Of a stretch of DNA of 64,000 bases, positions 1 through 64,000 are shown in pieces. The translations under genes and the position numbers were made by a program. The stretch's first letter is position 1; each line of letters begins with the position of its first letter. This stretch comes from Gonatopus flavifemur (Eukaryota > Arthropoda > Insecta > Hymenoptera > Dryinidae): NCBI GenBank assembly GCA_018340375.1, contig JAFFJZ010000081.1, positions 186,001-250,000 on the forward strand, read 5' to 3'. The notes under the pieces are model-generated. The model was not told the origin of the DNA. It saw only the letters and a list, made by a program, of their open reading frames with translations, and did no database searches.

Positions 1-171
1 CGCTTTGAGAGCAAAATCGAATCGGTAAAGGATATTATACACAATGACGCAGAAATTATTAACCGTTTGGATAGTTTCTCCTTGGCCAACAATATAAGGC
101 TGCACTTGCAAGCCATACTTATGCATATTTTCAATTAAATCATTATGATTGAAACGGATTTCATCGGGTGT
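1..171 (-). CDS. Partial exon of an unrecognised protein-coding gene
   Basis: Read on the minus strand, this stretch is open for 57 codons to the window edge (start TPDEIRFNHNDLIENM, middle KYGLQVQPYIVGQG). It is preceded by a good 3' splice site (TTTTTCACTCCAG, AG at 173-172). It begins in phase 0, matching the phase-0 end of the exon at 423-663, so the two are probably consecutive exons split by a 251-nt intron. No catalytic motif or named domain is recognised. The style resembles multi-copy uncharacterised insect genes that are often associated with transposons; that is a recollection, not a search result. The 3' end lies outside the window. Confidence 0.5.
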
Positions 172-422
172 CTGGAGTGAAAAAGAATGGAACGGACAGA
201 GTAATTGAATAGATTATTTGATTATGAAGATCAATTCTGATTGAGAGAGATAAACAGGAAATCTTTAGGTGAGATATAAATAAGCCTTACTTTCACATGA
301 TTGATCATACCACGTTGACTATCCGGAAACTAGGTTTCCAAACTTCTTTATTATTTTTCACGATTACTGCTCTTGAAGGAATTGGATATGCTAATAATAA
401 TAATAAATAAATTCTTTAAAAC

Positions 423-663
423 CTGGAACGAAAATTCATAATGGATTGCCTTCTTCTTTTTGATCGAATATCCACTCGTAAAACGGAACTTTTGTAATTT
501 GTTATGAAATTCGTCTCCTAGTCTTCCTCGTCTTTTTTCATGGACATTATTGAAACTATCTTCTTTTCGCGTTGGAGGCATATAGTAGGTTCCACGGTAC
601 TCATTCGGGAATATTGATAATATTTCGTCTGTTAAATCAGATATATCGTCGTTCGTAATTCGG
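423..663 (-). CDS. Internal exon of the same unrecognised gene
   Basis: The minus strand gives one leading base and 80 open codons, starting RITNDDISDLTDEILSIFPN and then EYRGTYYMPPTRKE. A lysine/arginine-rich tail follows. An acceptor-like TTTATGTCAG sits just upstream (AG at 665-664). The downstream donor is weak (CAG/GTTTTAAAG at 422). The exon ends in phase 0 and joins the next exon in frame. The basic, charged character could suit a nuclear or nucleic-acid-binding protein, but no domain is identifiable. Upstream minus-strand sequence near 880-960 contains a further acidic open stretch that may be an earlier exon, unsupported by clear splice sites. Confidence 0.5.
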
Positions 664-1602
664 CTGACATAAATAGATTTTTTTCATTGAATAATACTGT
701 CATGAAATAAGAAATTAACTATTGTATACAAATACCTTTTATAATGAGTGATGAGATCTGACACTATTACATCACATAAGAATACTTGACGAATCTGATA
801 ATTCTCCATTCCGTTCGTATCCTGCAAACAAAGCCAGTCCCAAAAAAACCGATTTTTTTAAGAGTTGTTCAACGTAATTTTTGTGTCCGCTTTTGATTTT
901 CTAATGGGATTCATTTTCGGTTTTATAAGTTGGTTTTCTCAATGAAGGATCGTCCTGTGCATTACGGGGATCATCGATTGTTTCCTCAGTATCCTTATAT
1001 GAAAACTAATATATGCAATATTCCGGAAAACATTTCTATATTCAGATGAAAAAATAGGAACTTTGTCTGCGTACCAGATTGTTGAGATTTGTATGATAAT
1101 TCTCTTCATGCCAGTATTGTTATTGTTATGATTATCATTACTATTATTATTATGATTATTATTACATAATCGACTGAAATCAATCAACTGAAATCAGTTA
1201 AATATCCAAGTTTGATAACACTTACAATAATATAAAATATTTGAATTGGAGAGTATAAGCGAAACATTGTATACAATATTTCAAACTTCCACAAGAGTTT
1301 TCATCTTCAAATTGAGAATAAAAATCCCGACAGGTGATGAAAAATCCAAGAAACTCAATTGCATCATGAATATATGATTTTCCAATCTATTGAATTTTTG
1401 AAGAAGTATGATTATTCAGAAAGATATAATTCTATAATTCTTGATTGATTTCTTAACTTTTCACGACCTTAAGTACTGACATGTGAGCATTTCTAGGACT
1501 TCATTCATCCATATGCATAATTAAAACCTCTCAACCACTTGCGTGAATTACATAAGAGGAATCAAAGGGTGTAAAACAGTTACAAATCAACTAAACAAGT
1601 TA
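664..1602. other. Non-coding stretch upstream of the hypothetical gene
   Basis: AT-rich sequence with an AAT/ATT trinucleotide run near 1,120-1,165. A possible minus-strand exon fragment (about 880-960) is open for roughly 25 codons. No RNA gene, TIR pair or convincing full gene is seen. Confidence 0.4.
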
Positions 1603-1610
1603 CAAGTTAC

Positions 1611-3409
1611 TAGGGGTGTGCGGGACCCGAATAATTCGGGAATCCTGATTCGGGAATCGGGACGGGTCGGGATTTTTTGAATTTCCCGAATTTTCGAGAA
1701 CCCGATTTGATTCGGGTTCCCGAAACTTTTCGGGTACCGGATTCTTGCATTCTGGTTCCCTTTTTTTGTACTCGATTATTGAATTTTTTCTTGAAATAAA
1801 TTTCAAGTACAAAAATGTTCGGGGTGTCGGTAGGTTTCCTGGTATACAGTACAGTTTGATATAATAATATAATAATATAATAATATTCAAATGAATCCAT
1901 CAACTCAAAATAATACAAATATTATACACATCATCCTATTCCAATCTATCTCTCTATCTAGATACTTTTATAAAGCCGAAGACTCATGCTCATAACGGTC
2001 GGTCGGGCATCCTCCTCTTCCTCTTCTCTTCTTTCTAAACACAACGCGCACAGTTTTTTGTTTGAGTCTTTGACTGAGAACTTAACTTTTTTTATGTATC
2101 GAGTATCGAGCTGTCATTTTTTTGTGTGTACCGCGTTGCATGTAAGTAATGTAAAGTTGTTTTATTTGAATTAAAAAACATCAGCAACATCATCAGTGTG
2201 AAATGCAGCATTTATTGCTATTACTAAAGAAGCTTCAGAGTTCAAAAAAAAAGAAGAAGAAGCAGAAGAAACTTCAAGAAGAGATGATGATTGTATTGAG
2301 AGAGAAGATGAGATTGAGCTGAAATAAGATAAGCTTTTTGACTTTTTTTTGAATCAGAAGAAAGAGAGAAAAAAAAAAATTTTTCGAACTTTTTTTTAAA
2401 AATCATAAAATGTAAGTTATATTTTTATTTTTGGAGATTAAAAGAAGTTATTCCAATTATTAGTCAGTAAGTATTTCATATTATAATTAATATAGAATAT
2501 AGAGAGAGAAGGCAGAGCTCTCACAACAACAATTCAACAACAACAAGGTTATGACAAGAATGCTGTTTCTGTTTTCTCCTTTCTGTTGTATTAATTGAAT
2601 GCGTCTATGATTGAATTTTTTTCTTTTTTTTTTACAAATTTTTCACAAATCACATACACACTGAATGACATACACACTGAAATGCTTTAATTTGATCAAC
2701 TGCAAAAATAAAATTAAATTTTTAACAACACAATAATAACACATAACTAATTATTAATTATTTTATTAATTTTATTTTATTGATTGAACATTTTTTGAAA
2801 TTTGAATGAATATTTTGATTTGAAATCCATTCAAAATCATCAATTCAATATATTAATAATATATAACATATATCTTCCTAAGAGGTTATGTAGAATATTA
2901 AAAAAATGAATGAAAATCTGAATTCTAAAAAAATGTAATGTATGCAAATGCAATGTTGTTTGCAAAAATAAGGTAACACTTCAGGAATGATAAGGCATTC
3001 ACGACAGCACAGCAAAATGCTAAAAGAAAAAAAAAAACGAAATTTCAATTTCAAACAAAAAAAAAAAAAAATGAACCATGAATGAAAAAGAAAAAAAAGA
3101 AAAAAAAAACAAAAAAAAACAGAAAGATCAAAGAAAAGAAAAAGAAAAGAAAATCACGAGAGATCGCTCTATGATGATCGCACACACATTAAGTATAGGA
3201 CATAGGGTTTAAAAATTTATTAAAATTTATTACCAAAATAAAAAAACCACAACAAATAAAACCACCACACCAACCACCTTTCCCGCATTAAAATAAAGAA
3301 AAAAGAAGAAAAGAAAATTTGATATGATTTTGAATTGATTTGATTGATTTTATTTTGATTTTGTATTTTTAATTGTATAATAACAATTTTTTTTAAAATT
3401 TTTTTATTT

Positions 3410-3445
<36 letters not shown>

Positions 3446-5698
3446 GTTTTTTTTGATTTTTTATTTTTTTTTTTGATTTTTATTTGATCATTTTTTGCTG
3501 ATTTATTTCTTTTTTTTCATTATTTAATTCAATATATATTTTTTTTTTTTATTTTTTTTTTTTTTTTTTTATTTTTTTTATTTTTTTTTATATTTATGCG
3601 ATAGTTATTACAACATATGTATTACTTATGGAATAAATATATATATATAAACTTAAAGTTTAACTATAAAACTAACTTATTTAACTTTAACTAAAATTGA
3701 ACAACATCTTTTAAAATACTTCTAGCGCTACTTCTCAGAAAATTTTATAAAAATTTTAATTTAAAATATTTATATTGAAAAAATTTGAGAAGAGAATTAT
3801 TTGAATTTTTTATCGTAACCGATAATGTATCGTAATATGCTCGAATAACGATATAGTGAATATAATGGCTATGAACGATGAATGGAACAGGATACTTACA
3901 ATTTGAAGGATGTTACAAATTAAAATGCAACAATGCAACTGCGTAAAGTGTAAGTTTTTTCAGTACTGTTTTTATTTCAAGCGCTCTTGGGTTGAAAAAA
4001 CAAAATCAACGAGATGCAACGTCAAAAAATCAATCGAATCCTCAATCTCAATTTATTTCATTAATTACGAATTGGATGATGAATGAAAATATGAGATTTA
4101 TATCTTGAATTGCGAATGTTTTCAGATGCATGCAGTACTTTATCATTACTTATAAATAAACAATATGATAAACAATGGGATACAATACAAATATGATATA
4201 TATGGTCTCAGTTGTTTCACTATGTGCCACATTCATCAGTTGCACAGTTATCATATATCATGATGAATATATCGTATCATATTTGATAGAATTCTATATC
4301 ATAGATTATATGGAAAAACGAAATAATTTGAAAAAAAATAAAAAAGATTTGGGAAAAAACGTTGAAATCATTTGAAATGAAGATTTTTGATTTGATATTG
4401 ATTGAAAGAAAGATAAATTTTTGGGATATAGATTGAACTTTTGATATAAAAATCGTCTACTCATTGATGAAGATGACGAATTTATCAGAAAGATACAGAA
4501 AAGTGAAATTAGAAAGAGATTAATGAAAATTCAGAATGATTCAGATACTGCTGGAACTGAGGTTCAAACAAAGTTCGCGATTCATCCAAAAATTTTTAAT
4601 GATTGAAAATGTTTGTTTGAAACACAAGTATTAAGATTTAAAAAATGCATATATAAATTGAAAGTATGCAAATAAAAAAAAAAAAAAAAAAACTTCTTTC
4701 GTTTTTGTTACTTGTATGCATATGTTTGGAAATGTTTTGTTTGTTGTTTTTGTAATTTTTGTTCAATTTTTTTATATATTTTTAAATGATTTGAAAATAC
4801 ATTTTTTTTATATAATTATAAATATTTAATTTTAATGTTTTTTTTATTATATTATTATATCATTTTTATCATTGTTATTATTTTTTATTATTTATCATCA
4901 TTTATATTCATTAATATCATTCATCAATTACAAAATATTCATTATCAATTTAGAAAAAAAGCTTAAAGAAATCATCAAAAAAAAAAAAAAAAGAAAAGAT
5001 AAAAAAAAAAATTTGAATATAAAAACAACTCTGAAATATGATTATTTATTAAATAAAATATTTCGATGGGACCGCGATTTTCGATTTTGATGGAAAGAAA
5101 TTTTTATTTGATTTTATTTTTTTATTTTTGTGACAAAGTATTTTCAACTGCATTTAAAATTCAATCACGAATATTGGATCATATTATTAAAAAGCCCATG
5201 TTGAGAGTTATGTTTTCTCATTTCAAAATCAAAAAATATTTGAATTTATTAATTTTAAAATCCGAATTTAATAAAATATATTTATTATATTTTTAATAAA
5301 TTTTAAAATAAAATTAATTTTTATTATGAAATATTCATAAATATGAATTTTTTTATTTATGTTATATTTTTATAAAATATTTATTATGAATTATAAATAT
5401 AATTTTATATTAATTTCTTTTAAATCCATAAATTTATTTCATTCGGTTTTTCTTCTTGAATCGAATCGAATTTGAATCCGACTGAATCTGATTCCATCCG
5501 ATTGAATCCCGACTGAAATCTGAATCCGACTGAAAATCGAGAACCCGAAATGTTCGGGAAACAAAATGAAATCGGGAACCCGAAAAAATGAAAATCGAAA
5601 AAATCGAAAATCGGAAATTGAAAAAAAAACCCCGGAAAAAAAAAATCCGAAAACCCGTGAACCCGAACTGAAATGAACCCCGAACAAAAACTCGACTA
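1611..5698. mobile_element. hAT-like DNA transposon, non-autonomous or degenerate
   Basis: The element begins TAGGGGTGTGCGGGAC and ends GACTA. It is bracketed by a perfect 8-bp target duplication CAAGTTAC (1603-1610 and 5699-5706), the size expected of hAT elements. Both subterminal zones (1,611-1,745 and 5,450-5,690) are packed with CGGGA/TCCCG and GAATCGG motifs, as is usual for hAT transposase binding regions. No intact transposase is present. The interior (about 2,200-5,440) is extremely A- or T-rich with long homopolymers. Around 4,462-4,610 there is a short open stretch (IDEDDEFIRKIQK and so on) that may be a coding relic. A TATA-like TTTATAAAG lies at about 1,968. Confidence 0.65.
3417..3600. 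repeat. Poly-T low-complexity tract
   Basis: Long T homopolymers, interrupted only by single A or G bases, run through the middle of the hAT-like element. The whole 2,340-5,440 interval has similar homopurine or homopyrimidine patches. Base-level accuracy may be poor here. Confidence 0.85.
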
Positions 5699-5706
5699 CA
5701 AGTTAC

Positions 5707-6806
5707 ATATACAAATGACGAGTATGTAGTTTCTCAGATACAACTTACAAACCGACAGGGCATAATATAAGAGTCAGTTCTTACCGAAAAGTTAGTTCTA
5801 AAAGAAAACGATCAGTTCTAAAACGTACAAACGGTTAGTTTTTAAAAAATTACCCAATTTTAAGTTAAATGTTTTCCTTTTTATTTTTAATTTTACAAAT
5901 CGAGTATCCAATACTGCCCTGTTACAAATTAAGTCTTCCACCTCATATCGAGCGATATCATTAATTCAGTAGTGATATTCATTCTGAAAAAAATAAATCT
6001 TGATGCTCAAAATAAAATCAACGAAGCATCAAATGATTCAAGAAATACTTGTCACACAAATTTCTCACTTCATATTGGAAGGGTTTTCTCTCGAAATAGA
6101 AAGACTATTTCTTTTTTTTTCAGCTGATGTTCTCACAGCAAAGTTTATAAAAAAGGAATCTTGATTAAATGGAAGGTAATGGGATGGATATATCATTTAT
6201 TGGATTCAAAAATAGATATTAAGTTTATTAATCATCATATACCGTTTTATTGATTCATAAAGACGATACAGTACCTTTTTTTTCTTTTAGAAATTGAGTG
6301 TCCACCGTTTCGGTTAGTTCTTAAATTTCCTCACATTATGCCCTGCAAATCGATAGGAATTATTATTTATCAGCACAAATGGATGATTTGTCAATCATGA
6401 AGATGTGAATAATTTGTGAACTTATTAAATATTAACCGTTGAATATTTCCACAAGTCCGTCTTAATTCCGTTTTCGCAAGTATCCTTTTGTCTCTTCATC
6501 GGCCATAGTGAATTGATGTTGGAAAATAATAATCTAAGAAGTATGAGAATTGACACGAAATTAATCAATGCAAAATAAGATACTTGTCAATCATGGAACA
6601 TATATAAGAATCGAAAAAACTTCCCATCATTCAGAATGAATCTCAAAGAATATATAACTACGAGTTACAACGACTAACCTGACTTTTTATATTCAAAATG
6701 AATCACAGGAGAGTGTCAATGATATAATCCAAATCATCCGTTACAGAAATATGACATTTAATTTCACAAAAACTATGGAATTCAATTGGATTTTCGTATG
6801 TTCATG
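5707..6806. other. Unassigned AT-rich stretch
   Basis: A GTTAGTTCTTA-type sequence recurs near 5,775-5,840 and 6,310, next to a GGGCATAATATAAGA-like phrase (5,757) that recurs inverted near 6,330-6,345. These may be the ends of a roughly 600-bp degenerate element. No coding sequence is visible. Confidence 0.3.
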
Positions 6807-7068
6807 CACTGAGAGAAAAAATTTCCGGGAACAATGAAATATTTAGTTGAATAGTTGCCATAAAATACTTCATTGATTTGAATAAACTCCCATTGACTCG
6901 ATTGAATATTCATTCAATCAAACAAATATTTAATATGCTATGAAATATTTCATCAATTGAAACAGTTATTTGATTGAGTCAATGAAAGTTCATTCAAATC
7001 AATTAAGTATTTTATGGCAACTATTCAACTAAATGTTTTATTGTCCCCGGACATTTTTTCCGTCAGTT
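6807..7068. mobile_element. CACTG-type palindromic MITE, 262 bp
   Basis: TIR CACTGAGAGAAAAAATTTCC at the left pairs with AACTGACGGAAAAAATGTCC from the right. It is flanked by TG on both sides (6805-6806, 7069-7070). The whole element folds on itself. A second, diverged copy of identical length lies at 54,888-55,149, also flanked by TG. No ORF. Confidence 0.8.
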
Positions 7069-7453
7069 TGTGTTATAAAATGCAAAATAATTAACTCGAT
7101 AGTAATGAACTTTGATTTAATCACTCTTCAATGTACTTTTCAATCATCACAATATTGAAATTCATTATCAAATATTAAAAACTTTGTTTGTGAGAAAACA
7201 AAAATTACTTACATCTATTCCAATCTAATTGAGACAGTTCTTCAATACCGGTTCCGATTTTCTGATTCCATCATCCACCACGTGTTTCAATATCAACAGG
7301 TTAAAAATGGACAACGACGTGTACATCACAAACAGCTAATAAGAAGTACGACAGGAGAGAGAGAGAGGGAGAGGTGAAGAAATCTAGTGATGCCCATTAT
7401 GATTGATCTTATATTTGCGCAAGTACGGTAACGGAAATAGTTGATATATCACA

Positions 7454-7454
<1 letters not shown>

Positions 7455-7487
<33 letters not shown>
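7455..7487. repeat. (TA)n microsatellite
   Basis: About 16 TA repeats lie directly against the left end of a foldback element. Confidence 0.95.
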
Positions 7488-7491
<4 letters not shown>

Positions 7492-8293
7492 TATAATTAA
7501 TTGAAGTTGACTAATGATCGGTATAATCGATACGATTTATCGACAATGGGGAAAAATTGATTATTGTCATGAACTCTTATCACCATATTTGTAATTTCAG
7601 TAAACGCAGATAAATGTGAAATAGTGTTATTTCGTAGGGATAGGGATTCAAGTGGGTTCATCCGATGATTAGTAAGTTTAAATTGGTCGAGAATCAATGT
7701 ATGTTAGATCAATCCTTGGCCGTTTCAAATGATATCATTCGATGATTATAAAGGGTTTATCGAACGGAACCCATCAATTTTGACGAAAATACAAGGTGTG
7801 ACATCGTATACGACCCAGATTGACATTGTAATCACATACGGTTTGTTTAGCTTGAATCAACCATTCGTGATACGATCAAAATCAGGTGACAGTTCGAAAC
7901 AGTTTCATTTAAAGCACATATGACTTCTTATTTCAAATGGTGATCTCAAGTAAGTTATTAACGTTCGATAAACCCTTTATAATCATCAAATGATGTGAAG
8001 AATCATTTGAAACGGCCGAGGATTGATCTAACATACATTGATTCTCGACCAATCAGATTCAAATTGGGTATCGGATGAATGTTCTTCTTTACGATTGAAA
8101 ACGAGTAGTTATACTTTTTCTCCCATTTTTTACATTTGTCTGCGTAATAAAAATCATTACTGAAATTACAACTTATCGTGATAAGAGTTCATGACAATAA
8201 TCAATTTTAATTTACCAATTTGTATGTTGGTAAATCGTATCGATTATACCGATCAGCTGATCGTATGAACGCCCTCTCAATTAATTATATCTC
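7488..8293. mobile_element. Foldback element 1 (long inverted repeats)
   Basis: Left and right arms of about 250-280 bp are imperfect inverted copies: GAGATATAATTAATTGA at 7,488 pairs with TCAATTAATTATATCTC at about 8,277-8,293. Shared inner phrases include GATCAATCCTYGGCCGTTTC and AAGGGTTTATCGAACG. The spacer at about 7,770-7,960 has no convincing gene. It sits in a TA-rich target next to foldback 2. Confidence 0.75.
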
Positions 8294-8310
8294 GAAAATC
8301 ATATATATTA

Positions 8311-9282
8311 GGGTGTTTCAAAAAAAAAATTTTTTTCGAGTGAAGGGTCTTAAACTCTTGATTCCGACCCCAAACTGAACTTCCTGCAACCTGGGGTCCC
8401 TAGCTTTAGATTTAGAGGTCGCTCAATCGAGTTTTATATTGCGATTTTGATGCCAGTCTGAAAAACCACTTAAAGTGGGGTATTCAAGAATTTTGTGTTC
8501 ATCATCTACTACAGGTCTTAATTCTTGACTGATTTTGATGATTTTTCTTTTAAAATGCTCAGAATTAAATTCTCAAGAGAACTATCGTCCCACATTCCTC
8601 AGTCCCTTCCTAATTTTTTCAATAAATAAACAATTAGTGTGGAAAAATCTTCAATTTCAGGTATTTGAGCTTGTATCTTCCGAAAAAGTCTTGGGATGAA
8701 GTTACTATACAGCAAGATTATTACAGGTGTGCTCATTAAACATGAATAATTCGAATAATTACGAATTATTCATGTTTAATGAGCACACCTGTAATAATCT
8801 TGCTGTAAAATTGTTTATAATTATTGAATCCGTAATTATTCGGGTTATTCATGTTTAATGAGCACACCTGTAATAATCTTGCTGTATAGTAACTTTATCC
8901 CAAGACTTTTTCGGAAGATACAAGCTCGAATACCTGAAATTGAAGATTTTTCCACACTATTTGTTTATTTATTGAAGAAATTAGGGAGGAACTGAATAAT
9001 GCGGAACGACAGTTCTCTTAAGAATTTAATTCTGAGCATTTTAAAAAAAAAATCATCAAAATCGGTCAAGAATTAAGACCTGTCGTAGATGATGAACACA
9101 AAATTCCTGAATTCCCCACTTTAAGTGGTTTTTCAGACTGGCATCACAATCGCAATATAAAACTCGATTGAGCGACCTCTAAATCTAAAGCTAGGGACCC
9201 CAGGTTGCAGGAGGCTCAGTTTGGGGTCGGAATCAAGAGTTTAAGACCCTTCACTCGAAAACAATTTTTTTTTTAAACACCC
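8311..9282. mobile_element. Foldback element 2, about 450-bp arms, TA target duplication
   Basis: The termini GGGTGTTTCAAA and AACACCC are flanked by TA on both sides (8309-8310, 9283-9284). The arms are very similar for about 450 bp. Near the centre, the phrase GAGCACACCTGTAATAATCT occurs three times (one inverted and two direct). TA flanks and GGGTGTTT ends are compatible with a Tc1/mariner-mobilised palindrome. No transposase. Confidence 0.8.
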
Positions 9283-9560
9283 TAATATATATATCATCTT
9301 GAGTATTTTTGATTCAAATAAATATATTATTTGAATAAGGCGAAATGAAAATTTTATTCCACTTGAACCTTCTTTGTTCAATTGATAAAACGTCAAAACG
9401 AATTGATTGATTCCGATTTGAGAATTCATTTGAATCATAACATTAGTCTGGATTAACTTACATGTATTTTTCATGTGAATAGGAAATGATTTTATATTTG
9501 AAGAATACTTGTCTGTACAAATTTTCATTGCTTTGAATCAATGTTATGATACATTAACAG

Positions 9561-9946
9561 TAGAGATCGACCAAAATTTTTTGCCGAAACTGACTAAAAT
9601 TGAAGCTCTGATTATTGGTTTCGAAAAAAACTTGGTATTGGACGTTGGAAGTGTAGATAAGCCCCTTAATAATGCAATTATCATACTTAAGATCACATAT
9701 CAATGTGATTGATGAAATAATTTCGATTTTCGGTTTAAATTTTCGGCTAATGCTTGTCGGCTGAAATTGTAAACCGAAAATCGCAAGTATTTTGTTAATT
9801 ACAATGAAATGTGATCGTGAGTATGATAATTGGATTATTAAGGAGCTCGTCTACACTTCAAACGTCCAGTTCTAAGTTTTTTTCGAAACCAATAATCATA
9901 ACTTCAATTTTAATCATTTTCGGCAAAAATTTTCGGTCGATCCCTA
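9561..9946. mobile_element. hAT MITE, 386 bp
   Basis: TIR TAGAGATCGACCAAAATTTT pairs with TAGGGATCGACCGAAAATTT from the right end. The flanks are ATTAACAG and ATTAAGAG, an 8-bp duplication with one mismatch. The arms keep pairing inward (GCCGAAA, GATTATTGGTTTCG, TTCGGTTTA). No coding capacity. Confidence 0.8.
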
Positions 9947-9954
9947 ATTAAGAG

Positions 9955-10304
9955 TCATCGCATGAATGAAGTTGTTTTTACCTCATATATTTTCATCCAA
10001 TATTCAATAAACTTTCGTTATATCAAGCAATCCGTTCAAAGTAATTGAATGGATATGTTCATCATAAAAGTTCATTCTTTTAAATTATACTTAGATATAT
10101 ATCAGTCATCACCTATACGTGATTGACTCAACTACTTGGAATGTTAAGAGCGAACCAAGCGGGGTTGGTTGAACATTCGCGTTTCTATGAATTACATAGT
10201 GATTGAGTTGAAACGCATGTCTCTTTCACCCACAATATTACCGCGAGGTTGACTCAACCAAAGATGTATAGTTGTACCGATTGTCGGGAGATTTATGTCA
10301 AGCG
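9955..10304. other. Short gap before the LINE fragment
   Basis: AT-rich sequence with repeated GATTGA and GTTGACTCAAC phrases (10,120-10,255). No gene or clear element boundary is seen. Confidence 0.35.
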
Positions 10305-11700
10305 TTACTCCTCCGGCACAACTGCATACCTGTCAAACTCCTGGCGGGATTGACAAAACAATTTTTGTTCCCAGTGTAGTAACTGTTTCTTTTGTTGTAA
10401 CGCCGGTTTTCCTTGTGCCATTCTTGCGTTTTTATCTCTTTCGCTTTTACCATTATCTGTAATTATGCTTCCTAGATATTTGAATTCTTTCACCTGTTCA
10501 ATTGTCTCGGTATCTATTTTGATTTTCGTTCTTCTAGCTGTTTTCGCTGCTGTACACATCATAAATTTTGTTTTGTCTTTATTTATATTCATACAATAGT
10601 TTTCAAGTAATATTGTTTTCATAGTGTTGAGAATATTTTCTAACTCAGCACCACTCGTAGCTAACATAACTATGTCATCCATAAATCTCAACATGCTTAC
10701 ATTTCCTCGTTGAATCTGTAATTTCAATTGCACTTGATCCTTCACTCCGTTCGTCGCTCCTTCTATATGCAAATCAAAAATCAATGGCGATAGTGAGGAT
10801 CCTCCTCTCACCCTTCTTTTAATTTGTGCTTCCCCTTTTTGACCCTCTATTTCTATTATTGCGGTTTGATTCTCATATAATTCATATATTATTCTCCTAT
10901 CCTTGAAATCAATTCCTACCTTCTCCAAAATCGTGAGCATTTTCTCCCAATCAACATTATCGAATGCTTTTTGTATATCCACAAAACCTATATACACAGA
11001 CTTTTTCAACTCTACACTGTAAAAAATAATCGGAATTTTCCTGTGTACATCGACCGGAAAATTTCAATCACTGATTAGGAAATCAATTTCCGGTACATTT
11101 ATATGAAATTTCCCACACATTTATCTGAAAATTCCAAACTTTATGAGATTTTTCCCAACAATTCACAGTAAATTTCCGGACAAGTTGGGAAAATTCTCAA
11201 CGCATGTATGTGTTAATTACTTCACATAAATATATAGGAATTTTCCGATAAAATTCTTTACAGTGTAGACTTTTCTCTACTTCTGTTCTGAGTGCTAATA
11301 TTGCTTCTCGCGTTCCCCCCATTCTTCCTAAAACCGAACTGATCTTCTGCTAATCTACTGTCTATTTCATTTTCTATTCTCCTGCGTATAATTTTTGTCA
11401 GTATTTTCAAGGGATGTGGAGTTAAAGTCATCGTTCTGTAGTTCTCGCATTTGTCTGCTCCTTGTTTTTTCGGAATGGCGACAATTTTATTCTTCTGGAA
11501 CTCTTTCGTACATATCTCTGACCAATTCAAACAGTGCGTCACGAATTCTTTGACTGGAGGCTTTGATAAGGTCCGCACTTATGCCATCTATTCCTGACAC
11601 TTTATTATTCTCCAATTCTTTTAAAGCCCTGTCGAATTCTGATCTCAACATTGAATCTCCCGATTCTCCTTCATCGACATCTTCGTCCCATGAAAAGACA
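10305..11700 (-). pseudogene. Non-LTR retrotransposon (LINE) reverse transcriptase fragment
   Basis: The minus strand encodes the RT domain of a LINE in order: a PKKQGADKCENYR-type finger region, QFGFRKNGG, motif A FVDIQKAFDNVDW, a PLIFDLHIE region, and motif C as FMDD. Most family members have FADD in motif C and a Gln in the preceding RQG(C/S)xLSP block, which reads RGGSSLSP here. The frame is broken by a MITE (11,015-11,265) and by frameshifts near 11,300 and 11,570. Codons related to the RT thumb end near 10,305. Upstream codons are traceable to about 11,700. Endonuclease and 3' tail are missing. I do not assign a clade. Confidence 0.85.
11015..11265. mobile_element. CACTG-type MITE inside the LINE ORF, 251 bp
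   Basis: The ends CACTGTAAA(A/G) and the complementary TTTACAGTG are flanked by TA on both sides (11,013-11,014 and 11,266-11,267). Removing the element plus one TA restores an uninterrupted LINE frame (EKSLELKKSVY), so its borders and 2-bp duplication are firm. Internally it shares phrases such as ATTCCAAACTT and GCGTTAATTACTTCAC-like sequence with the copy at 56,990-57,240. Confidence 0.9.
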
Positions 11701-11741
11701 GCACAGGCTACCAGCGATGAAAAAACAAACCCCCAACGTGG

Positions 11742-12094
11742 TGATAGGCGTTGAAATAATTAAGCAGGCAAAACACATGGATTTGACGACTAACTTCTAC
11801 GTATCACGTTTATTAAAATATATATACGAGCACGCGAACGACGTCCGTCGGTTACATGGGCACGAGAGGAACTGATGTCCTCCACTCAAAATCATATGGG
11901 AGCGGTACAGCCTCTCGCACACATCTTATTAGTGCATAGAAATCTATCGTGTATCGATGCATAGTTGATAACACAGCACACTTGATTGATCCTGATCAGG
12001 GCAGTGTCCTTCGGTAGGCGCGTTTTGTCTATGCAAGCGTGGTAGCAGGATGTCAGGCGTGCAAACAACTTCAAGATACGCCTACAACCTAACA
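11742..12094 (-). repeat. Isolated LTR, probably Copia-like
   Basis: On the minus strand the block starts TGTTAGGTTGTAGGCG and ends CGCCTATCA (TG...CA). It contains GTATATATATTTTAATAAAC, a TATA-like and AATAAA-like run, in the right region for promoter and poly(A) signals. No direct duplication is seen at the flanks. The 3' side continues about 40 bp (CCACGTTGGGGG...) before joining the LINE, so this may be a 5' LTR with a deleted interior rather than a clean solo LTR. The Copia assignment rests on size and termini only. Confidence 0.5.
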
Positions 12095-15000
12095 TTGAGA
12101 AATTTTAATTTAAAAACTGTTGATGGATTTTTTGTCATTGTTATTTGATATTTATAGAAGCTTTGCCACTTGTTTCAGAGTGGAATTATTTGATCGAGAT
12201 TGATGAAGAGAGAGAAGAAAAAATAGAATAGAATATGTTGGAATGTAATTATGTTCAAAGTCATTTATAAGAAGCTGGAATTATTTCTCATTTCTGGAAG
12301 AAAAGTGCGCTGAAAATCATACATTCATGGAAATGGAATGAGTTCTTGTACGTCAGCATATCTGTGAATACTCGCTATCATAAAAATTGCAGGAGGAGTT
12401 TGTCTAGTAGATGGAACTTCTATTTACTATTAGTATTACGGGCGACATTTGTTTTGTATTGTACTCAAGTTTCCGTCACTCGAACGTACGTAGTATTTTC
12501 TCAAGGGTTTCTTTCATGGTATTTTCGCGGAATGACAATCACGTGCGGGCATAGAGCGTATATTCAGGACGCATCGGAATCCGTCGGAGTACATCAGCAA
12601 TGCATGGTTCTCTTGTGAGTCGAGTGAAACGGGGCCTCGATCAGGGGAATAGAAGAGAGTGTGGTCAGCGTTGACGCTCCCCCTTGTGTCGTCGTTACAT
12701 GATGTAAGCTTCAATTGAGTATAGGGAAACTTCTTTACAGTGACACGGATGGAAAAATCACAGCAAGTAATGGGCCGTGTTTTATGAGTACTGTGTTACG
12801 TCTAGAATGTAAATCAGGTCCTGCCAACGGTTAAATTTTGAATTCGTTTCTTCTAATTAGGGATTTGAAGTGAATAATTTCACTCAATTGAATAGCTTTA
12901 TAAATTAACAAGTTTGTTTATTAATTTGAATTGTTCACTTTTCGTTGCTTGTTCAAAGTTGGTATAATTCACTAAATGTTTATAAAGTCTCGATTACAAT
13001 GTATTTCGATTTTATAATTTGAGTAACAAGTTCACGAAAAATGAAGTTTTAATTTCAAGATCCACAAAAACCAAGTCCAACTTCTGTTGAATCTGCATAG
13101 ACAAAGTCCCGAAACTTGGATATGAAATATTTTCTAAGCTCAGGTTTGAATTTGAAGAGGTTGCGTTCAGAATGATGCGCGCGAAATTCTCCTGTTTTAA
13201 TATCAATCATAATAATTAAAATTTGCATAATTGAACAATTTGTTCACACTGATCATAATTAATAATAATTCCACTGAATTTGGAAGTATGTAATCATTTC
13301 ATTATGACCGAATTTATTTATAAATTTGACTGTTAACAATCATATTCACAACGTATAAAAAAAAGGAATGATTATAATTTAAATAATTTCGAGCTCGAAA
13401 TCACACTAAGAGATCGCGCCACCAACTACTCTGGTGTAGATTCCATTTTTATCTCGTTCCACAGATGGGGCGAATGTTTCAACCGTTTGAGTCTATGGGT
13501 ATTGAATTACAGTTTTTTTCCGCGTGGGTGGTGGTGGATGGTAGTTAGGGATATCATTCGAATAATAGATTATTTCAATCGTGTTATTATGATTGCAGGC
13601 TTCCAGGAGTTCAAGAGAAGAGAGAGAAAAAAAGAAGATTTTGAAAATTTACGATCAAGTTACGACACTTTGTGTAAATCTCAAAAGCATGTTCGAATTG
13701 AAAGATTTTGATGCATTCTTCGATTACGGTCTGATTCACACGTACCGTTTTTACTGAGACTTTCTCAATTTTCTTTTTTTGTCACTCTATGCATTTTTAA
13801 CTCCAATAAAGTACAGAATATCCAAACATAAAATACTGAAATAAATTCTGAATCTGTGGATGATCATAATTGAAGTTTCAATAGAATGTACTGATGTTTC
13901 CACTGCTTTTGGCGTCGATCCAATACTCCTCGTCGCACGACAAACAGCTGATAATTAATTGTAATCTTGTAATTTAATTCTAACTCTTGAGCAAATATTT
14001 TCTCTCCCCTTTTGTACACGGTGATATGATATTATAATTTCAACGTAGTGAATGATAAAGATTATTGAATCCCTGAAGGGTCTTCAGAAAACACTGATGA
14101 TTTCCTACTATTTTCAATTCAGAATGAAATATGGAAAAAGAATTCTTTCACACGATAATTGTGAATAGATGTATAATCGCTTCAGTGTGGGCAACCTTGT
14201 GTAGATGTATGTGTGTAAATGTATAATCGACAACACCGTTTTCATATAATTATTGAAAGAATGAAACGAATAGATAAGGATTGCTATTTCAGTATAGTAC
14301 TCAGGTCGTCGTATACGAGGATAATTATAAATCACAACGAAAGGAAATCAATTGGAATATATGTCATTAAAGAGTGAGAATGAATCAAATTCCGATTCAA
14401 GGTCTTACACTTGATGATATCAATATCCTCGCATAACGGATGCTGTATATAATTGGATCAAGATCAAACTCCGTAGTCTATTCGATACATAATTCGATAG
14501 CATCAAAATTCTATCTTAATATGATGTTCGCCTCCAGACCATACATTATAATATATTCCAAATTTCCCAGACAATTCGAGAGGCGATTAAAATTCGAATT
14601 TTCTGTTCAATAACTAGGAATGATTAGTATTTCAATTAAGATGTGATGAGAGAAGAAAAGAGAATAACTTGAAACGAATATGTCTGTTTCAATAAAGACG
14701 ACAAATTGAAACCTGATGAAACAGAGTTGAACACACAAAAAATTGAAAATAAACAAATGAGCCAAGTATCAAGCTCGAAGGAACATGTGAAAAGCCTTCG
14801 CCAAAAAAACGTTGGATTGAGGAGAGAAAAAAGTGAAGGAATTCACTATTAGAGAAAAAACACCTATAGATTTTCAATGTGTCGTCTTTACTGACCAATA
14901 AGGGTTATCAATATAGGAATAAACTCTGAGAATAAATATCCAGTGAATGAATCTACAATCTAACGCCAATCAGAATGCAAGGCGTTCATCATATGAAGGA

Positions 15001-15839
15001 AACCTATTGAAAGAAAACTGTATCAAGAGACGTGGTGGCGTCTCGACGCCAAGAACATGAAAAAAAACAACAAAGGAACATGCAAGTGGAAAAGCAGAAG
15101 TCGCGTGCTACCGTGTATCTTTACTCCTTAACCGAGATTGAACCTCCTGAAGAAATTTTCAATGCACAATAACTCGTCACATTGAATGTCAAGACAAAAT
15201 CATTGCACTTTCAATATATAATTCGACTACACACTTTCGTTTGAGCACACTCCGAACATGATCAGCTCACGCGATCTTGAAATATAAGCGTTTTGAAATT
15301 TCATACGATCAAAACATCATCAATCAACATTCTGGTTCAGATTAATCGATTTCTTTTATCACGATAAATCTCATCACTATCTGAAGGTCTAGACACACGA
15401 GCTATGTAAACGTAGGAAGCGTATGCGCATGAACCATGTACAAGATCTACGTAGGCTTCCGTTTCTTACATTCACGTTTACGTATCTTGTATATTTAGGC
15501 CTTTGAGATGGGATTTCAATTTTCGCAATAGTATAGATGTATCTATCTTTTTTTTTTCCCAACATCCAATGGCGTTCATTTCAGAGTAGTATGGTCTATA
15601 CATTGTCAAAACATAAACAAATGATCTGTCAAAGAGGCGATGTATTGGGTTCTTATAATATGAAAAGAATAATTGAAAAATGAATGAATTACAGGTTACT
15701 ACAAGTTATTCAGAACAACAATCGAACACAAATAACTTGGAATTATACATACTTTTCTACATTACTTAGAGAAGTTCATGAATGAATGAATGAATAAATG
15801 ATGAAGAGGTTATTTGTAAAGAGGAACAGAAAGTTTGAG
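12095..15839. other. Long intergenic stretch, no supported gene
   Basis: AT-rich DNA without a convincing exon, RNA gene or TIR pair. A G/C-richer pocket at 12,400-12,720 has open frames on both strands but no recognisable protein or splice context. Open frames at 13,012-13,206 and 13,487-13,711 look like chance. Confidence 0.5.
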
Positions 15840-17830
15840 AAAGGTATAAATAAATCTATTTGCCACATTCAGGAAATTGGAATATACACAGGTAAGCTCT
15901 GTATGATGGATTATTCATGAAATGCATGATTCCTTTACAGGCAAAAGCGTAGCAGACATACCATAATCCCTGACGGACGGTTTGCTGCTGTTGGTTCCTC
16001 TCACTGGAACCAGAGACAAATAATAGGAAATCATACAAGGTTTAGTCGAGGAAGGTAATTCAAATTTATGAATTCTGAGGCATAAGTATATTGGACATAT
16101 CATAATTCCTTCACAGACAGTCCGCTACTGTCCCATCCTCCCACTACAGTCCACTGGTCCATACTATTTCCCACCCGTACAGCACAACCTCCGATTCTCC
16201 ACCCAGGACTTCGGTGGACTGGAGGTGGAGAATCAGTGGAGAAATGAGAGCCGTGGAAATAAGAGAGAAATAAGGGAAAGTCTCCGTTGAGGCAACGGAG
16301 AGGCGACGTGGATTTGTCCGCCCCCTTTATTTTCAATAAAATTTATGTAAGTGGATTCACTCATTGAAATTTGGTTGTGTCAATCGACAGATATGAATCT
16401 TATTGAAAATAAAGGGGGCGGACAAATCCACGTCACCCCTCCGTTGCCTCAACGGAGATTCTCCCTTATTTCTCCCTTATCTCCACGGCTCTCATTTCTC
16501 CACTGATTCTCCATCTCCATTCCACCGGAGTCCTGGGTGGAGAATCAGTGGTTGTGATGTACGGGCAACTAGAATCGTGAGCAAATGATGAAACAGATGA
16601 TGTTGAGCCTGCTCAGAGAGGAGTGAATGAATAAAACATTATCCTCCCCGCAAACCCTGATCGACAATGACTACACTTAAGCTCAACTAAAGCGACTAGA
16701 GATATTGCTTATTCTAAAATAACTGTTCCAAACCTCCTTCATCTTCCTTCGGAGAGAAAACCATAAAGATATGTCTAGTAAGAAAAAGTACGTTTAAAAT
16801 AATTTTATTATCCTTGTAGTTTTGATGAAGAGTATTATGTAATGGAACAGTCCATTGAATCCGACCAAATCTGATTAGGAACCAGACATCAACTACATTG
16901 ACTACAACAACAACAACATGGAGTAGGTTTGTTTGACGAAGGCTGTTATCGGATTCTTGAATATAAAAGGAATTGATAGTATTGTTAGCTAACATACAGA
17001 TCTATGGTATGTTTGCTTCATTTTGTTTTATCCTCATCCACCTGTGATGCTATTCAAAGAATCTGATAATAGTATCGGATTGATCTGTGATATATTCACT
17101 GCACTCTTGCCTTTACTTCACTCGACTATAAGGCCATTGAATGGAATTGATAGTGACAGCTATCATCTAGCTAAACAGCTAGTGTACAAATTCATGATTC
17201 GTCTGTTCCATTTCTGCTTTGTCTCCATCCACCTGTGATTCTACTCCGAGAAACTGATGAGTCCAGTATGTCGTCAAGATCTGTCGCATATCTGTTGTGC
17301 TTTTGCCTCTAGAGAGATCGTTTTTTCAATGAATAGTTTTGATTAAAAATATTTGATATACTCCAATGTAATTAAAGTGCTTGGAGACCAACGTCAACCT
17401 CCAACGTTCTTCAAACTTCTTACATCTCATTGCTGTTGTATCATGAGCTCCACATTCTAAAAACTTTTTATACTGCTTTGGGGTTTGTGGATGATTCCAC
17501 GTTACGAATATATTTGACATTTGATGGGTTCCACTTTCTGATTATAAGCGATGATTCAGTTTTTGATCCCTTACATAATCTCCAATCATTCATTTCATGT
17601 CATTCATTATCAATTGAATCCACTTCATAATCTATAGTTCATCCATTCAATACGAAATTGCCTATGAAATTACCTAAATGAAATGGAGGATAGTGATGGT
17701 AGCCGATGTACAGATCGAATGGTATGTTTGCTTCGTTTTTGTCTCACCCCATTGGCCTGATACTTCCTTGACCAAGAGTTGTTATCGGATTGCTTGAGCA
17801 GTATCACAAGTGTATGAAGAGACACGAGAA
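15840..17830. repeat. Degenerate dispersed satellite array
   Basis: A loosely conserved unit of about 110-200 bp recurs. It combines AGATCTATGGTATGTTTGCT, CCATCCACCTGTGATTCTA, AGAATCTGATAA and GATCTGTGATATAT with a GCACTTTTGCC-like end. Clear copies start near 16,995, 17,190 and 17,705, with fainter ones at 15,900 and 16,900. The same unit occurs in opposite orientation at 21,780-22,890. No coding role is seen. Confidence 0.6.
16174..16565. mobile_element. CCC-type TIR element, 392 bp, CA target duplication
   Basis: The ends are CCCGTACAGCACAACC and its inverted partner (right end reads CCCGTACATCACAACC), flanked by CA on both sides (16,172-16,173; 16,566-16,567). Long arms are rich in GATTCTCCAC and CAACGGAG motifs. 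Mirror-image open frames in the two arms (both beginning MKIKGADKSTSP) are a by-product of the palindrome, not genes. The element interrupts the satellite array. Confidence 0.85.
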
Positions 17831-18580
17831 AGAAGTAAATTTACCTGTGATGTGCCTACCAAAATTTGCCCCCCTCATTCTCTTCTGATTATATGAAACC
17901 TTCTACCCATAAGCAAGATAAGGGTTCGAATTCATTCGGGAGATACTGTCAATGAATTTGATACAAAAATTATCAAAACATATCCAGAACATAGGTCTTA
18001 AAAACATTGAAATTACTTCCAATAATAAACAATGAATTCGAAGGCTTCTCTCGTTACATGAGATATCACTGCTATCCATTTATTCATCAGATTCACTAAA
18101 GTTAATACAGTTAAGCTATACTTGGATAATTCAGACATGGAAGGTCTAATAGAGAACTCGCAAGGTCAAAATATCAACAATTTCTCCCAATGGTTTTCTC
18201 GGAAGAAAGTGATAACATGTAATTCGAGAAAACACTTGAGAGAGTGGGATAGAGACGAAATATTGGGAACATAGAACAACTCCTCTGCATATATCCGAAG
18301 CGAAAATGAAAGCGCGCGTACATGCGAGGAAGGATAAACAAATTCACCTAAGATTCTCTATCATTAGACCTCCTGTTGTCATTATTTTTGAACTCATTGA
18401 ACTTTTTGTCAAATAATCATCATAACATATCGTTATGCGAAGAATTTGCTTACATCCTTCTGTTCATATAAAGATTAGGTCACTTGCAACATTTCGATGT
18501 GCGAAGAATTTGCTGAAACTGCATCGAGCTGAGTCCAAGGTGGCCCGCACACCTTCCATCCGTCCCCTTCCTAATTCATT
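17831..18580. other. Intergenic, no supported gene
   Basis: AT-rich. One isolated B-box-like GGGTTCGAATTC at 17,928 has no A-box at a suitable distance, so it is not called as a tRNA. Confidence 0.45.
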
Positions 18581-20324
18581 CCCATGCAGAAAATGCCGAC
18601 TTCCAACCAACCATAACAATCGAATCAGTACTGGTACAACACTGATTCCCAGGGTTGGTTGCCAACGTTGTAACGTGGTTGAAGTAACAACCAGTACAAT
18701 GTTGTTGTAACGCCGATAGTCAATGCTGATTTGCCAACGTTGATTTAAAACTCGTTCAACGTTGTTCATTATGTGTGGTTTAATACGGCAAAATTTTGAA
18801 GAAATTATTATTCATGTTCTCGAATTGACTTCTTCACATGTTTTCGGATTATTCATTCGTTTCAAGAAACGATTCAAACTTCAGCAACATACGAACAGAT
18901 GTGTTATATTTTAGTTGTGTCGAGCTGCAAGTGAATAATTCAAGTTTTTTGCAATTCATTTTGAACATTTTCTTGACATATTTTTGATCAAATGAGTTCT
19001 TCATGACTCATATTTATTACAAAATTAATATGATCTCTGAGTTTTTGCCTAGAAGTACTGATGTAAGTATTTGAAGAAAATTCATTTCCACTGCATCAAC
19101 AAATTACGATTTTTTGATATGTTACAACAGCTATGACTGATTTACTAATTCATTTTGCACTTACTAACAGATTCTTTGATTGACCACACATTTCACAAAA
19201 ATAATTCATCCATTTTTTGATCACATAAATTTAACCTCACATCTGTCAACCGAACTGCAATTTTCACACAGGCTCAAAGATTATTATATTGAACCGACAG
19301 ATGATTGAATCGGATAAACACGTCACTCTAATTGATCTTTTCCAATGCATCGCGTAGGTACCGGTTTGACGGTGCAGAAAAATTGTTACTGATACTGAAT
19401 TTGAATAATTTGCAAGTCTAGTCTAGTCGGTGTAAGAACTCCGGTAACAGTTTCAACGAAAATATCTTCGTATAATATGTTATTGCTGTTATTTGAAAAT
19501 TTGTAACTCATCAGAATGATAAGAGAAACATTCTTAATAGTATAGTCGGAGAAGAATATTAAAAATTCATCAATAACAACGTGTTCAAAAATATTCCCGT
19601 TAGATCTGTTACCGGACTCCTCACACCGACTATACAATATTACTTCAATTTATGATGTCAGAATTCATAACTGGCGTACAGCTGTACTGGTCAAAGCGTC
19701 ATTCTCTCATTAGGGTTAGGATTTCTTGTGTCAGGTTCGATTCCGCGTGTAGGGCTATGAGATTTTCGCTATTGACCCCCACAGTTTGAACGCTTGTTAT
19801 CATTGAATATCTTCATTAAGATAATTTCCACCAGGGGGTTCGATTGCTGTGGAACGCGGTTCTAGCAACTGACATTGGAACATGTTCCCATACATCTATT
19901 ACACATACAGTACGAGATCGACATGGATTCCAATGATTTTTTTGTGAATTATTTGAAATATATTCTTGGCGCTTATTTTAGATGCCAATGTTCTTCAAGT
20001 TAGATGCGCGCACTCAATCTCAGAATATGGTTTTTCCGGTGTGGACATTAGCTGAAAATATGAAATTACTTTCATGAGCTATGCACAAAGGCTTAAATGG
20101 ATTACCATCACCGGTTGAAAATCAATTGTCAATGTTGGTATCCAATGAAAAACCAGTACTGATTCAGGGTTGATACTAACGTTGACCTAGTATTGGTGAA
20201 CAACGCCGTACCAGTGTTGATCAGCGTTATCATTCCGGGTTCATTCCAACGTCGTTTGCCAACAGTTGGCAGTTGGCAAATAACGTTATTCCAGTACTGG
20301 GTCGTTCGTCAATTTCTGCATGGG
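18581..20324. mobile_element. Long CCC-type TIR element with tRNA-like module, 1,744 bp
   Basis: TIR CCCATGCAGAAA at the left pairs with CCCATGCAGAAATTGACGAA from the right, between TT duplications (18,579-18,580; 20,325-20,326). The first and last 200-250 bp are filled with variants of CAGTACTGG, CAACGTTG and TTGCCAAC, short palindromes or half-palindromes, arranged irregularly in both orientations. The interior is AT-rich with no transposase, and holds a tRNA-like sequence at about 19,670-19,756. The ends resemble those of the element at 23,621-24,532 (CCCACGTAGAAATTGACGGA). Confidence 0.75.
19670..19756 (+). ncRNA. tRNA-like module (A and B boxes)
   Basis: The A-box-like ACAGCTGTACTGGTCAAAGC (19,676-19,696) resembles a tRNA D-arm. 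The B-box-like AGGTTCGATTCC follows at about 19,733. Spacing fits a class I or slightly extended tRNA. Stem pairing of the acceptor and anticodon arms is poor, so this is a tRNA-derived relic or internal Pol III promoter rather than a functional tRNA gene. It lies about 65% along the surrounding TIR element. Confidence 0.45.
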
Positions 20325-20665
20325 TTACTTCTCTCTGACACACATTCATTGATTATGGAGCATGGTAACTAGAGCAAATTCAAAATCGGCAAAAATCCAA
20401 CCGCGTGATTCCCCACTCCCAACGGCGAAAAGAAAACATTCCCTCTTTTAAATAAGAGCGATCCTGATGGAAAGCCAGAGTATACTTTCGGGAGTAATAC
20501 GGAGTTCACGCCTCGCACAAGCTTTTTCACAAAAACTCGGCTTACTAATTTGACCTTCGATTATTTTTCGCGTTCCGTACCGAGTGTGAATTACGCGCGA
20601 GTTCAACGTGCCATAGATTTGGACGGTTTACCCTTCCGACCGAAGTCTCGTTTGGTTGCTCTCAT

Positions 20666-20785
20666 CCCGCGTGGAACAATTCTCAAAATTATATATAATT
20701 TTCATATAATTATATAGAATTTTTATATAAACTATATTGAATTATATACAAATTATATTGAATTTTAAAAAATTTTCCACATGGG
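20666..20785. mobile_element. CCC-type MITE, 120 bp, AT target duplication
   Basis: The ends are CCCGCGTGGAA and TTCCACATGGG, flanked by AT on both sides (20,664-20,665; 20,786-20,787). The interior is made of AATTATATATAATT-like palindromes. Confidence 0.8.
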
Positions 20786-20787
20786 AT

Positions 20788-21780
20788 CTTATAATTTCTT
20801 AGCACTCGAAATTCTTATTTCGAGTTAGAATTAGTAGAGTCAGTGCGCGCTCTTGGTCCAGGGATTCCTCCTAACATCCTTCCCTCATCTTGGATCAAAC
20901 ATTTCCGAGAACCAACAACATCCTGCGAGCTGACCTGGAATCAGCTCATGCAGCATTAGCCGCATAATAGTGAGTAACTACCGAATTCAATATACATTTT
21001 GAACACACATACAGATACACATACTTTCTCCCATCAGAAACTATCTCGATGTCACTGTTAAAAATCTTGTAATTAAAAAGTCATTGTATCTGTAATTCCA
21101 TTCTATTCGAATCGTTCCATTGTGATATCTTTCATTTTTTCTTCTCTCTCTTCCTCTTTCCAAGAGAAATAAATATCAATGCGAATAACACTCGCAGTAA
21201 AAACTAAAGGTCAACCCATTAGTTTATTTCTCTTCCCTCCTTCATCATTAAAACGCAATCGTTGAACATATCTACGGGTGCCGCCTTGGAATTTGGAGTT
21301 CCTCGGCAAGCTTAGAACGTGAGCAGACCCACACATTCGATTCGGTCTAGCCGCTCGGGCCGTTTCGAACAATAAATAATTTGTGACGAAGTGATATGAA
21401 CTGCACTTGCCATTTGTCACTTCGTAACACCATAGAACTGTACGTCGTCTACCACCATTATCAATTTCATAACAGGCGGTCTTGTGGAAAATTTGTATTG
21501 AATGGATGATTTACAGATTACAAAGTGGATTCTATTGATGATGAATGGCATGGAATGGATGATTGAAGATTATGCAACGAATCAATAACTGAATCATCAC
21601 TTATAATCATAAGTATTATAAATGGAATTTATCAAAAAACCCCAATGCAATATAAAAAGTTTTTAGAAAGTGAAGTTCATGACGAAACCTCAAAGAGATG
21701 TTAATAGTTCGACCAACGGTAGAAATTGAAGTTGGTCTCCAGTTACTTTAGTTACATCAAAGTATATCAAAGTGATTTTT
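20788..21780. other. Intergenic with a G/C-richer patch
   Basis: The 20,830-20,960 and 21,220-21,430 patches are less AT-rich than their surroundings and could contain conserved non-coding sequence or an exon, but no protein family or splice pair is recognised. Downstream sequence (21,480-21,780) grades into the satellite family. Confidence 0.35.
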
Positions 21781-22890
21781 TCAAAGGCGAAAACGCAGTA
21801 GATATGCCACGGATTCTTACAACCTGCTGGGCTCATCAGTTCCTCGGGATAGAATCATAGGTGGCTGGAGACGAAGCAGAAATGGAGCAGGCGTATCACA
21901 AATTTGTATGCTAGCTATCGTCACTATCAATCTCATTCGGTGACCTCATACTCGAACGAGGAAGAGGCAAAAGCGCCTGTACAGATCTATCCGATGCTGG
22001 TATCAGATTCTTTGCTTAGTGTTTTAGGGGGATAAGAAAGAAACGAAATGAAGGGAATATACCATAGATCTGTGAGTTTGCTACCACCACTATCAATTCG
22101 CATTACAGATTACAAAGTGGGTTCAATTGATAAACCCATATAACAGGAAAAGCTTCTGAAATGCATTTTTCAATCAGAAAAGTATTTTGAATCCTTTTTC
22201 GACCGACAGAAATGTTTTTTGAATGCATGTGGTACATTCCAAATGTATTTGTAATACATCAAATATGAATTTTGTATATATTTTAAATACTTCTGTTTGA
22301 ATGTATTTGAAAAGTGTTTTCTGTTTTATGGGAAGAATCCCCCGATTCTTTGAGTAGAATTACAGGTGGATGCAGGAAAAACAGGCGGATGCAGATATAT
22401 CATACATCTGTATATCATGTACCAGCAGGATCAATATCAATAGGTAGCGTCGTAAGAAAATGAAAAGACAGGAGCGTAGTGGATATTCAACAAGTCACTG
22501 CATCAGTTATACTACTATCAGATTCTCCCAATAGAATCACTGGTGGAAGAAGAAAGAGCAAGAAGGATACAGGTGTGCCATACATCTATATATTATATAC
22601 CAGCATGATCGATCATCAATCAATCATTATGTACCGTCAAAGGAAAATAAAGAAAAGGCGGGAGCGCAGAGGATATACAACAGGTTCTTGCGTCGAGTAT
22701 ACTACTATGAGATTCTTTCAATAAAATCACTGGTAGATGAAGAAAAAGCAAGAAGGACGCAGATGTACTATACATCTGTACGCCACTTACCATCATGATC
22801 ATTAGGTAGCGTTGGAAGAAAATGAAGAGAAGACAAAAGCGCTGTGGATATAACACAAATTTCTGCATTAGATGCACTTGACTGACTGAT
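21781..22890. repeat. Satellite array, opposite orientation to that at 16-17.8 kb
   Basis: Tandem units are clearest at 22,459, 22,651 and 22,828, each beginning with a GAAAAGRCRRRAGCG-like phrase and running through TACTACTATCAGATTCT, AATCACTGGTGGA and ATACATCTRTA. Periods are 192 and 177 bp. Older copies lie at 21,790-22,050. The same unit occurs inverted at 15,840-17,830. Confidence 0.65.
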
Positions 22891-23620
22891 TGACGAATGA
22901 TTACGCAGACTGCTTAGGATCAACTCAACGAAAATTGAGCAGATACAAAAGTATTCTGATTATAGAAATTGTGGTAGAATAACTGCAGGTCAACCTGACT
23001 GATATGACTGGAGATAAAATTCATTCTCAATGTCTTCTTCCAAAGTTTCATCTCTCCAGATGGTCCATTCGAGCTGGATTACATTTCTATTCTTACAAAC
23101 TCTTATTTTTATCTTTCATTATTTTTGTTTTCAAATGATTCAATTCTTGAATATCATGAATATTGAATATCTTTATTTTCATATATTTTGATATTCGCAG
23201 ATCATTATTCTTAGATATGTGTCAAAAATGAAAATAATTTTATTCAGTCGCCCATTTTCCTCCTAATTTCAACATATATTTGATGATAAGGATTTGTAAG
23301 AGTGAATATGTGAGTTATATATATAACATAAGGGTGAATGTCTGGCCAGACCATAGAAAAGACATAACTCACATTCTCCGCACGCATACACACAATCGGT
23401 GGCCAGCTCGGAGAAGTAACGTAAAAATGAGATGATTGACGTTGATGAAGACTTCGAATTTGAATCCAAATTTGATCTTGCCTTGACTGGCTTGATTATG
23501 TGAGATAAGACTATCGGGGAATGGATTTTCTACAAAGTATTTTGTATCTTCATCACGATTTTGTAACTTTGGAGCTTCATAACTTGAGAAGTACTTCACC
23601 AAAGAAAATATAATAATATT
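22891..23620. other. Intergenic, no supported gene
   Basis: AT-rich; open frames here are short and unsupported. No TIR or RNA gene is seen. Confidence 0.4.
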
Positions 23621-24532
23621 CCCACGTAGAAATTGACGGATGGTCCAGTACCGGCTCAATACAGACTGCCAGTGTGCAACCGTTGGCGGCCGGTATCGGT
23701 CGGACCACGGAATGATAACGCCAAATAACTCTGATCCGGTACCGTTTACCAACATCAATTCAGTACTGGAAATCAGTGTAGTTCCGACATTGAGAACTAA
23801 TACTACCAGTATTGATCGGTATTCAAGTATCAACGACTGTTACTCAACCGTTATTTGCGCTGTTGTAACTGGAAGGTTTTGAATGCATTATCAAAATTTC
23901 TGCACTAGGGGGAATTTAGAGTGAAATTTACTATTGAATCATAGGATGACCGCCAACGGTTGCAAAATAGCAGCCTGTATCAAGCCGGTATTGGACCATT
24001 TGTCAATTTCCACGTGCACTGAAAAAAAGGCTGGTAACAGTTATCAAATGATATTTTTGAATATGACCAATCAAATATTCGATAACATTAATCGAATATT
24101 CAATAATGTTCATAAATTATGTTTATAATTATCGAATATTCGATAGATATTATTGATATTCAATTAATGGTATCGAATATTTGATTGGTCATATTCAAGA
24201 ATATCATTTGATAACTGTGACCTGCCTTTTTCTCAGTGTGGCCAATCAAGTCTTCTCTCAAAGTATACAAGATATTTATTCACATTGGTTCGGTGCCGAA
24301 TCAACGTTGAAGGCCAACGCTTGCGTATTAAAATTGTGCCGTTGTTAATCCAACATTGGTGGAAAAGTGGTCAATAACGGTTAGTTCAAATATCGAACCC
24401 GTACCGATACGAACTTAAAATAAAGTCGGTTAAGTACCGATCCGCAATCGGCAGACAACCGTTGGGGGCCCATACCTTTGCAGTACCGATCCGTTCGTCA
24501 CCATCGGCTCAGTACCGGAATTTCTACGTGGG
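23621..24532. mobile_element. CCC-type TIR element with nested MITE, TT target duplication
   Basis: The ends CCCACGTAGAAATT are inverted at the two sides and flanked by TT (23,619-23,620; 24,533-24,534). Subterminal arrays contain CAGTACCGG, CAGTACTGG, CAACCGTTG and CGGTATCGG, a sister set to those of the 18,581-20,324 element. A CACTG-type palindrome (24,017-24,238) is inserted. Net length without it is about 690 bp. A weak A-box-like GTGGAAAAGTGGTCAATAAC (about 24,357) is followed closely by AGTTCAAATATC, possibly a shrunken tRNA-like module; I do not call it. Confidence 0.8.
24017..24238. mobile_element. CACTG-type MITE nested in the CCC element, 222 bp
   Basis: The ends are CACTGAAAAAAAGGC and GCCTTTTTCTCAGTG, flanked by TG on both sides (24,015-24,016; 24,239-24,240). 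It forms a near-complete hairpin with ATCAAATGATATT, GACCAATCAAATATTCGATA and matching complements. No coding capacity. Confidence 0.85.
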
Positions 24533-24534
24533 TT

Positions 24535-24790
24535 GTTTTGGAAAGCTCTCAATGCCAGTTACAAGAATATGCGATGAAAAATCCGATAATGGTCCGATTA
24601 AGATATCTCTGTTATTTTTGAGTTGAGAAAAAAATACTTCAGACATATTGTATATGGTGTTTAGGAGGCTATAGGATGATACCATTGGTATGACGTGCAG
24701 GTGACCTCCATTTTTTTCAATCGGACCATCATTGTATTTTTCATCGCATATTCTTGTAATTGGCCTTGAGAGCTTTCCAAAACAATATTA
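24535..24790. repeat. Inverted repeat, about 70-bp arms
   Basis: TTTTGGAAAGCTCTCAATGC and AGAATATGCGATGAAAAAT near 24,536-24,580 recur inverted at about 24,735-24,786. This is a MITE-like hairpin; the boundaries are unresolved because it abuts the CCC element. Confidence 0.6.
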
Positions 24791-24796
24791 TTATAC

Positions 24797-25150
24797 AGGG
24801 TGTTTCAGAATTCATCATTCGGACTTCTGTGGTGTATTCTGTAGCCAAAATGCAATAATTTTCCGTTTGAAAAAATTTTTTGGAGGCTTAGTTTTTGAGC
24901 TACGATGCATTTTTAGATTGTTTTCTACATTCTTTAACTCAACACCAGTCTCTAGGTTGGAAAATGCTGGATCTCTGGAAAAAAAATTCAATTATCCTAT
25001 CATTCTTTGTTTCGGAGCCACAGCGATTTGAAATTTTCTGGCTTTCAGTCAATCAGAATTCAGTAACTCTGAATTACTATAGCTTCGAAACGAAGAATGA
25101 TAGGATAACTGATTTTTTTTTCCCAGAGATTCCAACTCAGAGACTGGTGT
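24797..25150. repeat. CAGGGTGTTTC-ended sequence with internal hairpin
   Basis: It starts TACAGGGTGTTTCAGAATTC, a form common at Tc1/mariner-like ends. An inner inverted repeat pairs CACCAGTCTCTAGGTTGG (about 24,944) with CAACTCAGAGACTGGTG (about 25,135), and ATCCTATCATTCTTTGTTTC with its complement. No transposase and no clear right terminus. Confidence 0.4.
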
Positions 25151-25221
25151 GATATATTTTAGTGATATCGTCACTATCTTCTAAGATTTTTTTGGAGATA
25201 TTGATACTGTGTTGGCACATA

Positions 25222-25363
25222 CACGGAAAAAATTAGTGATCCAAATTTTCGTTGACTGGGATGTCACTTTGGGACGGAACACAAATTCCAGAAAAATTCG
25301 TACACTGGATTTTAAAAGTGACATACTAGTCAACGAAAATTTGGATCGTCAATTTATTCCGTG
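25222..25363. mobile_element. CACGG-type MITE, 142 bp, TA target duplication
   Basis: TIR CACGGAAAAAATTAGTGATC pairs with CACGGAATAAATTGACGATC, flanked by TA (25,220-25,221; 25,364-25,365). The arms continue through CCAAATTTTCGTTGACT. Confidence 0.85.
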
Positions 25364-25365
25364 TA

Positions 25366-25941
25366 CTTGATAATTCACAGGAACACACTCTACTTTCATG
25401 CATCACTTCATTTTTGAACGAGTTGAGATACTTCTCCGCTCTTGGATCAGTCCTCACCATCGTGTGAGGGGCTGTTCACTTGTGAGTCAATAAATTTTGA
25501 TGCAAGCATGCATTTCCAAATAAACAACTGAGTCAAAATGATTCACTAGAAAATCACTGGAAGTCACTTGGGAATCAGTGGGAGTCACTTGCAAGTCAGT
25601 AGGATTCAAGTTACCCCCGCTGACTGCAAAGTGACTTCTACTGATTCTCAAGTGGTTCCTACTGCTGAATCATTAGTTCCCTTTTCAATATACAGAGTCA
25701 TATTGAATGCTTCCCCGCGATAGCAAAATGCTGAACGTCGAAGTTTGCTCACGCTTTTTGACACACAGTTCAAAGGGTGGTTCCCAGATCACATTTGGAT
25801 ATATGGGAGATCCAGTAAAATAGTTTCCCATATCCAATTCCAGAAACTCGCCAAATTTCCACAGTATTTTCCATGTTTTGTGGGAAATATGGGAAACGAA
25901 TGAGAAGATTTGTGAGGATGAGGGAAATTTTCTTGAGGGAT
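25366..25941. other. Short intergenic repeats
   Basis: Between 25,555 and 25,680 a TCACTTG/CAGTGG/AGTCAC motif recurs in both orientations, resembling the subterminal arrays of the neighbouring TIR elements, but no terminal pair is identified. Confidence 0.35.
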
Positions 25942-27343
25942 CCCAAGCAGCACCAGAATATACTATGAACGTTCTTCGAATATTCGAAAGATGTTCTATG
26001 CACATTCGACTGAGACCGTTCTATAGGTGCTATGTATATTCATCGAACGTATGTAACCGAATATACGACAGCACGTTGATTGAACGTCGATTGAATGTAT
26101 ATCGTAGATTTCGAATGTACTGTGTACGTTCTAAGTATATTTAAAACAGTCTCATTCGAATATTCTATGAACATTCATTTTATGTTCTTCGTATCTCATC
26201 CGTACATTCTACGAACGTTTCTACTTCGTATATACTTTGAAATTCTGTTCTCAGTAAAAAGTAAATCTTAATTCCATGATCGACTGATTTTCAGATGAGG
26301 CTCAAAATCAGCAATGTTACGATTTCAGCCGTAATATGGGATGAAAAACAGTTGTGGCCGTATTAAATTCAATTAAACCGGATAATATGCTGATTATCAG
26401 CAATGCATATCTTATAGGCAGCCATGTAGAGTTTGATGGATAATTCAGTAAAAAATATCTGAAAATAAGATTAGAATTCTTTCATTTTCAGTGTTACAAT
26501 TGTTTATACGTACACATATATATTTGCATATAATTAATGACAGTTTCAATTCAGTCAAATTATTTCAGGTTTTTTATTTATTATTCAAGGTGTCTAACAA
26601 ATTCGGTAGCAGTTTGTAATATCACTTTTGTAAAAGCTTGTTATTGGATTTTCCGCACTGTCAATGGATTTTTTATGTCGACACTTTCACTTCAACATTA
26701 CAACACAAATTGGAATTAATTCAAACTTTTGGGGGTATTCACATTTCCACTAATTCTCAGTTCCCGTGAAATGTTTTCCAAATTTATCTTCGACTCCACA
26801 CTACACATACCATCAAATTATACTATTATGAAATTATTTATCACATGCGTCGATCGAAACGGTACCGTGGCGAAGTGGTTAAACGCAAAGGACTAGGACA
26901 GGTTATTCCAGCAACAATGTGGGTTCGAATCTCCCGATGAGGGTTAAAGATGTTCAATCTTCAAAAACTACGATCATGATATAATTGAATAGTCAACAAG
27001 TGAAGTGAATAAATTCACACAACAGGGAACTTTCATTTTGCATTCTCCGAATAAACACAAACAACTTCCTCATCGTCGATAGGTAACGCTATGTTGAGAA
27101 GAACAAAACAAAAAACAATGGACGAACCCATTTATCAGGAATAATTCGCTTTGAATTTCAGTTCAAAATCAGTTTTGATTTCAGTTCAATAGGGATCAAT
27201 GTAAGCTGTATTCTTGTTTGAGTTTGAGAAGGTTTTCCAGTAGCTGACTTTAAGTCTAATGAGTCTTCTTTCGGCTGCATCCTAAATTCAGCTTATATTT
27301 TAACTGAAATCAAGTTTTTCTTTTCACCGTGTTGTTGCTTGGG
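25942..27343. mobile_element. Long CCC-type TIR element with tRNA-like module, 1,402 bp
   Basis: The left end CCCAAGCAGCACCAG pairs with the right end read inverted, CCCAAGCAACAACACGG. AT flanks both sides (25,940-25,941; 27,344-27,345). The left 280 bp is dense in GAACGTTC, GAATATTCG and TACTATGAACG palindromes; the right side has TTCAGTTCAAAATC-like repeats. A tRNA-like module lies at 26,861-26,950. No transposase. Short relatives with the same TIR lie at 46,189-46,409 and 40,171-40,276. Confidence 0.7.
26861..26950 (+). ncRNA. tRNA-like module, class II spacing
   Basis: The A-box GTGGCGAAGTGGTTAAACGC starts at 26,867 and resembles Ser/Leu tRNA D-arms. The B-box GGGTTCGAATCTC starts at 26,931. 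The 64-bp distance suits a tRNA with a long variable arm. Acceptor-stem pairing is not evident. It is about 69% along the enclosing TIR element. It could be a tRNA pseudogene, a SINE head or a retained Pol III promoter. Confidence 0.55.
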
Positions 27344-27447
27344 ATGCCTCGGCAAGACATCCACAAGAATGGAAAACACGTCCTATCCAAATTTGATATA
27401 AAATCTTGCTGAATTGAGTCACTAACCGGCAATAAAACTGCACTTAC

Positions 27448-28429
27448 CTGATTCATGATTATTTCCCTCGATAACATCAGAAAGACAATGACCTTCCTCT
27501 GTCATTTACAGGTCTCCTAATATTACTTCGTTTCCTATAATTGACGATGTTTATAGAAGTGTTATAAAAAAATTTACGTATGTCTGCGTTGAGCAAAGTT
27601 AGCGGGAATAACTTGAGTATGCCTGAAGTAAATGCGAAGAACAGGAGTCCTAAAGGTTGTGGCCGAAAAACTTGTCATGCCCAACAATAAATTTCGCTGT
27701 CCGAATTCTCTAAACTATTCGCTTCAACTCCAAAATTGGCTGAAGATATCACATCCGCGTTATATCTGAAAGTCAGACACATTATGAGTCTTGCAAACGG
27801 AAGCGATGAATTTTGTGATAATCACCTTCCGAATATATCTCTGATTTTAATATCTGATGTCGTTAGAGCCGTCTTTTCAAGACGCTTGATCGAATTATCC
27901 CCGATCTCTTTAACAATACCGAACATTCATTTGATCTTCCCCGATATAAAAATGGGTGTTAATATCGTTCTCAAATTCCGGCGCTGTTGTTTCGGTATCA
28001 CAAACAAATCTGCAGACACGGGATCGGACTTTTCGTCGTAGTATAATCTACAATCATGAAAACTCGCAAGTTCTGTAGTCAAAACAAACTTCACGAGTTC
28101 AGGGTCTGCAATCACGAAAGCAGGATGATGAAACGCGTAGAAACCAACAAAACGTTGATCTTTTTGTTTTCCGTAGGCATTCTGAAAGAATTCACCTATG
28201 GTAAAGAGTGGTGAGAAATAGTCCATAATGATTTAGTTCACTTACCCGTGCAAATTAATCCCGTCATCAAAGGCTTCAAATGACCGAAGGGTAAACTTGC
28301 TTGAGGATCAATGACAACAACCCCTTTCTTCTGCCAAAAACTGTACACCTAATATTTGAAAAATGCATGTATTGCAGCGAAGATCAAAATCACAACATCC
28401 AAACTTTGGGAGATCCAAGTAATAATCAT
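27448..28429 (-). pseudogene. CYP6-like cytochrome P450 pseudogene, N-terminal half
   Basis: Minus-strand reading starts at ATG 28,429 with a hydrophobic anchor (SLDVVILIFAAIHAFF). It continues through YSFWQKKGVVV, LPFGHLKPLMTG, RFVGFYAFHHPAFVIADPEL, SFHDCRLYYDEKSDPVS and RNLRTILTPIFISGKIK to FGVEANSLENSDSEI, all in CYP6-family order. Two very short introns fit: 28,245-28,196 (50 nt) and 27,825-27,766 (60 nt). A donor CAG/GTAAGTG lies at 27,447. In-frame stops occur at 28,351-28,349 (TAG), 27,929-27,927 (TGA) and 27,677-27,675 (TGA), with a frameshift near 27,500. The I-helix, ExxR and haem-Cys exons are absent, and a TIR element begins about 100 bp downstream. It would have been a microsomal monooxygenase. 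Confidence 0.88.
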
Positions 28430-28485
28430 TTTTCTGTACAGCAAAAATGGTAATCCATAAAGTAGTGATTTTTTCGAGTCGAGTG

Positions 28486-29621
28486 CCCAATAAACATGAA
28501 CATCTTCAAGATATCTTTAAGATATCTTTTGAAAGACATATCAAAAAACATCTTGGAAGTATCTTTTGAGAAACATCTTGAAGACATATCGAAAAGATAT
28601 CCAAAGGACTTGTTTTCGATATGTCTTGAAGATGTCTTTCAAAAGATATGTTTGAGATGTTTTGCCAAATGTATCTTCAAGATCAGCAGTTTTGAGGTTA
28701 TGAGTGCATATGGATAACACTTTAAATGTCTTTGTTCAGAATCAAATTGCAAAGGAGATGAATTCGTTCATGAATTAAAAGCTTGAATAATCCATGTAAA
28801 TACCAACAAATTCTGTGAAAAGTACCATTTTGTAACCTTGCAGTGCTAGCACTAAAAGTAACGAATCTCCAAGTCAAGATATTTTGCGAATTATCAAGCT
28901 TCTGACGCTGAATTTTATATACGGCCTTCGTGTATGGTGATTTTATCAAATTCTCATCCACATTTACTAATAAGTTGTTTTTCAATAACAGTGAGAAAAA
29001 AATAATCTGAAGGTATCTATGATATTCATTAGACACCAACGATCACTGGATCATGTACTTCAATATATCTCAACAAATTCATTCAACTGTTGAAGTTTTA
29101 AGCACAATCAACTCATCTTATAATAGTGTATGTAATAAACACCTTGATCAACAGATCACTTTTACTCTGAAAATATACACCGCTGACATTATATCTCACT
29201 ATGTCATATTGACAATTATGAGCACTGTCATCAAATTGTCCGTATGGCTCAGGTCATTGAAGCGTAGGTACGTCGTGGAATGTCCAGGTTCGAATCTCGG
29301 AGCTCCAAGAATCCGAAATGAAGTGAAAGTTGTAGGACTGAGAGGGGGATCAAAAGAAAAGAGAGCAGGAATAAGAAGAAAAAGAGGGGAGAATTTTTTT
29401 TATGCACGATTCTTCTTGAGATATTTTTAAGACTTGATCGAATGCGTCTAAAACATATCTTCCGCAAGACCTTTTCGAGATATCTTAAACTTGTCGAAAT
29501 CAGTCGCGTAAAACATCTCTTAGATTTCTAAAAGATATCTCCGAGACCTTTTTGCAAGACATCTTTCAAAATTGCGAGATATCTTTTAGATATCTAAGAG
29601 GTTTCTTTTTGTTTGATTGGG
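28486..29621. mobile_element. Long CCC-type TIR element with tRNA-like module, 1,136 bp
   Basis: The ends are CCCAATAAACATG and, inverted, CCCAATCAAACAAAAAG. Flanks are TG and TA (one mismatch). Both ends are arrays of AAGATATCTT, AAAGATATCT and GACATATC palindromes (28,500-28,690 and 29,415-29,605). A tRNA-like module sits at 29,241-29,308. It lies just upstream of the P450 pseudogene start. No transposase. Confidence 0.7.
29241..29308 (+). ncRNA. tRNA-like module
   Basis: The A-box-like ATGGCTCAGGTCATTGAAGC starts at about 29,244. The B-box AGGTTCGAATCTCGG starts at about 29,286. Spacing of about 42 bp matches a class I tRNA. Stems are poorly conserved. Position is about 70% along the TIR element. 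Likely a relic or Pol III promoter rather than a working tRNA. Confidence 0.5.
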
Positions 29622-30734
29622 TATTAATGCACAGAAAAATACATCAAACTCGCAAGTGAGTCTTCAAAACCCTGTACCAGTACACTAAATCCAAAATCGT
29701 AATTAGATATTACCTCAGTCTGATAGAATCTCTATTCGCACGTTGAAAATTACGAGGAAGGTGTTTTGCTGTTGACAGGAAGATTAATCAAACAACTGGT
29801 GGTGAATGGTTATCTTGAATCGATGAAAGCTTTTCCATATCAAACGCATGAAGTTGATTATTCGATGCAACTGAACATTAATCATGCAACCGCAGTGGAA
29901 AATACAAATAATGAAAGTCTTTCATCAAGTTGATTCTGGAGGAAATCCGGTATCGTTAACCTGTTGAATAAATGAAACGTTGAACCCGTTCCATCGTATC
30001 CAAGGAAATTTTCATATAATACACGCGAGTAGATGTGTATTTTTTTTCTGATCCCCATTAATTTCACGGTAATTTAGAGGGAGATTTATAATCAATCGAT
30101 AATGTGGATTGTGATTATTGTGCTTGGGAGTGGAGGTTGCATTCAATGGACAAGTTAATTAACTCATCAAGAGCTGTTTCTCTCCATCACCGTTCAATAG
30201 ATAACCGGAAGTTATAACGGCTCACCTATATTTGTCTTTGGTTAGGGAAAATAATCAAGCATCGACGTATCGATTGAATTTTCTAACGACAGCCTTGTGG
30301 AAAATCATTGTGATGATGAGTCCATGAAAAGTGGCAATGTAAAACGATATACGTGCATGAACTGTGAAATGGATTCGAAATATCTTGAAAACAAACCATG
30401 CGGTGGATGAATAAGCAAATTGACGATAAACAAGCGCACGGTGAATCAACAGACGAATATTCACGGATGGATGAATGGACAAATGATTACTTTTTGGATA
30501 TTTGCGCGGTAAGCTCGATCTTCCACAAACACATAGAATTGAGAATATAGATTTGGATTTGAGTTTTTATTCTGAAATCTATTGGATAGTTCAGAATTTG
30601 AAAATTTTTCTCATACACCTGATCGAGTCCCCTCTCCGGTAATCATTGTTCCTTATCGTCTATGAGGAAATCAAGCGATTTTAAACAATTTCGAATCAAG
30701 TTCATTCAGTTCATTGAATTTTGTCTCAATTCTG
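29622..30734. other. Intergenic, no supported gene
   Basis: No TIR pair, RNA gene or exon is recognised. Open frames at 29,882-30,067 and 30,255-30,482 lack any family signature. Confidence 0.45.
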
Positions 30735-30995
30735 CACTGGGAAAAAGTTGAAAGTTTCAGTTTCCCAAATATACCGAGTGCAGCGCACAAATTGACGTGT
30801 CTTCTCTTTCAATTGGGGTAGGCAAACCCCCCAAATTAAGAAAACAACAACTGTGGAGTTTGGGGAGTTGGAACAGCTGATTACTCAAACGCTAGCGGTC
30901 GCTGTTGTCCTAATTGAGAGAACAGATACGTCAATTTGTGGGAACGCTGCACACGATAATTTTGGAAAGCTGAGACTTCCAACTTTTTCCCAGTA
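30735..30995. mobile_element. CACTGGG-type MITE, 261 bp
   Basis: CACTGGGAAAAAGTTG at the left pairs with TACTGGGAAAAAGTTGG from the right. The arms share GACGTGTCTTCTCTTTCAAT / ATTGAGAGAACAGATACGTC and CAGCG. Flanks are TG and CA, so no target duplication is preserved. Confidence 0.7.
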
Positions 30996-31060
30996 CACAC
31001 AGAAAAAAAATGTGTGGTTATACTAACAATCTGAAGTATGGTGAGGGTGGATAGCTCTTG

Positions 31061-31810
31061 GAGCATATATATATGGAGTGCTGACCCAGCCCGTTTGCCT
31101 GATGCCAACATGTTTCGGATGTATTCCTCGATTGCGCAGGTGCGAAGTTTCCGATCTTTTACGAAATCTTCCGATACCTACCGAAGTATAAAAATATATA
31201 CATGTATGTAAGTTTTGAGATTAATCGTGAGTTATGAGGGTATAAAAAACTAAATAACGATACAGAATTTATACGATAATGCAAAAGAGACGTAATGTTT
31301 ATTGTACATATCGCAAGATTATATTTGAAAATAAGATTACATCACAAAGCACGACGTGTTAATGACAAAACAACAGAGGAATTTATTCGACATAAATTTA
31401 CAAAACTAGTATCATTTAAAAACCAATAAATTAAAATATGATTAGAGAATTGATTTTCCTCTTCGAAATAACTTGCATGAAATCCTGGAATCCTTTATCA
31501 ATCGATTCTATGGGAGAATTATTTGATTTAAAATTCTTATGCTTTTTTCATAAATTAATATTTTTAATTTACTAAAAACCAACTTTGTCAACCAAAAACC
31601 AAATCTGTCAAAGAAATAAATATAACCTTGAAATATTTTGACGTGTTTACTTTCCACCTAGGCATATATATATCACCGAAGGTACCCTAAAAATTACGAG
31701 ATTTGCCGATGAAGAACGCACATGCGCAATTGCAATTTTGATCTGAAACATCTTGGCTTCAACGAAACTATAGAAAACGGGCTGGATTAGCACTCCGTAT
31801 ATATATGCTC
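31061..31810. mobile_element. TIR element with AT-rich arms, about 750 bp
   Basis: GAGCATATATATATGGAGTG (31,061) pairs with GAGCATATATATACGGAGTG from the right. Pairing continues through CAGCCCGTTT. An inner pair, GCGCAGGTGCG and GGTACCTTCGG-like sequence, extends the arms to about 140 bp. No matching flanking duplication was found. No transposase. Confidence 0.65.
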
Positions 31811-33690
31811 TAAGGGATAGCTGCAGTGGTAACACTCACATCGTTTAGGAACGATACAGAATGTTGTCACAGCAATCAGGTGTCGTTCTTAGAACAATCC
31901 GTTTGGCTGTGATAGCCATGCCGATGTCTCTATACTTCAGATAGCTAGTATAGGTGAACAATACTGTTATGAGAGCACTACCATTTTTTTCAATATGATC
32001 CAATCTCCAACTAATGTTAGATCTATGTCAGGAAAAAAAATCGGGGAGTGGAGCTTGGAATGATGTTATCATTCCATCGTTGTAGAAGCTTGATGTACGT
32101 TACATTATTCTGTAACTAACATTACGTTGGTACATTATTCTAAATTATGATTACTAATAACGCACAAATCAGAATGAATAATTGCCAACCATCAATCTAT
32201 TGGGAATTTCCGGTGCAAGATCACAATTCGTGCCAATCAAATTTTTTTGAATAAGATTCCTTAGTAGAAATGTTTTATTAATTTACAAAATTGGTCACCT
32301 TAGTCTAGAGACAAGCCGGTTAGACCGATTCCAAATTGGCTTTCCCTCAGGTTTATTCCTAGAACAGTGTTACACGTCTCGTGATTCACTACAGCATTTT
32401 TACGAGGGAGCTGCGTGGGCAGGGTATCGTTTCAAACGGGGTTGATTAAATGTCGACGAATCAAATATGACCCCTCAAGTTATCGCCCGCTGTCTCAAAT
32501 TTTCCGTCAAAGAATACAAGATTCATGCAATCCATCGAAGGAGATTTCAACCCCTTCTCTCGGTTAATCTTTATCCACATTTCACGGTCACCGTGAATAA
32601 TTCAACCGAAAATATCTAGAGGGAGTTCACATTATATATTTATAGGTCATACCTACAGTCCAAATTTTTTCTTCTCTCTTTTCTATATGAGTATATATAT
32701 GAAAGATACTGTGATGAAAATTCAGTATCAGGTCACTTCGATATATAAAATATCAAATCCTCATTTCCAAGGAGATACATATTGAATACATTTAAAAGTA
32801 AAATAAATCAGATTTTCCGACCTTCGTTCATCGTTCTTACACATTTCAATTCACAGCACTAAACCGAATCAATCTCTCCCTTCATGAGGATCTCTCAGGA
32901 ATACGGAAATAATTTACAAAGTGATGTAATTTAGAAATTCAATCCCAGAATGTGTTAGAAATGCTCGGATCGAATCTGTACAAAACTCGATGTATTTCAG
33001 TATTTCTTCTAGGAACCCAAGTTCTGAACTTCTCTGAAGTCTCTCGAGAATTCCTCTCGCGCGAAATGTTTGACGGTATCGTGATACCGTGATTATTATT
33101 TTTCTTTCACGACATACGGAAGAAAGATCAATTCTTCCGTAAGGATCATCTGAGTTCAGTTTACAATTATGAATAAATTATGATGAAGAAAATCCGATAT
33201 TTCCCTTCTGATCTTCCCAAGCGTGAAAAACAAGATTACTCGAGGTGGAAGTTTCTTCGCCATCGAGCATCTCGCTTCTTTTTCCCTCCCATTCCGTAGC
33301 GTGCGTCGAGAAGATCGGTAAGTAGTTCTCTCGTATGAACAGCCAGCTGAGAAATTGCGAAATATTTTCCTTGAACGAAGTACGAGACGTATACGCTCAG
33401 GTACAAGAATAATGGAAGGTGGTTCCTTTACCAAAATGAAGTTACGCTAACAAAGTGATATATAAATTCATAAAACCTGCTTCACGGTGGTGTATAAAGT
33501 AACTGGGGTGAACGAGTTGCAGGTGTTTGCATAATTTGACGAGGAATACCTTCGTGAAGCTGCAAATTGAAACGATAATATCGAAGATACGCGATTATAC
33601 ACTTCACGCGATAGAGGTTTTCATTCATTCGGTTCCGATAGTACATAACACAACGTTAATTCAAGTTCTGCGTCTCGACTAGAAATTCGC
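31811..33690. other. Intergenic, no supported gene
   Basis: The part adjacent to 31,811 (to about 31,990) looks like remains of an older element containing TGATAGC/GCTATC and AACGAT motifs. The 32,330-32,620 patch is less AT-rich but shows no exon signature. A GTATCGTGATACCGTGAT palindrome lies at about 33,076. The open frame at 33,156-33,434 is not recognised. Confidence 0.4.
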
Positions 33691-34395
33691 CCGATCAGTC
33701 ATAAGAGCATGATCGGGTAAGCTTGAGGCATACCTTATTAAGGCAAGCCTGATCATGACCGGGTCAGGATCGGATGAGATTGCCTCTCATGCTATGCTCA
33801 TTAGAGTCCCATAAGGCCATGATATCAGTTTTTGACCACGCCCTCATATATGTGCCTTGAGTAGACGTGGTTTTACATGAAGATATGTGCAACCAGGTAA
33901 GAAGATCCGCGCCTCACCGGGATCTGATATATCATCCTTACATGGAATATTGATTTTTCGACGCAGACCGTGGCAAAGATTTTGAACTGGCGCCTGATCG
34001 GGGCCCAATAGATTCGCCTCAGGTATAGATTCCTCTACATATAATCAAGTGACACCAGGTAATATAATCAGCGCCACATCGGGCCCTCCCGTATGCCCCT
34101 GTCGTGAAATACTCATTCTACAACAGGTTTATGTGGTGTTAGAGAATCCAATCCTTATCATGCCCCTATATGGTTACGCTATGAGAATCGATGGCTTATC
34201 GTTCTCATTTCTGAGAGAAATCTGAAAAATTTAAAAGATATCTTAGGATATAAAATAGGATTTCCTTCGTATATGGCAAACTAACATCAGGTAATATGAC
34301 CAGGATCATGTGGGGCCCTTTCATATATGCCTGACCTGAAACACCTATTTTGCCACGGAGTGTGACTAAGACTCGGTATTCTAATCTTATCAATC
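33691..34395. repeat. Degenerate tandem repeats with GATC-centred motifs
   Basis: Three diverged units contain ACCAGGTAAGAAGATC, ACCAGGTAATATAATC and ATCAGGTAATATGACC (about 33,891, 34,053 and 34,284). Each is followed by a CGGG/GGGCCC patch and a TATGCC phrase. CCCGATCAG (about 33,691) and its complement CTGATCGGG (about 33,992) also occur. Composition is more GC-rich than neighbours. Possibly the body of another TIR element with unclear ends. Confidence 0.45.
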
Positions 34396-34696
34396 ACTCG
34401 CCTATCCATCTATCCATTCAAGTGTCTATTTATTTTGAAACCCATTTCCACATACTTTTCTGAAACTTTGAATACCATTCAGTTATATGATAGAAAATGA
34501 GGGGTTCAAAAGGTTGCGAATTCCACTTGAAAAGAGAGGTTATGTGACATCTTGCTTGAATCATATCTAGCGTATGTTCGCCATCTTTTTGTCACTGCAT
34601 ATGACTGTATGTAGCCATTTGATTGTAATTCTTACACGTTATATTTAATGTTGTCACGAATATCCCGTTGCAGACGCACTGTATATTCCAATGACA

Positions 34697-34804
34697 CCCA
34701 AGTAACACAAGAAGTTCTGAGAATGTGCGCGAAGATTCTAAGAATATCCTGAAACCTTCTCAGAATGTTCGAGCACATGCTCAGAACTTGTTGTGTCACT
34801 TGGG
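34697..34804. mobile_element. CCC-type MITE, 108 bp, CA target duplication
   Basis: The ends are CCCAAGTAACACAAGAAGTT and, from the right, CCCAAGTGACACAACAAGTT. CA lies on both sides (34,695-34,696; 34,805-34,806). The whole element is a hairpin built from GTTCTGAGAATG-like motifs. Confidence 0.9.
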
Positions 34805-35385
34805 CATGTACATTTTGATAAATTTTCATTAGTGCACTCAGTGGTGTAAACATCCACTCAGAGAATTATAACTAATTTACATCTCCATCTGATAAGAGAT
34901 TGGTTGAACTAGACCTAAACTGGGAGAGAAATACTTACTGATATTCACACCCCTATTGTACAGATATCACCACGCATGAATCAGTATTGTATCCACATGG
35001 TCATAAATCATGAAATTCAAAATTTATACAGTAATTATCATGTCGGAATTGAATGATAAAAATACTCACTAGCATAAACATTTATGATTCTCAGTCCCAA
35101 TACAGAATCGGGATTATGATTTGTACAAGACATACGCCGAATTCCACTCTCTATTGATGCAAGTCTCTCGCCAGATGGTGCTGAAAATCAATTTCAAACA
35201 TTTTCATTTTAAATTAAAATTCTGACGGTACTCGAAACATGGAATGATTTTGAACTTTCTTCAAGTTATTGTGCTAGTCGGGGTATTTTGTGCATTTAAT
35301 TGCGGTATGCTTATTTTAACAGAACTCTAGAGATTGATTTGAAAATTGTGTTGACTCAGTGAGTTTATACCTATTTTGATTTCAG

Positions 35386-35890
35386 TGATTCCTCTTACAA
35401 TGAGTGATGCTCACACACTGCGGAAATGTGAAGTAACTCGATTACGAGTCCAAAAATATCGCCGAACAAAAAAATGTAATCTGAACAAAATTGAATCAGC
35501 TCATGTAATCAATTCTGAAACGGATGCAATATCAGATGATGATCATTCGTTGACAATCTCATCATCGTTAATGAATGAGAACTTATGTACATTTGAAGAT
35601 ACTACAACTACCCAAGAATGAACTGAAAATTTTAATGTGACTCAAACTTCGTCCGAGAGCAATTCAGAAGATGAATGTATTAGAGGAATTTTACAAGATG
35701 TCGGAAATACTCCAAGCTCAAACTCTTCAACGATCAGGGAAGAGGAGTCCCCAAATATTATAGAAAATCTTCGAGCATGGACATGTGAAATTCCACCTCT
35801 CCCGCATTCTCGCTTGAAGACTTTGCTGGAAATCTTACGACCCAAATTTCCTGATATTTACACTAATAATTTTTGTCTAACACATAATAT
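35386..35890 (+). pseudogene. Broken exon of a lineage-specific insect gene family
   Basis: A 3' splice site (CTATTTTGATTTCAG, ending 35,385) leads to ATG at 35,400 and a basic N-terminus (KCEVTRLRVQKYRRTKKCN). A Ser/Glu/Asp-rich linker follows. One in-frame TGA (35,619-35,621) splits the frame. The frame then continues through SSESNSEDECIRGILQ to a conserved-looking LRAWTCEIPPLPHSRLKTLL / EILRPKFPDIY block. The tail runs into a GTGCAC-rich repeat, so downstream exons are lost or displaced. I recall similar LRxWAxxxxIxHxALxxLL blocks in uncharacterised, transposon-associated insect proteins, but could not check. Confidence 0.5.
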
Positions 35891-36370
35891 TTTATGCAAT
35901 GATTATTTGTGCACATTTAATTGATTGACATAGAAATTGTACACGAAATATTCTAAAAGCTTCAACAATGTAATCAAGAATAATTATACACATATTATTT
36001 ATGCACGATCAGAAAATGAAATTAATCAGTGTATAATTATTGTACTCCTAATCTAATTCATAGTAATCGTTCAATAAAACAAACAAAAATTTCTCATATG
36101 AATTTCATTAGGTGTACAATCATTATACACTAATTGAGTACATTTTTTGTCCGTGCATAAAAACATGTGCACGATTTTTGTGGATCACCTTTTTTTTCAA
36201 GCATGAAAAATATTTAGTGTACAATTTTCTTGTCAAATAATTTCACGTGCACCAAAGCTTATGTGTTGAATATGAGGTATTATGAAAAAAAATTATTAGT
36301 GCAAATACTTTTGGGTTTTATTTTTCGTGTACAATTAATACCTGTATGATTCTTACGTGCATAAATCATA
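35890..36370. repeat. GTGCAC / GTGTACAAT palindrome-rich block
   Basis: Motifs TTGTGCACATTT, ATTGTACACGAA, TATGCACGAT, GTGTATAATTATTGTAC, TGTGCACGAT, AGTGTACAATTT, CGTGCACC and CGTGCATAAA recur in both orientations about every 30-60 bp. This matches the subterminal architecture of the TIR elements elsewhere, but no CCC or CACTG terminal pair is evident. Confidence 0.5.
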
Positions 36371-36807
36371 CCCTGTCAGCAAGTTTAGTTGGAACAAGAA
36401 GAATATTGTTTTCGTTATACATGAGACAATGGGTGTGCAATCAAGATATGATTCAAACTTCTTTTTCAGTGTATGTATGATCAAATACCGATCGAATTAC
36501 ATTATCAAAGCCATACTGCCAAGTTGGAATGAGATGATCCATTGTAACGGTACAAAATATTGATCGAAGACAGAAAATCATCACAGTGAATTCAGAAATT
36601 ACATCCACACAGATATGATAATACCTTGAAAATCGAAAATCTGTTCAAAATGGTATGTACGTAATACATATTGAAAATTTGATTTGAATTCTGGATTTTT
36701 TGTGATGATGTTGCTCATCAAGGGATTGTGAGCAATTTCATCACCGATATGTGAGAAAATTGTTGATTATACCAAAATAAAAGATTTTCGAGCCACCGCG
36801 AGTACGG

Positions 36808-36815
36808 TATAAAAG
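36808..36815 (+). promoter_or_regulatory. TATA box of a possible promoter or old LTR
   Basis: TATAAAAG lies in an unusually GC-rich context (CGCGAGTACGG before, CCTCGCGAACGCCGAAAGG after). A start-site-like TTCGAGTG follows about 30 bp downstream. AATAAA motifs occur at about 36,918 and 36,949. A TGGTATCAGG sequence at about 37,038 could be a retroelement primer-binding site. No second LTR is visible, so it is either an isolated LTR-like promoter or a host promoter. Confidence 0.4.
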
Positions 36816-37054
36816 GAACCTCGCGAACGCCGAAAGGCCATTCGAGTGACACACACAGAACAGAGCACAGCTCTGAAGCGACATCGAAATTACGTGAAAA
36901 GTATTAAAGTATAAAAATAAATTGATGTTGAAAATATAAATTTTTTAAATAAATCATTTTCACCAGATTCGTTAAAAGTTACGATAAGTGTCTCATATTT
37001 TTTTCCTTGACTATCACAAAAGTTGATTCGTCTAAGTGGTATCAGGAATAGTGC

Positions 37055-37444
37055 ATGAAAAGTTATATTTTTCTGAACGAGGAAAATACGAAGTTTGCTC
37101 GTTTGCCCTTCAAAACAAGCTGGCGACCGAAAGTGCGGACCATAGCAATCTCTGAAAATTCATGGGTGATTATTGTTCCGGGGCGAAGTTCTACGGCATT
37201 ATTCGGATTTTATCATTTCATTAAGACGAACCTGCATGTACCGAGCAGAATATTCATTAAAAATATTCTGCATTGCACGGTATGGTTACACCATATTGGT
37301 AATAGCTCAGAGACGTTCCTTGTAGTGGAGTCAATTGATAAGGTTCTATTTATTTTTTTATCAGTTCATCACAAGGCCACTGTATCCAGGTATCAGGTCC
37401 CGATCAGGCTGCATTATCAAGACCTGATAGTAGAATATGGCTGA
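37055..37444 (+). CDS. Unrecognised 129-codon open frame
   Basis: ATG to TGA, 130 codons including stop, starting MKSYIFLNEENTKFARLPF. It contains KVRTIAISENSWVIIVPGR and a hydrophobic FLVVESIDKVLFIFL segment. It follows the TATA-like site at 36,808 by about 240 bp. No domain is recognised, and the C-terminal part overlaps repetitive CAGGTCCCGATCAGG-like sequence also seen at 33.7-34.4 kb. It may be a chance frame or a relic of a mobile element. Confidence 0.2.
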   Translation: MKSYIFLNEENTKFARLPFKTSWRPKVRTIAISENSWVIIVPGRSSTALFGFYHFIKTNLHVPSRIFIKNILHCTVWLHHIGNSSETFLVVESIDKVLFIFLSVHHKATVSRYQVPIRLHYQDLIVEYG

Positions 37445-37510
37445 CATGATCTTAACATGATAGTGGTGCTATATGGGATATTATATTTAAAATATGCAAT
37501 ATTCTGGAAA

Positions 37511-37615
37511 ATGTGTCAAGCAAGGCTGCGTAGTCGGAGCTTTCACATAGCCAACTCCGACTCCGGACCACTTAAAACTTCCGACTTTGACTTCGGCTCC
37601 GACTCCGACTCTAGT
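37511..37615. repeat. CCGACT-rich block, probable hAT MITE remnant
   Basis: Starts CAAGGCTGCGTAGTCGGAGC and ends with CCGACTCCGACTCTAG. Repeated ACTCCGACT/TTCCGACT units fill about 100 bp. The terminal phrase is close to the CAGGGCTGTGGAGTCGGAG end at 46,054. No flanking 8-bp duplication was matched. Confidence 0.45.
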
Positions 37616-38269
37616 GTTTATTCTCATGAATAAAAATTCCAAAAGAACCAACCTTGGACATAAGATAGACATTATTCGTTATCGAGGTTTTTCGACCTGT
37701 GTTTCAATATTTATTGATATATTACTGGAGTTTGATTTGCTAAATATGTCGAGGCTGAAATACAAACAATATAACAGAATTCCAAGTCATAAGTAATTTT
37801 AATGTTCTATTTCAAAATTTTATGCATGAATTATTTCTCCCATCAACATTGCTCAACAGATATAAATATTCCAAATGTTAGAAAAAACTTCGTCAACAAC
37901 TTTCGACGAAGAATTTTCTCTAAAACTTTCATTCATGAACCGTTGATCTGATGCGGTACATAGATTTGTATGTTTTTATATGCAGCAGCTTATTGAACAA
38001 TTAGAACCAACAGGGTGGATGAAAAAGCACGTTTCTTGATTATTTCAAAACATAATAAACACAAGAATGAATGAATCAAAAATATTTTGTTTCTGGATGC
38101 TTTTATTCTTCACTGTGAAAAATAAATGTGGAATATTTCACCAAAAATCTTCCACCATGAATAGGGAACTTGACATCCTGATTTGGTAGAGTTTGCCCTC
38201 ACTTTTTGGAGGATTCAACACCCAAAAAATGGGATAGTTTTTTTGTTTAGGTTTGTTTAGTCTTTTTGA
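37616..38269. other. Intergenic, no supported gene
   Basis: AT-rich with no recognised exon, RNA gene or repeat boundary. Confidence 0.4.
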
Positions 38270-39520
38270 CCAGGGATCAGGTCACATGACACCGGTAACA
38301 TTTGTCAAAATTTTCTTTCCGATTTTTCATAAGTACACCTGAACAGATTGGAACCTAAGATACAACTAAGTAATTAGAAGCCATCTACGCGCTCAGTAAA
38401 CTTAACTACGCCCAAATATATCCGTGCGAAAATAAATCGGCAATGCATGGAAACAGTTTTCTTGCACCTACGCGGAAATGAACGGAACCATAGTTTAATG
38501 CAAGTCATACGTAAGTAAACCTAAACTCTTCACGTGTGAATTGCGGAAATCGGCGGAATCAATTACCATGTGGAAGAAAATCCCAAGTAGAAACTCCCTA
38601 CATGTGTAAAATCTTCGTTCGGAAGTACTCGGAAGAGATCCTAAGTGATTTTAAAACATCTACTTCAAAAATATTTAGCCCTGGTCAAAAAACTCAACAA
38701 AAAATTTTTTTACGACTACTTCCGACTTACTAGGAGTTTTTGTCTCGGAAATTTTATAACTAAAACTAAACCTTCGATTCAGGAGTTACTTCTGGATGAA
38801 GGCAATCAACGGTTTTCCGATTGTTTCAGTATTTCATTGATCAATTCACTTAGGTGCATTTCAAGTTTTGATGAAACAAATTTCTCCCGCTCGCTAAACA
38901 CAATTCAAAATTTCATTTCCGATTTTTCACAAGTAAACGGAAGCAGATGGGAACCTAAAATGTTCCCGAGTAATAGGAAGACATTATATGCATTTTATTC
39001 ATAACTCCTCCCAAGTTCATCAGTGCGGAAACAAAGCATAAATAAACCGAAGAATCCTCTTTAGGTCTCAGCGTAAAGTCGCGGAAGTGAATTAATTTAC
39101 AGTATACGTAAACACTTTTCAAAATTTCATTTCCGATTTTTCATAAGTGAACGGCAGCAGATTGGAACCTAAAATGTTCCCAAGTGATAGGAAGACATTA
39201 TGTGCACAGCATTCATAACCGTTCCTAAACTTATTGGTTCGCAAATAGAGTGGAAGTGTACGGAAACAGTTTTTTCACTTCTACACGGAAATAAACGGAA
39301 TCACAGTATAGTCCAAATAATACCCAAGTAAACCTAAACTGCCTACGTGTGTAGTGCGGAAGCCGGCGGAATCAACTGTGAGTCAGAAAAGAATCCTAAG
39401 TGATTGGAAACTCTCCACTTGTGTCAAATCTCGGTTCCTAAGTAGTCTAAACAGATCCTAAATAATTTGAAAACATTTACTTTAAAAATACTCAGGTTTC
39501 TTCAGATTTTTTAACCAGGG
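38270..39520. repeat. Degenerate repeats with ACCAGGG termini
   Basis: The phrase TTTCCGATTTTTCATAAGT recurs at about 38,318, 38,918 and 39,131, each followed by CAGATTGGAACCTAA. TGCGGAA, AAACCTAAACT and CCTAAGTGATT motifs recur between. Terminal-like TTTTTGACCAGGG (38,276), its inverse CCCTGGTCAAAAA (38,679) and TTTTTTAACCAGGG (39,520) occur. The 38,679-39,520 pair could be one CCC-type element, but flanks (AG, TT) do not match. Confidence 0.5.
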
Positions 39521-39598
39521 TTATGCACCACACACCTCATTTGTCAGAGAATCCTTGAAACTTTTCACAAAATACAGTAATTACCGTCTGTAATTTAA

Positions 39599-39887
39599 CC
39601 CTCTGGGGATAAACTGGGTCAAAATGACCCGTCCTTTATTTCGAAAACTTGTATACCTTTGAACAAGTACCTTTACATTTCTTTGAATATTGAACATACA
39701 ATCAACTGTAGAGCAAAGCGGGCTTCAGATTCGTATTCTGCAGACTTCGGCGATGAATTTAAAAAAAAACATTGATCTATGATGTTCTAAAACCGAGATA
39801 TCAGCGATCAAAAAACACTAGGGTCAAACTGACCCAGTATCCAGTGTATCCCATGTGTGAGGAAACTATAAGTGTATTCCCAGAGGG
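39599..39887. mobile_element. piggyBac-type MITE, 289 bp
   Basis: TTAA on both sides (39,595-39,598; 39,888-39,891) with inverted ends CCCTCTGGGGATAAACTGGG and CCCTCTGGGAATACACTTAT (right end inverted). An inner GGGTCAAAATGACCCG / GGGTCAAACTGACCCAG pair follows. TTAA duplication is the piggyBac hallmark. No transposase. Confidence 0.85.
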
Positions 39888-39891
39888 TTAA

Positions 39892-40170
39892 ATTCGGAGG
39901 AATTATATCGGCATGGTCATATAAAATCATTCAGTGGAAGGTTTGTGCAATTTTTGATGAATGCACATATGTATCACATATACCTATCGCTAAATATTTA
40001 TACTATTGAATTTTGTATTATAAGAGACAGCCACCATCTCTGTTACCACAAATAGTTGAAGGAAAATAATTCAGAAGGAATAAGTGATTGCACATAGAAC
40101 TACTTACATAATTTTCAGCAATTAATACTTATGGCAATAATCATGGTATTTTGTTTCAATCCAGTAAGTA
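39892..40170. other. Intergenic, nothing recognised
   Basis: AT-rich, no gene or element ends seen. Confidence 0.4.
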
Positions 40171-40276
40171 CCCTAGTAGCAACAGAATGTTGTATACGTA
40201 CTATGCACGTTCATAGTATATCTAAATATACTATGAACGTTCATAGTACGTATACAACGTTCGGGTGCTACTTGGG
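40171..40276. mobile_element. CCC-type MITE, 106 bp, TA target duplication
   Basis: The left arm CCCTAGTAGCAACAGAATGT pairs with CCCAAGTAGCACCCGAACGT. It then shows TGTATACGTACTATG and GAACGTTC palindromes. TA on each side (40,169-40,170; 40,277-40,278). It forms an almost perfect hairpin. Confidence 0.9.
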
Positions 40277-41921
40277 TATGAATATTTTTTGAAAGTTAAT
40301 CCCATGATTGATTGAAAATCAGAAAATATGATTTGAAAATGTTTAATTTGTACATTCATTCTTTTTCAAGCAGTTTTTCTTTAACTATGTGTGATAAAAG
40401 GAATGGTAGTTATTTCATGTAGCCGAGAGTTCAATTACTGTGAGAATCAAACAATAAATACAGTGCACGAATGTTGATTTCTTCTCATTCAACAGCCTAA
40501 CAGTACCAATATGTTAAATCACATGTTAGAATGTGTTGCATCGATCTCTACAGTATCAATCCTTGGAAACCTCTTCAGATATAACAACCAAAGAATCGCA
40601 TAGCACTGAGAAAAAGGAATCATTCTAAGGAAGAATCTTCCATTGAAATTGTTGAGAAAAAAAATGAATGGAAAAAAGTCCACATTTGGAAATCACGTTA
40701 TCTAATTCCCAACAGATTATGGAATTTATTTATTTTACATTTATACACACTGAACTATAAGAAAATACAGCAGTTACGCCATTAGTTTCATTTAGTATAA
40801 ATTATGTAAGGAGTTTTATATTCCATCATGCAGTGTTGCGCTTTCTGAAATGTTTCATCGATACCCTCAGTACAAGTCTTACATACTTATGGCTTGACTC
40901 TTTCACCAATTGAACTGTATATCGTAAAATGAATAAATCGTTGAAAAAAGGATTATAAATTGAGATTTTTGAATTGAAAATAATGAAAAAAGAAAAAACA
41001 AATTTGTGAATCAGATGTTCTGATTTTCTGTGGATCATAAAATCAATTTCAAGTAGATTGATATTCACTAAATAACCAAATAAACATGTAGTAATTATTG
41101 CCATTAGTTTGAAGCTCAAAGAATGTGGTTTGAAAAACTATTTTAATTCCATTTACTTTTCCTCCAACTATTTGTGATAAGACAGATAGAATTGTCTTAT
41201 GGGACCAAGTGTAATGCAGGTTTGCAAGAATCAAGCGATGAGTATGTGAAACATGTACTAAATGCTCCAATGAAAAGTTCCACAAAGAATAACATTGAGT
41301 GATTCAACATGGAACAACTTATATAATTCATACCAGATCCAACTGATGCCATTAATTTCTGTATTATGTTATAGTTCAGTCAAAATCAGTGTTTGTGAGA
41401 TTGATGTTCTGATTTTTCAAGAACGAAAAAATAAATCATTTTCAAGATATTGATTTTCACTGAATTATAACGAAATACAGGAATGAATGCCATCAGTTTA
41501 ATTTGGTAAGAATTATATAGGCAGGGTTGTATATTGCATCATGTAGGGTTACGCTTTGTGAAATGTTTCATCGATACCCTCAGTACCAGTCTTACATACT
41601 TATGGCTTGATTCTTTCATCAATTGAACTTCTTGTTTTAGAAGACAAAACAATCTCTTTCATCACAAATAGTTGAAAAAAAGTACATGAAAAGGATAACA
41701 TATTATAGTTTCATAACACTTTGAAACAATATTTTCTGGTATTCAAGGAATCAAAAATCAATCTCAATAATATTGATTCTCACTAGAGCATAAGAAAATA
41801 CAGTCATTACTGCCATTAGTTTTATTGGATAAAAATTATATAGGCAGAGTTGTATATTGCATCATGTAGGGTTACGCTTTGTGAAATGTTTCATCGATAC
41901 CCTCAGTACAAGTCTTACATA

Positions 41922-43021
41922 CACTGTAAAAAAATTTCACCGGAAAATTCCAGTACATGTACTGGAAGTCATTAACCTGTACATGTACCGGAAAATTTCA
42001 GCACATTTGTACTGCAAAAATTCAGTGCAAACGTTATGGAATTTCCGCATCAAAACTGGAAATTTTCTGAGCCTCGGTACTGGAATTTTTCAGTACACGA
42101 GCTGGACTTTTCCAGGACATGTACTGGAAAATTAATGCTGAAAATATCCATGAAAATTGAAAAAAAATTGCTCACGCAAAGTGATTTTGCAGGGTCCTTG
42201 TGTTCCAAGATGATTGAGAAACTTTTGATCGTTCATTTGGATGGACAGAAACTCATGTCTACCTAACAGGATTTGAACCCACACTTTTCTACCTGCCTAC
42301 CAACTGAAACCTAAGACCTAACCGATGAGCTATAGCGCGACATGTTGGAAGGCCAGCTTGGGTTACTACATATGCTTCATATCTAGAACACAAGCGGATA
42401 AGTCTTGGAAAACCTCATATATCAATTTCATTGGCTACAATTACAATTATTATTCAAAATCTCAATCAGGAAATTTTTAATATAAAGACTTGAAATTTTT
42501 CCTGCCAGAAATGACGAAGTCAATAGAAGTGGAAAATTTCAGTGCAACAGTGATTAAATTCCGTTGCATAGCAACTGGAAAATTCCATCACACGACCTGA
42601 AAATTGCAGTTCAAAACCTGTATAATTCAATTGCATAGTAACTGAAAATTCCATCACAAAACCTGAGAATTGCAGTTAAAAACCTGTATAATTCCAGTAT
42701 ACCAACGATTAGGTTTTTTTTTCTAAATTCCAAATTTTTTCTCAAGTCCTTTTTGAGGGAATATTTTTTTTTGGTGCACAAGAACTATAAAATTGTAGTA
42801 CGAGCCGGTAAAATTTTCGCGAAATCATGGCAAAATTTCAGTACATCATCTCAAACTTGAAAATTCCAGTACAATGACTGAATTTTCAGTTATGCTTGGT
42901 AAATTTTCAGTAACGTAACAACAAAATCTCTGTACATGTACTGGAATATCCATATTCCAGTACTAGCACTGGAAATTTCCAGTCCAGTTGCACAGTAAAT
43001 TTCCAGTTTTTTTTTACAGTG
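41922..43021. mobile_element. Long CACTG-type TIR element with tRNA-like module, 1,100 bp
   Basis: The ends are CACTGTAAAAAAATTTCACC and a right end ACTGGAAA...TTTTTTTTTACAGTG. TA flanks both sides (41,920-41,921; 43,022-43,023). The intact empty site CTTACATACTTATGGCTTG at about 41,592 in the same palindrome confirms the borders. Subterminal arrays contain CAGTACATGTACTGG, GGAAATTTCC and TGGAATTTTTCAG. A minus-strand tRNA-like module lies at 42,260-42,345. No transposase. Confidence 0.88.
42260..42345 (-). ncRNA. tRNA-like module
   Basis: On the minus strand: A-box TATAGCTCATCGGTTAGGT (42,334-42,316) and B-box GGGTTCAAATCCT (42,280-42,268). These are close to consensus. The outer stem could pair weakly through CTACCTAACAGG-like sequence. 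Spacing of about 50 bp is tRNA-like. It is about 66% along the element read on its own strand. Confidence 0.6.
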
Positions 43022-43886
43022 TACTTATCGCTTGATTCTTTCATCAATTAAATGTACATCGTAGAAGACAAAACTATCTCTCTCATCAAAAATAGTTGGA
43101 TCAAAGTACATGAAACTATAGAAACGATATTCTTTTCATGTACTTTTTTTCAACTATTTGTGATGAGAGAGATGGTTATGTCTTCTACAACATAAAGTTC
43201 AATTGATGAAAGAATCAAGCGATAAGTATGTAAGACTTGTACTGAGGGTATCGATGAAACATTTCACAAAGCGTAACCCTACATGATGCAATATACAACT
43301 CTGCCTATATAATTTTTATCAAATAAAACTAATGGCAGTAATGACTGTATTTTCTTATGCTTTAGTGAGAATCAATATTATTGAGATTGATTTTTGATTC
43401 CTTGAATACCAGAAAATATTGTTTCAAAGTGTTATGAAACTATAATATGTTATCCTTTTCATGTACTTTTTTTCAACTATTTGTGATGAAAGAGATTGTT
43501 TTGTCTTCTAAAACAAAAAGTTCAATTGATGAAAGAATCAAGCGATAAGTATGTAAGACTGGTACTGAGGGTATCGATGAAACATTTCACAAAGCGTAAC
43601 CCTACATGATGCAATATACAACCCTGCCTATATAATTCTTACCAAATCAAACTGAGGGCATTCATTTCTGTATTTCGTTATAATTCAGTGAAAATCAATC
43701 TCTTGAAAATGATTTATTTTTTCGTTCTTGAAAAATCAGAACATCAATCTCACAAACACTGATTTTTACTAAACTATAACATAATACAGAAATTAATGGC
43801 ATCAATTGGATCTGGTAGAAATTATATAAGTTGTTCCATGTTAAATCACTCAATGTTATACTTTGTGAAACTTTTCATTGGAGCAC

Positions 43887-44023
43887 CCCGTACAGCACGC
43901 GGACATTTCTCCGTCGCCTCCACGTCGCCTCTCCGTTCTTTCCACCTTGTATCCACGTCTCCCTTCCTTCCACCTCGCCTCCACGGAGATGCGACGTGTA
44001 CATCGGTGGATGTGCTGTGTGGG
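43887..44023. mobile_element. CCC-type MITE, 137 bp, AC target duplication
   Basis: The ends are CCCGTACAGCACGCGGAC and, inverted, CCCACACAGCACATCCACC. AC on both sides (43,885-43,886; 44,024-44,025). The GC-rich interior consists of CTCCACGTCGCCTC-type repeats. The corresponding uninterrupted module is seen inverted at about 41,230-41,285. Same TIR family as 16,174-16,565. Confidence 0.85.
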
Positions 44024-44662
44024 ACTTATCACATGTTTGTATGTTTCACATACTCATCGCTTGTTCCTTGCCCTAATTAGACTTGGTCCCATAGGACACA
44101 GTTCTATCTCTTTTATTACAAATAGTTGACGACAAAGTGAATGGAAATAATGTCGTTTTTTAAACTACATTCTCTGAGTTTCAAACTAATCGCAGTAATT
44201 ACTACATGTTCATGTGGTTCAGTGAATACAAATCTACTTGAAATTGATTTTATGATCCACGAAAAATCAGAACATCTGATTCAGAAATTGGATGTTTTTC
44301 TCATCATTTTCAATTCGAAAATCTCAATGTATCATCCTTCCTTCAATCACTCATGCCACCGTCATGAGATTTTCTGATTGTCATATCCAGAGACGATTTT
44401 TGTTCCAATGGCAAAGAGGGTAACTTCACATTTTTAACATTTTTCTTACCGAATCCCACAATACATTTCATGTCACATTATAAATTAATTTGGCTCAAAT
44501 TGCATTGCACAACATGTAATTACTGTTGGTGCACTAAGTATTTGTTCATTAAAATAAATGATATTGAATTTGATTTTGCAACTCACCTTTACTTACCATT
44601 CATTGACCGTCATACAAAATAATGCAAGCCGATTCACTGCGCACCGATTCTGCCCATGTTTT

Positions 44663-44885
44663 CAGTGTAAGTTTCTTAAATTATTCAGATTCTTAATTTT
44701 CAGAGTATTGGTGATGAACATGAAGAAACTTTCTCTAATTTTTCAGAAACTTGGTATCCAAATATAATATTCTAGTTCTCAAATCTGAATTTTCAGAAAA
44801 CCTTATCTGAATCCGCCTTTTAGAAACTCGAGTCTGAAAATTCAGATACTGGAGTGTCTGGATTTTCAGAAAATTTTTTACAGTG
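44663..44885. mobile_element. CACTG-like MITE remnant, about 223 bp
   Basis: The right end inverted is CACTGTAAAAAATTTTCTG; the left reads CAGTGTAAGTTTCTTAAATT. TTTTCAGA and TCTGAATTTTCAG motifs repeat inside. No matching flanks. Confidence 0.5.
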
Positions 44886-46188
44886 GCAAATAAGCATGGA
44901 GTGATAGCAAGATTCGTTGGAAATGAGCAGTATGGAGCTTTTTGAATAATTAGGTAATAATTACGGACTTATCTATCATTTGAAACTTTCGTATTTATTG
45001 CGAACTTGTAATACTGATAAGAAGAGAGAGAAATCCCATACAGCAAATCAGTTCAGAAAGAGTGCGCAGAGAATTCAATTGGGGTCGGATGAATTCGATA
45101 TGACTTCTCAAGAATTCTTTTTGAACTCCCATGCCGTATAATCGGGATTTCAGTGCTGCAACAAACAAATCTCTCCCTGCAGAAACGGAATCCCTCAGAA
45201 CGATTGATAGTGCAAATCTCTGATCAGAAATATGATTCGAACTTATTGAGAATCATTTGAGTCTGCAACGACCAATTTGAAATTTGTCATTTCTCATTGG
45301 AAAAATTTCATTTGGATAAGAATCAATTCTTTGAATGATCTTAGTTTTACGGGGACGTTACATTCCCACTTAGAAATTTCCTATGACTCCCTTTCTCCAT
45401 TCTCATACCTTTATAGTTCCATTGATATAAAGAATTATAGCACCTCCTCACCGAACAGATTATGAAAACAAACACATCAATTCCTACTCTCATTTTTTTA
45501 TTCATCTTATTTATTCCAACAAAGAATTCTATGTATTTGATTCCGAAACATTGCACTTTGAACTTCGAATCAACGTGTGAAAATACATTGTCCATAAATT
45601 AACATATGGATTCCTCGTTTGTGTTGGAGGAAAATTGAAAAAATTTTTTGCATGCAAATTTCATCTCTCAACTGTGTGTATTTAATATGTGTATTTGAAA
45701 AAATGAGCCAAAGAAATGAGAACGTATTCCAAACGGCACACGAAGTTCTCTGAATGTTTCAAAAACATAGCCTAGGTTCTGCGAGTCCCATCCCCTAAAA
45801 GCACATATTTCCAATGTTTAGAGCATTTTCACTTTTAATGCAGTTAAACGGGCTCTGAAAACGTTCTTTCCATATACTACAGGACGTTCTCGTAATGTCT
45901 TTCTAACGTACTTTCATGAAAACTAACTTTTTTTTCAAGGAGTCGAAAGAGGAGTAGGAGTCGATGAAATAACATTCGACTCCGACTCCCCTTTCGACTC
46001 CATCCATCATTCCACGACTCCTCGACTCCAACTCCCGACTCCGACTCCACAGCCCTGGTGTCAAGAAGATTGGCAGAATGTCTGCAGGATGTCTCATGGC
46101 ACCGTCTTTGTAACATACTGGAGATCTCCTGAAATGTTGCCAAAATCATTGAGGTAACATTCTCTCAAAGCGCCATTCTTCGTAATCA
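44886..46188. other. Intergenic with a hAT-like end
   Basis: No supported gene. The 45,930-46,054 block is rich in GACTCC/GGAGTCG and ends (inverted) CAGGGCTGTGGAGTCGGAG, a familiar hAT MITE terminus. Its left end is unclear. Flanking parts carry AACGTTCTTTCC-like motifs, possibly an older TIR element. Confidence 0.4.
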
Positions 46189-46409
46189 CCCAAGCAGCAC
46201 CAAAATGCTGGTAAAGTACTGTCGATATGCAACGTGGGTATATTCCGGTATATTCATTTGGTGCAGCCAAAAATATTACGTGGAATGTTCATAGAACGTT
46301 CATTTTCGTGGACGTACTATGAAGATACTTGAAACGTATTTAGCTGTACCAAATACACGTAACAAGAATATCCTATGAATCTTCTATGTACGTGGTTGTG
46401 CTGCTTGGT
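46189..46409. mobile_element. CCC-type MITE, 221 bp
   Basis: CCCAAGCAGCACCA at the left pairs with ACCAAGCAGCACAACCACG from the right. Flanks CA and TA differ by one base. Inner GAACGTTC, CGTACTATG and GTACGT palindromes repeat. Same TIR as the long element at 25,942-27,343. Confidence 0.75.
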
Positions 46410-46881
46410 TATCATGATGAGAGTTCGAAGAATTTGTTTCTGCGAAAAATAGACCAATCGATTCAGAATCTTTTGAAATAAAAAATGAATAGCACTTGAG
46501 AGGAACGTTCTTAAAAAGTGAACTCGCGAATTTTACTAAGCGCTGGGTCAAATTAACATTAGAATGCCCGAAGAGGTCGATTTGACTGATTTGCATTTTG
46601 TTTGTATTTCATTATTCTTGATTTTGTACGTTAAATAATGTAATTCCGTATTTTTCACTCTCCACTATCAAAATTCATCAAGTCCCAATTGGAGACGATG
46701 AAATGTTTCCATGTTATATATAATATTGCTACACGGAGAAAAAAAGTCTGCTAAGAAGTACCATACTTCATAGTGTTTCAGCATCAGTCTTGTCCAGATC
46801 AAATTATTTACGTGAAAATACTTCTAAAAGTACCATACTGGCTTGGACTTCCCTAAAGAAGTATACCACTTTTGTAGATAT

Positions 46882-47792
46882 TGTAAGATGCGTTCGGGAA
46901 TACACGGTCCGCGCATGCGAATTAGATTAATTCACACGACGAATTAATGATCACGCTTGGAGAGAGGTGACGAAGGAGGCGAAAGAAAAGCGACACTCGT
47001 TGCGTGATCGAAAAGAACGACGGGTCGATTGACGACAAGTATAAAGAAATAGAGGCGACATCGCCGCAGCCAAGTAAAATTAGTCGTTATCGTTGATTAA
47101 CGCGCGTTACATGAAATACCGGTCATTAATTAGTGAATCGGATTTGACAGTGTAATAATTTATTAAACGGTGGTACGATAAATCCACGCACGTGTTTCTC
47201 AAATTCAATTAATCAAAGAACATGGCGGTCGACCGCGTGCGGAGTGATTTTATAATCCACGCGTATTTCAATGATCCTTTATAAAATCCAAAAGATTCAT
47301 ATTCGCGTTAATTTAATATGAATCGACGAAATAAATTATCTGAATATTTTGTGTGAAGTGGTCGTTCTTCTCGATCGTTGGCCTTATTAAAATTCGCAAC
47401 GACCACGTGTTAATGTATAATCCCCGACATGTTGCATCTGCCGATACGCGTACGTGAACCCAGAAGAATCGGTCTCTCGGTTGTGATATAACTTTGAATG
47501 CTGATAATTGGTGACTGCGTCACAGAGGAAAATTATTTGTGCGTTATATTAAATAATTGTGGTGCAAAAACTATAGAACGTCTCCCGACAAATAACTCTA
47601 GTCTTCGTGTAAAATGTATTCTTCGAGCGTCTTATGACGTCAGAATTTAACACAGGGCGCCGTACCCTTCTGTATGCCTGACGACAATGTAATTTTACGA
47701 ATAAACATTGCATACACAAAACAAATAAAAAATATAATAAAACAAATTTCATAACATTCTCCTTCCTATTAAAATTAACTTTCAATCTTTCA
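46882..47792 (+). repeat. 5' LTR of the Gypsy element
   Basis: Starts TGTAAGATGCGTTCGG and ends TTTCAATCTTTCA. The sequence right after the LTR (GCGCAGAAGTGGGC) may be a primer-binding site, but I cannot match it to a tRNA. Confidence 0.9.
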
Positions 47793-48117
47793 GCGCAGAA
47801 GTGGGCTTACCACTCCTGGGTCAGTGCACGTGATTGTGTCGGTTACAGTTAATTTAAACGCAACAAAATGAAATAAAGTGTCGGTACGATAACCTTGATT
47901 CGTGATTCGTGTTGGTGAAATATTTTCGATGATCCGAGAGGAGTTGGAAAATCGTAAAATTTAAAGTTTAAGGGAAGAAGCTTCGAGGCTGAAACTCGAC
48001 ACCAGAGGAACCCGACAACAACTCCTGAACCGCATCGAGGAACACTACGGGACGCTGTCTGACCTTGATCCGTCCACTAAAGAGCGCATAATGGCAAACT
48101 AAGACGAGGATGACCCC
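47793..48117. other. Leader between 5' LTR and gag
   Basis: About 325 bp of untranslated sequence. The first 60 bp are comparatively GC-rich (GGGCTTACCACTCCTGGGTC region), as expected near a primer-binding or packaging region. Confidence 0.5.
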
Positions 48118-49766
48118 ATGAATGACTTCGAGAGGGACAACTCACACCAGCCTCTTCAACGGACCCCACAAGTGAATGACCAACACCCACGTGTGCCCGG
48201 GGTGCAAGGAAATTCAACGCACCAGGTCAACCAACAACTCCCTCATCTCACAAGAGCACCGGGGAATAATCAACCACCCCCAGTACATCTCAATCAACAC
48301 TTGGGTGTCGCGCAGCAGCTTGATTCCGCTAACTTTCAAAATGAAATGTTGGGGACATTCCAACTAATGTGTGCCACATTCCAGACGAGCTTACAAGCTA
48401 CGTTGGAGGAGTTCAAGAGAAAAGAGAACCGTACGGATCAAAGAGTTGTTATGGGTAATAATGCAGCGCATGTGGCAACGAACGTGCAAGGAGTCAGTCG
48501 ACCCAGCGTTGAGAGGTCCAACGATTCACCGGGATACAGCGTAAGGAGGTCTCGATCCCCAGGATCTTCAATCCCATCAAACCACGATATTCGTGTGCTG
48601 TCGTCACAAATTCCTGAATATAAAGGCTCTTCGTCGGAAAACATCCATAAGTGGCTGCAAAGAGTTTCTCTCTCGCAGAAACGTATCAAGTATCTGATGT
48701 TGCCGTATTATTAGCAGCAACAAGTAAACTGTCCGGTGACGCTAAGAAGTGGTACGACAGGCAACCGCCTGAGAACATCTTATCGTGGAATAAAGTGAAA
48801 TCTTTATTAATTGAATATTTCGACTTCGAAGTCCCGTTTAATGAAGCCATGGCCAAAGTTGAGGCACGCATCTGGCAGAAACACAAAGAGTCGTTTGACG
48901 AATACGTACATGAGAAGCTTGAGCCCATGGGACCTTTGGACTTGTCGGTGGCTAACCAAATCAACAACCTAGTCAAGGGTATCACTGATCCTTGGATCAA
49001 GACTTCTGCCTTGTCGGTGAGACACGAAACTTCACCGGCCTTCTTAAACCGAATGAGATGGATAGTTGGGTCTATGAAGACAAACTATAAGCCACCAACG
49101 GCGTACGTCAAAGGAGGGAAATCTCAAACTGTCAACGGTCAAACTAGGTGTAACAAGTGCGGTAGATCCAACCACGCGACGAAGGACTGCAGACTTACCG
49201 ATCCGCACTGCTATTTCTGCAAAAAGAGCGGACATCTCAAACCAGACTGCCCTAGCTGGAAGGCGCAAAATCAACGCAACACAGGATCATCTCCTTCGTC
49301 GTCGAACTCGCAGCGAGGCTTCAACAGACCGAACGCACAAACCATCGCTGCGGTATTTAATGATAGCGATAAGAGCAACATTATTGAAGTGAGTAGTCCG
49401 TACGTTACGGTTAGAAAATTAAATGGTAAGAATTGTAACCTTTGTATGCTGGTAGATACAGGAAGTCCGATCAGTATTCCAAAGTATTCGGTCTATGAAA
49501 ACGTTTTCGATTCGTCTCAACTTGTTTCGAATAACTCTGCAAAATTTTATTACGCAAATGACAGGCCGGTAAATGTTGTGGGGATTGTAGAAACGCGAGT
49601 TCAGATTCAAGAACTACCCGATACAGAATTGAAAGTGAGATTCCACGTCGTAAAAGACGATTCTTTGAAAACCGAGCTTCTCCTCGGTCGAAATGCTTTT
49701 GAAGATCCTAATTTCACTTTACAGTACAAGCTTAATCCGTCGGATACGGAAATTGTAAACAAATAG
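48118..49766 (+). pseudogene. gag plus protease of the Gypsy element
   Basis: The first frame starts MNDFERDNSHQPLQRTP at 48,118, with a Gln/Pro-rich and then Ser/Arg-rich N-terminal part. A capsid-like region follows, with the frame switching near 48,660. The second frame contains WYDRQPPENILSW and an Arg/Glu-rich helical stretch. Two CCHC zinc knuckles, CNKCGRSNHATKDC and CYFCKKSGHLKPDC, lie at about 49,149 and 49,209. A retropepsin motif LVDTGSP at about 49,450 is followed by LLLGRNA. A TAG at 49,764-49,766 separates this from pol in the same frame. Confidence 0.88.
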
Positions 49767-51380
49767 AGTGAGGATTCGTTCGAATCCAATATATTTGAAA
49801 TCGATTTTTTCGATGAATCAGATCAATATAGTTTCGATTTCAAGGACATACAAATCGATTTTGATGATCGTGCTGAAGAAATGCTAATTCAGACCATGGA
49901 AGAGGTCGCAGATACACGCGTGGATCTCGTAGAGGACAACTATCAAGTACGGGTTCATTTGGAAGATAATTTGCTTTTCGCATTTGCTCCCCGAAAGTTC
50001 GCTTACGCTGAAAGAATTCAGCTGAGGGGAATAACTGATGATCTCTCGAAAAGAGGAATAATTAAGCCAAGTGATTCTCCTTATTGCTCTAGAGTCGTGC
50101 CGGTCAAAAAGAAGAATGGGCAATTGCGCCACTGTGTAGACTTACGACCGTTAAACCACCGCGTTTTCGAACAAAAGTTTCCATTCCCCATAATCGAGGA
50201 ATTTTTAACCAGACTTTCGGGCAAAAAGGTATTATCTTTACTAGATATAAAAGATGGGTTTCATCAGATCCGAGTACACCCCGACGACATCAAATATTTC
50301 GCGTTCGCAACGCCGGACGGTCAATTCGAATATACACGACTACTGTTTGGATATTCTGAATCTCCAGCAGAATTTCAAAAACGAATAATTTCGATTCTTG
50401 AACCTTTACATCGTGGCGGCAAAGTTCTGGCATACATCGACGATATTCTCATAGCATCCTCAACAATCGGAGAAAATCTCGCAATTTTGAAAGAGATTTT
50501 ATTGATAATTAACAAACACGGTATTGAACTCAATATTGCAAAGTGTTCATTTTTGAAATCGAGTATTGAATATCTGGGGTACGTTATTTCTAGTCAGGTC
50601 ATAACCCTCAGTGATAGATATGTGGATTCTATTAAAAATTTCCCAGAACCTAAACCGGTGAAACACACGCAGAGTTTTCTTGGACTTACAAATTACTTTA
50701 GGAAATTGCTCCCTAAGTACTCTGAAAAGGCCTTTGCAAAACCTCCTCCAAAAAAATACGAAGTTCTATTTCGATAAGGATTGCCGCGAATCGTTCGAAT
50801 CTCTGAAACAAGCTCTTACTAGCTATCCTGTACTGAGGATTTACAATCCAAAGGCGCGTACTGAACTTCACACCGATGCAAGTTCGTTGGGCTTGGGCAG
50901 AATTCTCTCACAACTCCGAGAAGACGATAAATGGGCCCCTGTGGCATATTTTAGTCAAGCGACCAATCAAGCACAACGAAACTACCACAGCTTCGAACTA
51001 GAAATGCTTGCAATAGTTGAATCGGTTGAAAGATTTCACTTGTATTCATATGGGATATTATTTACCATAGTCACGGATTGTGATTCATTGGTACACGCCA
51101 TGAAGAAAACCAATATGAACCCAAAAATCGCTAGATGGACCTTGCTCTTGCAAAATTATGATTTTGATATCGTTCATCGCGATGGTCAGAAAATGAGTCA
51201 CGTAGATGCTTTGAGCAGACAAGTTCTTGTAATTGGCGCATTAACTCTGGAAGAGGAATCAATTTTTCGCCAACAATCGGACACAAAACTTAAAGAATTG
51301 TTAAATCGATTAGAATACGAAGATCATCGAAGAAAATTCGTTCTTAAAGATGGTCTAATTTATCGGAAATATGAAGATAG
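49767..51380 (+). pseudogene. Reverse transcriptase and RNase H of the Gypsy element
   Basis: The frame is open from the gag-protease TAG. RT motifs appear in order: VPVKKKNGQLRHCVDLRPLN, LLDIKDGFHQI (catalytic Asp), FGYSESPAEFQ where most relatives have FGLxNAPxxFQ, and YIDD at about 50,443. The frame shifts near 50,728-50,731 beside an A-rich run. RNase H follows with TELHTDASSLGLG, FELEMLAIV and TDCDSLVHAM. The domain ends VDALSRQ. Another shift near 51,381 leads to integrase. Confidence 0.9.
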
Positions 51381-52471
51381 TTGATGGCCAACAACATCAT
51401 TAGGATACATCACGACAACGTCGGACATTGCGGTTTCGATAAAACTTTTCAGGGCATTTGTAATACTTATTGGTTCCCAGCGATGCGTTCTAGAATCAAG
51501 GATTTCATCGAAAACTGTATAACTTGCTTGATGGCGAACTCATCTATACATAACAAGGAAGGGCAAATCCAATCAATAGAAATTGCTGAAAGACCCATGG
51601 AAATTATAAACATCAACCATTTCGGTCCCTTAGAAGAATCCGGGGATAGATACCGACACATTTTGGTACTAGTTGATTCGTTCACTAGGTTTACGTGACT
51701 GATGGCTACAAAAACTACGAACTCGGAAGAAGTTAGTGAGCATTTGCGTAATGTTTTTTCTATGTTCGGTAATCCCGATACGCTTATATCCGATCGTGGT
51801 ACAGCGTTTACATCATTTAAATTCGAAAACTTCTCAACGGAAAGAAATATAAGGCACCGAAAGGTTGCAACAGCTTCTCCGTGTGCCAACGGCATGGCTG
51901 AGAGAACAAATAGGTTTTTGAGAGCCACTCTTTCTAGAATGTGCGAAACGGTGAAGGATTGGGAAGATAAGTTGCCTGATGTTCAATATTATTTAAATAA
52001 CACTTTCCACAAAGGTATAGACAACACGTCGAGCAAGTCACTTGTGAAATACGATAAACGCAATCACGGAGATAAGGAACTCAAAGAATTTGTGACAAAA
52101 TTGATAAAAGAAAATATTTCTATCTTAGAGAATGATCAAGAGGAAGAACAGAGTGCGTTGGAAGCTACAAAGGAGATGAAAGAATATAATAAGAATTATT
52201 CGGTGAAATTCATAAAACACCTACGCGATATGGAGAAGGAAATTATGTGATGGTGAGGAAATTGGCCCAAAAAGGAGACAAGAGCCGCAAACCTAAACCT
52301 AAGTATAAAGGACCCTATATAATCCATAAAGTTTTGGGCAACAATCGATACGTTGTTGAAGATATTCCAGGCTTCAATCATAATCAGAAACCTTTTGATT
52401 CCATTCTCGCAGTCGATGAATTGAAGCCATGGATCAAAATTGTGGATAATAGTACAGAAGGTATTCAATAA
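51381..52471 (+). pseudogene. Integrase of the Gypsy element
   Basis: An HHCC zinc-binding region (HHDNVGHCG ... CITC) precedes the core. The first catalytic position reads NINHFGPL where H-x-D-H-x-GPL is usual, so the first Asp appears replaced by Asn. The second Asp (ISDRGTAFTS) and the Glu (NGMAERTNR) are present. A TGA at 51,696-51,698 replaces a Trp-like codon. A frameshift near 52,247 leads to the C-terminal part, with KYKGPYIIHKVLGNNRYVV typical of Gypsy integrase tails. The domain is therefore non-functional. Confidence 0.9.
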
Positions 52472-52939
52472 ATTTATTGCTACTATTATATTCTTTCAAG
52501 TCAAAGCCGATTATATTTATGGATATTATCTTTTATCAAAAGCTAAATGTTCCCCCATTGTATTAAATACTTACCTTAAGGTTATATTCGAAGCGTTATT
52601 CAATAAGGAATGACTGAAGAAAATTGTAAATATTATACCTGTGAGCTTATAGCTATAGAATTTATTTGAATGACGAATGCCAAATGGTGATGTGATAAAT
52701 TGAGATGGTTCGAGAATCTATTGTGATGAATAATATAATTTAGAATGACCGTATGTTATGAAATTGACGATGTGATAAGCAAAATAGGCTGAAGATAAGA
52801 TTAAAATTCATCCTAATATCATAATTATTGTATAATATGAGAATTGTTCGGTACTTATGTAACAAATCCGGAAAATTTTATATTTCGTGATACAGTTTGA
52901 CGAATTTGAGGTCGAATTCCTTTTTTAGGATGGCCGAGT
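52472..52939. other. 3' untranslated region of the Gypsy element
   Basis: AT-rich, no frame. A purine-richer AGGATGGCCGAG directly before the 3' LTR may serve as the polypurine tract. Confidence 0.5.
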
Positions 52940-53853
52940 TGTAAGATGCGTTCGGGAATACACGGTCTGCGCATGCGAATTAGATTAATTCACACGACGA
53001 ATTAATGATCACGCTTGAAGAGAGGTGACGAAGGAGGCGGAAGGAAAGCGACACTCGTTGCGTGATCGAGAAGAACGACGGATCGATTGACGACAAGTAT
53101 AGAGAAATAGAGGCGACATCGCCGCAGCCAAGTAAAATTAGTCGTTATCGTTGATTAACGCGCGTTACGTGAAATACCGGTCATTAATTAGTGAATCGGA
53201 TTTGAGAGTGTCATAATTTATCAAACGGTGGTACGATAATTCCACGCACGTGTTTCTTAAATTTCATTAATCAAAGAACATGGCGGTCGACCGCGTGCGG
53301 AGTGATTTTATAATCCACGCGTATTTCAATGATCCTTTATAAAATCCAAAAGATTTATATTCGCGTTAATTCAATATGAATCGACGAAATAAATTATCTG
53401 AATATTTTGTGTGAAGTGGTCGTTCTTCTCGATCGTTGGCCTTAGTAAAATTCGCAACGACCACGTGTTAATGTGAAATCCCCGAGATATTGCATCTGCC
53501 GATATGCGTACGTGAACCCAGAAGAATCGGTCTCTTGGTTGTAATATAACTTTCAATGTTAATAATTGGTAACTGCGTCACAGGGGAAAATTATTTGTGC
53601 GTTGTTATATTAAATAATTGTGGTGCAAGAACTATAGAACGTCTCCTGACAAATAACTCTAGTCTTCGTGGAAAATGTATTTTTCGAGCGTCTTATGACG
53701 TCAGAATTTAACACAGGGCACCGTACCCTTCTGTATGCCTGACGACAATGTAATTTTACGAATAAACATTGCATACACAAAACAAATAAAAAATATAACA
53801 CCACAAATTTCATAACATTCTCCTTCCTATTAAAATCAACTTTCAATCTTTCA
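52940..53853 (+). repeat. 3' LTR of the Gypsy element
   Basis: 914 bp, TGTAAGATGCG to CTTTCA, near-identical to the 5' LTR and followed by the ATAT duplication. Confidence 0.9.
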
Positions 53854-53945
53854 ATATTTTCATGTAAATAATTTGATCTGGACAAGACTGATGCTCGAAC
53901 ACAATAAAGTATGGTACTTTTTAGCAGATCTGTTTTCTCCGTGTA

Positions 53946-54887
53946 TCAAAATATTCTCATCATATTTTATTCATGACAAACTTAACATCCTTCCATCATA
54001 GATTTTCAAGCCATCGCAAAATATTTTGTGTGCAATATTGCAATTGGACGGTTCTCAGAATTTTTGTAATGGAATATTCCATCCACAATATCCATGGAAT
54101 CTCAGAATGTTCCGAGTGACGCATTGTGATATTCTGATAATCTTATTGAGACTTTATGTGCTGTGTGGGTGGTGCCGATGGAGCTGTTATACATCCATAG
54201 TAATGGAGATACTTATCTTAAGTTTGTTCACTCGGGTCCAACTCAATCACTTTGATGTGTTGGAGGAAGAGTTCAGACTAAAATCTTGAAGAATTCCAGA
54301 CAAAATCCCTCTAATTCCCTATTTTTAATAAAATCCTGATCACGTTAGAATCTAGAAACCGTAAATAAGGGAAATCTTATGAGACCCCCACAAGGAACTT
54401 ATCTGATTCCCTCAATAGGATTCAAATACGGTTGTAACGCAAGGGTACAATAGGGTTTGGACGAGATTTCCATTAAATCGAGCGAAATAGGAGAAACCTT
54501 AACGAAACCTGATGAGGACGTGACAGAAAATCAGGTATGCCTCGTCAAGCCTTGGTATTTTCCCGTCTGAAATTTCTACTAGGGCAGTCTCAGAATTAGA
54601 TGAGAGGACACAAACCGCCCGAAGTTTATTATCCAGGAAGCAAGTTATATGCATTTAGTACATCAGGGCGCACCTCAAAACGTTCATCCAATTGGTTTTC
54701 AACGTGGAATCGTGTTAAAATTACCCCAAGAGAAAATGAGTGTCGTGGGTCGATTTTGAGTTCATTTTAAGTTGATGTACGTTCAATGAAGGTTCATCGG
54801 ACGTGCGAATGTTCGCACGCCTAATTTACATTCATGGAACGTTCCTCAGAGCTTCGTATTCTCTTGGAATAATGTTTGTTTTCATTG
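53946..54887. other. Repeat remnants, no supported gene
   Basis: GGAATATTCC-type palindromes at 54,060-54,110 precede ATGTGCTGTGTGGG (54,170), which matches the right end of the 43,887-44,023 MITE; no left end is found. TTTCTACTAGGG at 54,587 looks like another CCC-type right end. Sequence 54,770-54,860 has GAACGTTC and CGTACG-like motifs. Probably eroded TIR elements. Confidence 0.4.
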
Positions 54888-55149
54888 AACTGGGACAACA
54901 AATTTCCGGGAACAATAGAATATTCAATAGAATAGTCGCAACAAAATACCTAATTGATTTGGACAAATCATGATTGACTCAAACAAATATTTATTCGATT
55001 AAATCAATATTTGATATGCTATAAAATATTTGTTCAATGAAAACGGATATTTAATTGATTTAAGGAAACTTTATTAAATTCAATCAGCTTTCTTGTTGCG
55101 ACTATTCAACTCAATATTTTATTGTTCCCAAATATTTTTACTCCCAGTG
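54888..55149. mobile_element. CACTG-type MITE, second copy, 262 bp
   Basis: Same family and same length as 6,807-7,068. The left end AACTGGGACAACAAATTTCC pairs with CACTGGGAGTAAAAATATTT. TG on both sides (54,886-54,887; 55,150-55,151). The arms share GTTGAATAGTCGCAACAA. Confidence 0.8.
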
Positions 55150-55228
55150 TGAAGTATCCATAACACAACCTTTTAATAATCTGATTTTGCTCCGAACAGC
55201 CACTTTGAAACTAAATGGCACCTTGCAA

Positions 55229-55275
55229 TCTCTCTCTCTCTCTCTCTCTCTCTCCCTCTATCTATCTCTCTAAAT
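55229..55275. repeat. (CT)n microsatellite
   Basis: About 15 CT repeats followed by CTCTATCTATCTCTCT. Confidence 0.95.
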
Positions 55276-56254
55276 TATCACATGCTTGAATTTGTGTCAG
55301 AAAATTAAATAACTTACTTATCTCGTACGTCAAAATCAGTGACACACGTATGTCTTTGTTTCCTTGAGGCACAACGCGATCGATATAGTGTGGTATTATC
55401 TCTTCCATTTTTTGTTCCCCCGCAGAGTCAGCATTGTATTGTTACATATCAAGCATTTATATCAGAGTGTATTGATATATAAAAGAAATATCAGTATAAT
55501 AAATTTCGATACGACATGTCACAAACTTTGTTTTTTTCTGGATTCTACAAAAGATCTCCCTTTTTTAAAGAATAAAATAACCTCATCTTATCTCAATTTT
55601 ATAGCTCAATTTGATGAAATCAAATGCAAGGTGGAAAGTAGAATATAGACTGAGAGACCTCGAACAAACCTAGGATCCAACACGCAACAAGGGTCGGGTC
55701 TCACAATTACCAGGGTTTTCAACCTTCCGGGTGAAAATTCTGAAAAGTAAATTTCTAAAGAGAATCCTTTGGGGAGAAAAGGGTTTGCACTGTTACGCTA
55801 CATGTAACTGAAAAATCAAGAATATGAAATTTTATTGAAAAACATAAAATAGGGAAAGTTTTCTCATATTATGTCTCAAGAGGTTAGAGATCATTACGAA
55901 TGCAAATCATATGTTTCAAGGTGCTCAACGGTACACACCCTCCCCAGGTGTGAACGGTTGACCGTTACGGTTAGTGGTCTCCCCATCCGTTATCAGTCGT
56001 TTATACTCTTGGAACAATCCGAAGTAATCAAACAATGGTTAGTTCAGTCAAGGAAGCACATCACAAGATATACAAACTGTTCACGTCTATCTACATGCAC
56101 TGGCAGAAAGAATCCGTAGAAATTTATATACGTGTCATCGTTCTCATCGAATGCTGTGGACTAAATATGTTCTTAATTGTAATATATTCGAAATTGTGCA
56201 ACAGTCCATCATTTTTTGATGTACGATTACACACTACCATTTGATCGATTGCAG
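55276..56254. other. Sequence upstream of the odorant-receptor-like exons
   Basis: Expected to hold the N-terminal exon of the receptor, but I cannot identify it. Open frames at 55,364-55,648 and 55,871-56,119 show no receptor signature. Confidence 0.4.
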
Positions 56255-56820
56255 TGTTGGAATTTCACCTCTCCAGACCTCGATATGGATCTTACTCTCG
56301 ATATGATAGTCAACATAACTTACACCGCAACTGCTCTGATGAATATCATTTGCTATCATATCAACAGAGACTTGGTATGTACCGTATATGTTTATTATCT
56401 GCTATCGAGAAGTCATGACTCTATTCGAATGACGATTATTCAAGTTCCACATTTGGACAATATTCCTACATCAGTTGCTTCTCACTTTCAAGAGAATCGC
56501 AATCTTTAGAACTTTAAAAAGTACTTTCAATTCATACGAATATTCGTACAAATATGTTTCTTCTTGAGTTTTCATTCAAACCTCTATAATAGCTGAGAGA
56601 CGGATTATCGATGCTCCTGAAAAATTTTTCTCTGGGACACATGTGGTACATTTTCATACCTTTTTTCACTATCGGCCCCTCTATTTTTATGTCTCTGAGC
56701 AGATGAGACAACTTCACACTTTGATGAACGAAGATTGGAGCACTCACGTAAATCATGCGGAAAAAAGTGTTGTGGAGAACTATGCTCAGAAACAAAAGAT
56801 CATAACTATTTGTATTGGTG
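56255..56820 (+). CDS. Two exons of a probable odorant receptor (7tm_6 family)
   Basis: Exon a, 56,255-56,374, follows an acceptor GATCGATTGCAG and ends at donor CTTG/GTATGT. It encodes CWNFTSPDLDMDLTLDMIVN and then a membrane-like segment to CYHINRDL. Exon b, 56,703-56,820, follows TTTTTATGTCTCTGAGCAG and ends at donor GTGAGTATAG. It encodes MRQLHTLMNEDWSTHVN and SVVENYAQKQKIITICIG. The phases agree (0/0). The (L/M)xxDW...E...YA...(K/R)..T pattern after a membrane segment is typical of insect odorant receptors. The N-terminal and later exons are not found, so the gene is partial or broken. It would act as a ligand-gated channel subunit with Orco in olfactory neurons. Confidence 0.6.
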
Positions 56821-56989
56821 GTGAGTATAGTAATATTTTACTTGGGTTTGATTTTGCCATCGACTACGGGTTGAAATGATCCTGATTATTACTAGGGCAA
56901 CCAAAAATATGCTCTGAAAAATGTTCTCAACGCTTAAAATATGTGAGGCTTGGTTCGAAAATGTGCCTTTCAAATATGTAAATATCTCA

Positions 56990-57240
56990 CACTGTGAGAC
57001 ATGATCGGAATTTTCCTGTTTACAGTAACCGGGAGATTCCGATCATAGGATGGGAGACCTATTTCCGGCACGTGTGTATAAAATTTATAATACATTCAAT
57101 TGAAAATTCCAAACTTCATGGTATCTTGACCATCATTTGACAGTCAATTTTCTGTAAAATACGGAAATTTCCTAACCCACATATGCGTTAATTACTTCAC
57201 AATATGCATGTTAAGTTCTGTATAGAAATTTTTAACAGTG
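56990..57240. mobile_element. CACTG-type MITE, relative of the one in the LINE
   Basis: Ends CACTGTGAGACATGATC and TTTTTAACAGTG. It shares CGGAATTTTCCTG, AAAATTCCAAACTT and GCGTTAATTACTTCAC with the 11,015-11,265 copy and has the same length (251 bp). Flanks CA and AA do not match perfectly. Confidence 0.75.
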
Positions 57241-57818
57241 AATATTTTTTGAGGATGTTATAGAAATATCAGTGCAAAAGATGGATGAATATTGATGTTG
57301 CCGGAGATTGAATCGTTTATTGAAATGGATCAGTGATCGGATATCGAAGCTCAACTAGTCAACTACTGAAGCCCCAAAACTTTGCCTTCCGTTTTTGAGC
57401 GATGCTTTCAGTCTAAAGGAGGTAATATGAAAAGTTAAATAATGATCATCCATCAGATTGTGTGGATTTCAATTTTCGTTTCGTTCCTATAAACGATTCA
57501 AATTTCAGCAACATTGAATGTTATTGACTCATGTATAGAATTGAAATATAATTTTGAAGAACGTAAATCCTCACATGCATTTGATCAAGATGACACAATA
57601 ATGTTTTGAATATTCTGTGGATATGTGCAGAATATACTATGAATATTCGTATAATATTTTTCAACATTTGAAGGTTTTACGTATGTTTATGAAATTTTTT
57701 TGAACATTCTCAATGTTACGAAGAGAACAACAATTGCAAATACAGAAAATGAGGAATAATTGTGGTAGTCAATGTTGGGAGAATTCACCGAGAAATCACA
57801 TATAATTTCACCTTATAC
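57241..57818. other. Intergenic, no supported gene
   Basis: Possible location of later receptor exons, but none is recognised. GAATATTC-like motifs cluster at 57,605-57,660. Confidence 0.35.
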
Positions 57819-58170
57819 TAGAAATGGGCGATATGATATCGATATTCACCAGTATCCATATTTCATTTGTTGATGCGTCGATATTTGTATTCGATACTTT
57901 CGAATTCGATGTATCGGTGTCTCGATATGAAATACCTGAATGTCGAATATTTTTTTCAATTTTCTACCCGCCACTATACCGTTGATCCAGGAGATGCAAC
58001 TTCCAATTTCGAATGGGGAAAACTGTTGTTACGGATTCAGTTCATTTGAACATTCTTTAGTGTGAAGGTGCAATGATCGCGTCACGAAGTAAGATTTGAG
58101 GAGTATCATCTTATATGGCGTCGGCTTTTGGAAGTGGTAAATTTTTGGGGGTAGAATGACAAGTCAAATT

Positions 58171-60411
58171 GAGGTGCCGGGAAGAATAACTCGCTTAGCG
58201 CTCGGAACGCATCACAAATTTGATCCAAACGGTCCCGTCGGAGGTCGAAAAAAAAAGTCGGAATTTTGAAAATTAAAAAATACTAGGTCATAGAGCTTGA
58301 AAAAACAAGGCCAGTGTCCCCTTACTATTTTCTTCTAGGATCAATAGTTCCCGAAGAAAAAAAAAAACTACACATTTTTTCATACCGAAAATCAATGTTT
58401 TCCAACATTAAACTCGTTGGATCTCATTCATTTTTCGGCGAATCGGAATAAAACTTACAGTTTCTGATTTGTGAGACTTCACCGAAGACGACAATGTCGA
58501 AAAAATTTGTGAAAATTAATAATAAATTAATTAATTTTTCATTCGAAGTAAAAATCATGTGTTTTATGCTTTGCATTGAAAAAGTGTCGGGGGAAGTATG
58601 AGATACAAAAAACTTCCAGCGACAAAGTTGTTCGCTAAGGTATGGAAAAACTTTTTGGGAAGCTCCAGATCGATTGGATTATTGGTTTGCAAAATACAGG
58701 GATTTATTTGTTAGCGCGCAACGGAAATCTATCACGATTATGCGTCTTCACCGGCTGACTATCAGGGTCCGTAGGAAAGATTGTATTCACTCACTTTTTC
58801 AACTTGAGATGTGTTTTTGGGTCGGAGAATTCGAATATCCAACTATTTTCACGAGAATTCATTTCCTTTATCCATGTTTTTGTTATAAGAAATTTGATTG
58901 AAGTTACAGAAAGAATAACTCGCTTAGTGCTTGAAATCACGTGGAAGAGTGATCATATTGGGCAATAAAAACAAGTAGGTGGGAACAAGTAATTAAAAAT
59001 ATACATATTCAGATTCTTGTGAGTAAAACTTCCTATTTTGACACACATTTCTCAAGATGAAAAACATTCTCGGTATCAAATCAATAGTTTTGAAAACATA
59101 CCTCACGATTACTCAGTCGTTTGTTAGCGAAATCCAATGCTATTTTCAGGATGTGTGCTCAATAGTATATCAATTATCACCAACTACGAGATTTTGTGAG
59201 AAGCATAATGTGTTGAATTTTATTCAATCACAAATCAATGCTAATCGACAATTACGTTTCACGTACTTCGAAGAAAAGTATCAAAAGAATTTGTCCTACC
59301 ACTGTGAGAAATGTAACGAGGAGAATACTCGTAGTGCATGAGAATTCCGATCCTACGATGTTTCTCTAATTATTTTTACACTAGTGCTGCCGAAACAATT
59401 CGATTTTCATTTGTTTACAAACTGCTGGATTCAACGTTATTATCACGGTTGTCGTATTACATTAAATGTAATCGTGAGGTATGTTTTCCAAACTATTGAT
59501 TTGAGACCGAGAATGTTTTTCATCTTGAGAAGTATGTGTCAAAATAGGAAGTTTTACTTACAAGAATCTGAATATGTATATTTTTTATTACTTGTTCCCA
59601 CCTACTTGTTTTTATTGCCCAATATGATCACTCTTCTACGTGATTTCAAGCACTAAGCGAGTTATTCTTTCTGTAACTTCAATCAAATTTTTTATAACAA
59701 AAACATGGATGAAGGAAATGAAATCTCGTAAGAATAGTTGGATATTCGAATTCTCCGACCCAAAAAAACATCTAAAGTTGAAAGAGTGAGTGAATACAAT
59801 CTTTCCTACGGACCCTGATAGTCACCCGGTAAAAGACGCATAATCGTGATAGATTTCCGTTGCGCGCCAACAATCAATCCCTGTATTTTGCAAACTAATA
59901 ATCCAATCGATCTGGAACTTCCCAAAAAGTTTTTCCATACCTTAGCGAACAACTTTGTCGCTGGAAGTTTTTTGTATCTCATACTTCCCCCGACACTTTT
60001 TCAATGCAAAGCATAAAACACATGATTTTTACTTCGAATGAAAAATCAATTAATTTATTATTAATTTTTACCATTTTTTTCGATATTGTCGTCTTCGGTG
60101 GAGTCTCACAAATCAGAAACTGTAAGTTTTATTCCGATTCGCCGAAAAATGAATGAGATCCAACGAGTTTAATGTTGGAAAACATTGATTTTTGGTATGA
60201 AAAAATGTGTAGTTTTTATTTTTTTCCTCGGAAACTATTGATCGTAGAAGAAAATAGTAAGGGGACACTGGCCTTGTTTTTTCAAGCTCTATGACCTAGT
60301 ATTTTTTAATTTTCAAAATTCCGACTTTCTTTTTCGACTTCCGACGGGACCGTTTGGATCAAATTAGTGATGCGTTCCGAGCGCTAAGCGAGTTATTCTT
60401 CCCGGCACCTC
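58171..60411. mobile_element. Foldback element 3, about 940-bp arms
   Basis: Left arm 58,171-59,112 and right arm 59,468-60,411 are near-perfect inverted copies, separated by a 355-bp spacer. Ends GAGGTGCCGGGAAGAATAAC. The phrase AGAATAACTCGCTTAGYGCT occurs twice per arm (58,182 and 58,913 on the left). AATT lies on both sides but could be part of the TIR. The open frame across the left arm and spacer (59,057-59,341) encodes no recognised protein. No transposase. Confidence 0.9.
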
Positions 60412-60760
60412 AATTCTAACATTGATGACCCTGTAAACGTTAGTCTCGTATAGGAATTTGATGAAAATATCATGTCTCAGTTTATTTTCACTTCATGGTG
60501 TGAAATTGATCAATCGATCCCACATTCTCGTACATGACTAACGTTTACAGCGCCGTGAGGTGTTGGAATCTGACTTGTAATTTTCTTCCAAAAAACTGTG
60601 TCATGTCTGTTATATGCAGATGATATTTCTCATATTGTACCTTGTGGATTGCGCAGAGCTCTTCGAATGGAAATTCTCGTTGTATAGTCGGTCAATTCAG
60701 TACGAGGGTAACGGTCCCATGTCCCGAAAGTTCAATAGCCCGAAATTCATTGATTGGTCA

Positions 60761-61545
60761 CACTGTTAAAAATTGCTTGAAATTTCATGTACTTTTCATG
60801 CACATATGTGAATGAAAATTCAATTTTTGTGAACTGAAATAGGAGTCCAAATACATGTTATTGAATTCTCAAGTTATTGTGCATGAAAATTGAAATTAAT
60901 GTACAGGTGATTGGAAAAACTTAGAAAAATTTAATCCAGTATAATAACATAATAATATCATTATAATTATAATCAAATCATGGCTCTAATGGCATCCAAC
61001 TGAGAATAACAAAAATGATCCAAGTGTGTTTGGATTTGAAAAAAAATCTAAAAATGCTCATATCTCCAAAACTAATCTTCAAAAAAACGGAAAATTCTTG
61101 CATTATGGCTGCAGAATACGCCCTTGAAATACAATTTTTCTCACTATGGGTCACCCTGTATACTAACGCTTTGACGAAGTCATCCACGTATCCACTTCAA
61201 CTATGTACTAGTTAGATCACACGGTTTGTTCAGTGTTTCTACATTACAGGTACATCTTGATTCACAAGTTTGAAGAATGAACGCAAGGTCATATAAGCAG
61301 AAAAATGCTCCTTTCCACATAAGTGGCAGTGGCTTGAGTGACAGAGCTTTGGCGTCCGACTTCGACGTCCCGCGTTCAAATCTCGTGAAGGTGATTTTTT
61401 TTTCAACAATCATGAACATGTGCATGAAAGTTAAAGAACTTGTTATTGAATTTTCAAGTGCAGTGCGAATTATTTTTCAATTACGTGAGTGGAAGTTGCT
61501 TCCATTACATGTAATTGAAAATTCAATCAGAAATTTCTAACAGTG
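60761..61545. mobile_element. CACTG-type TIR element with tRNA-like module, 785 bp
   Basis: Ends CACTGTTAAAAATTGC and, inverted, CACTGTTAGAAATTTCTG. CA on both sides (60,759-60,760; 61,546-61,547). Subterminal motifs GAAATTTCATGTAC, TTCATGCACATATGTG and TTACATGTAATTGAAAATTC repeat. A tRNA-like module is at 61,325-61,392. Confidence 0.8.
61325..61392 (+). ncRNA. tRNA-like module
   Basis: The A-box-like GTGGCTTGAGTGACAGAGC starts at 61,329 and the B-box GCGTTCAAATCTCG at 61,372. The 43-44 bp spacing is exact for a class I tRNA. An imperfect anticodon stem (GCGTC ... GACGT) encloses a 7-base loop. A T-run follows at about 61,396, a possible Pol III terminator. It is about 76% along the TIR element. 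Confidence 0.55.
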
Positions 61546-61664
61546 CAATTTCTGGTAAGTTTTAGTGAGGGTATTGGGGATCTACTTGTGGCCATTAAGG
61601 ATCTACCTGCTATAATATATTCGCATTCTAGTGTATCATATAAGAGCCTGTGAGGGACAACTAC

Positions 61665-61895
61665 TGGGGGTAGACCTCCAATAGCCTGACCACCCGTTGG
61701 CCCGGCCGGCTGTTATCGCGAATTTTGATAATCCGACTGAAGGAAATTCCGATTCATGATCTGGGCCTTCTAATCTATCTTATAGTAACGATAAATCGGA
61801 GATGCATCTTGAGGCGGGATATTACATTCCGGAATAATTGCCCTTCGGGCCAACGGGCAGTCAGATTATTGAAGGTCTACTCTACTGGGTAACCC
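61665..61895. repeat. GC-richer inverted repeat
   Basis: GTAGACCTCCAATAGCCTGA and CCCGTTGGCCCG near 61,670 are mirrored by CGGGCCAACGGGCAG and ATTGAAGGTCTAC near 61,855-61,885. MITE-like hairpin with unclear ends. Confidence 0.6.
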
Positions 61896-61904
61896 CTCCA
61901 ATGT

Positions 61905-62085
61905 CCCAAATGCTCAATGTCACGAACTCTCAATGCCTCAAATTCAAATGTTTCGAACGCATATGTCTCGAATGTTGGAATTGACGAATCAGCGAATTTC
62001 GGGATATTAGACATCCGAGACATTTGAATGCGGGGAATTGAGCGTTCGTGCCATTGACATTCGGGACATTATGGGCTACCAACTA
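61905..62085. repeat. Inverted repeat with ATGTCCC motifs
   Basis: CAATGTCCCAAATGCTCAAT and CAAATGTTTCG on the left mirror ACATTTGAATGCGGG and CATTCGGGACATTATGGG on the right. A similar CATGTCCCGAAAGTTC occurs alone at about 60,719. Hairpin MITE or remnant. Confidence 0.6.
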
Positions 62086-62111
62086 CTGATCGAGTTGTGA
62101 GTTTGAATATT

Positions 62112-62614
62112 CCCGAAGAGAACATGAAGCTTCAGCGAACGTTCAGATTAGATCTGTATAGATCGACTCGAAGATTTATGCAAGCTAGCTTTTAGATTCA
62201 CAAACGTTCGTCAAAGGTATTACGAACGTTGGGATGTCCATCTCGAAATACGTTCAGGAAACATAGATGGAACGTTCGCTGAAGGTTCATCGAAGGTTTA
62301 ACGAAGCCCCACAAAAATATCTATACTCATATTAATTTTGATCAATTTATATGAAAAATAAATTGATTAACAAACATAAATTATTATGAATCAATCTAAG
62401 TATAGATATTTATGTGGAGCTTTGTTAAATCTTCGATGAACCTTCAGCGAACGTTCCATTTATGTTTCTTGAACATATTTTGAGGCGGACATTTCAACGT
62501 CCGTACAACCTTTGTCAAACGTTTGTGAATCTAAAGGTTAGCTCTAATGAACCTCCAGCCCGATCTATACACACCTGATCTGAACGTTCGCTGAAGCTTC
62601 ATGTTCTCTTCTGG
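62112..62614. mobile_element. CCC-type TIR element, 503 bp, TT target duplication
   Basis: Left end CCCGAAGAGAACATGAAGCT; right end inverted CCAGAAGAGAACATGAAGCT. TT flanks both sides (62,110-62,111; 62,615-62,616). The arms of about 220 bp are dense in GAACGTTC and AGATCT-type palindromes. The 60-bp spacer is AT-rich. Confidence 0.88.
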
Positions 62615-62964
62615 TTTTGATACAATATTTTGAATATCGATATTTTCAAGGACCGATATTTTCATACGTATCGATCATTTTGCCTTACATCGCCCATCTC
62701 TACCTCATACAGAAGAATTCATGGGAAAAATGTCTGATCCGTTCGAATTGTGTCTGTTAATTCGCTCAATTTTTTTCCAGATAAATCACAGTAATTGGGA
62801 AAACGTCATAACGGTCGAAGGAATGGGATGAAACTAATTGAATAATCTATTCCAATTCAAAAGGCAGGCAATATCACTTCTAATGTTACAAAACCGAATT
62901 CCAAATGGAATATTTTTGCGCAGTGACAAGAGACTTTTTTTCATGTTTAATGGATTCATATTAA

Positions 62965-63228
62965 CCCTTTCAATGCATATGTGGATCACTTTTGTCCAGG
63001 TGATTTTTTTCAAGACCAATATTCCAGTACATTCTTAAGATTCCAAACCATAAAAGATCTAATCGTTGCCTGATTTTCAGTAAATAAGTTTGTTCCACAC
63101 ACTTGATAGTATGTTCATGAATTTTGGCAGATATTTTGAACCACTTTTACGACCTGGAATAATGGGTAAAAATCGATGGGCCATGTGCGCACTGATGAGG
63201 TACCATTTTGTAGTGCGCACTGAAAGGG
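62965..63228. mobile_element. piggyBac-type MITE, 264 bp
   Basis: CCCTTTCAATGC at the left pairs with CCCTTTCAGTGCGCAC from the right, between TTAA (62,961-62,964) and TCAA (63,229-63,232, one change from TTAA). No transposase. Confidence 0.7.
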
Positions 63229-63374
63229 TCAATGACAGCGAAACTAATGTTTGTTTCATATAGTTTCTATTTATTTTCCCCAAAGAGAAGTTATTCACTG
63301 TTAAGAAATGTTGGATTAGAAGCCTTAGCACTTGGTACTCGATACCTTCCTCTGAAAAGCATGAATTTAAGTTA

Positions 63375-64000
63375 ACACCTCGTTCAATAAGGCCCGAGAC
63401 TAACAACGAGAACAACATTTTTTCTTCAAAAATCATTTTTATTCATCAATATAATCTCCTTTTAGAGTGATACAATCTTTCCAACGCCTTTCCAACATTT
63501 CTATACCATGTTTATAGAAGGATTTATCCTTTGCTTCAAAATAGGCTTCAGTTTCGGCGATGACCTCCTCATTCGAGCCAAATTGTTTTCCCTGGAGCAT
63601 TTTTTTGAGATCAGCGAAGAGTCAGGCTAAATCTAGCGAATACGGGGGGTGGGGAAGCGAATCAAAGCTCAACTCGTTGAATTGTGCCATTGTTTTCATG
63701 GACTTGTGGCATGATGCATTGTCTTGGTGAAAAACGATTTTTTCCTTTCTCATGTGCGGTCGTTTTGCTGCGATCTCCTCCTTCAAACGTACCAACAAGT
63801 GAATATAATAATCACTGTTGATCCATTTACCTTTTTCCAGGTAGTCAATGAAAATCACGTCATGTGTATCCCAAAAAACAGACGTCATGACTTTGCCAAC
63901 AGACTGCTGCGTTTTTGGACGCTTTGGCCGGCTTCCGCCAGCCATGCGCCACTCAGATGATTGCCGATTCGACTCCGGAGTGAAATGATGTATCCATGTT
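63375..64000 (-). mobile_element. mariner transposon, 3' part, runs off the window
   Basis: On the minus strand the transposase frame is followed by a mariner-type end: GTTAGTCTCGGGCCTTATTG then AACGAGGTGT, next to TA at 63,373-63,374. The 5' half and other TIR lie beyond 64,000. Confidence 0.85.
63439..64000 (-). pseudogene. mariner transposase, third catalytic Asp deleted
   Basis: The frame enters the window as TWIHHFTPESNRQSSEW. It continues with VGKVMTSVFWDTHDVIFIDY and HQDNASCHKS (second catalytic Asp). The expected DLAPSDYWLF block is reduced to DLA, stop TGA, LF: a 12-bp in-frame deletion removes PSDY, including the third Asp of the D,D34D triad, and Trp has become TGA. The remainder is intact in frame to LKGDYIDE and TAA at 63,441-63,439. 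The copy cannot encode an active transposase, though it may be recent given how little else is changed. Confidence 0.92.

Follow-up and report, generated by a model that had tools for sequence, protein, structure and literature searches.

Among mobile elements, an internal RNA polymerase III (Pol III) promoter is normally expected in SINEs, a class other than the terminal-inverted-repeat (TIR) elements described here. Our elements resemble tRNA-derived SINEs in their many copies, in the A and B boxes of a putative degenerate tRNA head and in the short Pol III unit predicted from it, but this unit lies inside TIR elements with 2-bp target duplications. In their short TIRs, subterminal repeats, 2-bp duplications and many near-identical copies, they are like CMC-like (CACTA/Mirage/Chapaev) MITEs and longer non-autonomous elements, a label that we assume for them from their ends and duplication length; to our knowledge, such elements are described without a Pol III promoter.

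MER6/MER6A, described as a Tc1/mariner MITE containing a SINE V domain, is a close parallel: a TIR element with SINE-derived sequence that spread as a DNA transposon (PMC6887750). The tRNA-related head lies outside the part of the SINE that MER6 resembles (PMC6887750), whereas here a tRNA-like promoter is predicted, and in several families. The absence of Pol III boxes has served to separate MITEs from SINEs, as for DINE-1, where missing Pol III sites and a missing tRNA-like structure argued against a SINE (PMC2374699). Among the matches listed from titles and abstract openings of the open-licence literature, none named a class of TIR elements that bears a tRNA promoter. We find that at least three small DNA transposon families carry a predicted tRNA-like Pol III promoter about two thirds along their length, and a few further families probably carry one as well.

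TIR elements in the window and their ends

The window is the whole stretch of 64,000 nucleotides that was analysed. All five TIR elements that a sequence-only reading had proposed there (E1–E5) were recovered by TIR alignment and target duplications (Table 1). TIR alignment scores of E3 (61), E4 (53) and E5 (31) lay above all 50 shuffles; that of E1 (28) equalled the 95% shuffle level, and that of E2 (27) fell just below it (28). The E3 copy in the window has inexact flanks (TG/TA), and a relative, L043, is flanked by AT/AT (by eye); the subterminal repeats of E3 are of the AAGATATCTT type. A sixth family, E6, with an exact 2-bp target duplication, was found at L040 in a 200-kb genomic sample.

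The element at 25,942 had been taken for a long form bearing a cassette (an A/B box pair), which proved wrong: it is a MITE of about 320 bp without its insert, interrupted by a separate 1,082-bp TIR element of a distinct family, E2i. Other E2i copies end in CACAGTAAAAAG and CTTTTTACCGTG, and six of the seven copies with fetched flanks show a 2-bp duplication by eye, two of them with an altered first base; in the seventh, the left end was not found. Similarly, a 2-bp duplication was seen by eye in 15 of 19 short E2 loci.

The families have in common C(A/C)C termini, target duplications that are mostly of 2 bp, and downstream T-runs. Their termini had been said to differ, and two end types do exist (CCCA... 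and CAC(T/A/G)GT...), but only two, both with 2-bp duplications. Overall, the TIRs and short target duplications of fixed length are those of non-autonomous TIR DNA transposons, and multiple dispersed copies are established for short E2, E3, E4 and E2i.

Table 1. Coordinates of the elements, predicted boxes and T-runs, given as window positions except for the tRNA gene.
Feature	Position	Strand	Ends or box	Basis or remark
E1, TIR element	18581..20324	+	CCCATGCAGAAA	target duplication TT, exact
E1 A-box-like	19688..19701	+	TGGTCAAAGCGTCA	weight-matrix pair scan; 0.63 of element
E1 B box	19734..19744	+	GGTTCGATTCC	18.8 bits
E2 outer, MITE interrupted by inner element	25942..27343	+	CCCAAGCAGC	target duplication AT, exact
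E2 inner (E2i), distinct TIR family	26250..27331	+		1082 bp; flanked by TT here
E2i A box	26868..26880	+	TGGCGAAGTGGTT	weight-matrix pair scan
E2i B box	26922..26932	+	GGTTCGAATCT	weight-matrix pair scan
E3, TIR element	28486..29621	+	CCCAAT	TIR alignment, genome copies
E3 A box	29245..29259	+	TGGCTCAGGTCATTG	consensus scan
E3 B box	29287..29297	+	GGTTCGAATCT	B-box scan
E3 T8 run, terminator-like	29394..29401	+		
E4, TIR element	41922..43021	-	CACTGTAAAAAAA	target duplication TA, exact
E4 A box	42320..42332	-	TAGCTCATCGGTT	weight-matrix pair scan, fetched copies
E4 B box	42269..42279	-	GGTTCAAATCC	weight-matrix pair scan, fetched copies
E4 T8 run	42160..42167	-		
E5, TIR element	60761..61545	+	CACTGTTA	target duplication CA, exact
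E5 weak A box and B box	61330..61383	+	TGGCTTGAGTG; CGTTCAAATCT at 61373	A box by eye
True tRNA-Ser gene	L033:4000-4081			pair score 27.0, below 31.1 of E2i

Box matches compared with chance

We scanned 264 kb, including the window and the 200-kb sample taken at round coordinates, with an A/B weight matrix built on general base preferences, and took expectations from 10 second-order Markov simulations. The five top-scoring pairs of the window fell in the five elements (E2 31.1, E1 24.1, E4 22.6, E5 17.0 and E3 16.4); only E1, E2 and E4 stand out alone. Three window pairs scored at least 22, against 0.3 expected; since eight pairs were observed against 6.7 expected at 14, E3 and E5 are not significant by pair score alone. 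We rejected plain chance as the source of all five cassettes together: pair scores make it unlikely in E1, E2 and E4, and the family as a whole makes it unlikely in E3, while for E5 alone it may suffice. The sample yielded 12 pairs against 4.7 expected at 18 and 2 against 1.3 at 22, the latter being the true tRNA gene and a pair at L030 that lies in no recognised TIR element. With a simpler consensus scan, the loosest limit yielded 27 pairs where 24.3 were expected, and a stricter limit 6 where 1.4 were expected.

B boxes were also scored by themselves: 23 were found against 28 expected at 12 bits, 8 against 2.4 at 16 bits or more, and at 18 bits 3 where 0.0 were expected, the last two sets each including one true tRNA gene. 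The eight of at least 16 bits lie in E1–E4, L036, E6, the tRNA-Ser gene and a retrotransposon frame (window position 49777); those three that come from the sample are thus the tRNA gene, E6 and an E3 relative (L036), which was assigned by homology and whose own ends were not found. Such B boxes, which had been called rare, number eight in 264 kb; the boxes of E5 are weak. In a mechanical test, whose end motifs were picked after the five elements were known, four of these eight lay inside TIR elements, which make up 5.1% of the 264 kb (binomial p 0.0004); none of 300 column-permuted decoys placed four there. This concentration held at 14.5–16 bits, and at 17 bits one of three B boxes was inside (p 0.14, equalled by 6 of 300 decoys).

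Copies, position and layout of the cassettes

First-look searches with E3, E4 and E2i returned 2,030 candidates, of which 120 were scored. The cassette was spanned in all 40 places scored for each of E3 (best 40 of 1237 candidates), E4 (best 40 of 108) and E2i (best 40 of 685), these 120 including the three window copies. Among fetched copies, E3 showed TRGCTCAGGT in 20/20 and a TTCGA core in 19/20, E4 showed TTCRAATC in 12/12, and both boxes were exact in all ten close copies of E2i.

A recurring module across TIR families, as first proposed, finds support in these 120 places and in two sample cases, one E3 relative and E6, but five of the six TIR pairs of 700–2000 bp found mechanically in the sample lack a cassette, E6 being the one that has it. 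Among distinct pairs of that length in the window, four of five carry one. The contention that long forms have the cassette and short ones do not is wrong for E2, given the nested insertion, and not general in the sample, with one long pair in six. Short elements free of the cassette are present at all 19 fetched E2-like loci outside the window and at L025:520-775 (by eye).

The B box lies at 0.66 of the element in E1, 0.62 in E2i, 0.69–0.71 in E3, 0.67 in E4, 0.78 in E5 and 0.77 in E6, a range too narrow for uniform placement (p 0.0008 for six families, 0.002 for E1–E4). A placement 65–76% along the element had been proposed; the B boxes lie at 0.62–0.78, and the cassette ascribed to E2 belongs to the nested E2i.

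The A and B boxes are 42–64 nt apart, the largest spacing being that of E6. E1, E5 and E6 have poor A boxes, and in E5 both boxes are weak; for E5 we used the A box at 61330 (by eye), where the weight matrix picked 61339, and for E3 that at 29245 from the consensus scan, where the matrix preferred 29255. The first T4 follows at 77–180 nt in all six cassettes. Five of the six also have a T6 or longer at 77–261 nt, whereas the median distance to such a run from an arbitrary position is 308 nt. In E1 the first T4 is at 19763 and the first run of T5 or more, a T7, about 174 nt beyond; E2i has its first T4 at 27036, a longer T-run only far downstream and no T6; E5 has a T9 at 61395. The T-run of the E3 type is a T8 in L043 and a T6 in L036, and all 12 fetched E4 copies have T4 or longer. 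E3 and E4 show the parts of a putative type-2 Pol III unit, namely an A box, a B box at 30–60 nt and a T-run.

Relation to tRNA genes and SINEs

Default ARAGORN found nothing in the window or in 36 of 37 loci, the 37th (L033) being the true tRNA-Ser gene, and Rfam at default thresholds accepted no cassette (window, E2i, E4 and L036), the best tRNA-clan score being 11.5 bits (E 7.6, L036). With ARAGORN relaxed to 60% and introns allowed, five of six cassettes received a call, to which, there being no shuffled control, we give no weight. The term "tRNA-like" accordingly holds for the promoter boxes but not for the fold, default Rfam and ARAGORN having rejected the tested cassettes. Pol III boxes are found in the E2i, E3 and E4 families, a B box in E1 and weak boxes in E5 and E6, and derivation from tRNA is read from the boxes alone. 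As no cloverleaf matched the tRNA models, we rejected tRNA genes as the identity of the cassettes.

What is copied ends in TIRs flanked by 2-bp duplications, unlike a SINE unit, which has no TIR and lies between the duplications left by target-primed reverse transcription. No retroposon tail was recognised. Insertion of one SINE family into five elements was also rejected, the cassettes being unalike.

Conservation of the boxes and homology between families

The boxes of recent copies show no sign of selection and drift as the rest does: differences numbered 24/630 in the boxes against 47/1417 elsewhere for E3 (p 0.60), 25/403 against 90/1679 for E4 (p 0.54) and 0/341 against 2/569 for E2i (p 0.53). 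A more distant comparison, between E2i and its 74%-identical relative L083, gave 27/28 matches in the boxes, with the A box exact, against 224/320 in the flanks (Fisher p 0.0015). Between E3 and L036, the A box matched at 10/14 and the B box at 12/14, with flanking blocks at 59–82%.

Local alignment of whole elements and of cassettes revealed no clear sequence homology linking the families. Of 21 whole-element pairs, 16 did not exceed the shuffled maximum; E3 and its relative scored 111 against 28, and four pairs were slightly above (E1/E4 30 against 29, E2/E3 35 against 31, E4/E5 39 against 34, E5/E3-relative 37 against 29). Among 28 cassette pairs, the tRNA-Ser gene being a partner in seven, six exceeded all of their 100 shuffles: E3/E3-relative, E1/E3-relative, E2/E3, E2/E4, E3/tRNA gene and E4/tRNA gene.

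A predicted internal Pol III promoter and its alternatives

We consider it reasonably probable that these are non-autonomous TIR families with a fixed internal tRNA-derived type-2 Pol III promoter followed by a T-run. Pol III transcription would fit the boxes, their 42–64 nt spacing and the T-runs: TFIIIC would bind the A and B boxes, and Pol III would yield a short untranslated RNA of about 80–260 nt, terminating short of the element's right end. With less assurance, we suggest that the cassette may have been retained amid divergence because occupancy by Pol III factors, which would keep the chromatin open to the transposase, or else the RNA itself aided spread, and that the common layout may go back to one or a few long ancestors, not to six independent captures. 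It is a doubtful, if possible, further step to a TIR class defined by an internal tRNA-derived Pol III promoter that selection has kept at a set position across several families whose sequences otherwise show no recognisable kinship, the promoter or its RNA working in the life cycle, for instance where TFIIIC recruitment opens the element for its transposase; we lower its probability because five of six long sample pairs lack the cassette and there is little pair excess at 22.

Box-only sites are known for TFIIIC, and the boxes could be sites for TFIIIC or an architectural protein, acting as insulators or in targeting, with no productive transcription by Pol III. The loss of the tRNA fold and the greater regularity of B boxes than A boxes in E1, E5 and E6 would suit this; properly spaced A boxes and downstream T-runs in E2i, E3 and E4 nevertheless suggest a full transcription unit, and we hold such sites to be quite unlikely. 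Still less can be said for accidental B-box matches in long AT-rich elements, later copied with the family. Loose limits do give no excess (27 pairs where 24.3 were expected; at 12 bits, 23 B boxes where 28 were), the sample pairs at 22 number 2 against 1.3, and E5 alone is no better than chance, but the excess of B boxes at strict limits (at 16 bits 8 where 2.4 were expected, at 18 bits 3 where 0.0 were, a true tRNA gene being among each), the concentration in TIR elements at 14.5–16 bits and an E2i A box near the full consensus, in a pair scoring 31.1 where the tRNA-Ser gene scores 27.0, make chance very improbable.

The elements might instead be SINE-MITE hybrids, in which tRNA-derived SINEs inserted by chance and multiplied as passengers via the transposase, their promoter unused. 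A SINE-in-MITE hybrid has been described in MER6 (PMC6887750), the boxes of recent copies drift at the same rate as the rest, the purine-rich stretch and T-run after the E3 boxes resemble a possible SINE body, and the majority of long sample pairs are without a cassette. Such passengers would, however, have to account for the similar relative position that six distinct cassettes occupy and for boxes kept at 27/28 in L083, and among the best 40 candidates scored per family (E3, E4, E2i) there was no free SINE copy; we regard them as unlikely.

If whole cut-and-paste families carry such promoters, the rule dividing MITEs from SINEs fails, annotations may place such families in the wrong class, and this genome may contain many additional TFIIIC sites. 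The predicted promoter also makes it testable whether a DNA transposon benefits from the Pol III machinery.

Variation in E3 and setting of E4

Of 20 fetched E3 copies, 8 have the B box in the form GGTTCGAATCT, 10 in the form GGTTCGAATCC and 2 in other forms. We rejected the idea that the B box of the window copy had decayed, as those eight have the same form, which may mark a subfamily. Downstream of the E3 boxes come a purine-rich stretch and then a T-run. E4 is inserted in a larger repeat.

Cassettes fixed in three families

All five TIR elements proposed by the sequence-only reading (E1 to E5) are present in the window (C384:186001-250000 of a 636-Mb genome in 402 contigs) at their proposed places. 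The tRNA-like A-box/B-box pair, hereafter the cassette, is fixed in three families: E3, E4 and E2i, an element nested in E2. The best 40 candidates taken for each family count the window's own copy. For E3, the cassette was spanned in 40/40 scored places (best 40 of 1237 candidates); all 20 fetched copies have TRGCTCAGGT and 19 have the TTCGA core, with a B box that reads GGTTCGAATCC in 10, GGTTCGAATCT in 8 and otherwise in 2. The E4 cassette was likewise spanned in 40/40 places (best 40 of 108 candidates, 90-100% identity). Twelve E4 copies were fetched, mostly from the more diverged ones, and all carried TTCRAATC and a T-run of at least four about 100 nt downstream; the A box TAGCTCATCGGTTAGG was exact in six, slightly changed in five and affected by a deletion in one. 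Both E2i boxes were exact in 10/10 close copies.

The element at 25,942 had been taken for a long form carrying a cassette, a view that we abandon, as the cassette belongs to the separate, inserted E2i. In all 19 loci fetched besides the window (from the best 40 of 2738 candidates), the match to the E2 left end was limited to its first 309 bases. These loci look like MITEs of about 320 bp with ends as in E2 and, by eye, an exact 2-bp duplication in 15. Long E2 is such a MITE plus a 1,082-bp insertion with TT on both sides. This inner unit, ending in CACAGTAAAAAG and CTTTTTACCGTG, recurs at other sites (the best 40 of 685 candidates all span the query); the copies, the window itself aside, are 98-99% identical, plus one match of 74% (L083). 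Duplications of 2 bp agree in six of the seven copies with fetched flanks, the first base being altered in two of these; in the seventh, the left end was not found. The cassette lies at 0.57-0.62 of the inner element. At G000:C24:7934988-7936012, a close E2i copy adjoins L083 in opposite orientation.

Features of the window and of other loci (L) of the genome
Feature	Position	B box of at least 16 bits	Remarks
E1	18581-20324	yes	target duplication TT, 2 bp
E2	25942-27343	yes	target duplication AT, 2 bp
E2i	26250-27331		insertion in E2; holds the B box counted under E2
E3	28486-29621	yes	flanks TG/TA in window copy
E4	41922-43021	yes	target duplication TA, 2 bp
E5	60761-61545		target duplication CA, 2 bp
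E3 relative	L036:5197	yes	identified by homology; own ends not found
E6	L040:5918-7443	yes	new family; target duplication TG; relative B-box position 0.77
tRNA-Ser gene	L033:4000-4081	yes	true tRNA gene
B box	49777	yes	within retrotransposon frame
Retrotransposon	48103-52250		Gag, zinc-knuckle, reverse transcriptase, RNase H, integrase-like matches; some under Pfam cut-off
Reverse transcriptase fragment	10305-11063, minus		separate
Near-perfect large inverted repeat	8317-9277		arms 451 nt, 94%
Near-perfect large inverted repeat	16174-16565		arms 190 nt, 89%
Near-perfect large inverted repeats	58167-60415		arms 214-366 nt, 94-97%

Architecture, strength and distribution of the boxes

As had been claimed, the cassette occupies a similar relative place throughout: in six families (E1, E2i, E3 to E5 and, from the sample, E6), relative B-box positions, read along the tRNA strand, run from 0.62 to 0.78 (p of so narrow a range 0.0008). 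The two boxes stand 42-64 nt apart, taking for E3 and E5 A boxes other than those that the weight matrix preferred. Counted from the assumed start, the first T4 falls at 77, 87, 99, 161, 177 or 180 nt, and five families have a T6 or longer, at 77, 161, 177, 193 and 261 nt (median from arbitrary positions, 308 nt); E2i has none. The elements share no clear homology, and tRNA models at default thresholds accepted none of the cassettes submitted. The description that suits the cassettes best is that of tRNA-like promoter remnants, such as SINE heads show, within cut-and-paste elements.

In a weighted scan, the five top A/B pairs of the window fall one in each of E1-E5, and three pairs score at least 22 (0.3 expected). 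The sample (200 kb from five contigs, in twenty 10-kb stretches taken at round coordinates) held 12 pairs at 18 (4.7 expected) and two at 22 (1.3 expected), one of them a tRNA gene. At 16 bits and above, window and sample together (264 kb) contain eight B boxes against 2.4 expected, E1-E4 included. The pair scores of E3 and E5 in the window are not above chance. At 12 bits there is no excess (23 versus 28 expected in 264 kb), and no enclosing TIR element was found for the boxes of 14.5-15.5 bits at L035:6790 and L036:8318.

TIR elements of 700-2000 bp, called mechanically from their end motif, a match between the TIRs and a 2-bp duplication, cover 5.1% of the 264 kb and enclose four of the eight 16-bit B boxes (p 0.0004; 0/300 column-permuted decoys reached four), with end motifs picked after E1-E5 had been inspected. 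At 17 bits, one of three lies inside (p 0.14; 6/300 decoys equally good). In the window, four of five distinct mechanically found elements hold an A/B pair of at least 14; in the sample, one of six long TIR pairs (E6) does, although some of these may be chance or nested pairs; the cassette is thus not general to long TIR pairs. An CCCACGTAGAAATTGA element at 23621-24532 (target duplication TT) contains a CACTGA(A/G)AAAAAGGC element at 24017-24238 (target duplication TG), and neither has a pair of at least 14. A short E5-like element of about 256 bp (L025:520-775, ends by eye) is without a cassette.

A putative Pol III promoter

Judged from sequence, the likeliest role of the cassette is that of a type-2 Pol III promoter producing a short untranslated RNA. 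The boxes with their spacing, the T-runs and the fixation of the cassette in three families were observed directly; on this reading, TFIIIC would bind the boxes, Pol III would transcribe from the cassette, and the element may benefit. The main alternative is that a MITE captured a SINE, which then travelled as a passenger, as described for MER6 (PMC6887750). In MER6, however, the SINE part lacks the tRNA head, whereas in our families the tRNA-like part is present. Between L083 and E2i, 14/14 A-box and 13/14 B-box positions agree, against 32/40 between the boxes and 224/320 in the flanks (box against flank, p 0.0015). Between L036 and E3 the values are 10/14, 12/14 and 22/28, with flanking blocks at 59-82%. 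In recent copies of E3, E4 and E2i, the boxes change at the same rate as the rest of the element, so the case for selection is the one L083 comparison.

The DINE-1 paper treats lack of Pol III sites as an argument against a SINE (PMC2374699), a rule that families of the E3, E4 and E2i type would upset. Among the open-licence papers listed by our searches, no class of elements defined by such a cassette came up.

Other features of the elements

L043, an E3 relative, has flanks AT/AT (by eye). E4 sits inside a nested inverted repeat at 40811-44308 (arms up to 669 nt, 97%), broken, by eye, by a GC-rich stretch near 43886-44030. The E3 arms (28486-28680 and 29447-29621) consist of short repeats of the palindromic words AAGATATCTT and AAGACATCTT, with a period of about 11 bp by eye; the subterminal regions of E4 and E5 hold similar short palindromic repeats built from other words.
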